DNA of 64,000 nucleotides from Branchiostoma lanceolatum (taxonomy: Eukaryota > Chordata > Leptocardii > Amphioxiformes > Branchiostomatidae), in assembly GCF_035083965.1 (NCBI RefSeq), contig NC_089724.1:18432974-18496973 (forward strand), in the 5' to 3' direction. The position numbers and the translations under genes are program-made. Positions 1-64,000 of this stretch are shown here, one piece after another. Position 1 is the stretch's first letter, and each line of letters opens with the position of its first letter. Under the pieces are notes generated by a model. That model did not search any database. It was not told the DNA's origin and worked only from the letters and a program-made list of their open reading frames with translations.

Positions 1-94
1 ACTTGTCAGCTCGGCCGGGACTCGAGAGTGCTCAAGGAAATTTCTGTTATTTTGAACGAGACGCAAACAAGCTACAAGTTCAACACAGCCTTTG

Positions 95-3000
95 TGATGT
101 AAAGCGGATTTTATTCTTAAAGTTGTTTTGTAAAGCTATCACAGTTGACGGTAGTAGAATAACTTGTTATTCACATAAAAGTTTGATTCCAAAAAGATTT
201 TAGCAAACACAACAAACTAATGCACCCTACATCTATGTACATTGTACACAATTGTATAACTTTTCGGTTTCGAACAAAATCTCTATATACAATTTAAGCT
301 GTGAATGATACAGAAATGTTACAAATTATGGTGCATATAACACAAAAAAAGTATTAGTACATTGCTAAAAAAATTACACATTGATGGTATCTAAATAATG
401 CTGCTATGCAGACGTGTAGAAGGATTTCCAGTCTGTGGTTTCCACATCCTACAATTCAGTTAGAATATCTTAAGCGACATTTGATGCAAGTACAGTATCT
501 AGCTTGTGGACAGGGCTAATTTATCCCCTGCATTAATTAACAAACCTCATACTGTTTTATTTTAGACATTGACCTTGTACAATGTACTTGCTTCATTGCG
601 CAGAAGACTGTACAGGTAAGTGTCAGTCATTAGTTGGCCTGGAATGTCAAGAGAATACTAACGATGTCATTACAACACTTAAAAGAACAATTTCCTACTA
701 GATATTAGTGCTGCAATTTGACATTGATCACCTCCAAAGTAATTTTTCACAGAATGTAACGGTGTCTTAAGCAACATCTTTACTTTAAAAAATAGCACTA
801 AAAAAATAGCACTGAATCTCAGGACACCAAACAATGTGATACATGTACATGCTGTTCATTTCAGACCATTTGTACAGAAGGGAGAATGACAGTCTTGCAG
901 CTTTCAACAAGAAGTAAAGCGTAATCCATTTCATACTTAATTGATACAGCACATCCCAAACTGATAATCCATGTGTTTTGAAGCTTTTAAAAAATAACTA
1001 ATATAACAGAAACACACACAACATATTTACACCGTTGAGGGCCTGACTGTTGCTTTCTAACCCTTTGTACTCCTTGTACCACACACCAAAATACAATGTA
1101 ATATTGGTGCACCTGTGCATTGGTAAGGTAGACTGCAAATATCAGTAAAACTCCAGCATTTAGCACAGCGACTTCCTTCAAGTGCACAACTTATACACCT
1201 GCAAGAATTCCGAGTGCCTTTTAATGTGCAAAATTGCACTCTTAACATTGCAATTAACACAAATTTGGTGCAATTGAGTACTAAAGGCTAAGCATATTCA
1301 CATTTACCAAACCACTGGTACAACCAACACATGTACAGAATTACAATGTGAAGATATGAATGTACACCAAACTTTTATATTGGACCAGAACACGTTAGAC
1401 AACCAGTCGAATTCTCCTTAGCATTGAAAACCTGATTACTGGAACTACATTTGTATATCACATTTTGAGGCCCTGTATGTCATCAAAGATAATAAAAGTG
1501 CTGGTAAGATCTACCGTATACAGTAATGAAGACCTTTGCTGTATCTGCATGTTTCAACTTCTAGTCGACAAAAGTAAAAGCTAAACAAAAAAAACAGGTA
1601 CAAACAGGAGGGAGAGCAACATTGTAGCCATGAGGGACAACAATGGAACAAAGTAAAGATGATAGAAATTGTTTCAAGATATGGACTAATAGAGCCAACA
1701 AGAGATCCGTAACATACATGTAGTGAGCAAGACTACAGAGATGAAACTAGAATATTGCACAAGGGAAACACAGTTCCTAGGTTATAAAAACGTATATCTA
1801 CAACATCACAGTGAAACATGACACCTGTCTACAAATGCACAGATGAAATTCACCTTTATACATGTAGAATGCATGAAAACAGTTTTAATTGGATCCCTAA
1901 GTTTGAACGATTCAAATCAGAGCAGTTTTCCTATAGTCTTACAAGCCTGTTGTTGTCATTTTCAGTGTCCCAAATTCCAAGCTTAAAAGTCTGAACCAAG
2001 TTAATGTACTGGTAATGGTAATGCTGTATATTATCAGTGCTACCTACAACTTAGGCACATATATCTTACCTTCTAGCAGTGCTTATAAGCAAACAATGTT
2101 CCTTCCGTTGCCTACACTTCTGTGGTCTTCCCACAGAAAAGCAGGTTATCACATTTCATTTGTTGAATTAAAAGTAATTTACTTATAGTGACAAATATAT
2201 ACATTCATTGCATACAATGTAACAAAGCAAAATATTCAATAGGTTGTTACTTCTTGAAACTAAGGTTTTCTAGCTAACCTCTTTCCAATACAGGTAGTTG
2301 CTGCAAACAAGCTTGATAACAACAAGGCCAGAAGTTGACATAATTGCAAGATCTCTATACCAGATATTTATACAAGAATGGACAATTGTACTGGGATTCA
2401 AAGTCATAAAATCTAGGTTTATGAAATGTAGAGACACTCTAGATAAGGCAATTACACTGGAAATCATAGAACTAAGTCTTAACATATCAAAAAAAGTGTT
2501 ACATGAGCATGGTGTGTATGATAGAGGGGCTATGCCAGGGGTTGGGGTTTTGTGCGCGTGAGAAATTTGCGCGTGAAAAATTTGCGCGTGAAAAATTTGC
2601 GCGTGAAAAAATAAAGTTCAAGAAATGTGTCAGAAAATGTGCACTACAAAATTCTTAGTCAGAAAAATGTCACCCCATGATATGATTTTGCATCTGTTTC
2701 CTGAATTTGGGGTTTGAATTTTAGGTCCCTTGGGAATATCTAAGCTGACTCCCAAGGGATTTAAAACCTTTTTGGAGGTTTTAAGCTTAAAACTTGAAAT
2801 AAGATGACCCAAAATGGAATTACGTATCTTATTGTTGCATTCTTCAGTTCAGAAGTTGTTCTTTCAATCTACAAGTGATTTTTAAGTGATTTTCAAATGT
2901 TAAGTTTTCACGCGCAAAAAAGTTTGAAATTTGCGCGTGAAAGCATCTGCTTGAGAAAAGATGAAATTAGGCTAATAGAATGGAGAAAAGCTTCAAATAG

Positions 3001-4655
3001 TTACATTTTACAATACTAAACCATATATAAGTAAGTTGACTATGTATTTCTTAAAGATTTAAGTGATTTTCAAATGTTTAGGTTTCAAACCCCCATAAGT
3101 TTAGCTATTCCCAAGGGACCTATTCCCAAGGGACTAAAAAATCAAACCATAAATTCAGGTGTCAGATGAAAAATTGTATCATGGGATCACATTTTCCTGT
3201 CTAAGAAAATTATACTACACATTTTCTGACACATTTTTAAGAAATTTATTTTTTCACGCGCAAATTCTTCACGCGCAAATTTTCACGCGCAAATTTTTCA
3301 CGCGCAGAAAACCCGTTCCCTATGCCAGCTGATACCATGATGATGACATCTTGGTGTGTATGTATACACTTTTATGCTCATAGAATGAGTGGTCTTAAGT
3401 GCATTTCACTTACTTGTGGACGTCCTTATTACATACGAAGAATTTATATTACAGTGGTGTATAACTAAGGGTGATCAAATCATAAACGTACAAACCAAAG
3501 TAAATCTAGTTATATTCTACTCGTCTTACATTTAAATAGCATTCCTGTCTAGAAAAACATGGCTCCAATAATGTCAGTCCTTTATACTTTGCTTTAATAC
3601 CTTTCTTTCCTGTACTGTGATTCTTTAAATACTTAAAAGATTAATTCTAGTTCATCCATAATTGGCAACATAAAATCAAACAGTATTGAAGCATGCACTG
3701 CAGAAAGCTAAGAAACACCTCAAAGGCTTTGGAAAGGATCTACTTAGCAAATACAAAGCTTTGAGGTTGTGTACGCGAAAAGGGAAGGCAAAGGGAAAAC
3801 ATTTCCTGCTAAAACAGGAACATTAGGTTTAGAGACCAAGTTGGAGTGAGATATGAGGCTATCTTAATTACCATGGCCTTGTACACTTGTGGGCACAGTG
3901 AACTTCTGCTTATGTCACACTGGTGCTTTGGGGCCTTGAGAGTTTTAGCTTTTTAAGGGTACATGTACATAGAATAGAGAATCAAGAAGTACTTGGTTAG
4001 TTTGTTACAGAAGTGTCCCCTAATACATTGGCATTTTGCAGCAAGATTTGTACATATGTACAGAACAGAGAGTCACAAGACATCTACACACAACATGCAG
4101 GTCCCTCTATACTACCAGAATGTCAAAAAAGGATCAAGCTAGGGGGAAAGCCACCACTAACATTAGGGGGATCATGCACAAATTGACATCATCTTGCATG
4201 CTTCTAGTACTACCGTAACAGCAAAAAATCTTACACAAAATTCTCTGATAATATTGCAAGAGACCTTTATTTCTATGATAATCTGTGCAAGAAGAAAATG
4301 TGTTCTAAGTCTAGCGCTCCTCCCCCCCCCCCTTTATCTTTGTTGCTCTGACCCTTACCGGTACCAAACAAAGCACAGGAATTGTAAGTTGTGTACATTG
4401 TACATGAGCACATGTGTATGCAGAGTCATAAGTCATGATAAAGTGTGCAGTTTAGTTTTACTCTACCAACACTTCAAAGTACTGGTAAAAGTCAAACTAA
4501 ACTGTAGACTTGACATGTGGAGACAGTGTTCAATCTTTTGTGGTTTACCTATAGTAGTGCACAATATGAGTGAGCTCAATAGGAAAGAAAAAGGGGTTCA
4601 TCACATGCTTGACTCTTCCAGGCAAAAGTAGCAGCAATACCGCAGGAAAATAATT
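95..4655 (-). other. Probable long 3' UTR and intergenic sequence of the UBTD gene
   Basis: No convincing coding exon is visible on either strand. The tract is AT-rich and has many TGTACA-type repeats. A minus-strand AATAAA at 115-110 could end a 4.5 kb 3' UTR, and another lies within 4263-4272. Human UBTD2 also has a long 3' UTR, but this extent is inference. The foldback element at 2539-3319 lies inside the tract, and a C-run of about ten sits near 4321. Confidence 0.35.
2539..3319. mobile_element. Foldback-type DNA transposon with long inverted repeats and 9-bp TSD
   Basis: The two ends are inverted copies of each other for over 200 bp. Each end has four tandem copies of a short GCGCGTGAAAAATTT-like subrepeat, followed by shared sequence such as GTGTCAGAAAATGTG and CCCTTGGGAATA. 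The termini read GGGTTGGGGTTTT and, on the other strand, GGAACGGGTTTT. An exact 9-bp direct repeat CTATGCCAG flanks the element at 2530-2538 and 3320-3328. No transposase ORF is present. Long inverted repeats made of subrepeats plus a 9-bp duplication are the known features of Drosophila FB elements and many MULEs; relation to either is inference. Confidence 0.88.
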
Positions 4656-7600
4656 TTAACCATCCACGGGGGGCGGGTCGGGCTGGGAAACAATGACTTG
4701 GACCACAAAACCTTTGGGGATTTTTGCATCTTCTATCCGCATCTTATCCTGGAGCAATTTACCGGAGAAGTACCACCTTTGCCGCGATGATTCAATCCCC
4801 TCTTCTGCATTCAGTCTCTTCTTAATGTGTAACACAGAGTCTGTGGTCTGCACGTTAAGTTTCAGGTCCTTGCCTGTGGAAAGTCTAAGTTTAAGGGAAA
4901 CCTCCTCGCCGGTGGTTAATGACTCGGGAACATCGTTGGGGTCTGATTCACTGTGCTCCTCGGAGATCATGTTGACTGGTGCAGAAATACAGTACACTGG
5001 TAGCTGGTACCTATTCCCCAGTTCGTCATAGCAGTCTTGGAGAGTCCCTGGCAAGGGAAGGAGAGGCACAAGTGTCAGATAAACATGGATTGCTTCATGT
5101 CCTGTCACTAGAGGAATTATATATCTCATATATGATTCTTCAATACCAACGCCAAGTTTTCATCATTCAACTGTTCATTAGTGATTGCGAATATACGTCA
5201 ACCTCAGAAGAGATGCAAATTCACAAAAATGCCAAGCCAAATGAGTGCTACCCTTACCATGAGGAAGTGATATGTTTGCCCCGTCTATGATGGCCTGTGC
5301 TAGCTCGTGGTCATTGCTTTCCACTGCGTTGCACGCTGCCCGCAGGGCATCCCAGATTTCCTTGCGCCCTTCAAACGCTGGTGCCGTATCCCAGAACTCA
5401 TCCCTCTTGCTGCGCAGTTGTCCATCTGTAAAGGGAACGTCAGACTTCCACTTTGGCTTGTCCTTCTTGAGAGGCTGGTTTCTTCCCATGGCAACTACGG
5501 GAAGACAAGAATATGAAACATGAGGGTTGAAATGCTAAGTTTACACCTATTGGTCCAAGACACTTGAACTCTCTTGATTTGTCTTCATGATCAGACATAA
5601 TACAAATGTATGTATAAATAATAGTAATCAAGCTGCAGTCTGAGATACCAATTCCTTCTTCACATGTGTAACTACTAGTATGATGTTGCTTGTACACATT
5701 GGCCATTCTTGTCACGTACACGTACCCTTCAATTAAAACCATTCAGCCCGAAGGATATGGTTCGATGGTTAATACAACATGGGCTTAATAATCCTTTGTC
5801 AGTAATCTTTGGACCGAATCCGAAGGCAAGTTTTTGAATTCTCTCCTGGTGCCAGTTTACAATTTGACAAAAGCAAAGAATGAACAAGGACCATGAAATA
5901 GTTTCATTGAAACATAAGGAAGGCAGATGAGCACAATGGACCATAGGCATCAAGAAAACTACATCTATGCCTTTGAAATATTCAAGATATAATCATGATG
6001 GGAAGCCAATCAGAATCAACATAAACATGCATTACAAAAAGGAAAAAAATCAGTGAATCAGCAATCTCCTCAGCTACCAAGACTGTCCAAGAGTGTCAGG
6101 TAACAAAGATAACTATGTATTGTAAGTAAGTAACAATCCATAGTAAACATGAAACTGAGGCTACTTACGATATCCAAAATAATGTAAGCTCAAAGTCAAG
6201 GCTACTTGTAAACAGTACCTTCTCTCTGCTAAGTCCTGTTGTAACAATATCAATATAACTACATGTACTAGATTTGAGAGTTTCACTGTTCACACAATTC
6301 AAGGAACAACACCTAGCCATCTCCCCCATGTCAAAGGCTGCAGATGTCTTCATGATATGTGCTCTATCACAAACAAACATCATAATCTATCTACACGGCA
6401 CATTTTCCAAATAGGTTTTTCATTGACTTCTATTCTAAAGCAGAAAATGAGTCGCAGTCCAAGGAAAGCTTTCAAAATTGAACTTGGTCACTACTAGTTC
6501 ACTGTCGTCTTGCAATACTGTAATATACATCAAGTCTGTTTTCAATCTCAGAGGTCCACTAGTACATGTTGTAACATCTGCCTTGTAGTGATACTAGAGC
6601 TTGTGGTTGGCACAACTCCAGGGGTTTTGCATACAATCTTGGCAAAATTTGATACTAGATCTATAGCATTAATTATAAATACAAAATAAGCAAAACACAT
6701 TCACTTCAAATATTTTTCCATTCTGCCTATATGCTGTGATGTTATTTTGCTGACCAGACTAATCTAGGCCTGTTTTTCACATCATATCAACATGCTACTT
6801 CTCTTTCTATCCGTCCATTCCATTTTAGGTTTGCAATTATAACAAAATGTGTTTTGTATAACTGCATTAGTTTGCAAGATACCAATCACATGAATTAAAT
6901 GAGATAACAACTGTTTTCAAAATATGTGCCTGACTGCTGGGTCGATCATCGGATGTCACGTGTATAACTGTACAACTGAATTTTTTCCTGTCCAAGTTTA
7001 AGAAGGTATGGAAAAACCTTGCTCCCAAGAATCATCACTTGTACGGACTTAAATCATCATTGGAAATTGAAAATTAAAAAAAGGCAAGTACTTTAAGTCT
7101 AACAGTTAGAACTTCTTCTTCCGGTAATGCCCATCGGCCGAAAATCGGCCATCACTGACATGTCACGGGTCAAAGGTCAGGTTCTAAACAGGACTGGACA
7201 CCCTCCAGACGAAGATGTCCAGGGACGGGGACTGGACGGTGGCTTCAGGCATTGCATTCCAGCCGCGGACGGTCCATACATTGATACAATCACCAAAACA
7301 CACTACAGGCAACTGATTCAAGTTGCATCCCCCATGAAAAATCAAAGTGAAAACTTAGTCTGACATGAGGTTTAGACAAGACTTGTATCTAACGTCTTTG
7401 TGTTGCCCAGAGTATTAAAGGCACCTCTTGCCAAAGGGCTTTACAATATTGCCAGTCAAACAAACACGCTGTTATCAAGTTGGTAAGGTTGCTATGGTGA
7501 CAAACTCACAAAGTATATGGAGGGCAGGGAGGGAATATAACATGACATCATTTCATGACACAATCTCTGCTGTACCTTTTGGGAGAAGATTATCTAATCA

Positions 7601-8577
7601 TCGTTGGCAGATTTTCCCCTTGTCCTGGGCGTCTTACTCTCCCTGTGATGGTGGAATGTGCATGACTCACTGGCAAAGTAGACCAGTCTGCATGCTGTAA
7701 CTACTTACTACAGTATACTATATGTATGTCACAGCTTTGCTTCTAGGACAAATGAACAAAATTTATGAAGATTCTCATAATCATTTCCCTGTTTTGTCCT
7801 GCCTGTAACCAAAAAGTACAAGGATCAGCAGAACATAGTTCATCTCAATATGTACATCTTGTAACTGGTTTCCCGGTTGTAACACAGTAGTGAATATTTC
7901 CTAACCTTTCCCATGGATCTTTCTTTTCCTTTGTCAGAGTGATCCTTCAATGCTACAATAACCTTACCTGCAACTGAATATAATTCTAACAAAGCAGAGG
8001 AACCTGGAAAACTTCAGTTATCATGTCTCACACACGACTGGAATTGATATTGAAGAATGGGGCATAAATCTTTAGCTTTAAACTTGCAGCACCAGTTACA
8101 CAAACACCACTATAATCAACAGAAGAGATTTAAATCCTGAGATCACGTGTACCGTATAGCTAGTACAGCTTCTCGGAATTGTTTTGAACACATCGACTGA
8201 CAGGAAACCAGACAGAACTTGAGGAAATAACAACAGAGACTTCCTGGATCGCGACACAAAAGACGTGGCTTGTTCTACATTCAAATTATGTACATCAAAT
8301 CGGATAGGTTTATGGCTAAGTTTTTTTAGGCCATGTTAATGTGATGTCAGTGACTTGTGGCATGTGAAAGACTAGGAGCCTTTGTTGTAGACAGTCGGTA
8401 AACAATTACACGACTAAAACATCAACAAGGGCGGAAAGAACATACACAAAACACCGGTTAACAGGGACATGGGGGAAAATTAAGGCGAGGACTAAGCTGA
8501 CACATACCGGGCGAGCTGTTTTCCGTGTCATTTGTGACCGACGATCGGTCGTGGTGGGTCCCGATGCACCCTCCCAT
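4656..8577 (-). CDS. UBTD2: Ubiquitin domain-containing protein UBTD1/UBTD2, 232 aa, three coding exons
   Basis: Coding exons are 8577-8508, 5494-5258 and 5047-4656; all junctions are GT-AG and the phases join exactly. The start MGGCIGTHH matches the family N-terminus, including the Gly-2 that is a possible myristoylation site. Exon 2 ([13 protein letters not shown], then [20 protein letters not shown], then [14 protein letters not shown]) is the conserved UBTD N-terminal domain, and [15 protein letters not shown] lies at the start of exon 3. Residues about 150-226 form a ubiquitin-like fold ([18 protein letters not shown] to [10 protein letters not shown]) followed by a short PDPPPVDG tail without a Gly-Gly end, so it is not a conjugated modifier. 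Human UBTD1 and UBTD2 are 227 and 234 residues. Known role: UBTD proteins bind UBE2D-type E2 enzymes; UBTD1 is linked to p53 and YAP control. The paralogue symbol is arbitrary, since a lancelet gene would precede the vertebrate duplication. Confidence 0.95.
5495..8507 (-). other. UBTD intron 1
   Basis: This 3.0 kb intron separates the 23-residue first coding exon from the conserved exon 2. No exon-like stretch was recognised within it. It holds a DR1-type nuclear-receptor motif at 7167-7179. Confidence 0.85.
7167..7179 (+). promoter_or_regulatory. Candidate DR1 nuclear-receptor response element
   Basis: GGGTCAAAGGTCA is two half-sites in direct orientation with a 1-bp spacer, the consensus for HNF4, RXR and PPAR/RXR dimers. 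It lies in UBTD intron 1 in a locally GC-richer patch. A match by chance cannot be excluded. Confidence 0.4.
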
Positions 8578-8830
8578 GGCATCACTGGCTTTCTGTGCGT
8601 CTTCGCGTCAGACAGAAGGGTTTAGGGCCTCCAACTTTGCCGAAACGGGATGTTTTCCCTCCCTTACCGTCAGAGGTTTCCCTTCTTTCCTGGCCTGCCG
8701 ACTTCACCTGATGACGTCACGAGTCCCGCACTGCGCATGTCCGTTGTGAAGGGGTGGCCCATCATGCCCTGCGCGGCCTACAGGTTAATGACCCCGTCAC
8801 GTGACGTCTGTGACTTAGGATCCTTGACAT
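8578..8830 (-). promoter_or_regulatory. UBTD promoter with palindromic CRE and E-box/CRE cluster
   Basis: Upstream of the ATG the sequence becomes GC-rich. It contains a full CRE, TGACGTCA, at 8712-8719, about 135 bp from the start codon. An NRF1-like TGCGCATG follows near 8732, and GTCACGTGACGTC (E-box fused to a CRE half-site) lies near 8797. This mix is typical of housekeeping CpG promoters bound by CREB/ATF, USF and NRF1. The transcription start is not defined. Confidence 0.55.
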
Positions 8831-9204
8831 AATAATAATATCATAAAAACTTTGATATACAGGTAATACAGTACTATAGATGTATCGTGAAAGGACAAAG
8901 TTGATGGACATTTTAACCAGGAACTTAAAAAGGTGCTGGTGCAAGACGATTCTGGGCTAAAATAAACTGCCATAGTATTAACAGGGAGAGTTGCTCTGAA
9001 CAAAGTAGGCCTAAATTAGTGAAAATACCTCCTAGCTCTGAAAAAAAAGTTTTTTAACATTTCTTATTTGCTCCTGCTACAGGGCTAATTTTTAAAAAAT
9101 TCTTGACAACTATTGTTTCTTTGGTCATTATTTCTCTTTCTGTATTCTTATGAGCAAAGCAGGTCTTGAGCAATTTTCATTAATTTTCATAGCCTGTTGT
9201 ATTA

Positions 9205-9420
9205 AAGGGATTGCATTCGTCATTTCGGATGGTGACATAAAGCTGACGGCCTTGTGTATGAGGGAGCTTCAGGCATAAGCCTCAAACCTCAAGCACGTAA
9301 AAGAACCAAACACACTTATTGAGACGAGTAGGGGTGACCCGGTGTGCTTGGCCAAAAACACGAGCCGTAGAGAAGCCACATTGCACTACCACTAGCATTA
9401 CCTCAATTAAGGATGACTGC
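9205..9420 (+). repeat. Degraded 3' part of a tRNA-derived SINE
   Basis: The tract shares with the SINE at 44661-45068 a run of short motifs in the same order: GGATG..GACATAAAG, then CTTGTGTATGAGG or CCCGTGTAGAGG, then GAGTAGGGGT..CCGGTGT, then CCAAAAACAC or TCAAAC. No tRNA-like head remains. The assignment rests on this comparison and on familiarity with lancelet SINE 3' ends. Confidence 0.5.
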
Positions 9421-9434
9421 TTTACTTTTTTTTA

Positions 9435-9556
9435 TAGCCTGGGTGCCATCCTAGTTAAGTTTACCTGGTCTCCCAGTGCCCATATGTATACTTTCTCCTA
9501 ACCAAACAGTTATGGGATATAATGTCCTTGGCTAAACTAAGATGGCACCCAGGCTA
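9435..9556. mobile_element. Hairpin MITE, TAGCCTG family (copy E)
   Basis: The left end TAGCCTGGGTGCCATC and the right end are inverted copies, continuing into CTAGTTAAG versus TTAGTTTAG. The 122-bp element has a loop larger than its stems. No clear target duplication flanks it. Confidence 0.7.
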
Positions 9557-10530
9557 ATTATAACCACATACCCACAATCCATTATAGCTGGGCGGGCCTC
9601 AATGTTGGATGTTAACTATTCTATTTCTTGGCAAGTGGAGAAGAAACTCCAGGTGACGATTGAATGTACATGTATTACAATTCCTTGGAATTCCAAAGTT
9701 GATCTGGATAATTTGATTGTAATGAATCTCATGATCTTTATTCAACATGATATAAAAATAACATCAACTTTGTTAACAACAAAGCAGTTAATGCCAATGT
9801 GAATAAGATAATAATACATTTGCCATTGGTAGTATCCCATGGTCAGCAAGGGAAGGCTTGTGTGAAGTAATACTGAGAAAGAAGCATAGCTGAAGTCCCC
9901 CACACCACCCCCAAAGTTTGTTAACAATATATTTGCATTAACTACACTATAACGTTAATACATTTGTACAGATAACACGATACAGATAGAACTATTTATT
10001 CATTAGTTAAAATACACAAAATTCAGTTGAAACTGGGTTATAGATTCAAACAATTAACTCACTATCATCCATCCCAACATTCATTAAAAATATCTACCAC
10101 AAATGAAATGCATGTTTTATTTTACAATACTGCTTCTTGTGTACATTTGGAACACAACTCAAATCAGCAAAATAGGGACCATCTCTACTCTTAGTTTGTA
10201 CCAAAGCCATTGCCAAATACGGCTGTAACATATGTGATGATTTTGGTGAAACTCTTACTCAAGAATTAAATGCAATATTCTTTTTGAAGAAATAGAATGA
10301 ATAGAACCATCATCAGCCATGCTCCAACATCTATATGTTTCAGTTTTAAACAGCAAATGCCTTTTTCCTTGTAGTCATAGTCAGTCTTTTATTACAAATT
10401 AGACTTTCATTCTTTCAGGAACTTCCTTCAGTTATAGATCTGTATCTTTCTTTATCTTATTGCTTTATGACTGGGGACATCTATGTTTGATATAGGTCTT
10501 GATTTATAGTTGAAGTTTCTTCTTGTGATG
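9557..10530 (-). other. Probable 3' UTR of the zinc-finger gene
   Basis: AT-rich sequence without coding potential follows the stop codon. A minus-strand AATAAA at 9742-9737 is the best candidate polyadenylation signal; others occur near 9992 and 10113. Confidence 0.4.
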
Positions 10531-13500
10531 CTATTGTTTCAGATTGAGAGAGGGTGTTACTGTGTACTGGGCAATTTTTGCTGCACTTGTAGCTATGGAA
10601 CAGTCAGAGTTTATCCTTTCCTCATCTTCTTCCCCTTCACATGTCAAAAGGACACTTGGTTGAGTATGCGTCTGCAGGTGAGATGCTAGCAATGTCTGAT
10701 CCGTGATAGTCCAGTAACAAAAGCTACACTCAAATCCTGACGTAGATGTAGCAAAGAAGGACTCCACCACATCTTTTGGCATTCGCACCATGGCATTGAG
10801 GTGTGACAAGCTGTCCCATGTGCAACATTCATAGTGCCTTACGAGAAGGGCCCATTTGGGAAATACTGCTTTGCATGTCAGGCACTCATAGATGACACCG
10901 TCTGCTTCTAAAAGTGAAATGTCTAAGATAGAGAAGTCTGCTGGGTCACCCTCATTACCAAATCCTCCTGAATGACCTAATGATTCTGGAGGAAGGTTGG
11001 CCATCTTACTGCCTGCATCGCAATCAGAAACAGTTGCCTTCTTGGTTAGACTTGGCCTACCATCATTTACCTCCTGATTTGCAGAGCCTAGGTTTTCTTG
11101 TTCCTTATGTCTTCCAAATTCCACTATTTTTGCACTCCTCTCTTTGATGTGTTTTGCACAGTCAGCCCCATACTTGGAGTGTTTGTTCCCGAGGTGGTCA
11201 GTTGCATTGTTGTAGAAACGGAAGAAAGATTTACAGAGTGTGCATTGATAGATGATGTGGCCACTTTCGGATCTCTTGCTTAGATCATGAGCAGAAGATG
11301 AAGGTGACAAATTAATATTTCTTACTGGCTTTGCAGCACTAGTACTCCTTGAATGCTGTTCTTGTACTAACTGTTGTTCAGAGTTTGCCTTGGTGCCGAC
11401 TTGGCCAAACAGTTTCCATGATTGATCTCTCTGAACACTGTCTTGAGTAAAGCTTTTCATTTCTGGTGTAACAACTTCAACAAAGTCGGACCACTTCATA
11501 TCTAAGTCTTTCAAGTCATGTTTCTCGTTCAGATGCCTGACAATGAAGCCCATGTAGTTGTACTGGGCATTGCACAGCTTGCAACGGTGCTTTACATATG
11601 TGATGACATCATGCTTGCTGATCTCCAGGACTGGCACCTGCTGACTGGTGCAGTACTTGTCAAAGTCTGATGTCACATTATGACTGGTCATGAGATGGTC
11701 CTCCAAAGTCTTGAACTGCAGGAAAGCATACCTTGTCTTGTGGTCTTTAGTTGCAGACTTTGGACAGAGTGCACAACAGTACTGTGTAACTGTCTGTCCA
11801 TGGCTAGAATTGGGATGGACACCTGTTTTTACCACCTTTCCACTTCCCATTTTTTCCATAATTTCTGGTTTGACTATCTCAAAGTGGGCGCTCCCCTTGA
11901 CAATCTGGTCCTTCACCCCATGTTGATCTCTAAGGTGCTTTACCAAGAACCCAGGCATGTGATAGTAGATGGGGCAGTACTGGCACTGGTACTTTTCCTG
12001 AGTGTTTGTTTTTACATTGGGGAACTTCTTGATGGTGAAGCGATGCTCAAACCTTGACTGTATGTTGTGTTTCTCTCGGAGGTGTTGCGTGAGTGCTCTG
12101 TATTGTGTAAAAGCTGTGGCCTCCAGTTTATCAGGGGGTTTAACTGGGGCAGGATCACAGACAAGGCAACAATAATAGGGTGTCATGTTAGCGAGAGCTC
12201 TGGCCTTTTGATGCGATATCTTTGACTTTTTTCCGGCAGGGTTTTCATTGTTTTGTGCTCCACTTAAGGATTGATCTTGACACTGAATATCTGCCTCCTT
12301 TTCAATAACATTCAGATTCAATTCATAGCGAGTTTTTAAGCTTGGCGGCCTTCCTGGCCTGGTTTGTTTTAACATTTGATCAGTTGAACTGGTTTGTTTC
12401 AACATTTCAAGACTTTCCTTATGAGGAGCCTGCTGGTGCTTCACCATCTTGACTATTGACTTTCTCTGTACCTTTAAATTTATGGGTGTGACCACGGTTT
12501 TCACCTTGACTTTCTCAGGTTTCTTGCTGCTCTGTTGTCCAACATGTACCTTCTCTGCCTGAGGAAATGAAGTCTTGTGGGACATTTCATCCACAAATGA
12601 CTGCATCTCATCTAACTGGTCATGTTCTTCAGCTTGTTCTTCAGTGTCCTCATTGTCAAAATGGACAGTCGAATCATCTGTCCCTAGAATGCTCTCAACG
12701 CTGTCCTTGTCTGACATAACTCGAGCAGCAACTTTTGAGACAAGTTCATCTATTGGTCGCCTCTGCAATTTCTGCTGGACTTTTCCATCCCCTGTCTCTT
12801 CCACACTGCTTGCATCAAAGTCTGTCATGTCCTTTACACAGTCACTATCCTGCTTGGGTTTGTTGTTAACAGCTTGATCCCCCTCCTTCAGTTCTGTATT
12901 GGGCTCTCCCTTTTGGTCTTCTTCTGTTTCTCTCTTTTTTGGAATGCCTTTTCTCCTGGACTGGCTGGATTTTCTGCACTGTAGTTCTCCACTATCCAGC
13001 TTTGGCACCTTAAGTTGCACTAACTCCTCCTCTTTTTGGTCCTTGCTAGATGATGAAACAGGATGTGCTGAGGCTCTCACCTCAAGAGCATGCTCCTCTA
13101 GATTGAGACCAGCTAAGCTGAGTCTTTTCTTAAACCAATAGATGACTAATCCCAGACTTAACCCTGTCTTATCTGCAATTCTGCTCATATCTTGCAGTTT
13201 TGGCTTTGGATTTTTCTGCAATTCCTCCTCCATGTATGCTGTGTGGTCTGTGGATTGTTTATAATACACGTTTCTTGGTCGTGGTCCGAGCTTCTGATTC
13301 TGTCTCTCGTATGCAAACCATGTCCTTATCAGTGCAAACTCCTGCCCAGTCTCCATGACGAGTCTCTGTATTTCTTCTCTGCTTGGATACTGGTTGCAGG
13401 TATAGCTTGCCTTCAGAAGATGCTCCCATTCCTTTAGAGTGGTCTCATTGGCTGGCATGAATTTTTTCTTGTGCTTGTAGCAGCTAGAACTTGATTTTTT

Positions 13501-16158
13501 TGTAGTTGTGGAAGTCTTTTTCACTGCCACTTTCCTTACAGCCTCTGACCTTTCAACGTTAACTTCTATACTTCCACCATCAAGTCTTTCTTCAACTTTC
13601 CTTCTTTTACCTTTAGCTACTCTTTTGACTTCTTCCTTATTCCCTTTAGCTTCCTTCTTCTTTCTCTTTGTACATTTTCTTGACACTTTCACATTTTTGT
13701 CAGTTTCTTCCTTTATGGGCAGAGACACATCAAGAATAGTGGTTTCTCTGGGTTTCCGTCTCATACCCCAGTCAGGTTCTTCTTTCTGCTTGTTTTTGTG
13801 GACTTTAAAAACATGGTAGTCTTTCTCATAGGCATACAGAAAGGTTTGTCCACATTCTTCACAGAGTTTTTTATGTACACTCTCACCCGCATTAAGAGGA
13901 TCTCTGGATTTCCTTCTCCTACCCCAAGCAGGTTCTTCTTTCTGCTTGTTTTTGTGGACTTTGAATACATGGTAGTCTTTCTCATAGGCATACGTAAAGG
14001 CTTGCCCACATTCTTTACAGAGTTGTTTACGTATTGTCTTATTAGTAGGTGGCAAAGAAGTTGCTGCACACTTAGTTGGGTCTTCCTTGGGATCTTCTGC
14101 ATCTTTCTCATTTGCATTTTTCAACTGTAGTGAGTTGAATTGATAAGATCTAGGCCTGGAAATGTGGCTCTCTCTCCTATGCCTCTGATAGTTGCCTAAG
14201 ATTGTTGTTGTGAAGCTACAGTCCAAACATTTTAGAGACTCGGACCTGGGAACTATTTTACATTCACTTTTGGACATCCTTAACTGTTTCCCATACTTAG
14301 CTGCAAGCGCTGCATAGTGAACAATCTTATGGAAGTGGCCTAAATGCACAAAGAACGTCATCTTGTCCCGTGCCACATAATTGCAAAATCTACACTCTCG
14401 TCCGTTGCAATACTGTCCAGATAATGGAATGTCAAACTTCTCCTGCTGGTGAACTTGGATGTTGTGAGCGCATCTCATGTGCCTCACAAAACTAGAGCAA
14501 CGTACATGAACTTGTAAACACAACTTGCATACAAGTGGCATGAGCTGTGAAAGTGAGTATGCCATCCTGACAACATTGGTGTCCGCAGAAGACGGGCTTT
14601 CTGCTTCTGAGCATTCATTTTCGACATGATCATCTTCGGTCTTCTCTTGTCCCTTGTCATCACCAACCTTGCTTTCCTCTGAATTGTTAGCAGCTGTAAG
14701 CTCCTTTTGGAGCTCTGTCTCTCCTTTCTTAAACTCACCTTCTGAAGCACCACTGCACAACTGATTCTCCTTTGTTTGAGCTTCTGAAACGAGTGTTTGT
14801 CTCGTACAAGCAGTCTTTGGATCTTCCAAGACATCTTCTGCAACAGCTTCTTCCCCCCATAACTTCTGGTCCTGCTGGTCAGGATTGGCTGTAGTACTTG
14901 AGAACTTGAATGGTTGTGCAAGCTTACACTCTTCCACGATGTTCATGTTGTGTGTAGTTTTTAGGTGGTTCTTTAAGATGGTCTTATCTTCAGGTCGCTT
15001 CTCACAGAAGGGACAAGCAAGAGCAATAAAGTCTTCCAGTTTCTTCACATCAGACTGTTGTACTTCTTCTGCATCAGTGTTTTCTGTCCTACTCTTCTTC
15101 TTGACAAGGACAATTTTCTTCACAGATATGACCTTTGCAAGCACAGGTTTCTCTGTCTCACATGGCGTGGCATCCAACCTGTTCTCTTTCTTAAGGAGCA
15201 GAATTGGCTTTGTGTTCAAGGGTTTCTCTGCCTTAGACTTTAAGAATGACGATATAGGAGAGGAGACTTTACAAATGACATCTTGTTCTCTCTGTGCTTT
15301 TCCATGCAGGACCTGTATGTGGAGCAACAACTTGGCATAGTTAAATGTGCCATATGGACAAAGGGTGCACCTGTAGTTCATCATTGTAGAGCTCTTTGAT
15401 AAACTTGTGGCCATCTTTTCTTCTCCTTCATATTTCCCTTTACTTTTGTTTATTCCTTTCACTTCAACTGCCACAGTTTCCATGTGTTTGAATTTACTTT
15501 GAATCTTGCTGCCCTTTTTTCGTACAGTTGTTTTCCTGTAGTAATTCCTCAACTCTTCAGCGGGAATGAACAACTTATGTGCATTTTTCAAGTGCCGATA
15601 CATGCATCCCAACTCAAAGTAGTAAGCAGGGCATTCTTGGCAGTAATATTTCTTCACTTCCTGCTGTCGTCCATCCTTACCCTTGCACTTCGAAGTTTTG
15701 TCAGTTGTTTTCTTTGGAGAGAACTTGGCAGGGTTATTCTTCATAAAGTCTGAGACCACCTTCAGACCAATATCATATAGAATGTTACTCATCGAAGTGC
15801 CTGCCACTTGCTCAGAACCTGCAGACTTTTCCTTCTGATCGTGACAATCTTCTGTAGAGGTTGAAGGTTGTGGTGACGGCTGTGGTCTGACCACTTTGTT
15901 TACGCAAGTCTCTATGCAGGACATAGCTGCATTCTCCTTGGATTGATTCTCTTCTTCAACAGTTCCCATGTCTCCCTCCCCCACATCCCTTCTCTCCTCT
16001 AAAAGCAGACTGTCCTCATTATTGGATATTGTGATATCTGTTTCTGATGGTATTGTCTTCTTGAGCAACTCATTTATTGCTTCCTGACACACTGTATCTA
16101 TATCAGAGTTGTTGGAAATGACAGGAATGTCAACCACTGCTTCGACAGAAGCATCCAT
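10531..16158 (-). CDS. Large multi-zinc-finger protein with two homeodomain-like segments, 1875 aa
   Basis: One uninterrupted 5.6 kb reading frame. The start chosen is the ATG at 16158 (A at -3, G at +4); the frame runs 12 codons further upstream without an ATG and then meets a TAA. About 15 C2H2-type fingers can be read. They lie near residues 173-194, 264-285, 382-403, 544-565, 589-610, 644-665, 714-735, 766-787, 1331-1364, 1392-1413, 1462-1493, 1526-1547, 1639-1660, 1759-1778 (last ligand Cys) and 1811-1831. They are scattered, not in TGEKP-linked runs. Between them, residues about 901-1013 hold two helix-rich segments ending in RTWFAYERQNQK and IYWFKKRL, resembling homeodomain helix 3 (WFxxxR). 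Basic Lys-rich and acidic linkers separate the modules. This suggests a nuclear DNA-binding regulator. ZHX and ADNP families also mix fingers and homeodomains, but no orthologue is recognised. Confidence 0.88.
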   Translation of the reverse strand: MDASVEAVVDIPVISNNSDIDTVCQEAINELLKKTIPSETDITISNNEDSLLLEERRDVGEGDMGTVEEENQSKENAAMSCIETCVNKVVRPQPSPQPSTSTEDCHDQKEKSAGSEQVAGTSMSNILYDIGLKVVSDFMKNNPAKFSPKKTTDKTSKCKGKDGRQQEVKKYYCQECPAYYFELGCMYRHLKNAHKLFIPAEELRNYYRKTTVRKKGSKIQSKFKHMETVAVEVKGINKSKGKYEGEEKMATSLSKSSTMMNYRCTLCPYGTFNYAKLLLHIQVLHGKAQREQDVICKVSSPISSFLKSKAEKPLNTKPILLLKKENRLDATPCETEKPVLAKVISVKKIVLVKKKSRTENTDAEEVQQSDVKKLEDFIALACPFCEKRPEDKTILKNHLKTTHNMNIVEECKLAQPFKFSSTTANPDQQDQKLWGEEAVAEDVLEDPKTACTRQTLVSEAQTKENQLCSGASEGEFKKGETELQKELTAANNSEESKVGDDKGQEKTEDDHVENECSEAESPSSADTNVVRMAYSLSQLMPLVCKLCLQVHVRCSSFVRHMRCAHNIQVHQQEKFDIPLSGQYCNGRECRFCNYVARDKMTFFVHLGHFHKIVHYAALAAKYGKQLRMSKSECKIVPRSESLKCLDCSFTTTILGNYQRHRRESHISRPRSYQFNSLQLKNANEKDAEDPKEDPTKCAATSLPPTNKTIRKQLCKECGQAFTYAYEKDYHVFKVHKNKQKEEPAWGRRRKSRDPLNAGESVHKKLCEECGQTFLYAYEKDYHVFKVHKNKQKEEPDWGMRRKPRETTILDVSLPIKEETDKNVKVSRKCTKRKKKEAKGNKEEVKRVAKGKRRKVEERLDGGSIEVNVERSEAVRKVAVKKTSTTTKKSSSSCYKHKKKFMPANETTLKEWEHLLKASYTCNQYPSREEIQRLVMETGQEFALIRTWFAYERQNQKLGPRPRNVYYKQSTDHTAYMEEELQKNPKPKLQDMSRIADKTGLSLGLVIYWFKKRLSLAGLNLEEHALEVRASAHPVSSSSKDQKEEELVQLKVPKLDSGELQCRKSSQSRRKGIPKKRETEEDQKGEPNTELKEGDQAVNNKPKQDSDCVKDMTDFDASSVEETGDGKVQQKLQRRPIDELVSKVAARVMSDKDSVESILGTDDSTVHFDNEDTEEQAEEHDQLDEMQSFVDEMSHKTSFPQAEKVHVGQQSSKKPEKVKVKTVVTPINLKVQRKSIVKMVKHQQAPHKESLEMLKQTSSTDQMLKQTRPGRPPSLKTRYELNLNVIEKEADIQCQDQSLSGAQNNENPAGKKSKISHQKARALANMTPYYCCLVCDPAPVKPPDKLEATAFTQYRALTQHLREKHNIQSRFEHRFTIKKFPNVKTNTQEKYQCQYCPIYYHMPGFLVKHLRDQHGVKDQIVKGSAHFEIVKPEIMEKMGSGKVVKTGVHPNSSHGQTVTQYCCALCPKSATKDHKTRYAFLQFKTLEDHLMTSHNVTSDFDKYCTSQQVPVLEISKHDVITYVKHRCKLCNAQYNYMGFIVRHLNEKHDLKDLDMKWSDFVEVVTPEMKSFTQDSVQRDQSWKLFGQVGTKANSEQQLVQEQHSRSTSAAKPVRNINLSPSSSAHDLSKRSESGHIIYQCTLCKSFFRFYNNATDHLGNKHSKYGADCAKHIKERSAKIVEFGRHKEQENLGSANQEVNDGRPSLTKKATVSDCDAGSKMANLPPESLGHSGGFGNEGDPADFSILDISLLEADGVIYECLTCKAVFPKWALLVRHYECCTWDSLSHLNAMVRMPKDVVESFFATSTSGFECSFCYWTITDQTLLASHLQTHTQPSVLLTCEGEEDEERINSDCSIATSAAKIAQYTVTPSLNLKQ
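13120..13458 (-). other. Two homeodomain-like segments inside the zinc-finger protein
   Basis: The first segment runs from about KFMPANETTLKEWEHLLKAS to IRTWFAYERQNQK. The second runs from HTAYMEEELQKNPKPKL to LVIYWFKKRLS. Both have the spacing of a helix-turn-helix ending in a WF-x-x-(E/K)R recognition helix, but lack the usual WFQNRR. They resemble the atypical homeodomains of ZHX-type proteins. Confidence 0.6.
13766..14032 (-). repeat. Tandem 156-bp duplication of one zinc-finger unit
   Basis: Two adjacent 52-codon units encode nearly the same finger and linker (CxECGQxF, then YAYEKDYHVFKVHKNKQKEEP). The DNA is also very similar at the 156-bp offset (for example CCCCA at 13766 and at 13922), so the duplication is in frame and recent compared with the other fingers. 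Confidence 0.85.
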
Positions 16159-16199
16159 CTTTTTCCTGACTTCTCTATCATTGGCAACATTCAAAGTTT

Positions 16200-17500
16200 A
16201 TGTACACTGTCTGACTGGAAAGATATCTTGAAGAAGTAAAAATTTTTGGCTGCAACTAAAACATCTTGAATACAATCATCTGACTTCCTTACAGGTCAAA
16301 TGATGTCTTTCTTCAGTTTATCATACTACTAGTAGTTGGAGACATAGATGTGCAGTTTTCTCTCAACACTTCATCTCGAAGAACACCTGAAAAAAAAAAA
16401 ATTCATCAGACCACATGATGTTGTAGTGAGTAACGTTAACGTTACCTAGTACCTGGAATAGCTGCTTCCATATATCATCCATGCCATCACATCAACAGTA
16501 AGAAAAACTCATCTGTATATTTTCTGGCTTCCAACAATTGAACAATTGTGACTTGTCTTTTTATTGAACATCACAGAGTACCCTCCCTGAGAGTACTTTA
16601 TGATGATGTCTTAATATTCAAATGAAAAATGAATTCTTAATGTTACATTAGACATGATTATCATTATATCTATAACATTGATGTCAAAAACACTTTTTCA
16701 TTGAAACATTCATCATAATATATTCCATTATACATGTACATTGTAGGGTTATGTAAAGTTAAATCATTTAAAAAAGATACAAATTCATTCCACTGAAGTT
16801 TGACAAGTATTCAGCAAAAGGAATCACGAAAAGTGGTGGACATTGTCAAAACAAACAGTTGGCCATATGACCCATTTTAATACCCCCCAGGGTGTGATCC
16901 CGATTAATAACTTCAATATATTATATATGAAAAATGATTTATAACATAATCTCTTTTCATCCGTGTGGGATTATGTTATTTTTATCTAAACAGAGACTGG
17001 ATTCCGCGCTACATGCGGTAAGGTCTAAATGGGACCTGTTGTCAAGTGTTGCTGAGTTTTGGAGGAGCAGATCGATTCACACTTTTACTATTTCTAGCTC
17101 AAACCAGCCTTCTTATTTTTAACCTCCTTGCTCAAACCCCACTCGACAACCTGCAGTTTACTGCGGCTTCACGTCCGTCATCAAAACACCGATCAACATG
17201 TCGGCCAAGTTTGATCTTTGAAGGGGGTAAAGAACTGGCCCGTAAAGTACTGAAAACATTAAGAACTGTTTGATGCATACCTAGTAGATCCAAGTACTCG
17301 TAATCTTTATAGATTTCTGTATCGAAACCCGGTGTCCAGACGGAAGTTGTCGGGTTCTGAGGGCTCAGCTCAGCAAAATGGCGCTGGTACCCCCAAAAGA
17401 CTCCGGTCGCAATGCATTTTGGGGTTTTTCTTGCACCGATCATGAGCCACACCCGAAATCCCTTAGAAGAGCGCCGCGTTGCGGACATCGCCGTCATCAC
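16200..17500 (-). other. Candidate 5' exons of the zinc-finger gene, with an upstream ORF
   Basis: A minus-strand stretch starting near 17500 (ATGs at 17500 and 17485) stays open to a donor (CTACTAG then gtatgc) near 17283. A long pyrimidine tract followed by cag lies at about 16400-16388. Splicing between them keeps the reading frame open for about 26 more codons to a stop before the main ATG. The simplest reading is a 5' UTR with an upstream ORF of about 100 codons. The conceptual peptide is not recognised. The rest of 16400-17270 is AT-rich and shows nothing else. Confidence 0.3.
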
Positions 17501-18132
17501 AATACGTGCCGATGATTGAACTTCAAAGCCAGGATTTCCGGCAAGATTTCTTCATTCAGGTTACCATGGTTACATGGAGGCTGGCGAGGACCGTGAATTA
17601 CAGTGCAGCGCACTCTCCCCTGGTCGACAAGAGGGGTGTTGCCCAGTACCCGATCAAGATCAAGATCATGCACTTACTCCGATAAACCAAGGAGTAAAGC
17701 CAAGGAGGTTTGGATAAACTATGATTAACGTTACATGACATCACTGAACTCTACTCTACCCTGCTCTGTACTCTACTCTGCTGTAACCCTGTAAAGATAC
17801 CTAAAATTACATTTCTGTCTAAGGACTGACGTTAGTCTTCACAGCTAACTTAGATAATTTTTAAATTAAAAGTCCCAAAAAATTGTTACACATTTGACAA
17901 GTTGCATTTTCGTCGCCAATATCATTAGTAGGAAGGATAAACGTTCTAAATTCAGGTGAATACGCGACGCTATTATCACAGGAAAGGACATCCGCGGAAC
18001 TCCACAAGGCGCATCCGCGTTAAATTTCTGAAACACTTTGCGGGAACATTATGAAAAGGCACTAACTTTAGCTCACAGGACAGCTCCGTGAAAATCCGCT
18101 ATTCCAAAAATTAAAACAGACGCTAAATCGTC

Positions 18133-18222
18133 TAGCCTGGAATCCAAACCTATTATAGCTCCCGAGTCTCTCTCTTTGCGGAGAGAGACTCGGGAGCTAT
18201 AATAGGTTTGGATTCCAGGCTA
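18133..18222. mobile_element. Hairpin MITE, TAGCCTG family (copy A), 9-bp TSD
   Basis: A 90-bp near-perfect palindrome runs from TAGCCTGGAATCC to its complement, with a loop of only a few bases. The 9-bp direct repeat TAAATCGTC flanks it exactly (18124-18132 and 18223-18231). No coding capacity. Confidence 0.93.
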
Positions 18223-18293
18223 TAAATCGTCAGGTAAGCGCTGCTGCTTTGAACAATAAACCAAGCCTTGCTTTGACCCAGCACCAAGAGACC

Positions 18294-18373
18294 TAGCCTG
18301 GATGCCAGACCCCCAAACTCTAACATATCTATCGTTTGATATGTTAGAGATTGGGGGTCTGGCATCCAGGCTA
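18294..18373. mobile_element. Hairpin MITE, TAGCCTG family (copy B)
   Basis: An 80-bp palindrome from TAGCCTGGATGCCAGACC to its complement, with a short loop near ATCGTT. Its interior is unrelated to copy A although the first eight bases are the same. No target duplication is evident. Confidence 0.88.
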
Positions 18374-18452
18374 ACATAATAGTCAGCAAATTGACTGTGA
18401 GCATTATGATTAAGAAGAAGAAGAAGAAGAGGGGGCCCTAGGCCTGTGCGAC

Positions 18453-18581
18453 ATGAAGGGGGAGATTCAGAAGGACGTGTTCGGGGCGTGCGGGAAGGAC
18501 CTGGAGTGCCGTCCTAACGTCGACTCAGTGCCGAGGACGGATCGAGAGACATCCGACAACATCTGCTTCTGTGAATCCTCC
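18453..18581 (+). other. Orphan exon-like ORF, Cys-containing, unknown protein
   Basis: An ATG opens 43 codons that end in phase 0 at a strong donor (TCC then gtaagt). The peptide begins MKGEIQKDVFGACGKDLECR and ends DNICFCESS, with four cysteines. Codon use is GC-rich compared with the flanks. It follows an AAG run and sits between hairpin MITEs B and C. It could be a first or internal exon, or a captured gene fragment. No partner exon or family was recognised. Confidence 0.3.
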
Positions 18582-18634
18582 GTAAGTTCTTCAGCCTGAG
18601 CTTTTGTTTTGATCATTATCAGTAAATAACGTTA

Positions 18635-18664
18635 GATATGTTAGAGATTGGGGGTCTGGCATCC
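18635..18664. repeat. Detached right arm of MITE copy B
   Basis: Thirty bases (starting GATATGTTAGAGATTGGGGG) are identical to the right arm of copy B at 18338-18367, but the rest of the element is absent. Confidence 0.8.
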
Positions 18665-18733
18665 GATCCAGTCTAGGGAAACCACGTCTAGCGATATATG
18701 TGTCGCAACAAATACTTCTTGGTGTACTGTGCG

Positions 18734-18864
18734 TAGCCTGATTGCAGCCTTTTTAGCTTCCGTCCGCTACCCTAGCTCCGCTGCGCTACCCAAGCTCCGC
18801 TGCTTTTGGCGAGGAGCGGAGCTTGGGTAGCGTACGGAAGCTAAAAAGGCTGGCACTCAGGCTA
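18734..18864. mobile_element. Hairpin MITE, TAGCCTG family (copy C), 9-bp TSD
   Basis: A 131-bp inverted repeat with termini TAGCCTGATTGC and TAGCCTGAGTGCC. Its arms hold GCCTTTTTAGCTTCC and AGCTCCGCTGC blocks shared with copy D. The 9-bp direct repeat TACTGTGCG flanks it exactly (18725-18733 and 18865-18873). Confidence 0.93.
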
Positions 18865-19210
18865 TACTGTGCGCACTGAAAATAAGCGAAATGCCGACCC
18901 CTAAAACGTATTTTTTTAATGGAGTAACGCAATATTATATAGAGGACAGGAAGGAGGATGAAATAAGATTTGTGAGACAATATTATTTAAGAATTTGTTT
19001 TTAAAGTCACCGTAAAAGGCTCACAAGATACCATGAAATCGTTAGCAATCCAGTGAATCATAGACAATAGCACTTCTTCTGAGAGGCCATTTGCTACGTT
19101 GTTCCGCCTCACCTGCGCTATTGTGACAGATCTCTTTGATGTTTAGAGTTCCGCCCCTTTTGCACACCTGGCGAGAAGTGACGAGACTTTCCGAGACGTC
19201 ATTTTCCAAC

Positions 19211-19377
19211 ATGGCGGCTTCCAATCACTGGAAGAAAATTTCTGCAGCTGTGAAGTTTGTCTCCAAAGACGTCGCCGCCAGCCAAGAGAGAGCTAGATTA
19301 GAGGCGATTGAAGCACAGCACGAGCTCCTTGTGAACGAGATAGAGGCGACTGATGCGCCGCTCGGGCCTGTCTGCAG
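19211..19377 (+). CDS. EXOC6: EXOC6 alternative first exon 1a
   Basis: The ATG is embedded in AACATGGCGGC, a YY1-type start-site motif common at housekeeping promoters. The exon encodes 55 residues plus two bases and ends AG|gtattt, the same phase as exon 1b, so it splices in frame to the exon at 30776. Its last part, AQHELLVNEIEATDAPLGPV, aligns with the EXOC6 start (EHERILQEIESTD..GP in human) at least as well as exon 1b does. Used here it would give an 832-residue protein with a distinct N-terminus. It lies 7.7 kb upstream of exon 1b, beyond the satellite palindrome. Actual use needs transcript support. Confidence 0.7.
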
Positions 19378-19641
19378 GTATTTGAAGGCTCGTGATACTT
19401 TTTATGTACGAGGAAAATCCATACTCCGCTTATCTTGACGTATTACAAACTTGACAGGGTCCCTCGCAGTTCCACCTCTCTTGGCCAAGTTTGAAAATTC
19501 CGCGCTTACAAAATCTGAATCCTCGAGAGAGATAGCTCGGCGGAAGTTGCGTTGCTCCCAGCAGTCCATCACTGCATGCCCATTATATTTCTGTCACCCC
19601 ACCAAAACACGATCCAACCAACATGGCGGACGGCGCCGACA

Positions 19642-19671
19642 TGTTACGCGCCGATTTGAGGCACAAGACAT
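19642..19671 (-). pseudogene. Inverted fragment of EXOC6 exon 1b
   Basis: Read on the minus strand, 30 of 30 bases match the start of exon 1b at 27045-27074 and encode MSCASNRRVT. Beyond this the match stops and the frame ends at a stop 14 codons later. The upstream side (19672 to about 19890) also matches the sequence 5' of exon 1b (about 26830-27044), so the fragment includes promoter sequence. Confidence 0.85.
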
Positions 19672-20079
19672 GGGCACGTAAAAACTCAATAGTTCTCGCA
19701 CGAAAGGCCAAATCACGTATATAGATGTGTCCTCGTAATGTCAAGACGTTCCTCAAGCCCCTGCAATAAAGCTGGGTATCTAAACTTCTCCAAGAAGCAA
19801 GATTTCTCGAGTTAAAGATGACCCATTTTCGAAGGTTTTCCCTATGGTTTAAGTATTACACTCCGGACCAAGAACGCACCACATGGGGGTTTCGCGGCAT
19901 GCGGTTTGAGGGCGACGCTCCACTGTTTCCGGGTCACACTCAGCGTGACGGCAGAATACTGGCAAGACAAAGCAAAAGAAATGTTTCGTGTTGATTCTGA
20001 TGACAGTTGACTGTGTTCGGGCGGGAAGCGCGCAAGGAGGCGGCCCACTGTAGTACACGTTTTAAAGTAACGTTAACGA

Positions 20080-20285
20080 TGGCATTGTATATAATGTTCG
20101 GGCACACTTTCTAGTTATACTGTTAAAATTTTTGGCTTTTATACCCTCTGAATTATAACTGAAAACCGTTCCATGGACAACGTTAAGATTGCATTATCAA
20201 ACGGGTTATACCCGCCAACTTAAGACAGGTTTGATACTGTTCTTTAGCAAAACTTCGTAAGTGTTCTATAACATACTTACAATAC
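20080..20285. repeat. Direct repeat copy 1 at the start of the left satellite array
   Basis: This segment (from ATTGTATATAATGTTC to the CATACTTAC region) matches 23028-23235 in the same orientation with scattered differences. Shared landmarks are CTTTCTAGTT, TTATACCCT, AGAATTGCATTAT-like and CCGC(C/T)AACTTAAGAC. Confidence 0.75.
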
Positions 20286-22758
20286 TTTTCCGTTTCACGT
20301 CTGTGCCTATATGGGTGTACACACGCCCTTCAGAAGGCAAGGTTAAAATTGGGTATGACCCAACTCTAAAATGAAAACTTTTCGTTTGACACCTGTGCCT
20401 ATATGGGTATACACACGCCCTTGAGAAAGCAAGGTTGAAATTGGGTCAATGAAATGACCCAATTCTAAAAGGAAAACTTTTCGCCCTACATCCGTGCCTA
20501 TATGGGTGTACACACGCCCTTGAGAAGGCGAGGTTGAAATTGGGTCAATGGAATATTTAATGACCCAATTCTAAAAGGAAAACTTTCCGTCCTACGTCCG
20601 TGCCTACATTGTTGTACACACGACCTTGAGAAAGCAAGGTTGAAATTGGGTCAATGAAATGACCCAATTCTAAAAGGAAAACTTTTTCGTCCTACGTCCG
20701 TGCCTACATGGGTGTAACGTTACACACGCCCTTGAGAAGGCGAGGTTGACATTGGGTCAATGGAATGACCCAATTCTAAAATGAAAACTTTTCCGTTTGA
20801 CGTCCGTGCCTATATGGGTGTACAAATGACCTTGGGAAGCCAAGGTTGAAATTGGGTCAATGGAATGAACCAATTCTAAAAGGAAAACTATTCTGTTTGA
20901 CGTCCGTACCTATATGGGTGTACACACGCCCTTGACAAAGTAAGGTTGAAAATTGGGTCAATGGAATGACCCAATTCTAAAATGAAAACTTTTCCGTTTG
21001 ACGTCCGTGCCTATGTTGGTGTACACACGCCCTTGAGAAGGTGAGGTTGAAATTGGGTCAATGGAATATTTAATGACCCAATTCTAAAAGGAAAACTTTC
21101 CGTCCTACGTCCGTGCCTACATTGTTGTACACACGACCTTGAGAAAGCAAGGTTGAAATTGGGTCAATGAAATGACCCAATTCTAAAAGGAAAACTTTTT
21201 CGTCCTACGTCCGTGCCTACATGGGTGTAACGTTACACACGCCCTTGAGAAGGCGAGGTTGACATTGGGTCAATGGAATGACCCAATTCTAAAATGAAAA
21301 CTTTTCCGTTTGACGTCCGTGCCTATATGGGTGTACAAATGACCTTGGGAAGCCAAGGTTGAAATTGGGTCAATGGAATGGACCAATTCTAAAAGGAAAA
21401 CTATTCTGTTTGACGTCCGTACCTATATGGGTGTACACACGCCCTTGACAAAGTAAGGTTGAAAATTGGGTCAATGGAATGACCCAATTCTAAAATGAAA
21501 ACTTTTCCGTTTGACGTCCGTGCCTATGTTGGTGTACACACGCCCTTGAGAAGGTGAGGTTGAAATTGGGTCAATGGAATATTTAATGACCCAATTCTAA
21601 AAGGAAAACTTTCCGTCCTACGTCCGTGCCTACATTGTTGTACACACGACCTTGAGAAAGCAAGGTTGAAATTGGGTCAATGAAATGACCCAATTCTAAA
21701 AGGAAAACTTTTTCGTCCTACGTCCGTGCCTACATGGGTGTAACGTTACACACGCCCTTGAGAAGGCGAGGTTGACATTGGGTCAATGGAATGACCCAAT
21801 TCTAAAATGAAAACTTTTCCGTTTGATGTCCGTGCCTATATGGGTGTACAAATGACCTTGGGAAGCCAAGGTTGAAATTGGGTCAATGGAATGACCCAAT
21901 TCTAAAAGGAAAACTATTCTGTTTGACGTCCGTACCTATATGGGTGTACACACGCTCTTGACAAAGCAAGGTTGAAAATTGGGTCAATGAAATGACCCAA
22001 TTCTAAAAGGAAAACTTTCCGACCTACGTCCGTGCCTATATGGGTGTACACACGCCCTTGAGAAGGCGAGGTTGATATTGGGTCGATGGAATGACCCAAT
22101 TCTAAAATGAAAACTTTTACGTTTGACGCTCGTGCCTATATGAGTGAACACACGCCCTTGAGAATGAAGGTTGAAAATTGGGTCAATGAAATGACCCAAT
22201 TCTAAAATGAAAACTATTCTGTTTGACGTCCGTGCCTATATGGGTGTACACACGCCCTTGAGAAGCCAAGGTTGAAATTGGGTCAATGGAAAGACCCAAT
22301 TCTAAAATAAAGTACTTTTCCGTTTGACGTCCGTGCCTATATTGGAGTAAAGATGCCCTTGAGAAGCCAAGGTTGACATTGGGTGAATGGAATGACCCAA
22401 ATCTATAATCAAAGACTTTTCCGTTTGACGTCCGTGCCTATATGGGAGTACACACGGCCCTGAGAAGCCAAGGTTGAAATTGGGTCAATGGAATGACCCA
22501 ATTCTAAAATGAAAACTTTTCCGATTGACGTCCGTGCCTATATGGGTATACACACGGCCCTGAGAAGCCAAGGTTGAAATTGGGTCAATTGAATGACCCA
22601 ATTCTAAAATGAAAACTTTTCCGTGTGACGTCCGTGCCTATATGGGAGTACACACGGCCCTGAGAAGCCAAGGTTGAAATTGGGTCAATGGAATGACCCA
22701 ATTCTAAAATGAAAACTTTTACTTTGACGCCCGTGCCTATATGGGTATACACACGCCC
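20286..22758. repeat. Satellite array 1, ~100-bp monomer, 513-bp higher-order repeat
   Basis: About 24 tandem monomers, each containing GACGTCCGTGCCTATATGGG, TACACACGCCCTTGAGAAGG, CAAGGTTGAAATTGGG and the interrupted palindrome GGGTCAATGGAATGACCC. A marker variant GGTGTAACGTTACACAC recurs at 20711, 21224 and 21737, exactly 513 bp apart, marking a five-monomer higher-order unit present three times with near identity. Open reading frames here are by-products of a repeat length close to a multiple of three. Confidence 0.95.
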
Positions 22759-22762
22759 TTAA

Positions 22763-22981
22763 GCCGGCGTCAATATTCATGCGAGCGTCGGCCGAATTCG
22801 TAGATCGCCCAAAGCTCGCCGAATTTCAAAATCGCCCGAGCATATTTGGATCAATTTGATTTCTAAAAATCGACCGAAGCCCGCATAATCGACAGAACGT
22901 CGGCCGTCCTTCGGCCGAAAATACCCATTTGAAGCTCGCCGACACGTCGGCCGAGCTGAATTCTTGATTTGTGACGGGGGT
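22763..22981. mobile_element. TTAA-flanked insertion inside a satellite monomer
   Basis: Removing 22763-22981 and one TTAA restores a continuous monomer (CGCCCTTAAGAAGGCAAGG). TTAA is present on both sides (22759-22762 and 22982-22985), as in piggyBac-type insertions. The ends are weakly inverted (CGGCGTCAATATTC versus CCCCGTCACAAATC). The interior repeats CGTCGGCCGA-like blocks. It has no ORF. Confidence 0.75.
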
Positions 22982-23027
22982 TTAAGAAGGCAAGGTTGAC
23001 ATTGCGTCAATAGAACGAGGGCGTTGT

Positions 23028-23235
23028 ATATAATGTCCTAACACTCTTTCTAGTTTACACTGTTTTCAGCTGTTATACCCTGAAAATCATAGCTAAGAGC
23101 GTTCCTTAAGAACGTTTAGAATTGCATTATTAAGCGGGTTCTATCCGCTAACTTAAGACGGGAAACTCTTGTTTGGAAAAGTTTGTAAGTTCTATTCCAT
23201 ACGTGTGAGTTTTCATTGTTAGGAACTTACGGTCG
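23028..23235. repeat. Direct repeat copy 2 in the palindrome spacer
   Basis: Second copy of the 20080-20285 segment in the same orientation, lying between the two opposed satellite arrays. The following 23236-23459 shows only degraded monomer-like words. Confidence 0.75.
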
Positions 23236-23459
23236 TACACTGTAAGGACGGAATGTTTTTTGCACTCTTAGTGGCTTTTGTGTAATTTATACCCATATAA
23301 CCTACTTTCCAAGCAGAGGTCGTGGGGGAAGATTGACTTTTTTTATCATATGCCTCGTTGGTTATACACCCACTTAGGACGGACAATTCTTTTATGTCCG
23401 AACTGTGGCGATCCTTTGAAGCGGTTTCAACTTTGCACTCTTAAGGGATTGTTTCTATA

Positions 23460-26400
23460 TACTGGTCCAATTTCAACCTTGCATTCTAAAGGGCGTGTTC
23501 ATACCCCTACAGGCACGGACATAGGACGGAAAAGTATTCATTTTAGAATTGGGTCATTCCATTGACCCCATTTCAACCTTGCCTTCTCAAGGGCGTGTGT
23601 ACACCAATATAAGCACGGACGTCAAACGGAAAGTCTTTTATTTAAGAATTGGGTCATTCCATTGACCCAATGTCAACCTTGGCTTCTCAAGGGCGTGTGT
23701 ACACCAACATAAGCACGGACGTAGGACGGAAAAGTTTTTATTATAGAATTGGGTCATTCCATTGACCCAATGTCAACCTTGCCTTCTCAAGGGCGTGTGT
23801 ACACCAACATAGGCACGGACGTCAAACGGAAAAGTTTTCATTTTAGAATTGGGTCATTCCATTGACCCAATGTCAACCTTGGCTTCTCAAGGGCGTGTGT
23901 ACACCCATATAGGTACGGACGTCAAACGGAAAAGTTTTTATTTTAGAATTGGGTCATTCCATTGACCCAATGTCAACCTCGCCTTCTCAAGGGCGTGTGT
24001 ACACTCATATAGGCACGGACGTAGGACGGAAAAGTTTAAGTTTTAGAGTTGGGTCATTCCATTGACTCAATTTCAACCTTGCCTTCTCAAGGGCGTGTGT
24101 ACACCAGCATTGGCACGGCGTAGGACAGAAAAGTCTTTGATTATAGAATGGGTCATTCCATTGACCCAATGTCAACCTTGGGTTCTCAAGGGCGTGTGTA
24201 CACCAACATAGGCACGGCGTAGGACAGAAAAGTCTTTGATTATAGAATTGGGTAATTCCATAGACCCAATGTCAACTTTGGCTTCTCAATGTCGTTTTTA
24301 CACCCATATAGGCACGGACGTCAAACGGAATGTTTTCATTTTAGAATTGGGTCATTCCATTGACCCAATTTCAACCTTGCCCTCTCAAGGGCGTGTGTAC
24401 ACCAACATAGGCACGGACGTAGGACGGAAAGTTTTCATTATAGAATTTTGGGTCATTCCATTGACCCAATTTCAACCTTGCCTTTTCAAGGGCGTGTGTA
24501 CACTCATATAGCCACGGACGTCGAACGGAAAAAGTTTTCAGTATAGAATATTGGGTCATTCCATTGACCCAATGTCAACCTTGCCTTTTCAAGGCCGTGT
24601 GTACACCCATACAGGCACAGACGTCGAACTGAAAAGTTTATATTATAGAATTGGGTCATTCCATTGACCCAATTTCAACCTTGGCTTCTCAGGGGAGTGT
24701 GTACACCCATATAGACACGGACGTCAATCGGAAAAGTTTTTATTTTAGAATTGGGTCATTCCATTGACCCAATTTCAACCTTGGCTTGTCAAGGGCGTGT
24801 GTACACCCATATAGACACGGACGTCAAACGGAGAAGTACTTCATTTTAGAATTGGGTCATTCCATTGACCCAATTTCAACCTTGGCTTCTCAGGGGCGTG
24901 TGTACACCCATATAGACACGGACGTCAAACGGAAAAGTACTTCATGTTATTATTGGGTCATTCCATTGACCCAATGTCAACCTTGTCTTCTCAAGGGCGT
25001 GTGTACACCCATATAGGCACGGACGTAGGACGGAAAAGTTTTCATTATAGAATTGAGTCATTCCATTGACCCAATGTCAACCTTGTCTTCTCAAGGGCGT
25101 GTGTACACCCATATAGGCACGGACGTCAATCGGAAAAGTTTTTATTTTAGAATTGGGTCATTCCATTGACCCAATTTCAACCTTGGCTTGTCAAGGGCGT
25201 GTGTACACCCATATAGACACGGACGTCAAACGGAGAAGTACTTCATTTTAGAATTGGGTCATTCCATTGACCCAATTTCAACCTTGGCTTCTCAGGGGCG
25301 TGTGTACACCCATATAGACACGGACGTCAAACGGAAAAGTACTTCATGTTATTATTGGGTCATTCCATTGACCCAATGTCAACCTTGTCTTCTCAAGGGC
25401 GTGTGTACACCCATATAGGCACGGACGTAGGACGGAAAAGTTTTCATTATAGAATTGAGTCATTCCATTGACCCAATTTCAACCTTGCCCTCTCAAGGGC
25501 GTGTGTACACCAACATAGGCACGGACGTAGGACGGAAAAGTTTTCATTATAGAATTGGGTCATTCCATTGACCCAATGTCAACCTTGTCTTCTCAAGGGC
25601 GTGTGTACACCCATATAGGCACGGGCGTCAAATGGAAAGTTTTCATTTTAGAATTGGGTCATTCCATTGACCCAATATCAACCTTGCCTTCTCAAGGGTG
25701 TGTGTACACCAACATAGGCACGGACGTCAAACGGAAAAGTTTTCATTATAGAATTGGGTCATTCCATTGACCCAATGTCAACCTTGCCTTTTCAAGGGTG
25801 TGTGTACATCCATATAGGCACGGACGTCAAACGGAATGTTTTCATTTTAGAATTGGGTCATTCTATTGACCCAATTTCAACGTTACCCTCTCAAGGGCGT
25901 GTGTACACCAACATAGGCACGGACGTCAATCGGAAAAGTTTTCATTATAGAATTGGGTCATTCCATTGACCCAATGTCAACCTTGCCTTTTCAAGGGTGT
26001 GTGTACATCCATATAGGCACGGACGTCAAACGGAAAAGTTTTCCTTTTTTAGAATTGGGTCATTCCATTGACCCAATTTCAACTTTGGCTTCTCACTGTA
26101 GTGTGTACACCCATATAGGTACGGACGTAGGACGGAAAAGTTTTGATTTTAGAATTGGGTCATTCCATTGACCCAATTTCAACCTTGCATTCTCAAGGGC
26201 GTGTGTACACCCATATAGGCACGGGCGTCAAATGGAAAAGTTTTCATTTTAGAATTGGGTCATTCCATTGACCCAATGTCAACCTTGGCTTCTCAAGGTC
26301 GTGTATACACCCATATAGGCACGGGCGCCAAACATAAAAGTTTTAATTTTAGAATTGGGTCATTCCACAGACCCAATTTCAACCTTGCTTTCTCAAGGGC

Positions 26401-26466
26401 GTGTGTACATCTATATCAGGCACGGACGTCAAACGGAAAATTCTTTCATTTTAGAATTGGGTCTGC
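23460..26466. repeat. Satellite array 2, inverted relative to array 1, 402-bp higher-order repeat
   Basis: About 30 monomers of the same satellite as array 1 on the opposite strand (TTGGGTCATTCCATTGACCC, then AACCTTGCCTTCTCAAGGGC, GTGTACACCCATATAGGCAC, GGACGTCAAACGG). A four-monomer unit starting near 24740 repeats at a 402-bp offset with near identity. The array ends abruptly at 26466. Confidence 0.95.
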
Positions 26467-26655
26467 TTTCATGAAGGTTGCCTCCAGAGTGCCGAAGCCA
26501 CCGTCTTCTTTGGGCTTCTCCAACTTTTCCCGGAACTCAGCCCTCTTAGTATGTCTCAACTGCTTCTGAGCATATACAAGCTTACCGCAGCGAGCACAGA
26601 CACTTTTGGTGACGTATGCCCGGTAGGTGTCGTCTGTTCCGTACTGGGCGCCCAG
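26467..26655 (-). pseudogene. Unidentified coding relic at the edge of the satellite array
   Basis: On the minus strand this stretch reads as ordinary coding sequence for about 60 codons (YGTDDTYRAYVTKSVCARCG, then KLVYAQKQLRHTKRAEFREK, ending near ATFMKAD), with a CxxC. A stop lies a few codons upstream next to a small duplication (CAGTAAGGAT), and the frame runs into the satellite downstream. It looks like a captured or truncated exon. Family not recognised. Confidence 0.35.
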
Positions 26656-27044
26656 TAAGGATCAGTAAGGAGCCGGTTAATTTGCACTGCATGACAAATT
26701 CTAAAATAAGAAAAGTATTCTAACATATCTTTGGATAGAACGTGAAGATTGACCACACTTCCGCGTTCGGCTGCAAGCCCTTCTGCTACGACCCGGAAGT
26801 AAATTACGCCTGATAATGCTGAAACGGTAGCACGGAAACCCCCATGCAGTGCGAAATCTACGACAGAATTTAACACAAGAAGGCTCATTTTGGGCCAACT
26901 TTGAGTGTGCAAGTCTCGTTCGAAAATCATATTTGGATCTCCAAGTGTATCGCAGGAGCTTGGACAGCTTCTTGACATTACGGGGACACATTTATATGCA
27001 TGATTTGGCCTTTCGTGCGAGATCTATTTAGTTTTTACGCGACC

Positions 27045-30000
27045 ATGTCTTGTGCCTCAAATCGGCGCGTAACAGACAGCGCAGAGCTCCGCACCGAACA
27101 CGAGCGCATTTTGAAGGAGATAGAAAGCTCCGAGCCAGGGCTGGTTGGCGGGATATTGAGGTAAACATGTCGTAGACATTTTCTGACGAGATACACGTAG
27201 GTTTGTTGTGCATTTCTTTGCGGTATGACGCCCTTGCAGTGAGCTCGCAGGGGTGATGGGAGGGTCGGTGCTTACACTAACGATAGTGCAAAATAGGATT
27301 CCTGGTGCCAAGTAACTGTCATACGTAGTTTAGTGGGATAGAACTAAGACTCATTTTGATTACAGCCTACTAAGCAAAGAGTCAGTAGAAAGTACGCCAT
27401 GTGTCATGGTAAATATTTTGAGGTTGCTTGTTTGCATGTACAAATATGTGGAGTCGAAAATCGTGACGATCAACTTCCTGTTCTGTGCAGTCAGACCCTC
27501 CCTCCCCAGAGGACTGCATTGGTTAGAATACTAGTATCACGTCATGCTATTTTTGGTCCGGTAGAGACTGAGTGTGTGGTTAGGTCAGGTTCACAGCACA
27601 TGAAGAGGACCAAGATCAAGAATGTGAGAACAAAGAGTGGTCATAATTTGTTTTGATGACTTCATTCATAATTTTGTTCAGTATTTTAAAGACAAACAGC
27701 TTGTGCTGTCCATTCTCTCCTTCCAGTTCCACTTACTGTTCTGTCATAGTGTCAGTTTGGACCTCGCCAGTTGTTGAAATTAAGTGCATTAATAATGATT
27801 AGATTTTCTGATTAAAAACATTTTTTGTATTATACCTCATAGAATAATGTTACTGGAAATAAAATTTTTAAATGGAACACAACTTGACAAGAAGATTCCA
27901 GGAAACTTATAGCTACAGACCAAGGACATTATATAATGTCCTTGCTACAGTCTAACCAAATACGTCACATATAATGTGTTATTACAGTCTACCCCATCTG
28001 ACATTCCATCATGTCAATGAATGACAACTTTTAACACACCTTGTTGCAACAGTGCATGCACAAGGTCCTAAGTATTGTTCCATCGATCAGCTGAAGATAA
28101 GGGGCTGTCATGTAAAGTCATTTAAGTTAACTGCCTGTGAAAATTGGCAATCAGGCAGAAAACTTGCCATTTGTGTCAAAGTGGTTTCTCTCGCACTCAC
28201 CATTATGGGTTGATGTGCTTTATTTTTGTTGTCCTCATTGAGATTGAGCCCATTTGGAGAATGTAACATATATATGTGTTTGTACACCAAAGTCTTGCTA
28301 CTGCTTTGCTTTAGTATACATGTACATACTATTACTAGTACTGTATTAGTATACTGTATACATCGTGTATGTTTGAGTTCTAGTAACTGTTGTTTAGCTT
28401 TGCATCATATAAATCATTAAATGAGCCATAGTACATATAAAAAAGCCAAACCAAATTAGACCGTACAAATTAAGTTGAATGTTGCCTGTTTAGATATTCC
28501 ACAAGGTTACTTTTCTGTGTTTATTCATCCATTGTTGATACATGTGTATATAATCCTCTTTAGTAATTAATGGAAGAAACGATTTGACATCCCAAACCTA
28601 ATGTAACTATAGTGTAATCAAATTGTAAGCAAATTTTCATCTCCAGATGCCTTCAATCCCTCACCAACTGAAAATAAGTTACAATTTGTTAACAGAAATT
28701 GGTATTAAGTGTATATGCAAGACTGCTTATAACAAAATAATCATAATAATTGATTTATTGATCGTTATATTTCCTCACTACATTAGGTCACAGAGCATGA
28801 AATAATTTACCAAATATAATATCCTTTTTCTTTTGGTCAGTTTTAGTTTATTGTGAGGATTAATTTTTTTTGTGACAGGTGCTTTCAGGGTATTCCAGCT
28901 GTTGACCTTTCAGGCCAACTTCATGTTTACAAAACTTGAGCGGACATTTTGTTCTGTTGTGCATGTGACATGTTTACTTTGTGGGTGGCAGACCTTCTCA
29001 ACTTAGGGTTAAAGTTCACCCTTTCAAAAAGCTGATTGGATAGGAGAAACATTTTGGTTCTCATGGAATTCTTCATGGAAAAATAGATGCAGATTAAACA
29101 CCCTCGAAATTGAAGTACATTACATTTGCTGTGTTATACCAGCAGAGATTACTATGTCCAAGTATGGGATCACATATTTTTCATGTTAGGGTCAGACTCA
29201 GAGTTTTGTGTCTTTGTTCTGCCATGTATATCCCGGTCTGCACCGCTTCAATGGGGGGCCGTGACGGTTCCTCTCTGTGTGTTAAGAGAAACCGGCTTCG
29301 GCGACACTTAGGAGGTCATGATAATGATATGCTAATAAGCCTGCGCTGGCGATGGAAGTATATTTTCCTCATTCTGAAACGTTTGTGCAATTGTCATTGA
29401 AAGTTGTCGAATGTTTCAAGTGCAATGGCCTGCCACCAGTGGCTGCATCTTTGACCTTGACCCGATCAACGTGCTCGGCTTGCACTACAGCCCGTAGGTC
29501 TAAAGACAACCGAAACGGTATCGAACCAGTTCGCATAGGTATAAGCATGGCAAGTGTAAAGTGGGCCTAACAAAACATAGTATGATGAAGTAACAAATCA
29601 AAATCAAAAAAACAAAGCTGCAAATTAACTTTAGTACAATAATGATAAAATATTGTTACCTTGGTTGATAATGATAATGATAAAGTACTTCAAGAAAATT
29701 TAACAAACTAGTAAATGTATTGAACAAGCAAAGTAAAAATTACAAGTCAAGTAAATAATGAAGATAATGGAATTTGGATATCAATGATTATAAAACAAAA
29801 TGAACAGTTTCTAAGTGGTGAGACCTGCAAAAAAGACATGCATGTACATGTATTGGCAGCTTCAGTCAATCAGTGTTCTGAGTCTGACTAGGTGATTTTT
29901 TGGTATCACATCTGACATCTTGCCCCAGAGTTGTTGTTTTTTCCCATCTAAATAAGTAAAGACTAATATGCATAGTATGCTATCTCTAGATCAGACTTTT

Positions 30001-33000
30001 ATCAAAGATATAGAGCTTACTGCAGCCATAGTTCACAAATATTGGTCACTTATGGCAGAAAATTACCCATGATCCAATATGGGAGACCACCACATCGCCA
30101 TTGGAACTATGCCATGATCGTAAAATATTCTTTAAACTGATCATCAAGGGTAAAAATGCCACCTCCGCTTTTGACCTTTTGTTGTTGGTCCTCGGTAAAT
30201 GTTAATGCTCCTGCTATTGCTATTGCTTTTTGTAAGATTTAGGTGACAACTTGTTGGTAAGAACTGTGTAGTGTGGGTGTTATTAACACTTTTGCTTCTG
30301 AAACTGTTGGTTTTGTTTCACAATGAGTTCCAGATATCCGTTGTGTAAGATTCCATCTCTTGACACTTGGTACTAATAGAAAGGTGTTAAATAAAGCAAC
30401 CATGGTTCACCACACCATTTTAAGTCACCCTGTACATTGTATATGACTGATGAACTGATAAGTGGACTTTTCTTGACCATGTGCCCTTCCCAATGGAGCC
30501 TCATTACTTTCATATGATACTGTCTCAGTGGAGTATATGTATATCTGCAATCTATGATATCATCATCTCCTATCTGGCCACAGACTTTATTCTAGGCACT
30601 GATTATTTCAAAATCAAAGCATCGCCAGTATGTGGTAAATAAATTAAAAAGCCTGTGATGTTTGGGTAGTGACATGTTAGAGCTACAGGTGAGTGAGACA
30701 TGTTTTATCACAGAACAATCTTGGCCTTTTTTGTTCCTGAGCCACCATATTGATATTTGTTTTTCCTCCCACCAGAGCTGTCTATGACAATGAGGGACAC
30801 GAGACATTCCTAGAGAAGCTGAACACCAGAATACGTAGCCATGACCGTGACATTGAGCGCATGTGTAACCACCATTACCAGGGCTTCATCGACTCCATCA
30901 CAGAACTGCTCAAAGTTCGCTCCGAAGCGGTCAAGTTACAGGTGAGACATGCAAAGCGGGTCCTTTCTTTTCTGCCATGCAAATTTGCTTGCTGATGTGA
31001 TCTTCAGCAATAGCAGTTCTGGACCCATGTATTGTCTTTCATGTTGTTTTTGTCCTAAGTGCACATTTTGTTTATGATTGTGTAGATATTGAAAACAGAA
31101 GGTAACTTTTTTCCCTAAATGATGTGGTGTAGTACCAGTGCTGTATAGGAACATTTGTTGGTGTATCTTTCTTCATGTACATATAACACATGTATAATTT
31201 GCCTGTTCCTTTCAGAGTTTGGTGACAGAGAGCAATGCAGCATTACAGGAATCATCAAAGGAGGTAAAAAACGAAACTGTAACAGCATATCTTATTTTGG
31301 TGTTGGATAGTCATTGGTGTCGTAGTCAAGCTAATGTTTGTAATCGATGCCACAGCAGTAGTTTTGACTACATAATAACTTTACAATGATTAATGCCATC
31401 CCTAAGAGTAAGACATGTCCTTGCTTATGGTTGACCCACTCCAGGCCTTTTATCTTGTAGTAAACTTCCTATACGAATCAGCATTGTCAACCAACATATA
31501 CTATTGGCATTTTCTCTTTGAAACAGCTACTTTAAACTTATCTTAACTTCAATGTTTCATGAACACAGTGCATAACTTGAGCCAAGTACTTTCATACACA
31601 AGTCTGCTCTAAAAAATTAAATACAAGGGATTTATAAAGGCCTTTAGTACCAAGCACTATTACGATAGTGATGTTGTTTGTTTTTGTTCCAGCTGGTGAA
31701 GAAAAGTGAGGAGCTCCTACAGTGCAGGAGAATCCAGAAGAACATCACATCTGCTACAGAGAGCCTGTCCCTCTGTCTGCCTGTCCTGGAAATGTACATC
31801 AAACTCAAGGAACAAATGGACCAGAAAAGGTTAGCTTCAAAAATATTGTGTGTTTATTATGTACAGACTGCAAATAACAGACGTCTTCATTGATTTTGAA
31901 ACAACTTCGAAGGGATTGGCCATTGAGTTAGCACTTATCATAACTGAAGCTTAGTGTAACATTCTAGGCATTATTTCTATAGAGAGAATATATTGAGAAG
32001 AATACCAGTGGAAATAACTATTGATAAATGTACCAATCTTTCTTCCACTTTGAACTAGATCACAACATATAACAGACGAAGCGTAAAATTGATATTCTGA
32101 CAGTGCATTTATCATTTTTCCAGATATTACCCAGCCTTGAAGACTCTTGAACAGCTAGAACACACCTACTTACCAAGAGTAAGCAGGTGGGTCAGTTGTT
32201 GTTTCATGTGGCATGAAGGAAACGTCATGTCATTCAAAAATGGACTTATCATACTGTAATGGTCGGACTAATCATGCTGTAATACAAATGATTTGCAGGT
32301 GACTGGAGCTAACAAAAACTGAGTAGGAAATATTGTATATTCAGTTATTGTCCTTGTGATCCAATTTTGCTGTAGAAGGGGAAATGAGGTTTTCACAGTT
32401 GAAAGAATTCTGTAGTACACATGCACTGTTGTAAATTTTGAAACGCATGTTTGCAGTGTCAAGAATTTGCGGTGAAGCGTGTGTGAAAATAAAATCACAG
32501 GAACATTTCAAGATTTGCAGTATAATGACTTACTATATATTGTTGTAAGATATTGCTAAAACATGGTGTATCACAGATGCTAAGGTTATTTCCAGCTCTT
32601 CATGTGGCTCTAGAAAGATAGCTGCTTTAAATAAAGGTATCATTTTTGCATCTATAATTTTTTTCAGGTATCGATTCTCCAAAATAATGGCTGATGCCAT
32701 TCCAAGATTGAGAGAAAGCATCAAAGATGCCTCCATGTCAGACCTGAAAGATTTCCTGGAGAGTATACGTAAGCACTCTGAAAGGATCGGGGAGCATGCC
32801 ATGAGCCATGTGAGTCATGTTTTAACTTGTACATGTATGTGCTATAAATAGAATTGTCAGTTATACTGTTTCACTTGTTTCTAGCTTTGTTTGCATGTAT
32901 TCTGTACAATTACTTTCACACTACCACAAGGGATATTCCAGTTGGATCTCTGTTTGGAAAAGACAGGAAAGAGGGATGAAAGATCAGAAATGGTTAATGA

Positions 33001-36000
33001 TGACAAGTTTGAACAGCTTTCTGTCTGACTCAACTGTTTTTAGCCATCATTCATGAAAGTCAGTTCTTTAAAGTCCATGAAAAATGCATCATTACCATAT
33101 AATCTAGGAATTGTTATCAGCTACGATTTTTCTGCAGTAAGCTGTTGAATTCATTCAAATTTGAATTTTGTCAATTATCATTATGACAATATCTCGTCCT
33201 TACCCATTATCCCTGGAAGAAATGACGTTTGCTGGACATGTTGGTACCATTGTGATTTCAAGGCCCTTAAACAGAAGGACCTGGACAGAGTGCTTGTGAG
33301 GAAGTACCTGATGAAGAAGTCAGGTAACAAGAAAGTACAGGAAGAGAAGAAGGACACAGAGGAGGAGACAAATCCATTTGGCAGTGAGGATGGAGAGGAG
33401 GAGGATGATGATGATGATGATGATGAAGATGAGGATGAGGCAAGTTTTACATCTAATTTGAAGGTTGTAGCAAACACAGTAATTGTTGTAAGAATTACAG
33501 TACTTAATATATTTCTTGATTTTAAAATGATAGATAGATGTCAATTGATTTATAGCACAGATTATACCAATATATCCTAAGAGATTAAATATGATTGCTG
33601 AATACAGAATGAAAGATAGACCTATGTTTTCAAAGGGAATTGCTTGTGATTTGTCCTCTATTAGAAATGCTATTGTGTAGATAAATTCATACTAGCTGTC
33701 AATAATTCTATGGTTTGAATGTGGTATGTTCCTTTCAGGAGAGGAGTGCTCAAGATATGATTGACTTTTCCCCAGTCTACAGATGTATGCACATCTATTC
33801 CGTGCTGGTGAGACAACCATTGCACATTTCCTCATGGCTGTAATTTTTGTAGCTACTCTGTAGTTATATGTACATAGTGGATGTCTTCATGTGCAGTTTA
33901 AGTTGATTTGTTTTTGTGTCCTTGTCTGGTCATATTCACCTCTGATGTAGTTCTCACAGAAATTGCTGGGTGGCGCTCATGTTTATAGCCCTTCACATGC
34001 TAATGCAAAATATTCTCCCATCCTGGCTTACAGGGTGCAAGAGAGCAGTTTGAAAATTACTATAGAAAACAGAGAAGAAAACAAGCCAGACTGGCACTTC
34101 AACCTCAGTCCAACATGGTGAGGAAACAAACATTGTCTAATACAGTGCTGATTTTAACTAGTCATGACCATTTGAAATTAGAATTGACTCTTGTGTTATC
34201 TGCCATAGCATGAATATCATAGGTTTCCATCTTCCATGCCATATAGCTCTCTTGAACAGGCTAACAATACATTCATGTACTGAACTATCAAACCTGTGTC
34301 TTTTGCATGTCGATAGCATGTTGGTATGAATATGCTTGAGGTAAATCACATTTTGTTATGAACAAGCGGTTAACTTTTGAAATGTAGACATATATATAAA
34401 GCCTTCATTGATTAGTCTCAGTTTGTTCTTGAAAAATATAAAGGACTTTAGACCTCAGATTTGTTATCAAATGGTTTTTCTTTGCAATTAAGTTACAATG
34501 AGGTAGAATATCAGTGCCCAGTGTAGCAGTACTATTGTCGAAATAAATAATAGATTAATTCAACATAAGATTAAGACTTTGCAATAGAGTTATGGAAGAA
34601 AAATTGTTGTTTTTTTGTTCCCTACAGCATGAAACACTGCAAGGTTACAAGAGTTACTTCCACCAGATAATAGGGTAAGTACATGACCTCACTGGTACAT
34701 GTAGGTACAGATGGCATTGCAGAGTAAACTGAACCCTTACAGTGTAGTACAAATATTCTGTAGCTTTGTCACTGCTTCCCTTTAGAGCTTTAATCTGAAA
34801 TTCTAAAGCTAACTTTAGAATCTTAGACAAGCGATATGGTTGATCATTTTTTCCATTTTACCATTATTCCAACCCATGCAGGGTGCTATTGTTTTATACT
34901 GTTTATGCAGTTGATCTTTTACTCTGTTGCCTTTGCAGGTTCTTTGTTGTTGAAGACACAGTGATGAACACCACCCAGGGCCTGGTGTCCAGACAGTTCA
35001 TGGATGAGCTGTGGGACATGGCTCTCTCCAAAATCATTGCTGTGCTCAGGACTCACTCTGTAAGCTACCTACTAAACCTAAGTCCCCGTACACACATTGA
35101 TGTTTGTTGATTCATTACAATCTTTCCTGGTTCAAAACTTTAAATAAAGAGTCTGGAACAGATTTTGTTTGTTTTTTCTTTCTCCTCAGGCGTACTGCAC
35201 TGATGCAACACTGATGCTGGAAATCAAGAACCTCATAGTGCTCTTCTCAGATACATTAGCAGTAGGTATCAATTAACATACAGACTAAATGTGACTAAAT
35301 GTGCTGTTTTGTGTCCTGTAATTTACCAATAGTTTGCCTATGAAATAGACACAGGTAAACAACACTCCTTTTCAAATAGTGTTTTGTGTTGACTAAATCA
35401 GATGAAAATACATTGGCCATTTAGTATACCTATAACTTAGTATAAGGTAGCACCATATGATATGATATACATGTATTTCCCCACTTTGTTCTGCGCAGGG
35501 TTATGGCTTCCCTGTATCCCAACTGTATGACCTACTCATGGAAATCAGGGATCAGTACAACGAGATCCTCATGAAGAGATGGTTGCAGATATTTAGGTAC
35601 AGTATAAAACATTATTCTGAATAGTACTAATGTGATTTGTGACTGTATTTCTGTTATTGACACAGTTTGGCATAGGATGGAAACAGCTTGTACCCAGTGA
35701 AGATGACAAATAAAATGTACTGTCCCTATACAGAGAGATCCTGGAGTCCGACACATGTGCACCTCTCTATGTCACTGATAAAGAAGAGTACAGTGAGATC
35801 ATCCGGAGTTTTCCTTACCAGGACGAAGCCCTGGAAAAGGTGGGTAGTCACAACTACAATGTCCTGTTTTGTGGTAAAGCTGTCAAATAGGTGGAGATAA
35901 AGAGTAATGAATTAAATGATGTCATCAAGATTAATGGCTTTTCAAGTAGAGGTCTTTCAGTAAATGTTGGTGTTTCCTTTTTCAAAACTGCATGGAGAAA

Positions 36001-39000
36001 AATTCAGGACATTTGAAGACATGTTTTAGGTCTTGAACTTAGTATGTTTTGATGCAGTTTCAATTGTGAAAATTCCTCTCGACATGTATGTATAGATAAA
36101 TTATGTATAGTCAAAGACATTGAAATGTTCCCTGTGACCATTTCCCTGCAGGAGGACTTTCCCAAGAGGTTCCCCTTCTCTGGGTCTGTACCTCAGGTGT
36201 ACAAACAGATTAAGGAGTTTGCCTATGCCTGTATCAAGTTCTCAGAAGATCTGAACTTAAGGTTAGTATGTCTGTATGTTGCCTTATATGAGTAAGATGT
36301 TATTTTTATCATGTTATTTGACTGAATTGCTCAGATATTGTCATCTTGACAGCAGTGTAGCTTTTCCATCAGCTGTCTGTGACTTGTCCCAAGTGTCTTG
36401 GTCCTGGTCCTGATTGGTTCTTTATATCTGTTTCGCCGGTAGGCTATTGGTGAGGGCTGTCTTTGGTACTGATTGTGGTGGGGATCATTCCCCGGTTCTG
36501 TATAGCATCATACCTGTCCTTAGTGCTGATTAACCATCTGTGGATCACCCCCTGGTTCTGACTAGCATCATACCTGTCCTTAGTGCTGATTAGCCATCTG
36601 GATCACCCCCTGGTTCTGACTAGCTGCATAGCTGGCCTTGGCGCTGATTAGCCATCTGTGGATCGTTCCCTGGTTCTGACTAGCTGCATAGCTGTCCTTG
36701 GTGTTGATTAGCAATCTGCGGATCGTTCCCTGGTTCTGATAGGTTGTATAGGTGTCCTTAGTGCTGATTAGTTACCCGTGGATCAGTCCCTTCTTCTGAT
36801 TGGCTGCATAGCTGTCCTTGGTGCTGATTAGCCATCTGTGGATCATTCCCCATTTGTTTGGTTGCATAGCTGTCCTTAGTGCTGATTAGCCATCTGGATC
36901 ACCCCCTGGTTCTGACTAGCTGCATAGCTGTCCTTGGTGTTGATTAGCCATCTGCGGATCGTTCCCTGGTTCTGATTGGTTGCATAGCTGTCCTTGGTGC
37001 TGAATGGCTGTTGATTGTTGTAGCTAGCTGTTTGCCCATTAGTATTGCTATCTCTAATGATGCTTAGCTACTGGAAAGAAATCCCCCAGATTGGATTTTG
37101 ATTGGATGTCTGTCCATGATGCAGCCTGATCGATTTCTACAGTAATGTTAGCTTGTGCTTGATTCTGTGCCACATTGTTGTAGTCACACAGAGATCGATG
37201 ACATGGTGAGGAAGTCCACCAACCTGCTGCTAACCAGGACTCTGAGTGGCTGCCTCACCTCACACATCAAGAAACAGACATTGGGGATGGCAGAGGTATG
37301 GGTCTGTTCTATTTACAAGATACAAGCTTTGTTTTAAACCTCATGTAAACAGATTATTTATGAGGTCTCCTAACATTGGAAAAAATGTGAAGCTACCTAT
37401 AAAGCAACTCAAGAGGCATTGGATTGTTCTTTTTCTGATGACATTACAGTGTATGAAAAAATAGAGAATGCAGCTGTTTCAAGCAAGGTCTATTTCACAG
37501 AGTAACGTTGGTTGGGGAAGTTTTTGTTACCAACTGAATTTTTCGAAATACTCGTACAAGTTTCCTGCAAAGTATTCCTGACCATTCATTTTTTTTTTAT
37601 AACTGACCAGCTCAACTGAGGATTGATGTTTTGTTTGTGTGTTTGTGTGTGTTCCCAGCTGGTTCAGATCTCCATCAACACGACCCACCTGGAGACGGCC
37701 TGTGTGTACCTGGAGGACTTCATCTCCAACATGACAGGTGCAGTCGGGGACAGTGTGCACACAGCCAGGCTGCAGGGAACCAATACATTCAAGGTCAGCA
37801 AGCCTTAGGAATTAGTGAGCTAATAATTAAGATATGGTAAATCTTGAAATGTCTGCGCTGGTTCGGTTTTGCTGTAACCTCATCATTGCAAAATCATGGC
37901 ACTGCAAATATGTGTTTTCATTGTATTACTTCAGAATTGTTATAACTGAAAACTTAAAACACCACCAAAGCCTTTCCCCTCTTATCTTAAAATTTAGTCC
38001 CCGAATTCACAGTAGTCCTACAGATAGATTTTTAAGGCAGCTATTAGATTATATTCCCTTCAACCATTCATCATGTTCAAAAGTTTGAGTGGTCCCAAAA
38101 CCTGTGAAGAAAGCATTGTGGTTTACCCGGTACACTGTACAGAATCATACCCTTTTTTCACATTCTTTTCTCTTTATTTTTACAGGACACAAGACAAGAA
38201 GCTGAGAGTCAGATTTACACAAAACTCAACACCAAGATTGACGAATTCCTGGATCTAGGTCTGTGACTTGAGTTATCTTCAGCTGTCTTGCAACAATTTG
38301 AATGATGTAGAACAGAACTAGAATTGCACTTCTTAGGTTGTAAACTAATGGTATTTTGTATGCCAAACTTAATTTCAGGGCAATGGTTTCCAGGATTGTC
38401 TACTGCTCTGATGGTGTAATATTCTTTCGAATAAAATATATGCATAAGGTGTTGAATTTATCATAAAAAAGTATATACATGTATCATATATTTCATATCC
38501 TGTTGGTGCGAAAAGAAGACACCTCAGACTCCATGTTAACGTGATTAAAGTTGTCTTCCCATCATTTTTGGGCTGCTATTTTTATTAAACATTACGATAT
38601 GCAAAGTAGAATTATTCATGTAATCATACCCGCAACAAACAATTACTTAACAGAACTCTCTCCTGCTTTAAACTGTTTCCATCCCACTCTTTGTTTTGGA
38701 GCTCATGCTATTGATTTTCATTGTTACAGCCATCATTTTATTATTATCTTAGCTTATGAAAATCCATTTTCATCCATGTCATGTCATGAAGTACAGATTT
38801 TGTGGATGGATGGTGTGAAACTTGTTTCCTCCCAGTAAGCAAATTTCCGTTTGATGTCTAAGTGAGAAATGTTCTCTGCCCTGCAGCCTGCTACAACTGG
38901 ACCCTACAAGAGCCCCGTGGTCATGCCAGCGGCTATCTGATGGACCTGATCGCCTTCCTGCAGAGCACATTTGCCGTCTTCACCAACCTTCCTGTAGGTA

Positions 39001-41185
39001 TCACTGAAGACCACAACTGATACATAACTCTTCTGACTTTGATACAATCAGTTTTCATCCACCTGTACTTTTTTTTACACCAGACACTCTACTCATTGTA
39101 GGCCACATGTGTTTATGAAAAATGCCTTCATTATATATAGTGACATGTATTACTTGGCATTTTTCTGCAGATTGTCATTTCAATACTAATCAATCTTGAT
39201 CTTACTTCCACACCTTGACAAACCTGTTGTATGAATACCTTGTCATAATGTCCATCTTTGTACACATCACAACGATCTGAATGTGAAAAGGAGATGTTGT
39301 GTTGTCTGCAGGGTAAAGTGGCTCAGACGGCGTGCATGTCCGCCTGTAAACACCTGGCTTCCTCCCTCATGACCTTCTTATTGGACAACGAGGTCAGGCA
39401 GGTCAGCATGGGCGCGCTGCAGCAGTTCAACCTCGATGTCATCCAGTGTGAACGTGAGTCATTTCATTCAGCTCCAACCTAAAGAGGGGGATGAGGGCAA
39501 AAGCCATTGTATTGTGCAATGACTGAATATCACAAAAGATGTAAAACCTGTGACACATTCTTCGGTCAACTGCTCCAAAGATGATCGGGTATGTGCGCCT
39601 GAAGCAGTTTGATTTTTTATTTCACTGTAATGCAAAACTCAGCAATTTAAAGGTTGTTCACAGGGATAATCCGCCATCCTTTACAGTACATTCAGGTGAA
39701 ATCAAAAAGACTGAGTCAGATTAAAACACTCATCAAGTAGAGATATGTTAAAATACTGTTGCATAGATACAGACTTTTTGCTATCATTGTACATAGGTGT
39801 GATCTGGGGTACTGAAGCTTATGACTGTTCATAGATCATGATCATTTCAAATCATCCTTTTTGTCACTGCAGAGTTTGTGGACTCAGAGCCAGTGCCAGG
39901 TTTTAAGGACGGTGCTTTACAGATGACCTTTGTTGAACTCAGACAGGTAAATCAGCTGGTTGTACCAAATGTTTTCAGCTTTGTCAGTAGTAAAATCATC
40001 TTTCTATAATTTGAAGACAAGCCTTGCTGACAGTTAAGCCTATCAAATTGGTACTAGTATCATGTTTTCCTTCTGAATTAAATGAAGAAATAAATCAACC
40101 TAAGAACAACCTTAGTACAGCCCAAAATGCAAGCTATTTTCTTTGGTATGCAGATGAGTGCCATCTGCTAAATGTAATGTTTGCAAAGAGCATTCAAAAT
40201 TAACAATGGGTATCATGTCGATACATCTAGAGTAAATATGAGTGTTGGAACATCAGCCTCATTTGTGCAGAACTTAAATGTACTGCTAGGTGCCATGCAA
40301 ATAATGAGCTAACTCACATGGAGTCATTCTTTTTTTGTGTACACCAGCTGTTAGACTTGTTCATGGCATGGGACTGGTCACTGTACCTGTCAGACTATGG
40401 CCAGGAGAGGAACAAATATGTCAGAGTGCACCCTTCCACAGCCATCACCATTCTAGAGAAGTAAGTTTGTTTATTCAGATCTCCATTTGTGAATTAAATC
40501 ACTTCTCATCCTATACCAACTGAAATGCACAGCAAAATATACAACACAAATTAAATAAGGCAAACTCAAAATCAGAGTGGCGGGGGCCAGAGGCCAAATG
40601 ATGCAAATCAAAACATAATTTTCTAATTACTGTGATGAAATAAGTAAGTAAGTAAGTAGACAGTAAGTGCCTGTTAGATGCTGAAACATAATATTATTAT
40701 TAAGTAGACTAAGTGTCATTCTGGGGCAAGAGAAAAACAGAACATTTCAACCATAGTTGCCAACACATGGAATGATGCACTACTGTTGAACAAGACTTTT
40801 GACTTCTCAGGCATGTCTATTCCAAAAATATATTTTTCATTGAAAGGGACTATCTTTTGGGCAACTATCTGCAAAGTTTTGGTAACTGTTTAGTTGTTTG
40901 TAAAACTCTGTGCTTTCACATGTTTTTGTAAGAGGTTATGCGTCAATGTTTTTACCTTCAATTCAGTAAATGAAAAAGTACATGATATTCATGATATGTA
41001 GCGATTTGCATTTACCCAAGACTTAAAATTCTCTCCTTTTGCATGACAGAATGAGAGAAGCTGACAAGAAGAAGAATCTGTTTTCACTGAAGAAGAACGA
41101 GAGAGACAGAAGGAAGCTGCTAGATGCCGTCCTGAAACAGCTGCGACAACTTGTGAATGGAGGCAGCAACCGAATACAGGAGTAG
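27045..41185 (+). CDS. EXOC6: Exocyst complex component 6 (Sec15), 815 aa, 23 coding exons
   Basis: Exons: 27045-27160, 30776-30941, 31216-31263, 31693-31829, 32124-32186, 32668-32809, 33263-33439, 33739-33807, 34034-34117, 34628-34674, 34939-35059, 35190-35261, 35499-35596, 35734-35839, 36152-36261, 37184-37295, 37659-37793, 38186-38258, 38887-38993, 39312-39453, 39873-39946, 40348-40460, 41050-41185. All phases join; the total is 816 codons with the stop (human EXOC6 is 804, EXOC6B 811 residues). Diagnostic blocks are CNHHYQGFIDSITELLKVR, MSDLKDFLESIRKHS, DFSPVYRCMHIYSVL, NYYRKQRKKQAR-like, ELWDMALSKIIAVLR, STNLLLTRTLSGCL, GKVAQTACMSACKHL and QQFNLDVIQCE. Known role: Sec15 is an exocyst subunit that binds Rab11/Sec4-type GTPases and tethers secretory vesicles to the plasma membrane. 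Residues about 265-283 form an Asp/Glu run before the conserved core. Exon 7 ends at a GC donor. It is the single EXOC6/6B-type gene seen here. Confidence 0.95.
27161..30775 (+). other. EXOC6 intron 1
   Basis: A 3.6 kb intron between exon 1b and the shared exon 2. No conserved coding exon was recognised. The sequence is AT-rich with a GC-richer patch near 29220-29310. Confidence 0.7.
33263..33441 (+). other. EXOC6: EXOC6 exon 7 with acidic run and GC donor
   Basis: The exon starts after an unusual ttcaag acceptor and encodes HALKQKDLDRV-like sequence, then Lys-rich, then an Asp/Glu tract. It ends GATGAG followed by gcaagt at 33440, the consensus for a U2-type GC-AG intron. The next exon begins GAGAGG in the same phase. 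No GT donor in the vicinity preserves both frame and homology. Confidence 0.8.
36400..37012 (+). repeat. Intronic minisatellite, ~60-bp unit, in EXOC6 intron 15
   Basis: About ten imperfect tandem copies of a unit containing CTGATTAGCCATCTGTGGAT, CCCTGGTTCTGA and GCATAGCTGTCCTTGGTG occupy most of the 36262-37183 intron. Units vary in the GGATCACCCC versus GGATCGTTCC segment. Confidence 0.9.
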
Positions 41186-43824
41186 TCATGACATTGTATG
41201 ATATGAAGGCACAGGGTGGGGAGGGAGGTGGAGATACTCTTAGTTCAAAGAGGTAAAAAGTAGCTTCTCATTGAAATTTAGACAAAGGGGTGAAAAACAA
41301 TTGGGTCCATAGGATTGCTTGAAAAGCTAATAATTCTTGAATTGTACATATTGTAGTGCCTCAATTATGCGTTTTCAGAAGAGAGATTGCTGAAGAGAAT
41401 GTTTCGCGAAAGGGTTTTCATTTTGGTGCAAACTAATGGTATCATTTATTGCTTCATGTAGCGTTAGACCTGGGACAGCATACTCACAATTACAAAGACT
41501 AAGGAAAAGGGGCTGTATGCCTATATCTAAAGAAGGTGGCAAGGGTTGAATGTAAAGGGAAGAACACACTTTCCATACTGACCTGTCCCACTGTCAGTAC
41601 TCTCTAGAAGCTCTCGAGCATGACCTGCCAATGACAAAGCCGTACAAAGTGCATTTGTACTTTAAGGTCTGAGGTCTGGTTGTTTTTGAAGACATTTTAA
41701 CTGTATTTGCTTATCCTAGCTGCAACTCTAACCAAAAGCAAGGGTGACCCTCTTGTATTCTTTGCATGCAGTTTGCTTACAGCCATTTGCAGACAATGAG
41801 AACTTGCTTGGGACATGCAAACAGTCTGCAGGTATGTGAATGAAATCTAGATTTAAAAGGAATAATAGCCAATAGAAGTAATGGGACATGTGCAAAGGAT
41901 TAGAGATGTTCAAGAGACATAGAAATGTATGGTGCAACAAGGGATGGAAAAGGCATGGATTGCAGTGAAAATTCTGTTTGACCATCCTGTGCGAAGGCTT
42001 TGATTTGATTAAGTAGTGTTTTTGCTGAGCCTGCGAAATCTTTATGCCCGTGTTAGTTCAAAATTAATGGGCAAAAAAGAAAGATAGTTCAGAATGGTAG
42101 GCTGAAAGGTAATGCATATGGTTCCAGCTAGATGCAGGGCACAAGCAATGTGAAAGATAGGTATTAATTAAATTGTCCGAGCCAATTTAAAGGTGTCTAG
42201 TAGATGTACAGAGTAGTTGTAAGGTTACCCATGATGTGACAATTTTATATATTAAGCCAATATATATAAGCCATGTTCAAATCCACTGTCTATGCACATC
42301 TTGTAGCTTGCCAATCATGATACTGCTGCAGTCACAAATGCATGTTCATCCAGCAAGATACTTTTTAATCTAAAATTTAGATGATCATGATAGCCAGTTG
42401 CAAAATTGGGCCAAGCATATTTTATTATACGAAATGACAAAAAATTACATTGTATAAACACTCAGAAGGCTATGCTTGTGTGGGCTGAAATTGTACCGTG
42501 TACAATGCTACTAGTTGAGATACATTGTGAATGTTTTATTGTCATAGACTTTTGAATGCACAAGACACTCACATATATCACTAGACACAAGACACTATAA
42601 TCATCAGTTTATATATTTAGCAAGATATGTACATGTATGCTGTCATCAAATAGCAGACATTTAACAGTGAAAGTTGCAAATCCAACTTTTTGTTGTCAGT
42701 TTGATTTTTTTTCTATTTCAGCATAGTGTCCTTGATAACAATAGTTTATGTAACCTATGAAAATTAGGATTGTTTGTATACACTCAATCAATTATAATGT
42801 ATTGGGCAACTGTTAGGATCATGTTAGCATTCACTGTGAATTAGTTGTGAGAATGTTTCAATCAAATGAATTCTCAGTGCAAGTACATACCTATGTGGTA
42901 AAAGTATGGCAAAGTTAGCAATTGTTTTATGGTAGCTATTTTTTATGCCTCTTCAAAGTCCTTGCTACAGCTACTATGCAAAGACTTCTGTTAAGATTTC
43001 ATTATGAGTCCTCCTTATTTTCCCTGTACTATGTTCTTATCCAGGGGAACTGGTATTGGCTCTATGTGTAAGATTCTATTCAAAATTGCTTGTTGGCAGC
43101 TGCTGGCATCTCTATTCTGAAGTCACTAAAAATTGTTATAAAATGTGACCATAGTGCAATCAACAGTTACTGTAGGGTAAAAAAAATAGGAGAAAAATGC
43201 AGCTGTCTTCACTATTTGATAAGCACTACATGTACTTGTCTTTTCATCCTTGATTTTTTTCATCAGACAATATGCCTAGAGTACTTCCTGTTAAAAACCA
43301 TTCTTCAGTTCCACATCCATGACACACAAGTCCTGTTTGAAAATTGCAGGAACATGGAGACGTAAGTTTCTAGGCATGTTTTATCAGAACAAATGTCCTA
43401 TGATGGCTGTAGCATCTGTTACTAGGCTAATGACAATGGACATGATTCTGTCTATGCCACACTGATTAGAAGTGAAGATGGGGAAATACTCAGACTGTTT
43501 TCTTCAAGTGTGAGGAGAGAAATTGCATATATGTTGCAGGACTGAATGCAGCTGCAGGACATTTCAACGCCTGCAGATGCAGAATCCAGTGGATGATGAT
43601 GATGATAATTTGAATGATATGATGCAAGTTTAGCATATAGATTTTGAATGTGCCAGGGAGATAGGGGTCAACCTTTGTGAATTAATATTATTGCATGCTC
43701 TGATATGGATTGGAAATAATAACCATCCATCCTAACATAACACTGTATGCACATAAGATATTAATGAGGATGCACCATGGGGTGGAGTTCCAGACATGTC
43801 ACAATCATCTATCTTTTCAACATG
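41186..43824 (+). other. EXOC6 3' UTR and downstream intergenic sequence
   Basis: Nothing coding is recognised after the EXOC6 stop. The tract is AT-rich; no unambiguous AATAAA was fixed as the poly(A) signal. Confidence 0.4.
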
Positions 43825-44079
43825 TAGCCTGGTCACCCCTCGGCAAAGCCTTTTTGATTCCGGAAGGCTGTGCCGAGGGGGTCAGGCCTGCTTGAGAAGG
43901 GTAACCCTGCCCTGTCTGTTAAACATGTGCCTGTTTCTGTCAGTCTTTTTAGTGGGTCTTTCGCCGCCCAGGGAGTGAACTAATTGATATCAAGCCAGTA
44001 ACCCACCCCAGTGCATGCTAATCTGTCTCACTCCCAGCACCATAGAGATACCAGGGAGCTCCTGAAGGTTACCAGGCTA
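43825..44079. mobile_element. Hairpin MITE, TAGCCTG family (copy F), nested hairpin
   Basis: The left end TAGCCTGGTCACCCCTCGG pairs with two right partners. One is a close partner at 43872-43889 (TGCCGAGG..CAGGCCT), giving a 65-bp hairpin. The other is a distant terminus ACCAGGCTA at 44071-44079, giving a 255-bp element. The distant end also obeys the family terminus, so the short hairpin may be an internal part. No TSD is clear. Confidence 0.6.
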
Positions 44080-44660
44080 CTTAACATGGGACATTAAGAG
44101 ACTCCCCAGAGTTGATATGAAAGATTTTGTAATGACCGCCTCCCATCTGGCTTATACTGCCATGTTCGTTACCTCAGCAAGGAAAACTATATTTACTTGT
44201 CCCAATTACTTTTGATGAGTTTTGCTTTTTAGTATTTTTTTCCTTGTTGAACAAAGAATGGTACTTCTCTCCTTGGTGACATTGTACAGTGTAACAAACT
44301 GTACTGTATTGCAGGGTGTACCATTTGCTAGGCTACATCACAATGTGCTTTGTAGGATCTCATGTGGTGTACATGGAGAGGAAACAATATCTCTCTTTAC
44401 AAGTAACACACTAAGAATTTTGTCATTACACTTGTAGTGGGATGATTAAATTTTCAACATGTTTCTTTGTCATTTGTGTTAACTTGGTGGATGATAAACG
44501 TGTGCATGCACATACTGCTCTTCATCATAAGTCTAGGCTCTGATCATTATCTCGGCCATTGTAGGCTATCTTATTACATTTCCCTTAGACCAATTGTAGT
44601 AAGGGAGAGTAAGCCGATAGTCATGCTGCACTCTGGGAATAGGATAATCTGTCATTACAC

Positions 44661-45068
44661 TCAGTTGCAAGGTGGTCTTGTAGTAAGAGTTGTTGACATG
44701 TAATCTAAAGGTTCACAGGTTGAATCCCTAGTAAGCCCCAGTGTTGTGCCCTTGGAAATGTGGCGCTTTATATACCTACGTGTATTTCCTTGTTCCATTT
44801 AGTTGAAAACGAATACTTAGCTTTGTATAGGGACGTCTTCCCGGATGGGACATAAAGCGGAGGTCCCGTGTAGAGGATAGCCACGCTATGACCACGTTAC
44901 GGATCCCACCTCACTTATCAAAAAGAGTAGCTATAGGGGTCCATCCCGGTGTTGTTGGATCAAACTATACAGACCGGTCTTGCACAACCTTCTGCTTACA
45001 GTACAAAACTGGTATGTTACACCTAGATGCAGTTTACCACTTATACAAAACAAACACACAAAACAAAA
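44661..45068 (+). repeat. tRNA-derived SINE
   Basis: A degraded tRNA-like head has a box A-like GGTGGTCTTGTAGTAAGAG at 44671-44689 and a box B-like GGTTCACAGGTTGAATCCC around 44710-44728. The body then runs CTTCCCGGATGGGACATAAA, GGAGGTCCCGTGTAGAGGAT, and the tail is A-rich (ACAAAACAAACACACAAAAC). This is the standard plan of a lancelet tRNA-SINE. Too degenerate to be a functional tRNA gene. Confidence 0.7.
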
Positions 45069-46890
45069 TTTAAGTCTCTACAAAGACCTGGAAGTGAGAT
45101 GTTTGACAAAGAAAAAAAGAATGTGCAACCTAAACTTTTTGACCAGAAAACATCACACAAAGGGAACAGGACTGCAGATTCAAACAATATTTATTCCACA
45201 TAAACACAATCAGGAGTTGCACACAGGAGCCAAGCTTTTGGCATTCTAGACCAGTTGGTCAAACACTCGACCACAATAAATAACATCATTAAATTCTTCA
45301 TTTTGCTTTGTACATATTGGTACATATACTTATGGCATCTACTGTGCATAAAATTCTCTATAATTATACAGTATTTACAGGAATAAGACATTTTTTTAAA
45401 AGTGCATTTTTTTTTACTTTGACAGCTGCCAGTATCTTGAACAAAAACAAAGTAGCTTACCCATGACACCAACAGCACCCAAGCAATGTACATGTATCTT
45501 ACTAATATGTTTAAAACTGTTTCACCATTTCAGTAAACATGCCTATATCCTACACTGATAAAGAAGCTACATGAAAATGTTTCTTAGTATGTTTTCAGCT
45601 CTGAACAAGTTGAAAGGTGCTACTCAAGAAATGTTCCATGAGCAGAAGGTGGAAGTTTTGTTATGGTCCTATAGACTGTTGTTAGTATGTTTGTGGGACA
45701 CAATCATGTATTTTACAATTTCTTACAAATATTCCTACAAAGGCATATTTTGAATAATATCTCAAAAAAATCCTAAAAAGTCTCATGACCCCAATGAGCT
45801 AGTTATTTACTGAAGGTATTGGATTTGATTTTTTGGGGGGTATTACTAACAAGTACTCAGATATTGTGCTGAACCAGTCCAATAATCTTATGCTTACTTT
45901 AATCACTGCGAAAACATAAAAGTCTTTGGTGCAATTCTCAGCTTTTTTTGTCCTAACCAAAAGATGCTAGTCACAGACTTTTGCATCATCATACTGACGT
46001 CTACATGTATTTAACCTTCAGTACCCCAAGTTCCCAGTGTAGCAGTACAAAATTGTTTGTAACTACAGTAGAAAAGAGTGCCAAATGTTAAGTTGTGGCT
46101 GGAGACAAACTAATCCTTGTGCATTCTGACAATGTTTAAGACAAATATCCTCCACTCTGCTATGCAAGAAGCACCGAATGATCTCTATGTGATAACTAAC
46201 TTATCAACAAAACACACTTGAGTCATGTCATTTTTTTTTCAGATATTGAAGGGTGAAATTTTGTTTGAATGTAATCTTTTGTTAAAGATTGCAACTTTGG
46301 TTAGGAGGTCATTTTTGTCTGATTTTCACTCACTTGGGCTGGGGTTCCCATCCAAGTATTTCTATTCTTACAGAATTTTTTTTCTGTACAGGAAAGTGAG
46401 AAACGTGATTTGGGAAACCAACTGCACCTGGAAAACATTTGGCAACAACAAAACTCCATGGAAAAAAATCTATAAATCTTGATAACATTAAAAGGCATTG
46501 AATCCGTCTGGAAAATTCTATTAAACATCACTCCACAACATCTAGTATGGGCTACCAGCAACAGTTAAAATAATACATGTTTAAGTTTTAAAACAGATTG
46601 GATGAAATTAATTTCTAACACAATGTGCAAAATTCTTTCTTTTGTTGAACTGGAAATAATATACTTGAAACGACATCATGATGTGACAGTGAAGAGAAGT
46701 ATTTGACAAGTACAGTTGAGGAGTTTCCATACATGTAATCTTTTCCTTTCTCCATGGTGAAGTTTGCATGAGACTACAGACCACTGAAACTTGCTTTGAT
46801 TTTTTGCTGATATCACCACTGACAGTGCCTTTTGAACTGATCTGAAGCAAGACCCCATAGCTACTGGTTGGCCGTAAAGGTTGTTTGTCA
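45069..46890 (-). other. Probable 3' UTR of the deacetylase gene
   Basis: No coding sequence follows the deacetylase stop. A minus-strand AATAAA at 45195-45190 is a candidate poly(A) signal that would give a ~1.7 kb 3' UTR ending just short of the SINE tail. Confidence 0.4.
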
Positions 46891-49800
46891 TCAGTCATCT
46901 GGCAGGGAAGAAGGCCTGTGATCTTGCAGACATTTCCAATACTTCCGATGGGCTTGGATGGTGTTGGCAATACTTGTTTCTGAACTATGTGAATAAATGA
47001 CATGAAGAACATTTTACTTCACTAATAAATGCTAATGACAGCCTCTGCTGTAGTTTTCATTTTTCTATCTTTCAATCTCAGAGGTTTATATAAAAGAGCC
47101 TGGTAAAAACTCGCATCATTGGCATATACGGCCTAGCTGTTAGAAAAAGGACTATATTGGGAACAGGATGATCCAACAATTCACTAACAAGCAACTGTCC
47201 TTCATTACTCACATTCTAGTTGGGATCCCTGAGGCAACCGTGGGCGGGGCATCCCCCAACAGCACCCTGGAGCATGCTGCCATGCACTCTGACATCTCCT
47301 GAACATTATAGCCACCCTAGGGAATAGCACAGGTTACAGGTCAGACAGGAAGGGTCATGGCAAAGGTCAACATTCATACAACACAGGTCAAAGTTCATAG
47401 AGCAAAGGTCAACATTCATACAACACAGATGAAATTTCATAGAGCAATGGGCAACATTCATACAACATAGATCAGAGTTTATAGAGTAACGGTCAACATT
47501 CATACAACACATATACAGATCAGAGTTCATAGAGCAATGGGCAACATTCAAACAACACAGATTAGTGTTCATAGAGTATACGTACATGTCAGAGATAATA
47601 CAGGACAGTTCAAAGTTGATAAGAGCAAAGGTTAACATCCATACAACTCAGTTCAGTCACAGAGGACAGTTCAAACAAGACTGTTCAGAGTACACAAAGC
47701 AGGTCTTGAAATTATCCTTTTGAAATTTAAGTTTTGAAAGTGCTTTAAACCTAGGACGGAGACATGTCCTCAAAGGATTCCCATAGACTGTGGTACAATA
47801 AACCTTTAAGACCGTGAAACTTGCAGAGCAGCTACTAGTACTCACCTCTAATATTAGCACAAGTTTGCCCTGCGCTAGGCTTTTCAAGTGATGTGTCATG
47901 TATGCATAGCACCCAGGCGTAACATTACACCGCCCCTGGAGTGGGCAGGGAAACATTGTACATTAGTCATCACATACAAGCATCATTCCAAGGTATTCAG
48001 ATGAAATTAAAAATATGTTATATCATAAAACAAATAGTTGTAATAGCTCAAGTCAAAGCTAAGAGTAGACAAAAGGTTATTGTAACTTACGAGGGGGTCT
48101 TTTTTTGCAGCATCAAAGCCACAGGATACTAACACCAAATCTGGATTAAACTGCAAGAGAATCAGTTAAAAAAGGACATAAGCCACCACAGAACACCACC
48201 TTTCACAATTACTTGTTTTGTCAATAAGGGATGTTAATGTTCAAACAAGACTGTGGTGAAACAGTTTCTCACCTCCTGAGCAACAGGCAGAACAATTCTG
48301 TGGAATGCAGCTATGTACTCCAAGTCGCCTATGACTTCTGAACCCTGCAGCAAAAAAGTAATGGAACCAATGCCATCAGCTACAGGATGTCTAATGTAGG
48401 CACAATGCTAAAAATTAGTTTTTACTTTATTTCCGACTCAAAGACATTTGATGAGATGAACACTTCCAAAACTCTTGAATGATGGTTGCAACTGAATAAA
48501 ACGTTAACTATACAGGTCTGTTCTGTACAATATCATGATAGTGTTATACTGTTGTTAGTCAGTCGTTACCCCTAAGTCACAAATACAGTACTTTATCAAA
48601 AGTCATACAGCTGATTGTGAAAGACAAATTTCTGCATTTGGTAGTGCTAGTGTCTGAATCCCAATGATTTACCTTATTCCATGCAACATTGACATTGAAT
48701 CCCTCCCCCTTGCCCTCCCCCACGGCAGAGAAGTTGGATTCGTCCATGTAAGGGAAGTACTTCCCCTGGTCGTAACGGTGTAGCGACAGGTAAAGAACGC
48801 TGGGGTCCGAGTAGAAGGCATGCTGGGTTCCATTGCCATGGTGGATGTCCCAGTCAAGTATTAGTATTCTGTAGTGGGATAATTGAAGATATTAGTCACT
48901 ACTAGTATCAAATGCATTAACTTACATCATGCAGAGAGAAATTCTTGGTACTGTATCTTCTTTATATATGTAACAACTTATCATCTAGATTGAAGCTACA
49001 GCACTCTAAATAAATGATGACCATGCAATATATGAAGTACATGTATAACAGAATTCATTCTGTAAAGGTTTTCAAAACACAACTTGGATAAAATGGCTAT
49101 CTATAAGTATAAATACCAGTGGAAACAAGACTATTCATTTATCTATTTGGTTTCAGCAATGAGACTATACAAAAGAAATACACAAAAGAGCATTTCAATA
49201 TAAAAGACAAGGATGAATATTTCAATATTAAAGACAATGATTTAGACAAGAGAGAGTCATGTTCCTGTAAGAACATGGCCTGTCAGCTACCTCTTCACAT
49301 TTAACTCTGTCTGTGCGTATCTGGCAGCTATGGACGTGTTGTTGAAGAAACAGAAACCCACAGCCTCGTCCATTTCAGCATGGTGGCCTGGGGGTCTAGT
49401 GGAAGGGATGGAAGAAGAAACAAAAATGAAGCAAAAAATTGCACCATGTATGAATGGTTCAAGTGATCCTTGACTGAAAGATACCTTACTAATGCATGAG
49501 ACATCTTAAAAGTGCTGTGGATGACTGTTCAGCACCAAGGCTAGTATCTTGATTATTTCTGCTACTTATCGCTGACTCTGCAGACTTGACTGCCTTGTAT
49601 ATAGCAAAAAGTTGTTATCAGTTCAACGGTTCAAACATTTGACATTAAGATTTACCTTGTATCATTTTCTCCTAGTTCCTATGAATTTGATATTGTCATA
49701 CGTTTGTGGTAACTACCACTCTAATAGAGGGCTAGCATGTTCACCAGTGTAGGCCTTTACATCCATTTTAGACAAAAATCTTGAAGGAAAACAAAATAAA

Positions 49801-52235
49801 CCTGATAATTGCAAGCCCATTGTCCACCTCCCCTTGCAGAACTGCTTCCACCAGTTTGATGGCACAGCCCACAGCCAACATGGCACAGTTGTACACATGA
49901 GGGCTCAGGTATGTGGGGCTTCCCTCCTCCAGTTTGCAGGGGTTCTGGTTTGGATCCACCTCAGCTTCCTTCTGCCAGGCTTGGACTTGGGCAATGTACT
50001 CTGGGCTGTGGAGGAAGAGAGAATTTAATGTAGAACAAAATATTCTGCACTACGATACTAGAAATTGGTCACAGCTATTCTGAGACCCAAGCGTTATCTT
50101 CCATCGACTCCAACCATCCCTCCTTGCAGCACATCCCATAAAATTCCATGATGAATGCTTCCAATGGTAGATATCTATATGTGCAAAACCTACTGTAGCA
50201 GGGCTTGGAATATGCGGTGCATCTGCACTTTTGTGCACCCAAAATTGGAGCTGTGCACCTAACTTTTGACCGGGTACGCTGGTGCACCTAGACATTTGAG
50301 CAGGTTTACATAACTAAAGGTGCTTTTGTGCACTAGTATACAGCTGCATATTCTTGGCACTTGAGGGTCAGAAAAAAATAGTAAAACCTTGCTGTACTTG
50401 TTAAATTTTGTGGAGTTTGCCATAAGATTTCAGAAATCCAAGCTGAGGAAAGGCAGTATGCTTAATATTATGTTGCACACTTAATTTGTATTTTTTTCTG
50501 TGCACCAGTTAATCTACATGTATTCCCCAAAATAACTTTTGAATCCTGTGAAGTGACAAGAGTTAAGAGAGCCCATTTAGGGATTCCTACCACTAGTACC
50601 AGTTCTTACCTGTGCACAAGAAGCACCACCTCCTCTGTGGCCGGTCCGGCGATGATGCGGACACACCTGGACACCAGCCCCTCCTCCTGCAAATAGTCAT
50701 ACATCTTGGACACTCGATCTGGGTGTTCCACATGGTTTCTATGGAAACAAACAAACAACAAACAAAATGAACATAAAGCGACTGACACAATTTAACATCC
50801 CATTGTGACTACACCATTCATGTTTCAGTGGCAACAATATCTATGGTAACATGAAATATTAATAAAGACATCACTTCAATCAATACATTGATCTCCATTA
50901 TACTTTTATCATCTATTAAATATTATTGCTAATAAATGGCAAACCACTTACAGATCAAAACTACATTTGTGAAGTGTCATTCGCTCATCGTAGACAAGTC
51001 CTGTCCTGTAGTTCTTCTGTTGAAGCGGTGAGGGGTCATTCCTGATGGTGATGAACAGAGGATGTTATGTTGCAGAGCCACAGATATCCCATTTACAAAA
51101 CAGACACTCATTAATCAGTGCTTTATTAGACTTAACCTTCAGCCTGCTAAGGTAGCTGTTTGGCACCAAATTTGTATTGGTTTTGATGTTAGGCAGTAGG
51201 GAGAATGTCATGTATGCTATGTAACATGTCACAGTGGGCCATTATATCACATACCAGCACAAATCACAAAACTTCCCCTTTGCATTTTCTACAATTTTGA
51301 TAAACAATGTAATTACTGAAGCCCAAACATCGACCTATTTTAACAAAATTCAACAGTATCGGATTTTCTTGTGAACTATAATATGATCATATTGAAAATC
51401 TTAAAGGAAGAGGATCGAAAAGCTTTAAGTACTCTAACACCTCCTTGCTCTAACGTCCTTCGTAACTGTTACATACGTTGATTTTTTAGCAGTGGGGGAC
51501 TGCAACTTGCAATACTTTCTGGTTGAGGCGCTGAAAAGGGAAAAAAATCTAAAATGTACGTTTAAGTTACACAATGTTACGAATTCCTTCATGCGAAACT
51601 TCTTTTTGAATGCAAGAGCTTGCGACTGTGAAAGTTGACGGAAACGTCTGGCGGAAATATTTTCTGGTAACAGGTGTAACCTGGAACGTCATTTCCGCCT
51701 TCATGTACAATTTTGACAGTGAAATGAAGTTTACATAATCATGTCCTACACGCAACCAACATCTGTAAATGTCTCCCTTTTTTCCAACTTCCTATTCCTA
51801 ACACTGAGGGTCATGCGAAATGAAACGCAAATCAAATTTGCGCGCCTTTGGCTCCCCCGATAGAGACATGACTGCGGGGGGTCCAAAACAAACAGGGTTC
51901 CGCCGGGAACCCCATTTTGGGAAACCGTGTCGTCAGCTCGGAGCGCCCCCTCCGCAACCCAGCCCTACCTTTTCGATTCTGACATATCTCAGCCGACACC
52001 GTCCGAACTCTTCCAGCCTTGCAAATGCCGATAATGAACCCAGCTTGCAGGCGATGTCCTTTATAATGCCAAAATATGCGATCATGGAATATTTTTGGCT
52101 GGAACCCTGACAGCCGCTCCCTTAGTGACCTTACCTAAGGTCGTTATTTTTTACTTCCGGGTTCAGCCATTGTGTTCCCGCCAAATTTACTTACCCAGCA
52201 TGCAGCGGGGGTGTTTGTTTCGTCATCATCATCAT
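46891..52235 (-). CDS. Class IIb histone deacetylase, single catalytic domain, HDAC6-like, 394 aa
   Basis: Exons (minus): 52235-52195, 51041-50952, 50738-50610, 50005-49802, 49395-49291, 48868-48673, 48344-48273, 48150-48091, 47935-47846, 47316-47213, 46984-46891; all GT-AG with matching phases. The domain starts at [11 protein letters not shown] and [13 protein letters not shown]. Catalytic signatures: [18 protein letters not shown] (His159/His160), [13 protein letters not shown] (zinc ligands Asp197, His199), CGFDAA (Asp292), and ILEGGYN (transition-state Tyr332). The C-terminus [14 protein letters not shown] matches the end of an HDAC6 catalytic domain; a stop follows 10 residues later. 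There is no second domain, no ubiquitin-binding zinc finger and no HDAC10-type P(E/A)CE motif. Family role: zinc-dependent deacylation of tubulin, other proteins or polyamines. Exon 1 ([14 protein letters not shown]) is chosen by phase and a good Kozak context and is the least certain part. Confidence 0.92.
47317..47660. repeat. Intronic minisatellite with nuclear-receptor-like half-sites
   Basis: About six imperfect units of ~45 bp (AGGTCAACATTCATACAACA, then CAGGTCAAAGTTCATAGAGC) fill the deacetylase intron between exons 9 and 10. The unit at about 47386 contains AGGTCAAAGTTCA, a DR1-type match; later units carry decayed versions. Confidence 0.8.
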
Positions 52236-52343
52236 GGCGGTCCCACTTGTGTACAAAACTGACAGGAACTGAGTTTTTTCGAATGTTTAACGGTTGTTGT
52301 TTTTCTCTGAACTCGAGGGACATGACAGTTGGAATGAGGAGAG
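52236..52343. promoter_or_regulatory. Bidirectional promoter between the deacetylase and SIM/UIM genes
   Basis: Only 108 bp separate the two divergent start codons (52235 minus, 52344 plus). The interval has a Myb-like TAACGG and no TATA box. An ETS-type ACTTCCGG lies just inside the deacetylase transcription unit at 52153-52160. Head-to-head spacing this short implies shared control. Confidence 0.65.
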
Positions 52344-55300
52344 ATGAGCGAGCCCATCGTGTTGTCTTCCGGGGACGAAGAGGACGCGATTTCCGGTGAA
52401 GTGATCACGATCAGTTCATCAGACGAGGAGGCGTTCCAGAAGCCGAGCTTTACCCCGAGAAGTCGGCGTGCCCGAGCACGCTCGCGGTCGCCCCGTGGTC
52501 CTTCCCCTCGCGGCGTCAAACGTGCAGGGAGCCGGGCGGACACTGTACCACTCCCTGATACTGGTGACCCTATCTACATCTCCGAAGACGAAGACAACAG
52601 TGCTGATCGCGCAGACGGCGGGAGAGGAGCTGACAATGCAGGTAACCATGCCGCTGGGACATGCATGTTTCAGGTCACGTGCTAAACATAAAATTTTGGC
52701 GGTAGGGTGACGAAAATGTACGCACAAATAAACATAAAAACCTGCTCATAACCTGACGTAGTTCCAATAGGCTGTTTATTGTCTTAACTAGTTTGTATCA
52801 TTTGTGAAATATACGGCTACTTGTTAGGTGATTTGGTAGGAGAGCTAAATGGAAAAAGAAAAGCGGAAGTGATTGTTTGTCACATCCATGTCCAGTGGGG
52901 ATTCCCCTATTTTACCGTTGAGGGTGAAACAAATGAAGGGGAATTCGCGCCTGATGTAAGCGAGTTTGGCAGAAACACAGTCTAGATACATTCTGATACA
53001 CTAAATTTGAGTCTTTAGATCCATCATGGGTTTGTATAGAAAATGTTTTCTGACAACCATAACTGGAAATTTCCATGTATTTGTTATACAAATTATGCTC
53101 CTTGATCTGCATATTTGTTATTGTATTAAACCGATATTTGCTACCTAGGTTATCATAAGAAATGATTTTGTCCTACAAAATTGGAAGCAAAATGGTATTT
53201 TGTGTGACCAAAATTCATGAAAAGTCAGTCTAGCTAGGGACTACTTGTGATTTGTTATGGGACTCAGGGACCTAGACTCTAGAGCAGGGCTCAACTGGAG
53301 ACAAAATAAATGGCATTTGTCTACAACTAAAGATTGAACAAAACCTGTTCTAATTCTAATGGATTGTATATGCATGTCTTCTCCCTTGTCATTTGGCCCA
53401 TTTTTCATGGGTTGGGTTGTTTGTCACATGCACAGAGAACGCTGTATGATGACAGCCACCTGTTTCAGGGGAAGTCAGTGGGTCAGGAGAGATTCATCAA
53501 TGTCAGTTCCCCTCCAACATGCTACTCAGAGGTAGCCTGAGTGCCAGCCTTTTTAGCTTCCATACGCTACCCAAGCTCCGCTGCCAGCCTTTTTAGCTTC
53601 CATACGCTATCCAAGCTCCGCTGCCGGCAGCGGAGCTTGGGTAGCGCACGGAAGCTAAAAAGGCTGGCACTCAGGCTAGCTTGGAGGTGATGGCAAGTTA
53701 TTTTTCCATGGAGTCATGGACCTACATGACAGTTGACAAATTGCTGGGCTCCCAGCCAAGAAGGGCCTTCTAGTTCTACTGTGGAACCATATCTTTGTGT
53801 GGGAGTGACTTGACCAGGGGTCAATGAATGGTACTGGAATTTATTCATATGAGCTCACTGGGCTCAAATTTAGATCTTTGAAAAAAATCACGAACAAGAA
53901 CATTGTGTGCCAGGTTGAATGGATCACTTCTTTGATTGAATAGTCCATCCAACAGACATTTGTACATGTAGTTTGTCTTGGAGTCACTTTCAAGTAACAC
54001 AGTATCCAAACCTATTATGGATAGTTGGCTACCAAGTCTGTTTTGCCCTCTCCTATTTGGGTACTAGTAGAGGACGAAAAAAGACTATGCAGCTAGCTGT
54101 AAAAGGCTTGGATACCACACTAACTTTCAAGACCATGGGCTGAAGGGGGACCATGCAATTTGACCAGTGGCAAACCAGGTTATACAATCCCCGTGTACCA
54201 AGCAGTACATCTAGACACAGTGACACCTCTACATATATTTCCAGAACAATTGGTAGTCCTATCATATAGCCAGGACATGCTTCCCAAAGAGCCAAGAGCG
54301 TGCTTAGAGTCCACAGAAATGTACTTAGTTTCTCATGGCCCCATATCAAGTTTCTAATAATGCATTAAAAAATCATATTTCCTTTTGACAGACCACACCA
54401 GACCCTGTAGGATTGCTACCCCAATAGACTGGAAGCCGATACATGCTTGGGTTATGTAATTTTAGGAGAGGGCAAATGGGGTCAAATTCTAGGGAGTTTG
54501 ATTTGTAACACATCAGTTTGGAATTAGCATTGAAGGGCCTGAAGGTTGTCAGGTCACACAAACTAGATTTTATGGATAACAGCCATGCATGCATTGATTT
54601 TACCTGCTTTCTGCATGTGCAAAATTCTGCAAATCAACTTTAAGAAATCTCCATGTCCAAGGTATTGTCAGAAAACAACCCATGAAGAAATGAGCTGTTC
54701 TGTTTGTTTACTTGCTTGTTTGTTTGTTTATTTTTTCCTTCATGCGCTCGCAACATTTGATTTGATTTCATAACTTTTACCCGTCTTACATATGCATGTG
54801 CACTGTTCCCTCAGGTCTCTTGTCTACCAGAAGTTTCGCCAGTCCGATTGTCAAGTCAGAACAGGGAGCTGAAGATCACCAGGCACTTGTGAATGGAACT
54901 TCAGCCATCTCTACACTAGTTGCTCCCATCACGTGTCAAGCAACCCTGAGTCTGAAAGAGGAGGGTGACCCTAGTAGTTATTACAAGACAGAGAGTGTAG
55001 ACAGAGATCCAGGCATGGGTAACAGCACCAGCAGCTCTGGGCCAGATGCAGTGTCTGGAGAGCTGGAGGACAGGACAGTCAGCTACCATACCAACCAGGT
55101 GTCCATGGAACAATCTGACGTGTTTAAGATGGAGCCTAGTCTGGCAGACTCTGACGAAGACTTGCAGGCAGCGATTAAGGCATCTCAGGAGCTTGCGCAG
55201 TTTGAGAAAGTGACAGAGGAGGAAGCCTTGAGGATTGCAATTCAAAGGTCTCTAGCAGATTCGGTTCAGAACAGGGACAGTTCCCAAGAGTCTGACGATG

Positions 55301-55848
55301 ACCCTGACCTTGCCAAAGCCATTGCTCTGTCAAGGGCAGAACAGCAGACCTCTCAAGGTCGTGGAGACATCAGGGAGGCTGTAGTGGCCGGGCCAAGTGG
55401 AGTTCCTAATCATAGTAATACTTTTATTGCTCCCTCCTCTCAATCCTCATCAGACAGTGTCATGTGGGAAAACATGACAAATCCTAAGGTAGAAACACCA
55501 TCTAGGCATGGGGAAAGTGATGAAGATGTCCCAGTGCAGCCGTTCTGCAATCCTTACACACCTGTATTGCCCTTGAACCAAAGTGATATTGATGATTCAG
55601 CAAGCAAGGAGACATCACACCTTACCTCATACTCCCCAAAGAAAGGAAAGGGAAAAGGGAAAGGAAAGGGCAAAGGGTCAGCAAGTCCCAAGATGCTGAA
55701 GTCTCCAGTGAAGAAGTTGTCTGAGGAAGAGATGGACAGTGACCTGGAAATGGCTCTTGTCCTGTCACAGGCTGAGGCCAACACTCAGAAACAACTCATG
55801 GAGGAGGAAGATCTGATGCTACAGAAAGTATGTGCAGAGTCATTAAAG
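52344..55848 (+). CDS. UIMC1: SUMO- and ubiquitin-binding protein with three SIMs and 4-5 UIMs (RAP80/UIMC1-like), 3' end not found
   Basis: Exons 52344-52641 and 54815-55848 join in phase 1 and give 444 residues; the second exon ends at AAG|gtgagg in phase 0, so the protein continues. Residues 4-9 (PIVLSS), 20-23 (VITI, followed by SSSDEE) and 76-79 (PIYI, followed by SEDED) are SUMO-interacting motifs with acidic flanks. Ubiquitin-interacting motifs lie at about 213-226 (DEDLQAAIKASQEL), 234-246 (EEALRIAIQRSLA), 260-274 (DPDLAKAIALSRAE), 406-420 (DSDLEMALVLSQAE), and a probable fifth at 429-444 (EEEDLMLQKVCAESLK). A Lys-Gly run lies at 376-387. SIM-then-UIM order is that of RAP80, which reads SUMO-ubiquitin chains at DNA breaks. 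No BRCA1-A (AIR) or zinc-finger region was found, so the symbol is tentative. Human UBTD2 and UIMC1 are both on 5q35, weak synteny support. Confidence 0.75.
53469..53531 (+). other. Candidate 63-nt cassette exon in the SIM/UIM gene
   Basis: A tttcag acceptor precedes 63 bases that stay open in the host phase (1 to 1) and would add 21 residues (GEVSGSGEIHQCQFPSNMLL followed by R). It ends CAGAG|gt where the T of the donor is the first base of hairpin MITE copy D. Use of this exon is not shown. Confidence 0.3.
53533..53678. mobile_element. Hairpin MITE, TAGCCTG family (copy D)
   Basis: Termini TAGCCTGAGTGCC are perfectly inverted over about 30 bp. The left arm contains a tandem duplication of a ~40-bp block (GCCTTTTTAGCTTCC to AGCTCCGCTGC) shared with copy C. 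The flanks ACTCAGAGG and GCTTGGAGG match at 6 of 9 positions, all differences being transitions, so this could be a decayed 9-bp duplication. Confidence 0.88.
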
Positions 55849-57885
55849 GTGAGGATACATGCTTTAGGAACCTTTTCAGACTCTTCCATGCCCTGTATAT
55901 ATAGAATACAACACGGTATATTCTGTATCGCCCGAGGTACCGGCCCAGCCGTGGGTCGTATCGCCCGTAGGCCTTTATTTATGTCATGCCCTCCCCGAAA
56001 AACACACATTTCAATGTGAAATGTGTCTAAAGTTGAGAGAGTTTTGTGTCCTCGAACAAAAAAAATTTGTTTCCAAACTCCAAATCCGGTATACAAATTT
56101 TCGACAGCGGCACAACCAGCACACTCAATATGCATCCTAAATATTCTATGGAAGCCTGTGTGATAAAAGTAGAACCCTGTGTGATACGGAAAATTATCAC
56201 ACGATGCGGAACACCCGTATCAAACATTTTCGCAGCCCAGGTATGACATAAATTGAAATACAGTATCTCGTGAGTTGTATATTCATTATTTCTATCTCAA
56301 TGCTCTCAAATATGCATGTCTCCCCTGTGATGCAAGCAGTTTTCACGGGTTTGAATTCATCTGTTGACCCATCATCCATCTAGTATGATCTACATGCTAG
56401 TTGTGCTGATAATGACTAGCCTGAGCTGGGTACCATCCTCTGTAGTAACCACTGGCTCGGGTTCTTTTCACTTGGGTGGTTAGCAAGCAAAAAGATTCAA
56501 CCAGGATTGTACTTCGGAGGATAGTAACCAGTTTAGACAGCTTAGTTTAGTGAAGGAAAGTCCCAATGTGAGATCTCTACATTGACATTGACTGAGGTCA
56601 ATTGCATCCTTCATTATTTGTATACACCATTACATCTGTACAAGTAATTTTTAACAACTTGTAATCTTTGCCGTTTGTTTACAACTTACTTCCCTCGAGT
56701 AACACTGAAATAAGAATAACTGTTTCGCCTTTCTAACTTTTGAAAGTACAATCAGCAATTCCCCTAATATTATAGTTTTGCATTTTACACAACCTCACAA
56801 AAGAATCAGGAACATCTTTGATGCTGTTTTATGTGATGTGCTCAGGCATGATGTACTTGTGTTGACCAATGAGACCTGTGGGGGGGTGAGGACACTGGAT
56901 GTTCTGCTGCAGTACCATAACAAGCCGTTAGGGGCTAAAAATCTGGTAATATCTAGGTCTCATCAAGACTTAGTCATATCACCAAGACAATCCTTCCAGG
57001 CCTTCTTGAGTTATGCTGTTCATCAACAAACATATTATTTATTTAGATTATTACAAACACTACAATTAGTACCAAAAACATAACCAATTTAGCAAAGGTA
57101 ACAAGCAAGTAACACCAAAGACAGCTGCTCCAAACTGTTACCTGGCTGCACCATCGTGTTTATGGCTATGATGGAGCATATGGCCTTGACACAGTTACAT
57201 GTAATTTGCACATTTTTACATTGGTTTAGGAAAACATAGTCAGGAAACATCTTTGCTACCATTGCTGTTAATGCAATAGGAGGACTGAAAACACTTTTTT
57301 TCCTGCTTGCCAATTTTCATTTATCTCTTTGGGATACTGTATACCGTATGTTTGGTTTAAGAAATTTCTGTGTATCAAAGCTGTCCTGTCGAGTTGGCTC
57401 CAAATGTCAGGTAAGTATTTTCCCAGTGTTCTTTTATGATCAGAAAGTGATCAGTTAGGACAGTTGCTTAATGTTTTATAGTGTTTCCATAGAAATGCTG
57501 ATATCTTAAGAGGAATAATCTTCCATTTGATCGCATCTAGGGTTTTCAGTCCCTAATGATATGCGCATAAGGGATGCTAAATCTACCGCTTTGAGCAGCC
57601 ACCTTTGGGAGACTCTGACATAGCATTTTTACCTGATATCCTATTTATTACTTTATTATGATTGGAATAAATTGCAGGTGACTATGATCTGTGCTGAATT
57701 CAGCCATAGAATACCGGTAACAGTTTATAACCTATAGTGTTAAAGAGATGTTATTTTGTCAGCAGGGACCACTTTTCATCAGGTTTTTAGGATGATTTTA
57801 TGGCCTACTTTTTATGTGATACAGTATATGATTGGACGTGCAACCCGGCTATGACTAGTAGTGACATGAGGTTCTATGTGATGTA
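55849..57885 (+). other. Downstream sequence of the SIM/UIM gene without assigned exons
   Basis: No exon could be supported. The patch 56900-57060 (AGCCGTTAGGGGCTAAAAAT, then AGGTCTCATCAAGA) resembles 60085-60180 and is part of a dispersed repeat. A possible donor (ATGTCAG|gtaagt) at about 57411 lacks a good upstream acceptor. Confidence 0.35.
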
Positions 57886-59095
57886 ATGCCCTAACATAGC
57901 ACGTCTTTTCACACGCTTGAACTCATGGCGCACCATCCCTAGTTGCCAGAGGGTGGTATGGCTTTGATAAATGAATTTTGAACACATTCATCTAAAGAAC
58001 ATTCTTGGATAAGAAATGCATTCATACTGTTCATCAGCCCTTCACGCTCTGCGTCACAAGCGGCAAACACTGCGAAATGTTTTTGTGAATGTACCTTTCG
58101 ATTTTGTGCCACACTAGACAATGTACTTAGATTAGGACGCTTTTGTACTGTTGCTGTCTTCAGAAGTTGGTGGTGAATTTAAGTAAACAGAAATAAGAAT
58201 TCGATTCCTTGATCTAGCTTTCTTTTGACATTAAAATGCACTTCTCACCTCATGTGAGGATGGCTGTATCTAGCGCAATCCAGCTCATGTTTCGACAAAA
58301 AAATGGGCAGAATGCACTGACTGCGGCGGCCCAACTAAGACCCCGTTCACACTCATTTTTTTCAATCGCGATTGAAGTATAATCGCGATTGTTCGATCCG
58401 ATCGCAATTAAACGCAAAGAAACTTTTGCGTTCACACTGCTTTTCGCCAAGTGGATTAAAGTACGCCGTGATCCGATCGCGATTGCAGCACGATTGAAGC
58501 ATGCTATCGGCGATCATCTGGTAAATGTTGTTGTTGTTGTTGTCCTTGTTTTGTGTCTATTTTTCCGCTAGACATTGCCACTTGGTGCGGTAAATGTCCC
58601 TCTTTCGGTGACATTTCCCCAGTTTCGCCTGCACCTCCTTTCTCCCCCAGATTGCGATGAGGACCCTGGTCTCCTCATCGCGCCATCTGCCACCAGCTGA
58701 AGTTGCTGACGGAGTTTTATTCTTCTTCTTGGGCATTGTTGACGATCAAAAGTTGTTGTTGTTGTAAGAGAGCGATCTGACGTGCGGCTTGGGTTTGTTT
58801 TCCCGCGCGATGTGAACTATGACCCCACGTACCCGGATGTATGACCTCCCACCCCCGGAACCAGCCGAAATCTCCGCCGATCGCGATGGAATGAATCGTA
58901 GTTGTGTTCACACTCAAAATTTGATAGGATTGGATTGGATCCGATCACGATTAATCCAATCAAACTACCTCCGGAGGTAGTTACAATCCAATCGCGATTG
59001 AAAAAAATGAGTGTGAACGGGGTCTAACAAAATCATTGCGAAAAAACGACACCGCTCACATCAACAAAACTCTGTCTAATATTATAGTACTTAGT
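57886..59095. mobile_element. Truncated, inverted second copy of the 1.08-kb transposon, split by a nested insertion
   Basis: 57886-58338 matches the complement of the right part of the 60955-62039 element (shared words GATAAGAAATGCATTCATA, GAGCCCTTCAC-like, GGCGC(A/T)CCATC). 59025-59095 continues it (AAAATCATT..AACGACACCGCT). The PIF/Harbinger-like element at 58339-59024 interrupts it. The distal terminus is not found. Confidence 0.75.
58339..59024. mobile_element. PIF/Harbinger-like non-autonomous element with TAA target duplication
   Basis: Inverted termini GACCCCGTTCACACTC extend over at least 35 bp into CAATCGCGATTG. TAA flanks both sides (58336-58338 and 59025-59027), the 3-bp duplication typical of PIF/Harbinger. 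At 686 bp it has no intact transposase. Several ATCGCGATT and CCGATCGC(G/A)AT blocks sit subterminally and could be transposase sites. Confidence 0.85.
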
Positions 59096-59399
59096 CAATT
59101 TTCATAGACCGTACAGTCTACAGATCATACAGTCATGTATGTTAGAGTGTAACAAATCTTTTGAGCTCGCAGTCTGTTGTCCTGATTGTGTTTCCTTGGC
59201 TGAAAAGTGCCCGGATGTGGCCCAGATATGGCCGCCCCTCCAGTGGGAGACAGAGCGATACAGCGCGAAGCTCGAACCTTTGCAAGTGCAAGTCTTAAGG
59301 TGGACTAATGTAAACAAGGCCAGAAATTGATCTGGGGGAATGTTCACCAAGGGAACTTAAAGAAATTAGATTTCCACGACCCCATACCTTCACAGACTG

Positions 59400-60240
59400 A
59401 TGTTAGCCATATCGGGAAGTATATTATAATTGTTTTCCATTCATTATGCAACTAAGGACCTCATTTGCATACATTATGTCAGTTGATCATCTTCTCTACC
59501 CAAATAATACAAGTTGTTCAAGGTATAAAATCTTAGGGAAGAAGGCTTTTGTAGTATTTCCCGAAATTATGTAGATGAGGCCCTCATTTGCATGATTTAT
59601 GTCTGGTTGTGTCCACATCTACTTAACTTCCAAATGCTGCAAGAATGAAATCCCCATCATTTACCATTATGGAGTTATAGTATATTGCTTTTGATTATGC
59701 AAATTAGGTATTCATTTGCATAATTGATAGCCATTAATATTCCTCTCTTTCCCAGTTACATATGTCACATGTTTAAGAGTCCTATAATGGAATGCAGCGG
59801 GTTTATATACTTTCCTCATTAATTATGCAAATTAGCCAGATTTGCATAAATCTTGTCAATCATCACTCAAGCTATCTATACACCAAATATCATGATGAAC
59901 CGTCAACCCCTTCTTGAGTTATTCCCATTCAAAGTTTGAAACGAAATGGGCTCCTGCAGCTCAAAAAAAACTGCTAGGGGGGCCAAACCTACACAACTTA
60001 CTCTGCCTCCCAAGAGCTGTCTACCTTTCAAAAATCATGACCAGAAAACGAGATATCAAACCCGGAAGTACCGCTGCTGTACCATAGCAAGCCAATAGCA
60101 AGCCAAAAATCTAATCATTTCGAGGTCTCAAGAATACCTACCCACATAACAAGTATGAAGACAATCCATCCATCCATTCTCGAGTTATCGTGTTCACACA
60201 CAGACACACACACGAACACTGACGAAAATATAACCTTCTG
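59400..60240. repeat. Degenerate ~125-bp tandem-like repeat with octamer words, part of a dispersed repeat
   Basis: Words such as TTATGCAAATTAGG and TCATTTGCATA recur near 59445, 59570, 59695 and 59825. The later part (59880-60240) reads like a dispersed repeat tail (GAGTTATTCCCATTCAAAGT, then ACACACAGACACACACACG). No ORF. Family not assigned. Confidence 0.55.
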
Positions 60241-60954
60241 GGCTAAGGTATAAAAGTTTTTTAACCATTTCCTTTACACTTGCGTTTGAAACCATCCTGT
60301 AGTACAACAGGTAATACATTGGAAACTCAGTGTCAAGAATTCCTCTAAAAGAGGTCACTATGAAAACTGAAAATAAAACCACCTCTAACGGTTCAAGATT
60401 TACACATACTAGGAGAGCAGATGTGACAGTATTTCTGTAGTTTGCAAATGCATTTTGTTGTCTAGAGGCATATCATTAATATTTTACAAGAATATTTTTT
60501 TATATTATCTGTTGTTTACTGTAATATTGCAATTATTGCAATCAGTAGTTTTGGTGAAGACAAATGGTTTCCTTTTTAGTACGACTTTAGGACCTTTGAT
60601 TTGTTTTCCTTCAATACTCCCCTCGATTTCTTTTTGGTTGGTCCCCTCGGGAACTATTTATAGTACTATGCGTCAGTGTCTTGTGACAGGATTATTACGT
60701 GTCAGGGAGGGTCTACAAGAGGTTTTCATGGTTTTAGATACAATTCTGGGTCCTATGGGGTCGAAAATCAATAACCTGGATATCTTGATACCTCATTAGA
60801 GATAACTGTTTCTAGATATAATCTATATCTATTGATGTTCAATAAAGCGTCACAAATGTGGTTTGACAGGAAGTAGTTACACACTCTACATTATATAAAT
60901 GCAACTGAAACACGTATAGATCACAAAATCATGTTTCAGGTTGTTATTAATACT
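60241..60954 (+). other. AT-rich sequence with no recognised feature
   Basis: Nothing coding or repetitive was identified with confidence. A 114-codon frame near 60455-60799 is hydrophobic, lacks any known motif and looks accidental. Confidence 0.4.
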
Positions 60955-62039
60955 AACGGGGGTGCCCTAAGATGTCACGCGTCCTAACATGGCACAGATT
61001 TTTTACTGATCTTGTTTTGCATAAGCATGTCGTGTTTGTGACCACTGACTACGCTGATAAGGAAGGTTGATAAATCAGGTTCATACACATAGCTGTCATT
61101 TTCATTTAAAACATATGTGTATATATTCATTTCTTGTTTCGTCAAAAATTGTTTTTTGACAATAATGGTGGTAGCGCTGAGTAGAGGGTCGCGGCGTAGC
61201 TAGACGGCCTGGTGCCTAAATATACGACCTGTGTCAGGCAAATACACAACTATATACACATAAGAAAGATCACTTAATAAAACACTCAAAATTTGGGTCT
61301 GTAAGTGTTTGTTGAAAAGAAAAACGACCAAAGAAAAACAACCTTAAACATCGCTGTCGTCTGGCGACGTTGTTTTCTCGCCTTTTTTTCTGGCCGCGAT
61401 GGTCCCGGTACAATTCAACACTAGATTGGTACTATGTATAAAAAGGAAACTGAATGCTGAGATGGCGAAGATATTTTCCAATAAGTAGACAAAGTATTGT
61501 TGATTTAAGCGGTGTCGTTTTTTTGTAATGATTTTGTGAGTCGGGCCGCATTCAATACGTACGTCGAGCCGCGCGCACAGTGCGTTGTAGCCTATTCCCC
61601 GTGAAAATATGAGCTGGGATGCGCTAGACATAGCCCTTCTCACATGAAAAGAGAAGTGCACTCAGCCAAAATTTTCCGGTCAAAAGAAAGCTAAAATATA
61701 GTAGCCTACAAGCCTTGTTTACATTTTCTTAACTTTATCACAAACTTCCGGATTCCGAAGAGAGCAAAATTACAAAAGCGTGCTAAGTTAGGCACACTAT
61801 CTGGCGTAGCACTAAATCAGAACGAACATTTGCGAAAACATCTCACAGCATTTCCCGCTTGTAACGCAGATTGTGAAGGGCTCATGAACAATATGAATGC
61901 ATTTCTTATCCAAGTATGGTCTTCAGATGACTATATTCAAAATTCATGCATTAAAACCTGACCACTCTCTGGCAACCAGCGATGGAGCGCCGTGAGTTCG
62001 AGCGCGTAAAAAAATGGGACATCTTAGGGCACCCCCGTT
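60955..62039. mobile_element. 1.08-kb non-autonomous DNA transposon with AACGGGGGTGCCC termini
   Basis: Left end AACGGGGGTGCCCTAAGATG and right end are exact inverted copies over about 22 bp. AATACT is duplicated outside (60949-60954 and 62040-62045), extendable to 8 bp if TT is counted. Such a 6-8-bp duplication would suit hAT or a related family, but the class is uncertain. No transposase ORF remains. Confidence 0.82.
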
Positions 62040-62489
62040 AATACTGATAGAAAGGAATTGTCTAGGGCAAACAAGTCAATATTGGGCAATGTTGAATGAT
62101 CAAAAGACAAATGCTTATTTTATAACAGTGATAATCTTATACGTATGCGTGGGTACAAACATTCAGAAGAAACCAACATGCAGTGTCATATACATATGTA
62201 GTTGTTTTTAGATTTAATTTGTTTTTATTTTGTCACACATACTTTGAGTGTTTTTGACTGTTTTCCCACAAGGTATGATCAATAGGACCTTTGCTAGATC
62301 ATACCATAAAACAGTTTCCTATTATTTTGTTTGCCTGGTAGGTCATTCCGTATGCCCTTTTCTTTTAATTAGCTAAAGCTGTTGTTTTGGTAGAGATAAT
62401 GCTCCCTACTAGACCCTCACAGGTATTTCCCCATGATGCAATCATTCTGGTCCTGCTGGACCAATCGCCTAGAGTCAGGTGGCACTGGC

Positions 62490-62512
62490 ATGCAAATGAG
62501 TCATGTGACTCA
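62490..62512. promoter_or_regulatory. Octamer plus palindromic double AP-1 site
   Basis: ATGCAAAT (62490-62497) overlaps TGAGTCA, which is followed by a TG spacer and TGACTCA, forming a 16-bp palindrome at 62497-62512. A CCAAT lies 30 bp upstream at about 62460. This is a compact enhancer- or promoter-like cluster in otherwise plain sequence. No adjacent gene start is identified. Confidence 0.45.
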
Positions 62513-64000
62513 ACACAATAGCTACTGCTACTCCCAGGGGAGTGTGTATTGTGTTCTTGTGGAGCATGTTGGCTGACCAAAGTCTGCTATCAGGTTCATC
62601 TTGTTTGGTGAGCTGGACACACCTTGTTTGGAATGGTCAACGAGGGCAACAGCTGTATGAATCGGTTGGTTTGATTGCTTTGTTGGCTGGTATGCCCTTG
62701 CAACTGTCTGTAGGACAGCCTGTCTGTCCCCACGTGTGCACATATCTACATGCTTATGTTTTACCACTTCCTTATTTGGGCCACTGTGTCATTATCCCAC
62801 CATTTTGTCCCAATTTGCATCATAGCTGGCCCCTTAGAAATGCTTGGCTATGTTCAGTTGTCTAACACTTGACTTTTTAGTTTCAGCATGGAACAGGTGT
62901 CAGTTGATCTGCCATCCATGCTGCATGGATCATGAAGCCATTTGCTTTCAATTTGTTAACACCTGCCACAATTGAGACTCCGACAGTCTGCTTTCAAACA
63001 ATCATTATAATTTCAATGACTAAATTAGCTAGTTGACAGTATCAAATGATACAGTGTAATCATGATTTGATTTTAATGTGGTCTAGATATGCGAGATACA
63101 TAGAGCACTGAAGAATTATGAAGACAGCACAGACATGTAGAGACCCAAAATGAACCCTTGGTGTTTCCTGCAATGGCGACAGTCCTGGGGGTATAGCATA
63201 ATCCTTACTTTGTGTATATACGTGCACAAAAATAAAGACCCGGTATAGCAGTAGAGAAAAGTCAAGAAGGCATTGAAACAATGTTTTATCCATCTGACAG
63301 CAATGTCTGTTCAACAAATTTTGGGCTCCATATATACTCCATGTAGCTGGTAGTCTGGCAATATAGGTCCTAAGCTTGCAAAACATGTTCTGCGACATGT
63401 CAATTGTTGATTAAATGGTAGAAACACACTGAAATGCTCCAGGAATGTTGGCTGTGTTACAGTCTTATTATACATGTTATGATGTAGGTGTCTCAAAAAA
63501 TAAAGATATGAATTGATAAAGCCGTAAACCTCCCTATATATACAGTGTATGTGTATTCCTGACATACACCTGTATCTTCAAAGAATACAAATATTGACAG
63601 ACATGTATTGGCAAACAAGTTGCCATGTTAAAAGAAATATGATATCAGTAAATTTTGTCACCATGGACCGTTTAATTACCAGAATTGCTTTGAGGCGAAT
63701 AGTGCTAAATGGTATCTCTCTTTATCACCCTAGCTCTATTCTTGGCTACCATTATTTTCCCCATACGTGTATGCCAGCATGTTTTGTATCACATTACGTT
63801 GTTTTAAGTGCATTTTATGTATGCATTTGCAGTGAGTGGTGGTAACAGGCAATTGGATGTTTTTGCTTCAAGGCGACAGAATTCCTCAAGATTTACTGCA
63901 CAAAAGCTTTTAAGCAACAAAGCAGAATTGATATTATGTTTCAAGCACACTCACAAACACATGCCAGGGCTGTAGCCAGGATTTTATTTTAGTGTAATTG
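62513..64000 (+). other. Unassigned sequence to the end of the window
   Basis: No exon, RNA gene or clear repeat could be supported. Frames of up to about 110 codons (for example near 62542-62865) have no recognisable motif. Confidence 0.4.

Follow-up and report, generated by a model that had tools for sequence, protein, structure and literature searches.

Six small inverted-repeat elements with a common TAGCCTG tip, mostly private interiors and 9-bp target duplications at some copies

Results

Genes, tandem arrays and fold-back structures of the window

The DNA analysed here is a single stretch of 64 kb, which we refer to as the window. Its gene content points to an animal genome. An exon encoding a ubiquitin domain lies near 4656-5159, and Pfam scanning of ORFs from the window gave matches to histone deacetylase and to Sec15/EXOC6. 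On the minus strand, one uninterrupted reading frame of 1,888 codons fills 10531-16197; it has a match to the homeodomain, and zinc-finger-like Cys/His motifs were recognised by eye in its translation. A ~100-bp tandem repeat forms two oppositely oriented arrays, at 20284-22760 and 23467-26463 (~24 and ~30 copies, respectively), and both are enclosed by an inverted pair (19642-19784 / 26932-27074; 143 bp, 85%), giving a 7.4-kb fold-back structure. There is no exact TAGCCTG inside this structure, and the sole flank match near its edges (7/8) is out of register. Another pair of inverted arms (2606-2738 / 3121-3253; 133 bp, 79%) is bordered by 15-bp minisatellites of the type TTTTCACGCGCAAA.

Six elements share their outermost bases

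The window also carries six elements, E1 to E6 (Table 1), which, like MITEs, are short (80-255 bp) and non-coding and have inverted ends in all six cases. A sequence-only reading had listed six coordinate pairs with TAGCCTG as the left terminus and CAGGCTA as the right, and each of the six proved to have exactly these ends. The window contains 15 copies of the motif compared with a mean of 6.17 in shuffled sequence, with at least 15 copies in 1 of 100 shuffles; the six element pairs account for 12 of the 15, and exact ends number eight left and seven right. In this single window, the density is six elements per 64 kb.

Table 1. Positions of the six elements, the half copy of E3 and the 9-bp flanks that match exactly or in part
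Feature	Position	Strand	Description
E1	9435..9556	.	122 bp; inverted ends 25 bp (92%); interior non-palindromic; no 9-bp duplication (3/9)
E2	18133..18222	.	90-bp hairpin; arms 42 bp, 100% complementary; spacer 6 nt
E3	18294..18373	.	80-bp hairpin; arms 36 bp, 97%; spacer 8 nt; no 9-bp duplication (2/9)
E4	18734..18864	.	131-bp hairpin, 84% with indels; 19-bp tandem duplication in left arm; same sub-family as E6
E5	43825..44079	.	255 bp; inverted ends 13 bp (12/13); own hairpin in left end
E6	53533..53678	.	146-bp hairpin; zero-spacer centre 53582-53669; 40-bp unit doubled in left arm only
Half copy of E3	18627..18675	.	one arm, 8-nt centre TAACGTTA and degraded tip CAGTCTA
E2 duplication, left copy	18124..18132	.	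TAAATCGTC; exact
E2 duplication, right copy	18223..18231	.	TAAATCGTC; exact
E4 duplication, left copy	18725..18733	.	TACTGTGCG; exact
E4 duplication, right copy	18865..18873	.	TACTGTGCG; exact
E5 degraded duplication, left	43816..43824	.	TTCAACATG; 7/9
E5 degraded duplication, right	44080..44088	.	CTTAACATG; 7/9
E6 possible duplication, left	53524..53532	.	ACTCAGAGG; 6/9, weak
E6 possible duplication, right	53679..53687	.	GCTTGGAGG; 6/9, weak

Alignment of the 12 ends showed positions 1-7 and 12 to be invariant (12/12; position 12 is C) and position 13 to be C in 11/12. The common end is ~13 bp long, TAGCCTGRNNNCC, and past position 14 the ends have little in common. We then compared the arms beyond base 14 for all 15 pairs of elements. 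The only clear match was between E4 and E6 (as good in 0/200 shuffles), in line with the earlier claim that interiors differ completely except between the elements beginning at 18734 and 53533. The E5-E6 pair was marginal (1/200 shuffles as good), and the remaining 13 pairs were unconvincing, with 13 to 199 of 200 shuffles as good. By this comparison there are five sets of interiors that do not clearly resemble one another: E1, E2, E3, E4/E6 and E5. Given the end alignment and the 15-pair arm comparison, we take the shared part to be ~13 bp and describe the interiors as sub-families. Mobilisation by ~8-13 terminal bases alone would fit the alignment of the 12 ends.

Hairpins of differing quality

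The interiors had previously been called palindromic and freely varying. They do differ, but the description is too strong, given the E4/E6 sub-family, a second sub-family formed by E3 and its half copy, and two elements that are not palindromic throughout. Real hairpins are formed by E2, E3, E4 and E6. The term near-perfect, once applied to the whole group, suits E2 (42-bp arms, 100%), E3 (36-bp, 97%) and the inner palindrome of E6 (44-bp arms, 93%, zero spacer), the outer part of which pairs as well; it suits E4 less (51-bp arms, 84% with indels) and does not hold for E1 and E5. For E1, pairing is confined to the outer 25 bp (92%). At the ends of E5, 12 of the outer 13 bp pair, and a separate hairpin lies within the left end, with its arms inside 43836-43880 and pairing that continues outward in the direction of the tip; the self-alignment score of this left end was 32, compared with a best score of 64 and a third best of 30 among 2,000 stretches taken at random from the window.

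When folded as single-stranded DNA, the six stretches (for E5, the left 71 bases) were each more stable than 200 of 200 of their own shuffles, with z from -5.5 to -19. Tight palindromes (arms of at least 16, short spacer) were sought along the entire window; six were found, of which five are within E2, E3, E4, E5 and E6 and the remaining one, at 2902-2946, lies outside the elements.

Target-site duplications of 9 bp

As for MITEs, a target duplication of fixed length, here 9 bp, was detected. Identity between the 9-bp flanks of E1 to E6 is 3, 9, 2, 9, 7 and 6 of 9, respectively. The exact duplications reported by the sequence-only reading, TAAATCGTC at E2 and TACTGTGCG at E4, are each present at 9/9, and the 9-bp flank comparison revealed no duplication at E1 (3/9) or E3 (2/9). 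For flank pairs drawn at random from the window (n = 200,000), the probability of at least 7/9 was 0.0038 and that of at least 6/9 was 0.016, and 0 of 200,000 draws attained the sum of 36 obtained for E1 to E6 together. Among the lengths of 5-11 bp tried, the signal was confined to 9 bp; identities for E1 to E6 were 4, 1, 3, 3, 2 and 2 of 7 at k = 7, 3, 2, 2, 0, 1 and 2 of 8 at k = 8, and 4, 2, 4, 0, 4 and 2 of 10 at k = 10.

All inward pairings of the eight left and seven right exact ends were also compared, at any distance, and at least 6/9 was reached only for E2, E4, E5 and E6. The exact TAGCCTG copies at 9190, 34263 and 56417 were also paired with other exact ends as candidates for longer elements; none of these was at or above 6/9, and they were rejected. 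In a motif-free scan for inverted 10-mers of at least 9/10 with flanks of at least 8/9, in which tandem arrays were removed from the real list and kept in the shuffles, we obtained four rows: E2, E4, one nested in E2 and one unrelated 8/9 match at 4057-4397. Of six shuffles, five returned no row and one returned a single row. For the group, the 9-bp duplication is certain at two elements, likely at one and possible at one. Counting against mobility are E1 and E3, which have no duplication, and E6, which reaches only 6/9 though its arms are well kept. The duplications of E2 and E4 (18124-18132 and 18725-18733) both start with TA, which for n = 2 may reflect a target preference or be due to chance.

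A half copy of E3 and changes to single arms

A half copy of E3, absent from the earlier description, lies ~250 bp downstream of E3. The blastn match covers 18627-18664 (38 bp, 94.7%, E = 2e-12), with 36/38 bases equal to the E3 arm and central 8, and ends there. The central 8-mer is self-complementary in the half copy (TAACGTTA vs TATCGTTT in E3), and the degraded tip CAGTCTA, which reaches 18675, was read by eye. Changes to one arm are also seen as tandem duplications of a 40-bp unit, doubled only in the left arm of E6, and of a 19-bp unit in the left arm of E4. Hairpins are prone to slippage and to loss of one arm, and the duplications in E4 and E6 together with the half copy of E3 look like the outcome of these two processes.

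Between E3 and its half copy is an exon-like piece, 18414-18584 (GC 0.60, 57 codons, five cysteines), which is followed by GTAAGT (seen by eye, under the donor threshold used) and has no acceptor-like site before it. It is possibly a captured gene fragment. A reading of 18294-18675 as one 382-bp element containing this piece is unsupported, since the outer flanks agree at 2/9 for 9 bp and 5/8 for 8 bp and since the exon-like peptide had no Pfam or PDB match. Separately, E2 (region 18124-18240) adjoins a strong donor-like site, CAGGTAAGC, at 18234, and thus may sit at an exon-intron border.

Candidate transposase

No transposase family was found among the Pfam matches of 8 ORFs and of 145 ORFs (at least 70 aa) of the window, with 7 of the 8 recurring among the 145. 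The larger set comprised the longest (at least 70 aa) of 577 ORFs of at least 45 aa and was selected once the satellite and 10500-16200 regions had been set aside; in the 10500-16200 region, only the 1,888-codon frame was scanned for Pfam domains.

hAT elements duplicate 8 bp of target. Flank identity at k = 8 and k = 7 is low for E1 to E6, and we rejected both the hAT superfamily (8-bp duplication) and the P superfamily (7-8 bp, as for P/Galileo). The length typical of Mutator elements fits while those of hAT and P do not, and membership of E1 to E6 in the Mutator group, as judged by duplication length, is therefore likely. A MULE-like transposase is our best guess, because duplications of 8-11 bp, a range that includes the 9 bp seen here, are described as typical of that superfamily (PMC6446971, PMC5225508). 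The MULE families described from Aedes make duplications of 8-9 bp (PMC5225508). MULEs are rare in animals, with a median number of 0 across the 100 genomes of one survey (PMC8277862).

We have no match of the TAGCCTG terminal sequence to a described MULE end, which we count against a Mutator assignment. Within elements, the arms extend from 13 bp (E5) to >40 bp (E2, E6), with a common part of ~13 bp; the published range for MULEs is 14-500 bp, with some groups having none (PMC6446971). The animal MULE ends described are mostly longer than 13 bp (Rehavkus, 26-400 bp; Spectre, 76 bp), again with some groups lacking them (PMC6446971, PMC5225508), and in Aedes they exceed 100 bp in 12 of 14 families (PMC5225508). 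We also looked for Foldback ends built of tandem repeats, and this candidate was rejected: only the one-arm duplications were found in E4 and E6, and there was no array in E1, E2, E3 or E5 (score 50).

Searches in prokaryotic and viral sequence collections

In viral contigs, neither three paired-end patterns nor the interiors of E6, E2 and E3 found a match. In prokaryote genome contigs, one sub-family interior had no match and a paired-end pattern had two, both bacterial, where by a rough estimate ~2 are expected by chance. We consider the two bacterial matches to be chance, as judged by eye: the tips do not extend into hairpin arms, and the 9-bp flanks are unlike. The two bacterial genomes had no 7-base ends 30-60 bases apart (both matches themselves are longer). 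The collections consist of prokaryotes and viruses, and their negatives therefore say little about animals.

Discussion

A single mobility group of minimal elements

That this group consists of mobile elements which duplicate 9 bp of target and have very short ends in common is supported by the flank, end and arm comparisons within the window. We consider E1 to E6 to be, most likely, non-autonomous cut-and-paste MITEs of one mobility group, moved by what is likely to be a Mutator/Foldback-type transposase, with the hairpins representing fused ends. The transposase would be encoded elsewhere, would most likely be of the Mutator/Foldback kind and would recognise the short tip, cutting at its outer T and inserting with a 9-bp stagger irrespective of the sequence between the tips. 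A single 9-bp-duplicating transposase acting in trans might need little beyond the terminal motif. Each hairpin would be what is left of a longer element of its sub-family, reduced to its two inverted ends and with these fused by internal deletion or template switching. Zero-spacer centres, of which there are two cases, might arise from internal deletion between self-complementary words of both inverted ends; such a centre is not displayed by E2, with its non-palindromic 6-nt spacer. In hairpins once formed, replication slippage would account for the one-arm tandem duplications of E4 and E6, and loss of one arm at the hairpin centre for the half copy of E3.

Alternatively, there might be several autonomous families within one superfamily, which differ in their long inverted ends and whose related transposases bind similar tips, in which case the hairpins would be ordinary end-fusions of different families and no one transposase would move all of them. 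The five interior sets without clear similarity (E1, E2, E3, E4/E6 and E5) are consistent with this possibility, as are the 14 MULE families described in Aedes aegypti alone (PMC5225508). However, the agreement of the tips, invariant at positions 1-7 and 12 in 12/12 ends, is closer than independent families require, and wherever a duplication shows it has the one length. We regard this alternative as unlikely.

The arms might instead be newly made from host DNA, the tip and adjoining unique sequence being copied as an inverted duplicate so that each hairpin is new. Arms that are private to each element and yet symmetrical inside it would be explained, the zero-spacer centre of E6 and the self-complementary centre of the half copy of E3 are what joining two copies of one end is expected to give, and Galileo is described as recruiting non-terminal sequence into its inverted ends (PMC4168063). 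Against this, the half copy of E3, the sole private arm recopied in the window outside E4/E6, bears the inner portion of the tip motif and so resembles a transposon remnant rather than a host source, and the 6-nt spacer of E2 is non-palindromic. A host origin of the arms is improbable on this evidence. Similarly doubtful is the reading in which a short-tip transposase mobilises newly made palindromes: after abortive excision, the tip and neighbouring DNA would be joined head to head with a copy, the junction lying in a self-complementary word. The product would be a hairpin with almost no loop and with newly made arm sequence, able to act as a MITE straight away. If this were true, hairpin sub-families would continue to arise in the genome, and each would be a new source of dsRNA.

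Tc1/mariner elements duplicate a TA target. If E1 to E6 were MITEs of this kind, the outer TA would be the duplicated dinucleotide and the true tips would be GCCTG...CAGGC; TA is indeed outermost at 12/12 ends, and E1 and E3 have no longer duplication. This reading makes a coincidence of the exact 9-bp flanks of E2 and E4, which go beyond TA alone, and of the 7/9 flanks of E5, despite a joint score matched by 0/200,000 draws, and we consider it very improbable. That the hairpins are not mobile and have been retained for an RNA role, as small-RNA genes or structured RNAs, is scarcely credible: the very stable single-stranded DNA folds of the six stretches (z -5.5 to -19) are in its favour, but there were 0 matches to known RNA families in Rfam at gathering score, the interior is shared only by E4 and E6, and target duplications are present at E2 and E4.

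Elements of the E1-E6 type show how little end sequence a transposase may need. The one-arm duplications, the half hairpin and the hairpin within an end are natural intermediates for studying the birth and decay of MITEs, and perfect hairpins scattered among genes are a possible source of small RNAs.

Comparison with known systems

A literature search found no description of TAGCCTG elements within its reach, which did not extend to many journals or to Repbase. Shared tips with varied interiors have already been described, for Muta1, Galileo and FB4. Muta1, a MULE of Aedes aegypti, resembles E1 to E6 in its 8-9 bp duplications, short terminal motif and varied interiors, and most of its derivatives are reported to be similar to it in the inverted ends only; the Muta1 ends, however, are 145 bp with subterminal tandem repeats, whereas E1 to E6 share ~13 bp, have arms specific to sub-families and are known here without a transposase (PMC5225508). 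The Tm1 Mutator/Foldback elements of Meloidogyne likewise are a MITE-like class with terminal 7-bp motifs and duplications of 8-10 bp, mostly 9 bp (45/53 elements), but are described as having composite ends, ~14-bp tandem repeats and the asymmetric motifs CGGTTAA/CCTACCC, and their sequences differ from those of E1 to E6 (PMC3169594).

Foldback FB4 of Drosophila shares duplications of 9-10 bp (PMC8277862) as well as palindromic structure and termini with varying internal modules, though its terminal palindromes are given as mostly >400 bp, in contrast to the 80-146 bp hairpins here (PMC2955051). In Galileo, of the P superfamily, the ends are the best conserved part, are extended either through tandem repeats or through recruitment of other sequence, and are all that is left of some copies; the duplications reported are 7-8 bp with the consensus GTATTAC, and the sequences differ from E1 to E6 (PMC4168063). 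Plant MULEs with multiple inverted ends have extra copies of end sequence, and acquired sequence can be integrated into their extended ends; as described, these ends are >100 bp, the elements are from plants, and the copies are tandem rather than head to head (PMC3310237). E1 to E6 combine known traits at an extreme, with hairpins of 80-146 bp, a common part of ~13 bp and arms private to the sub-family, and illustrate a known kind of element with unusual clarity; they are not wholly new.
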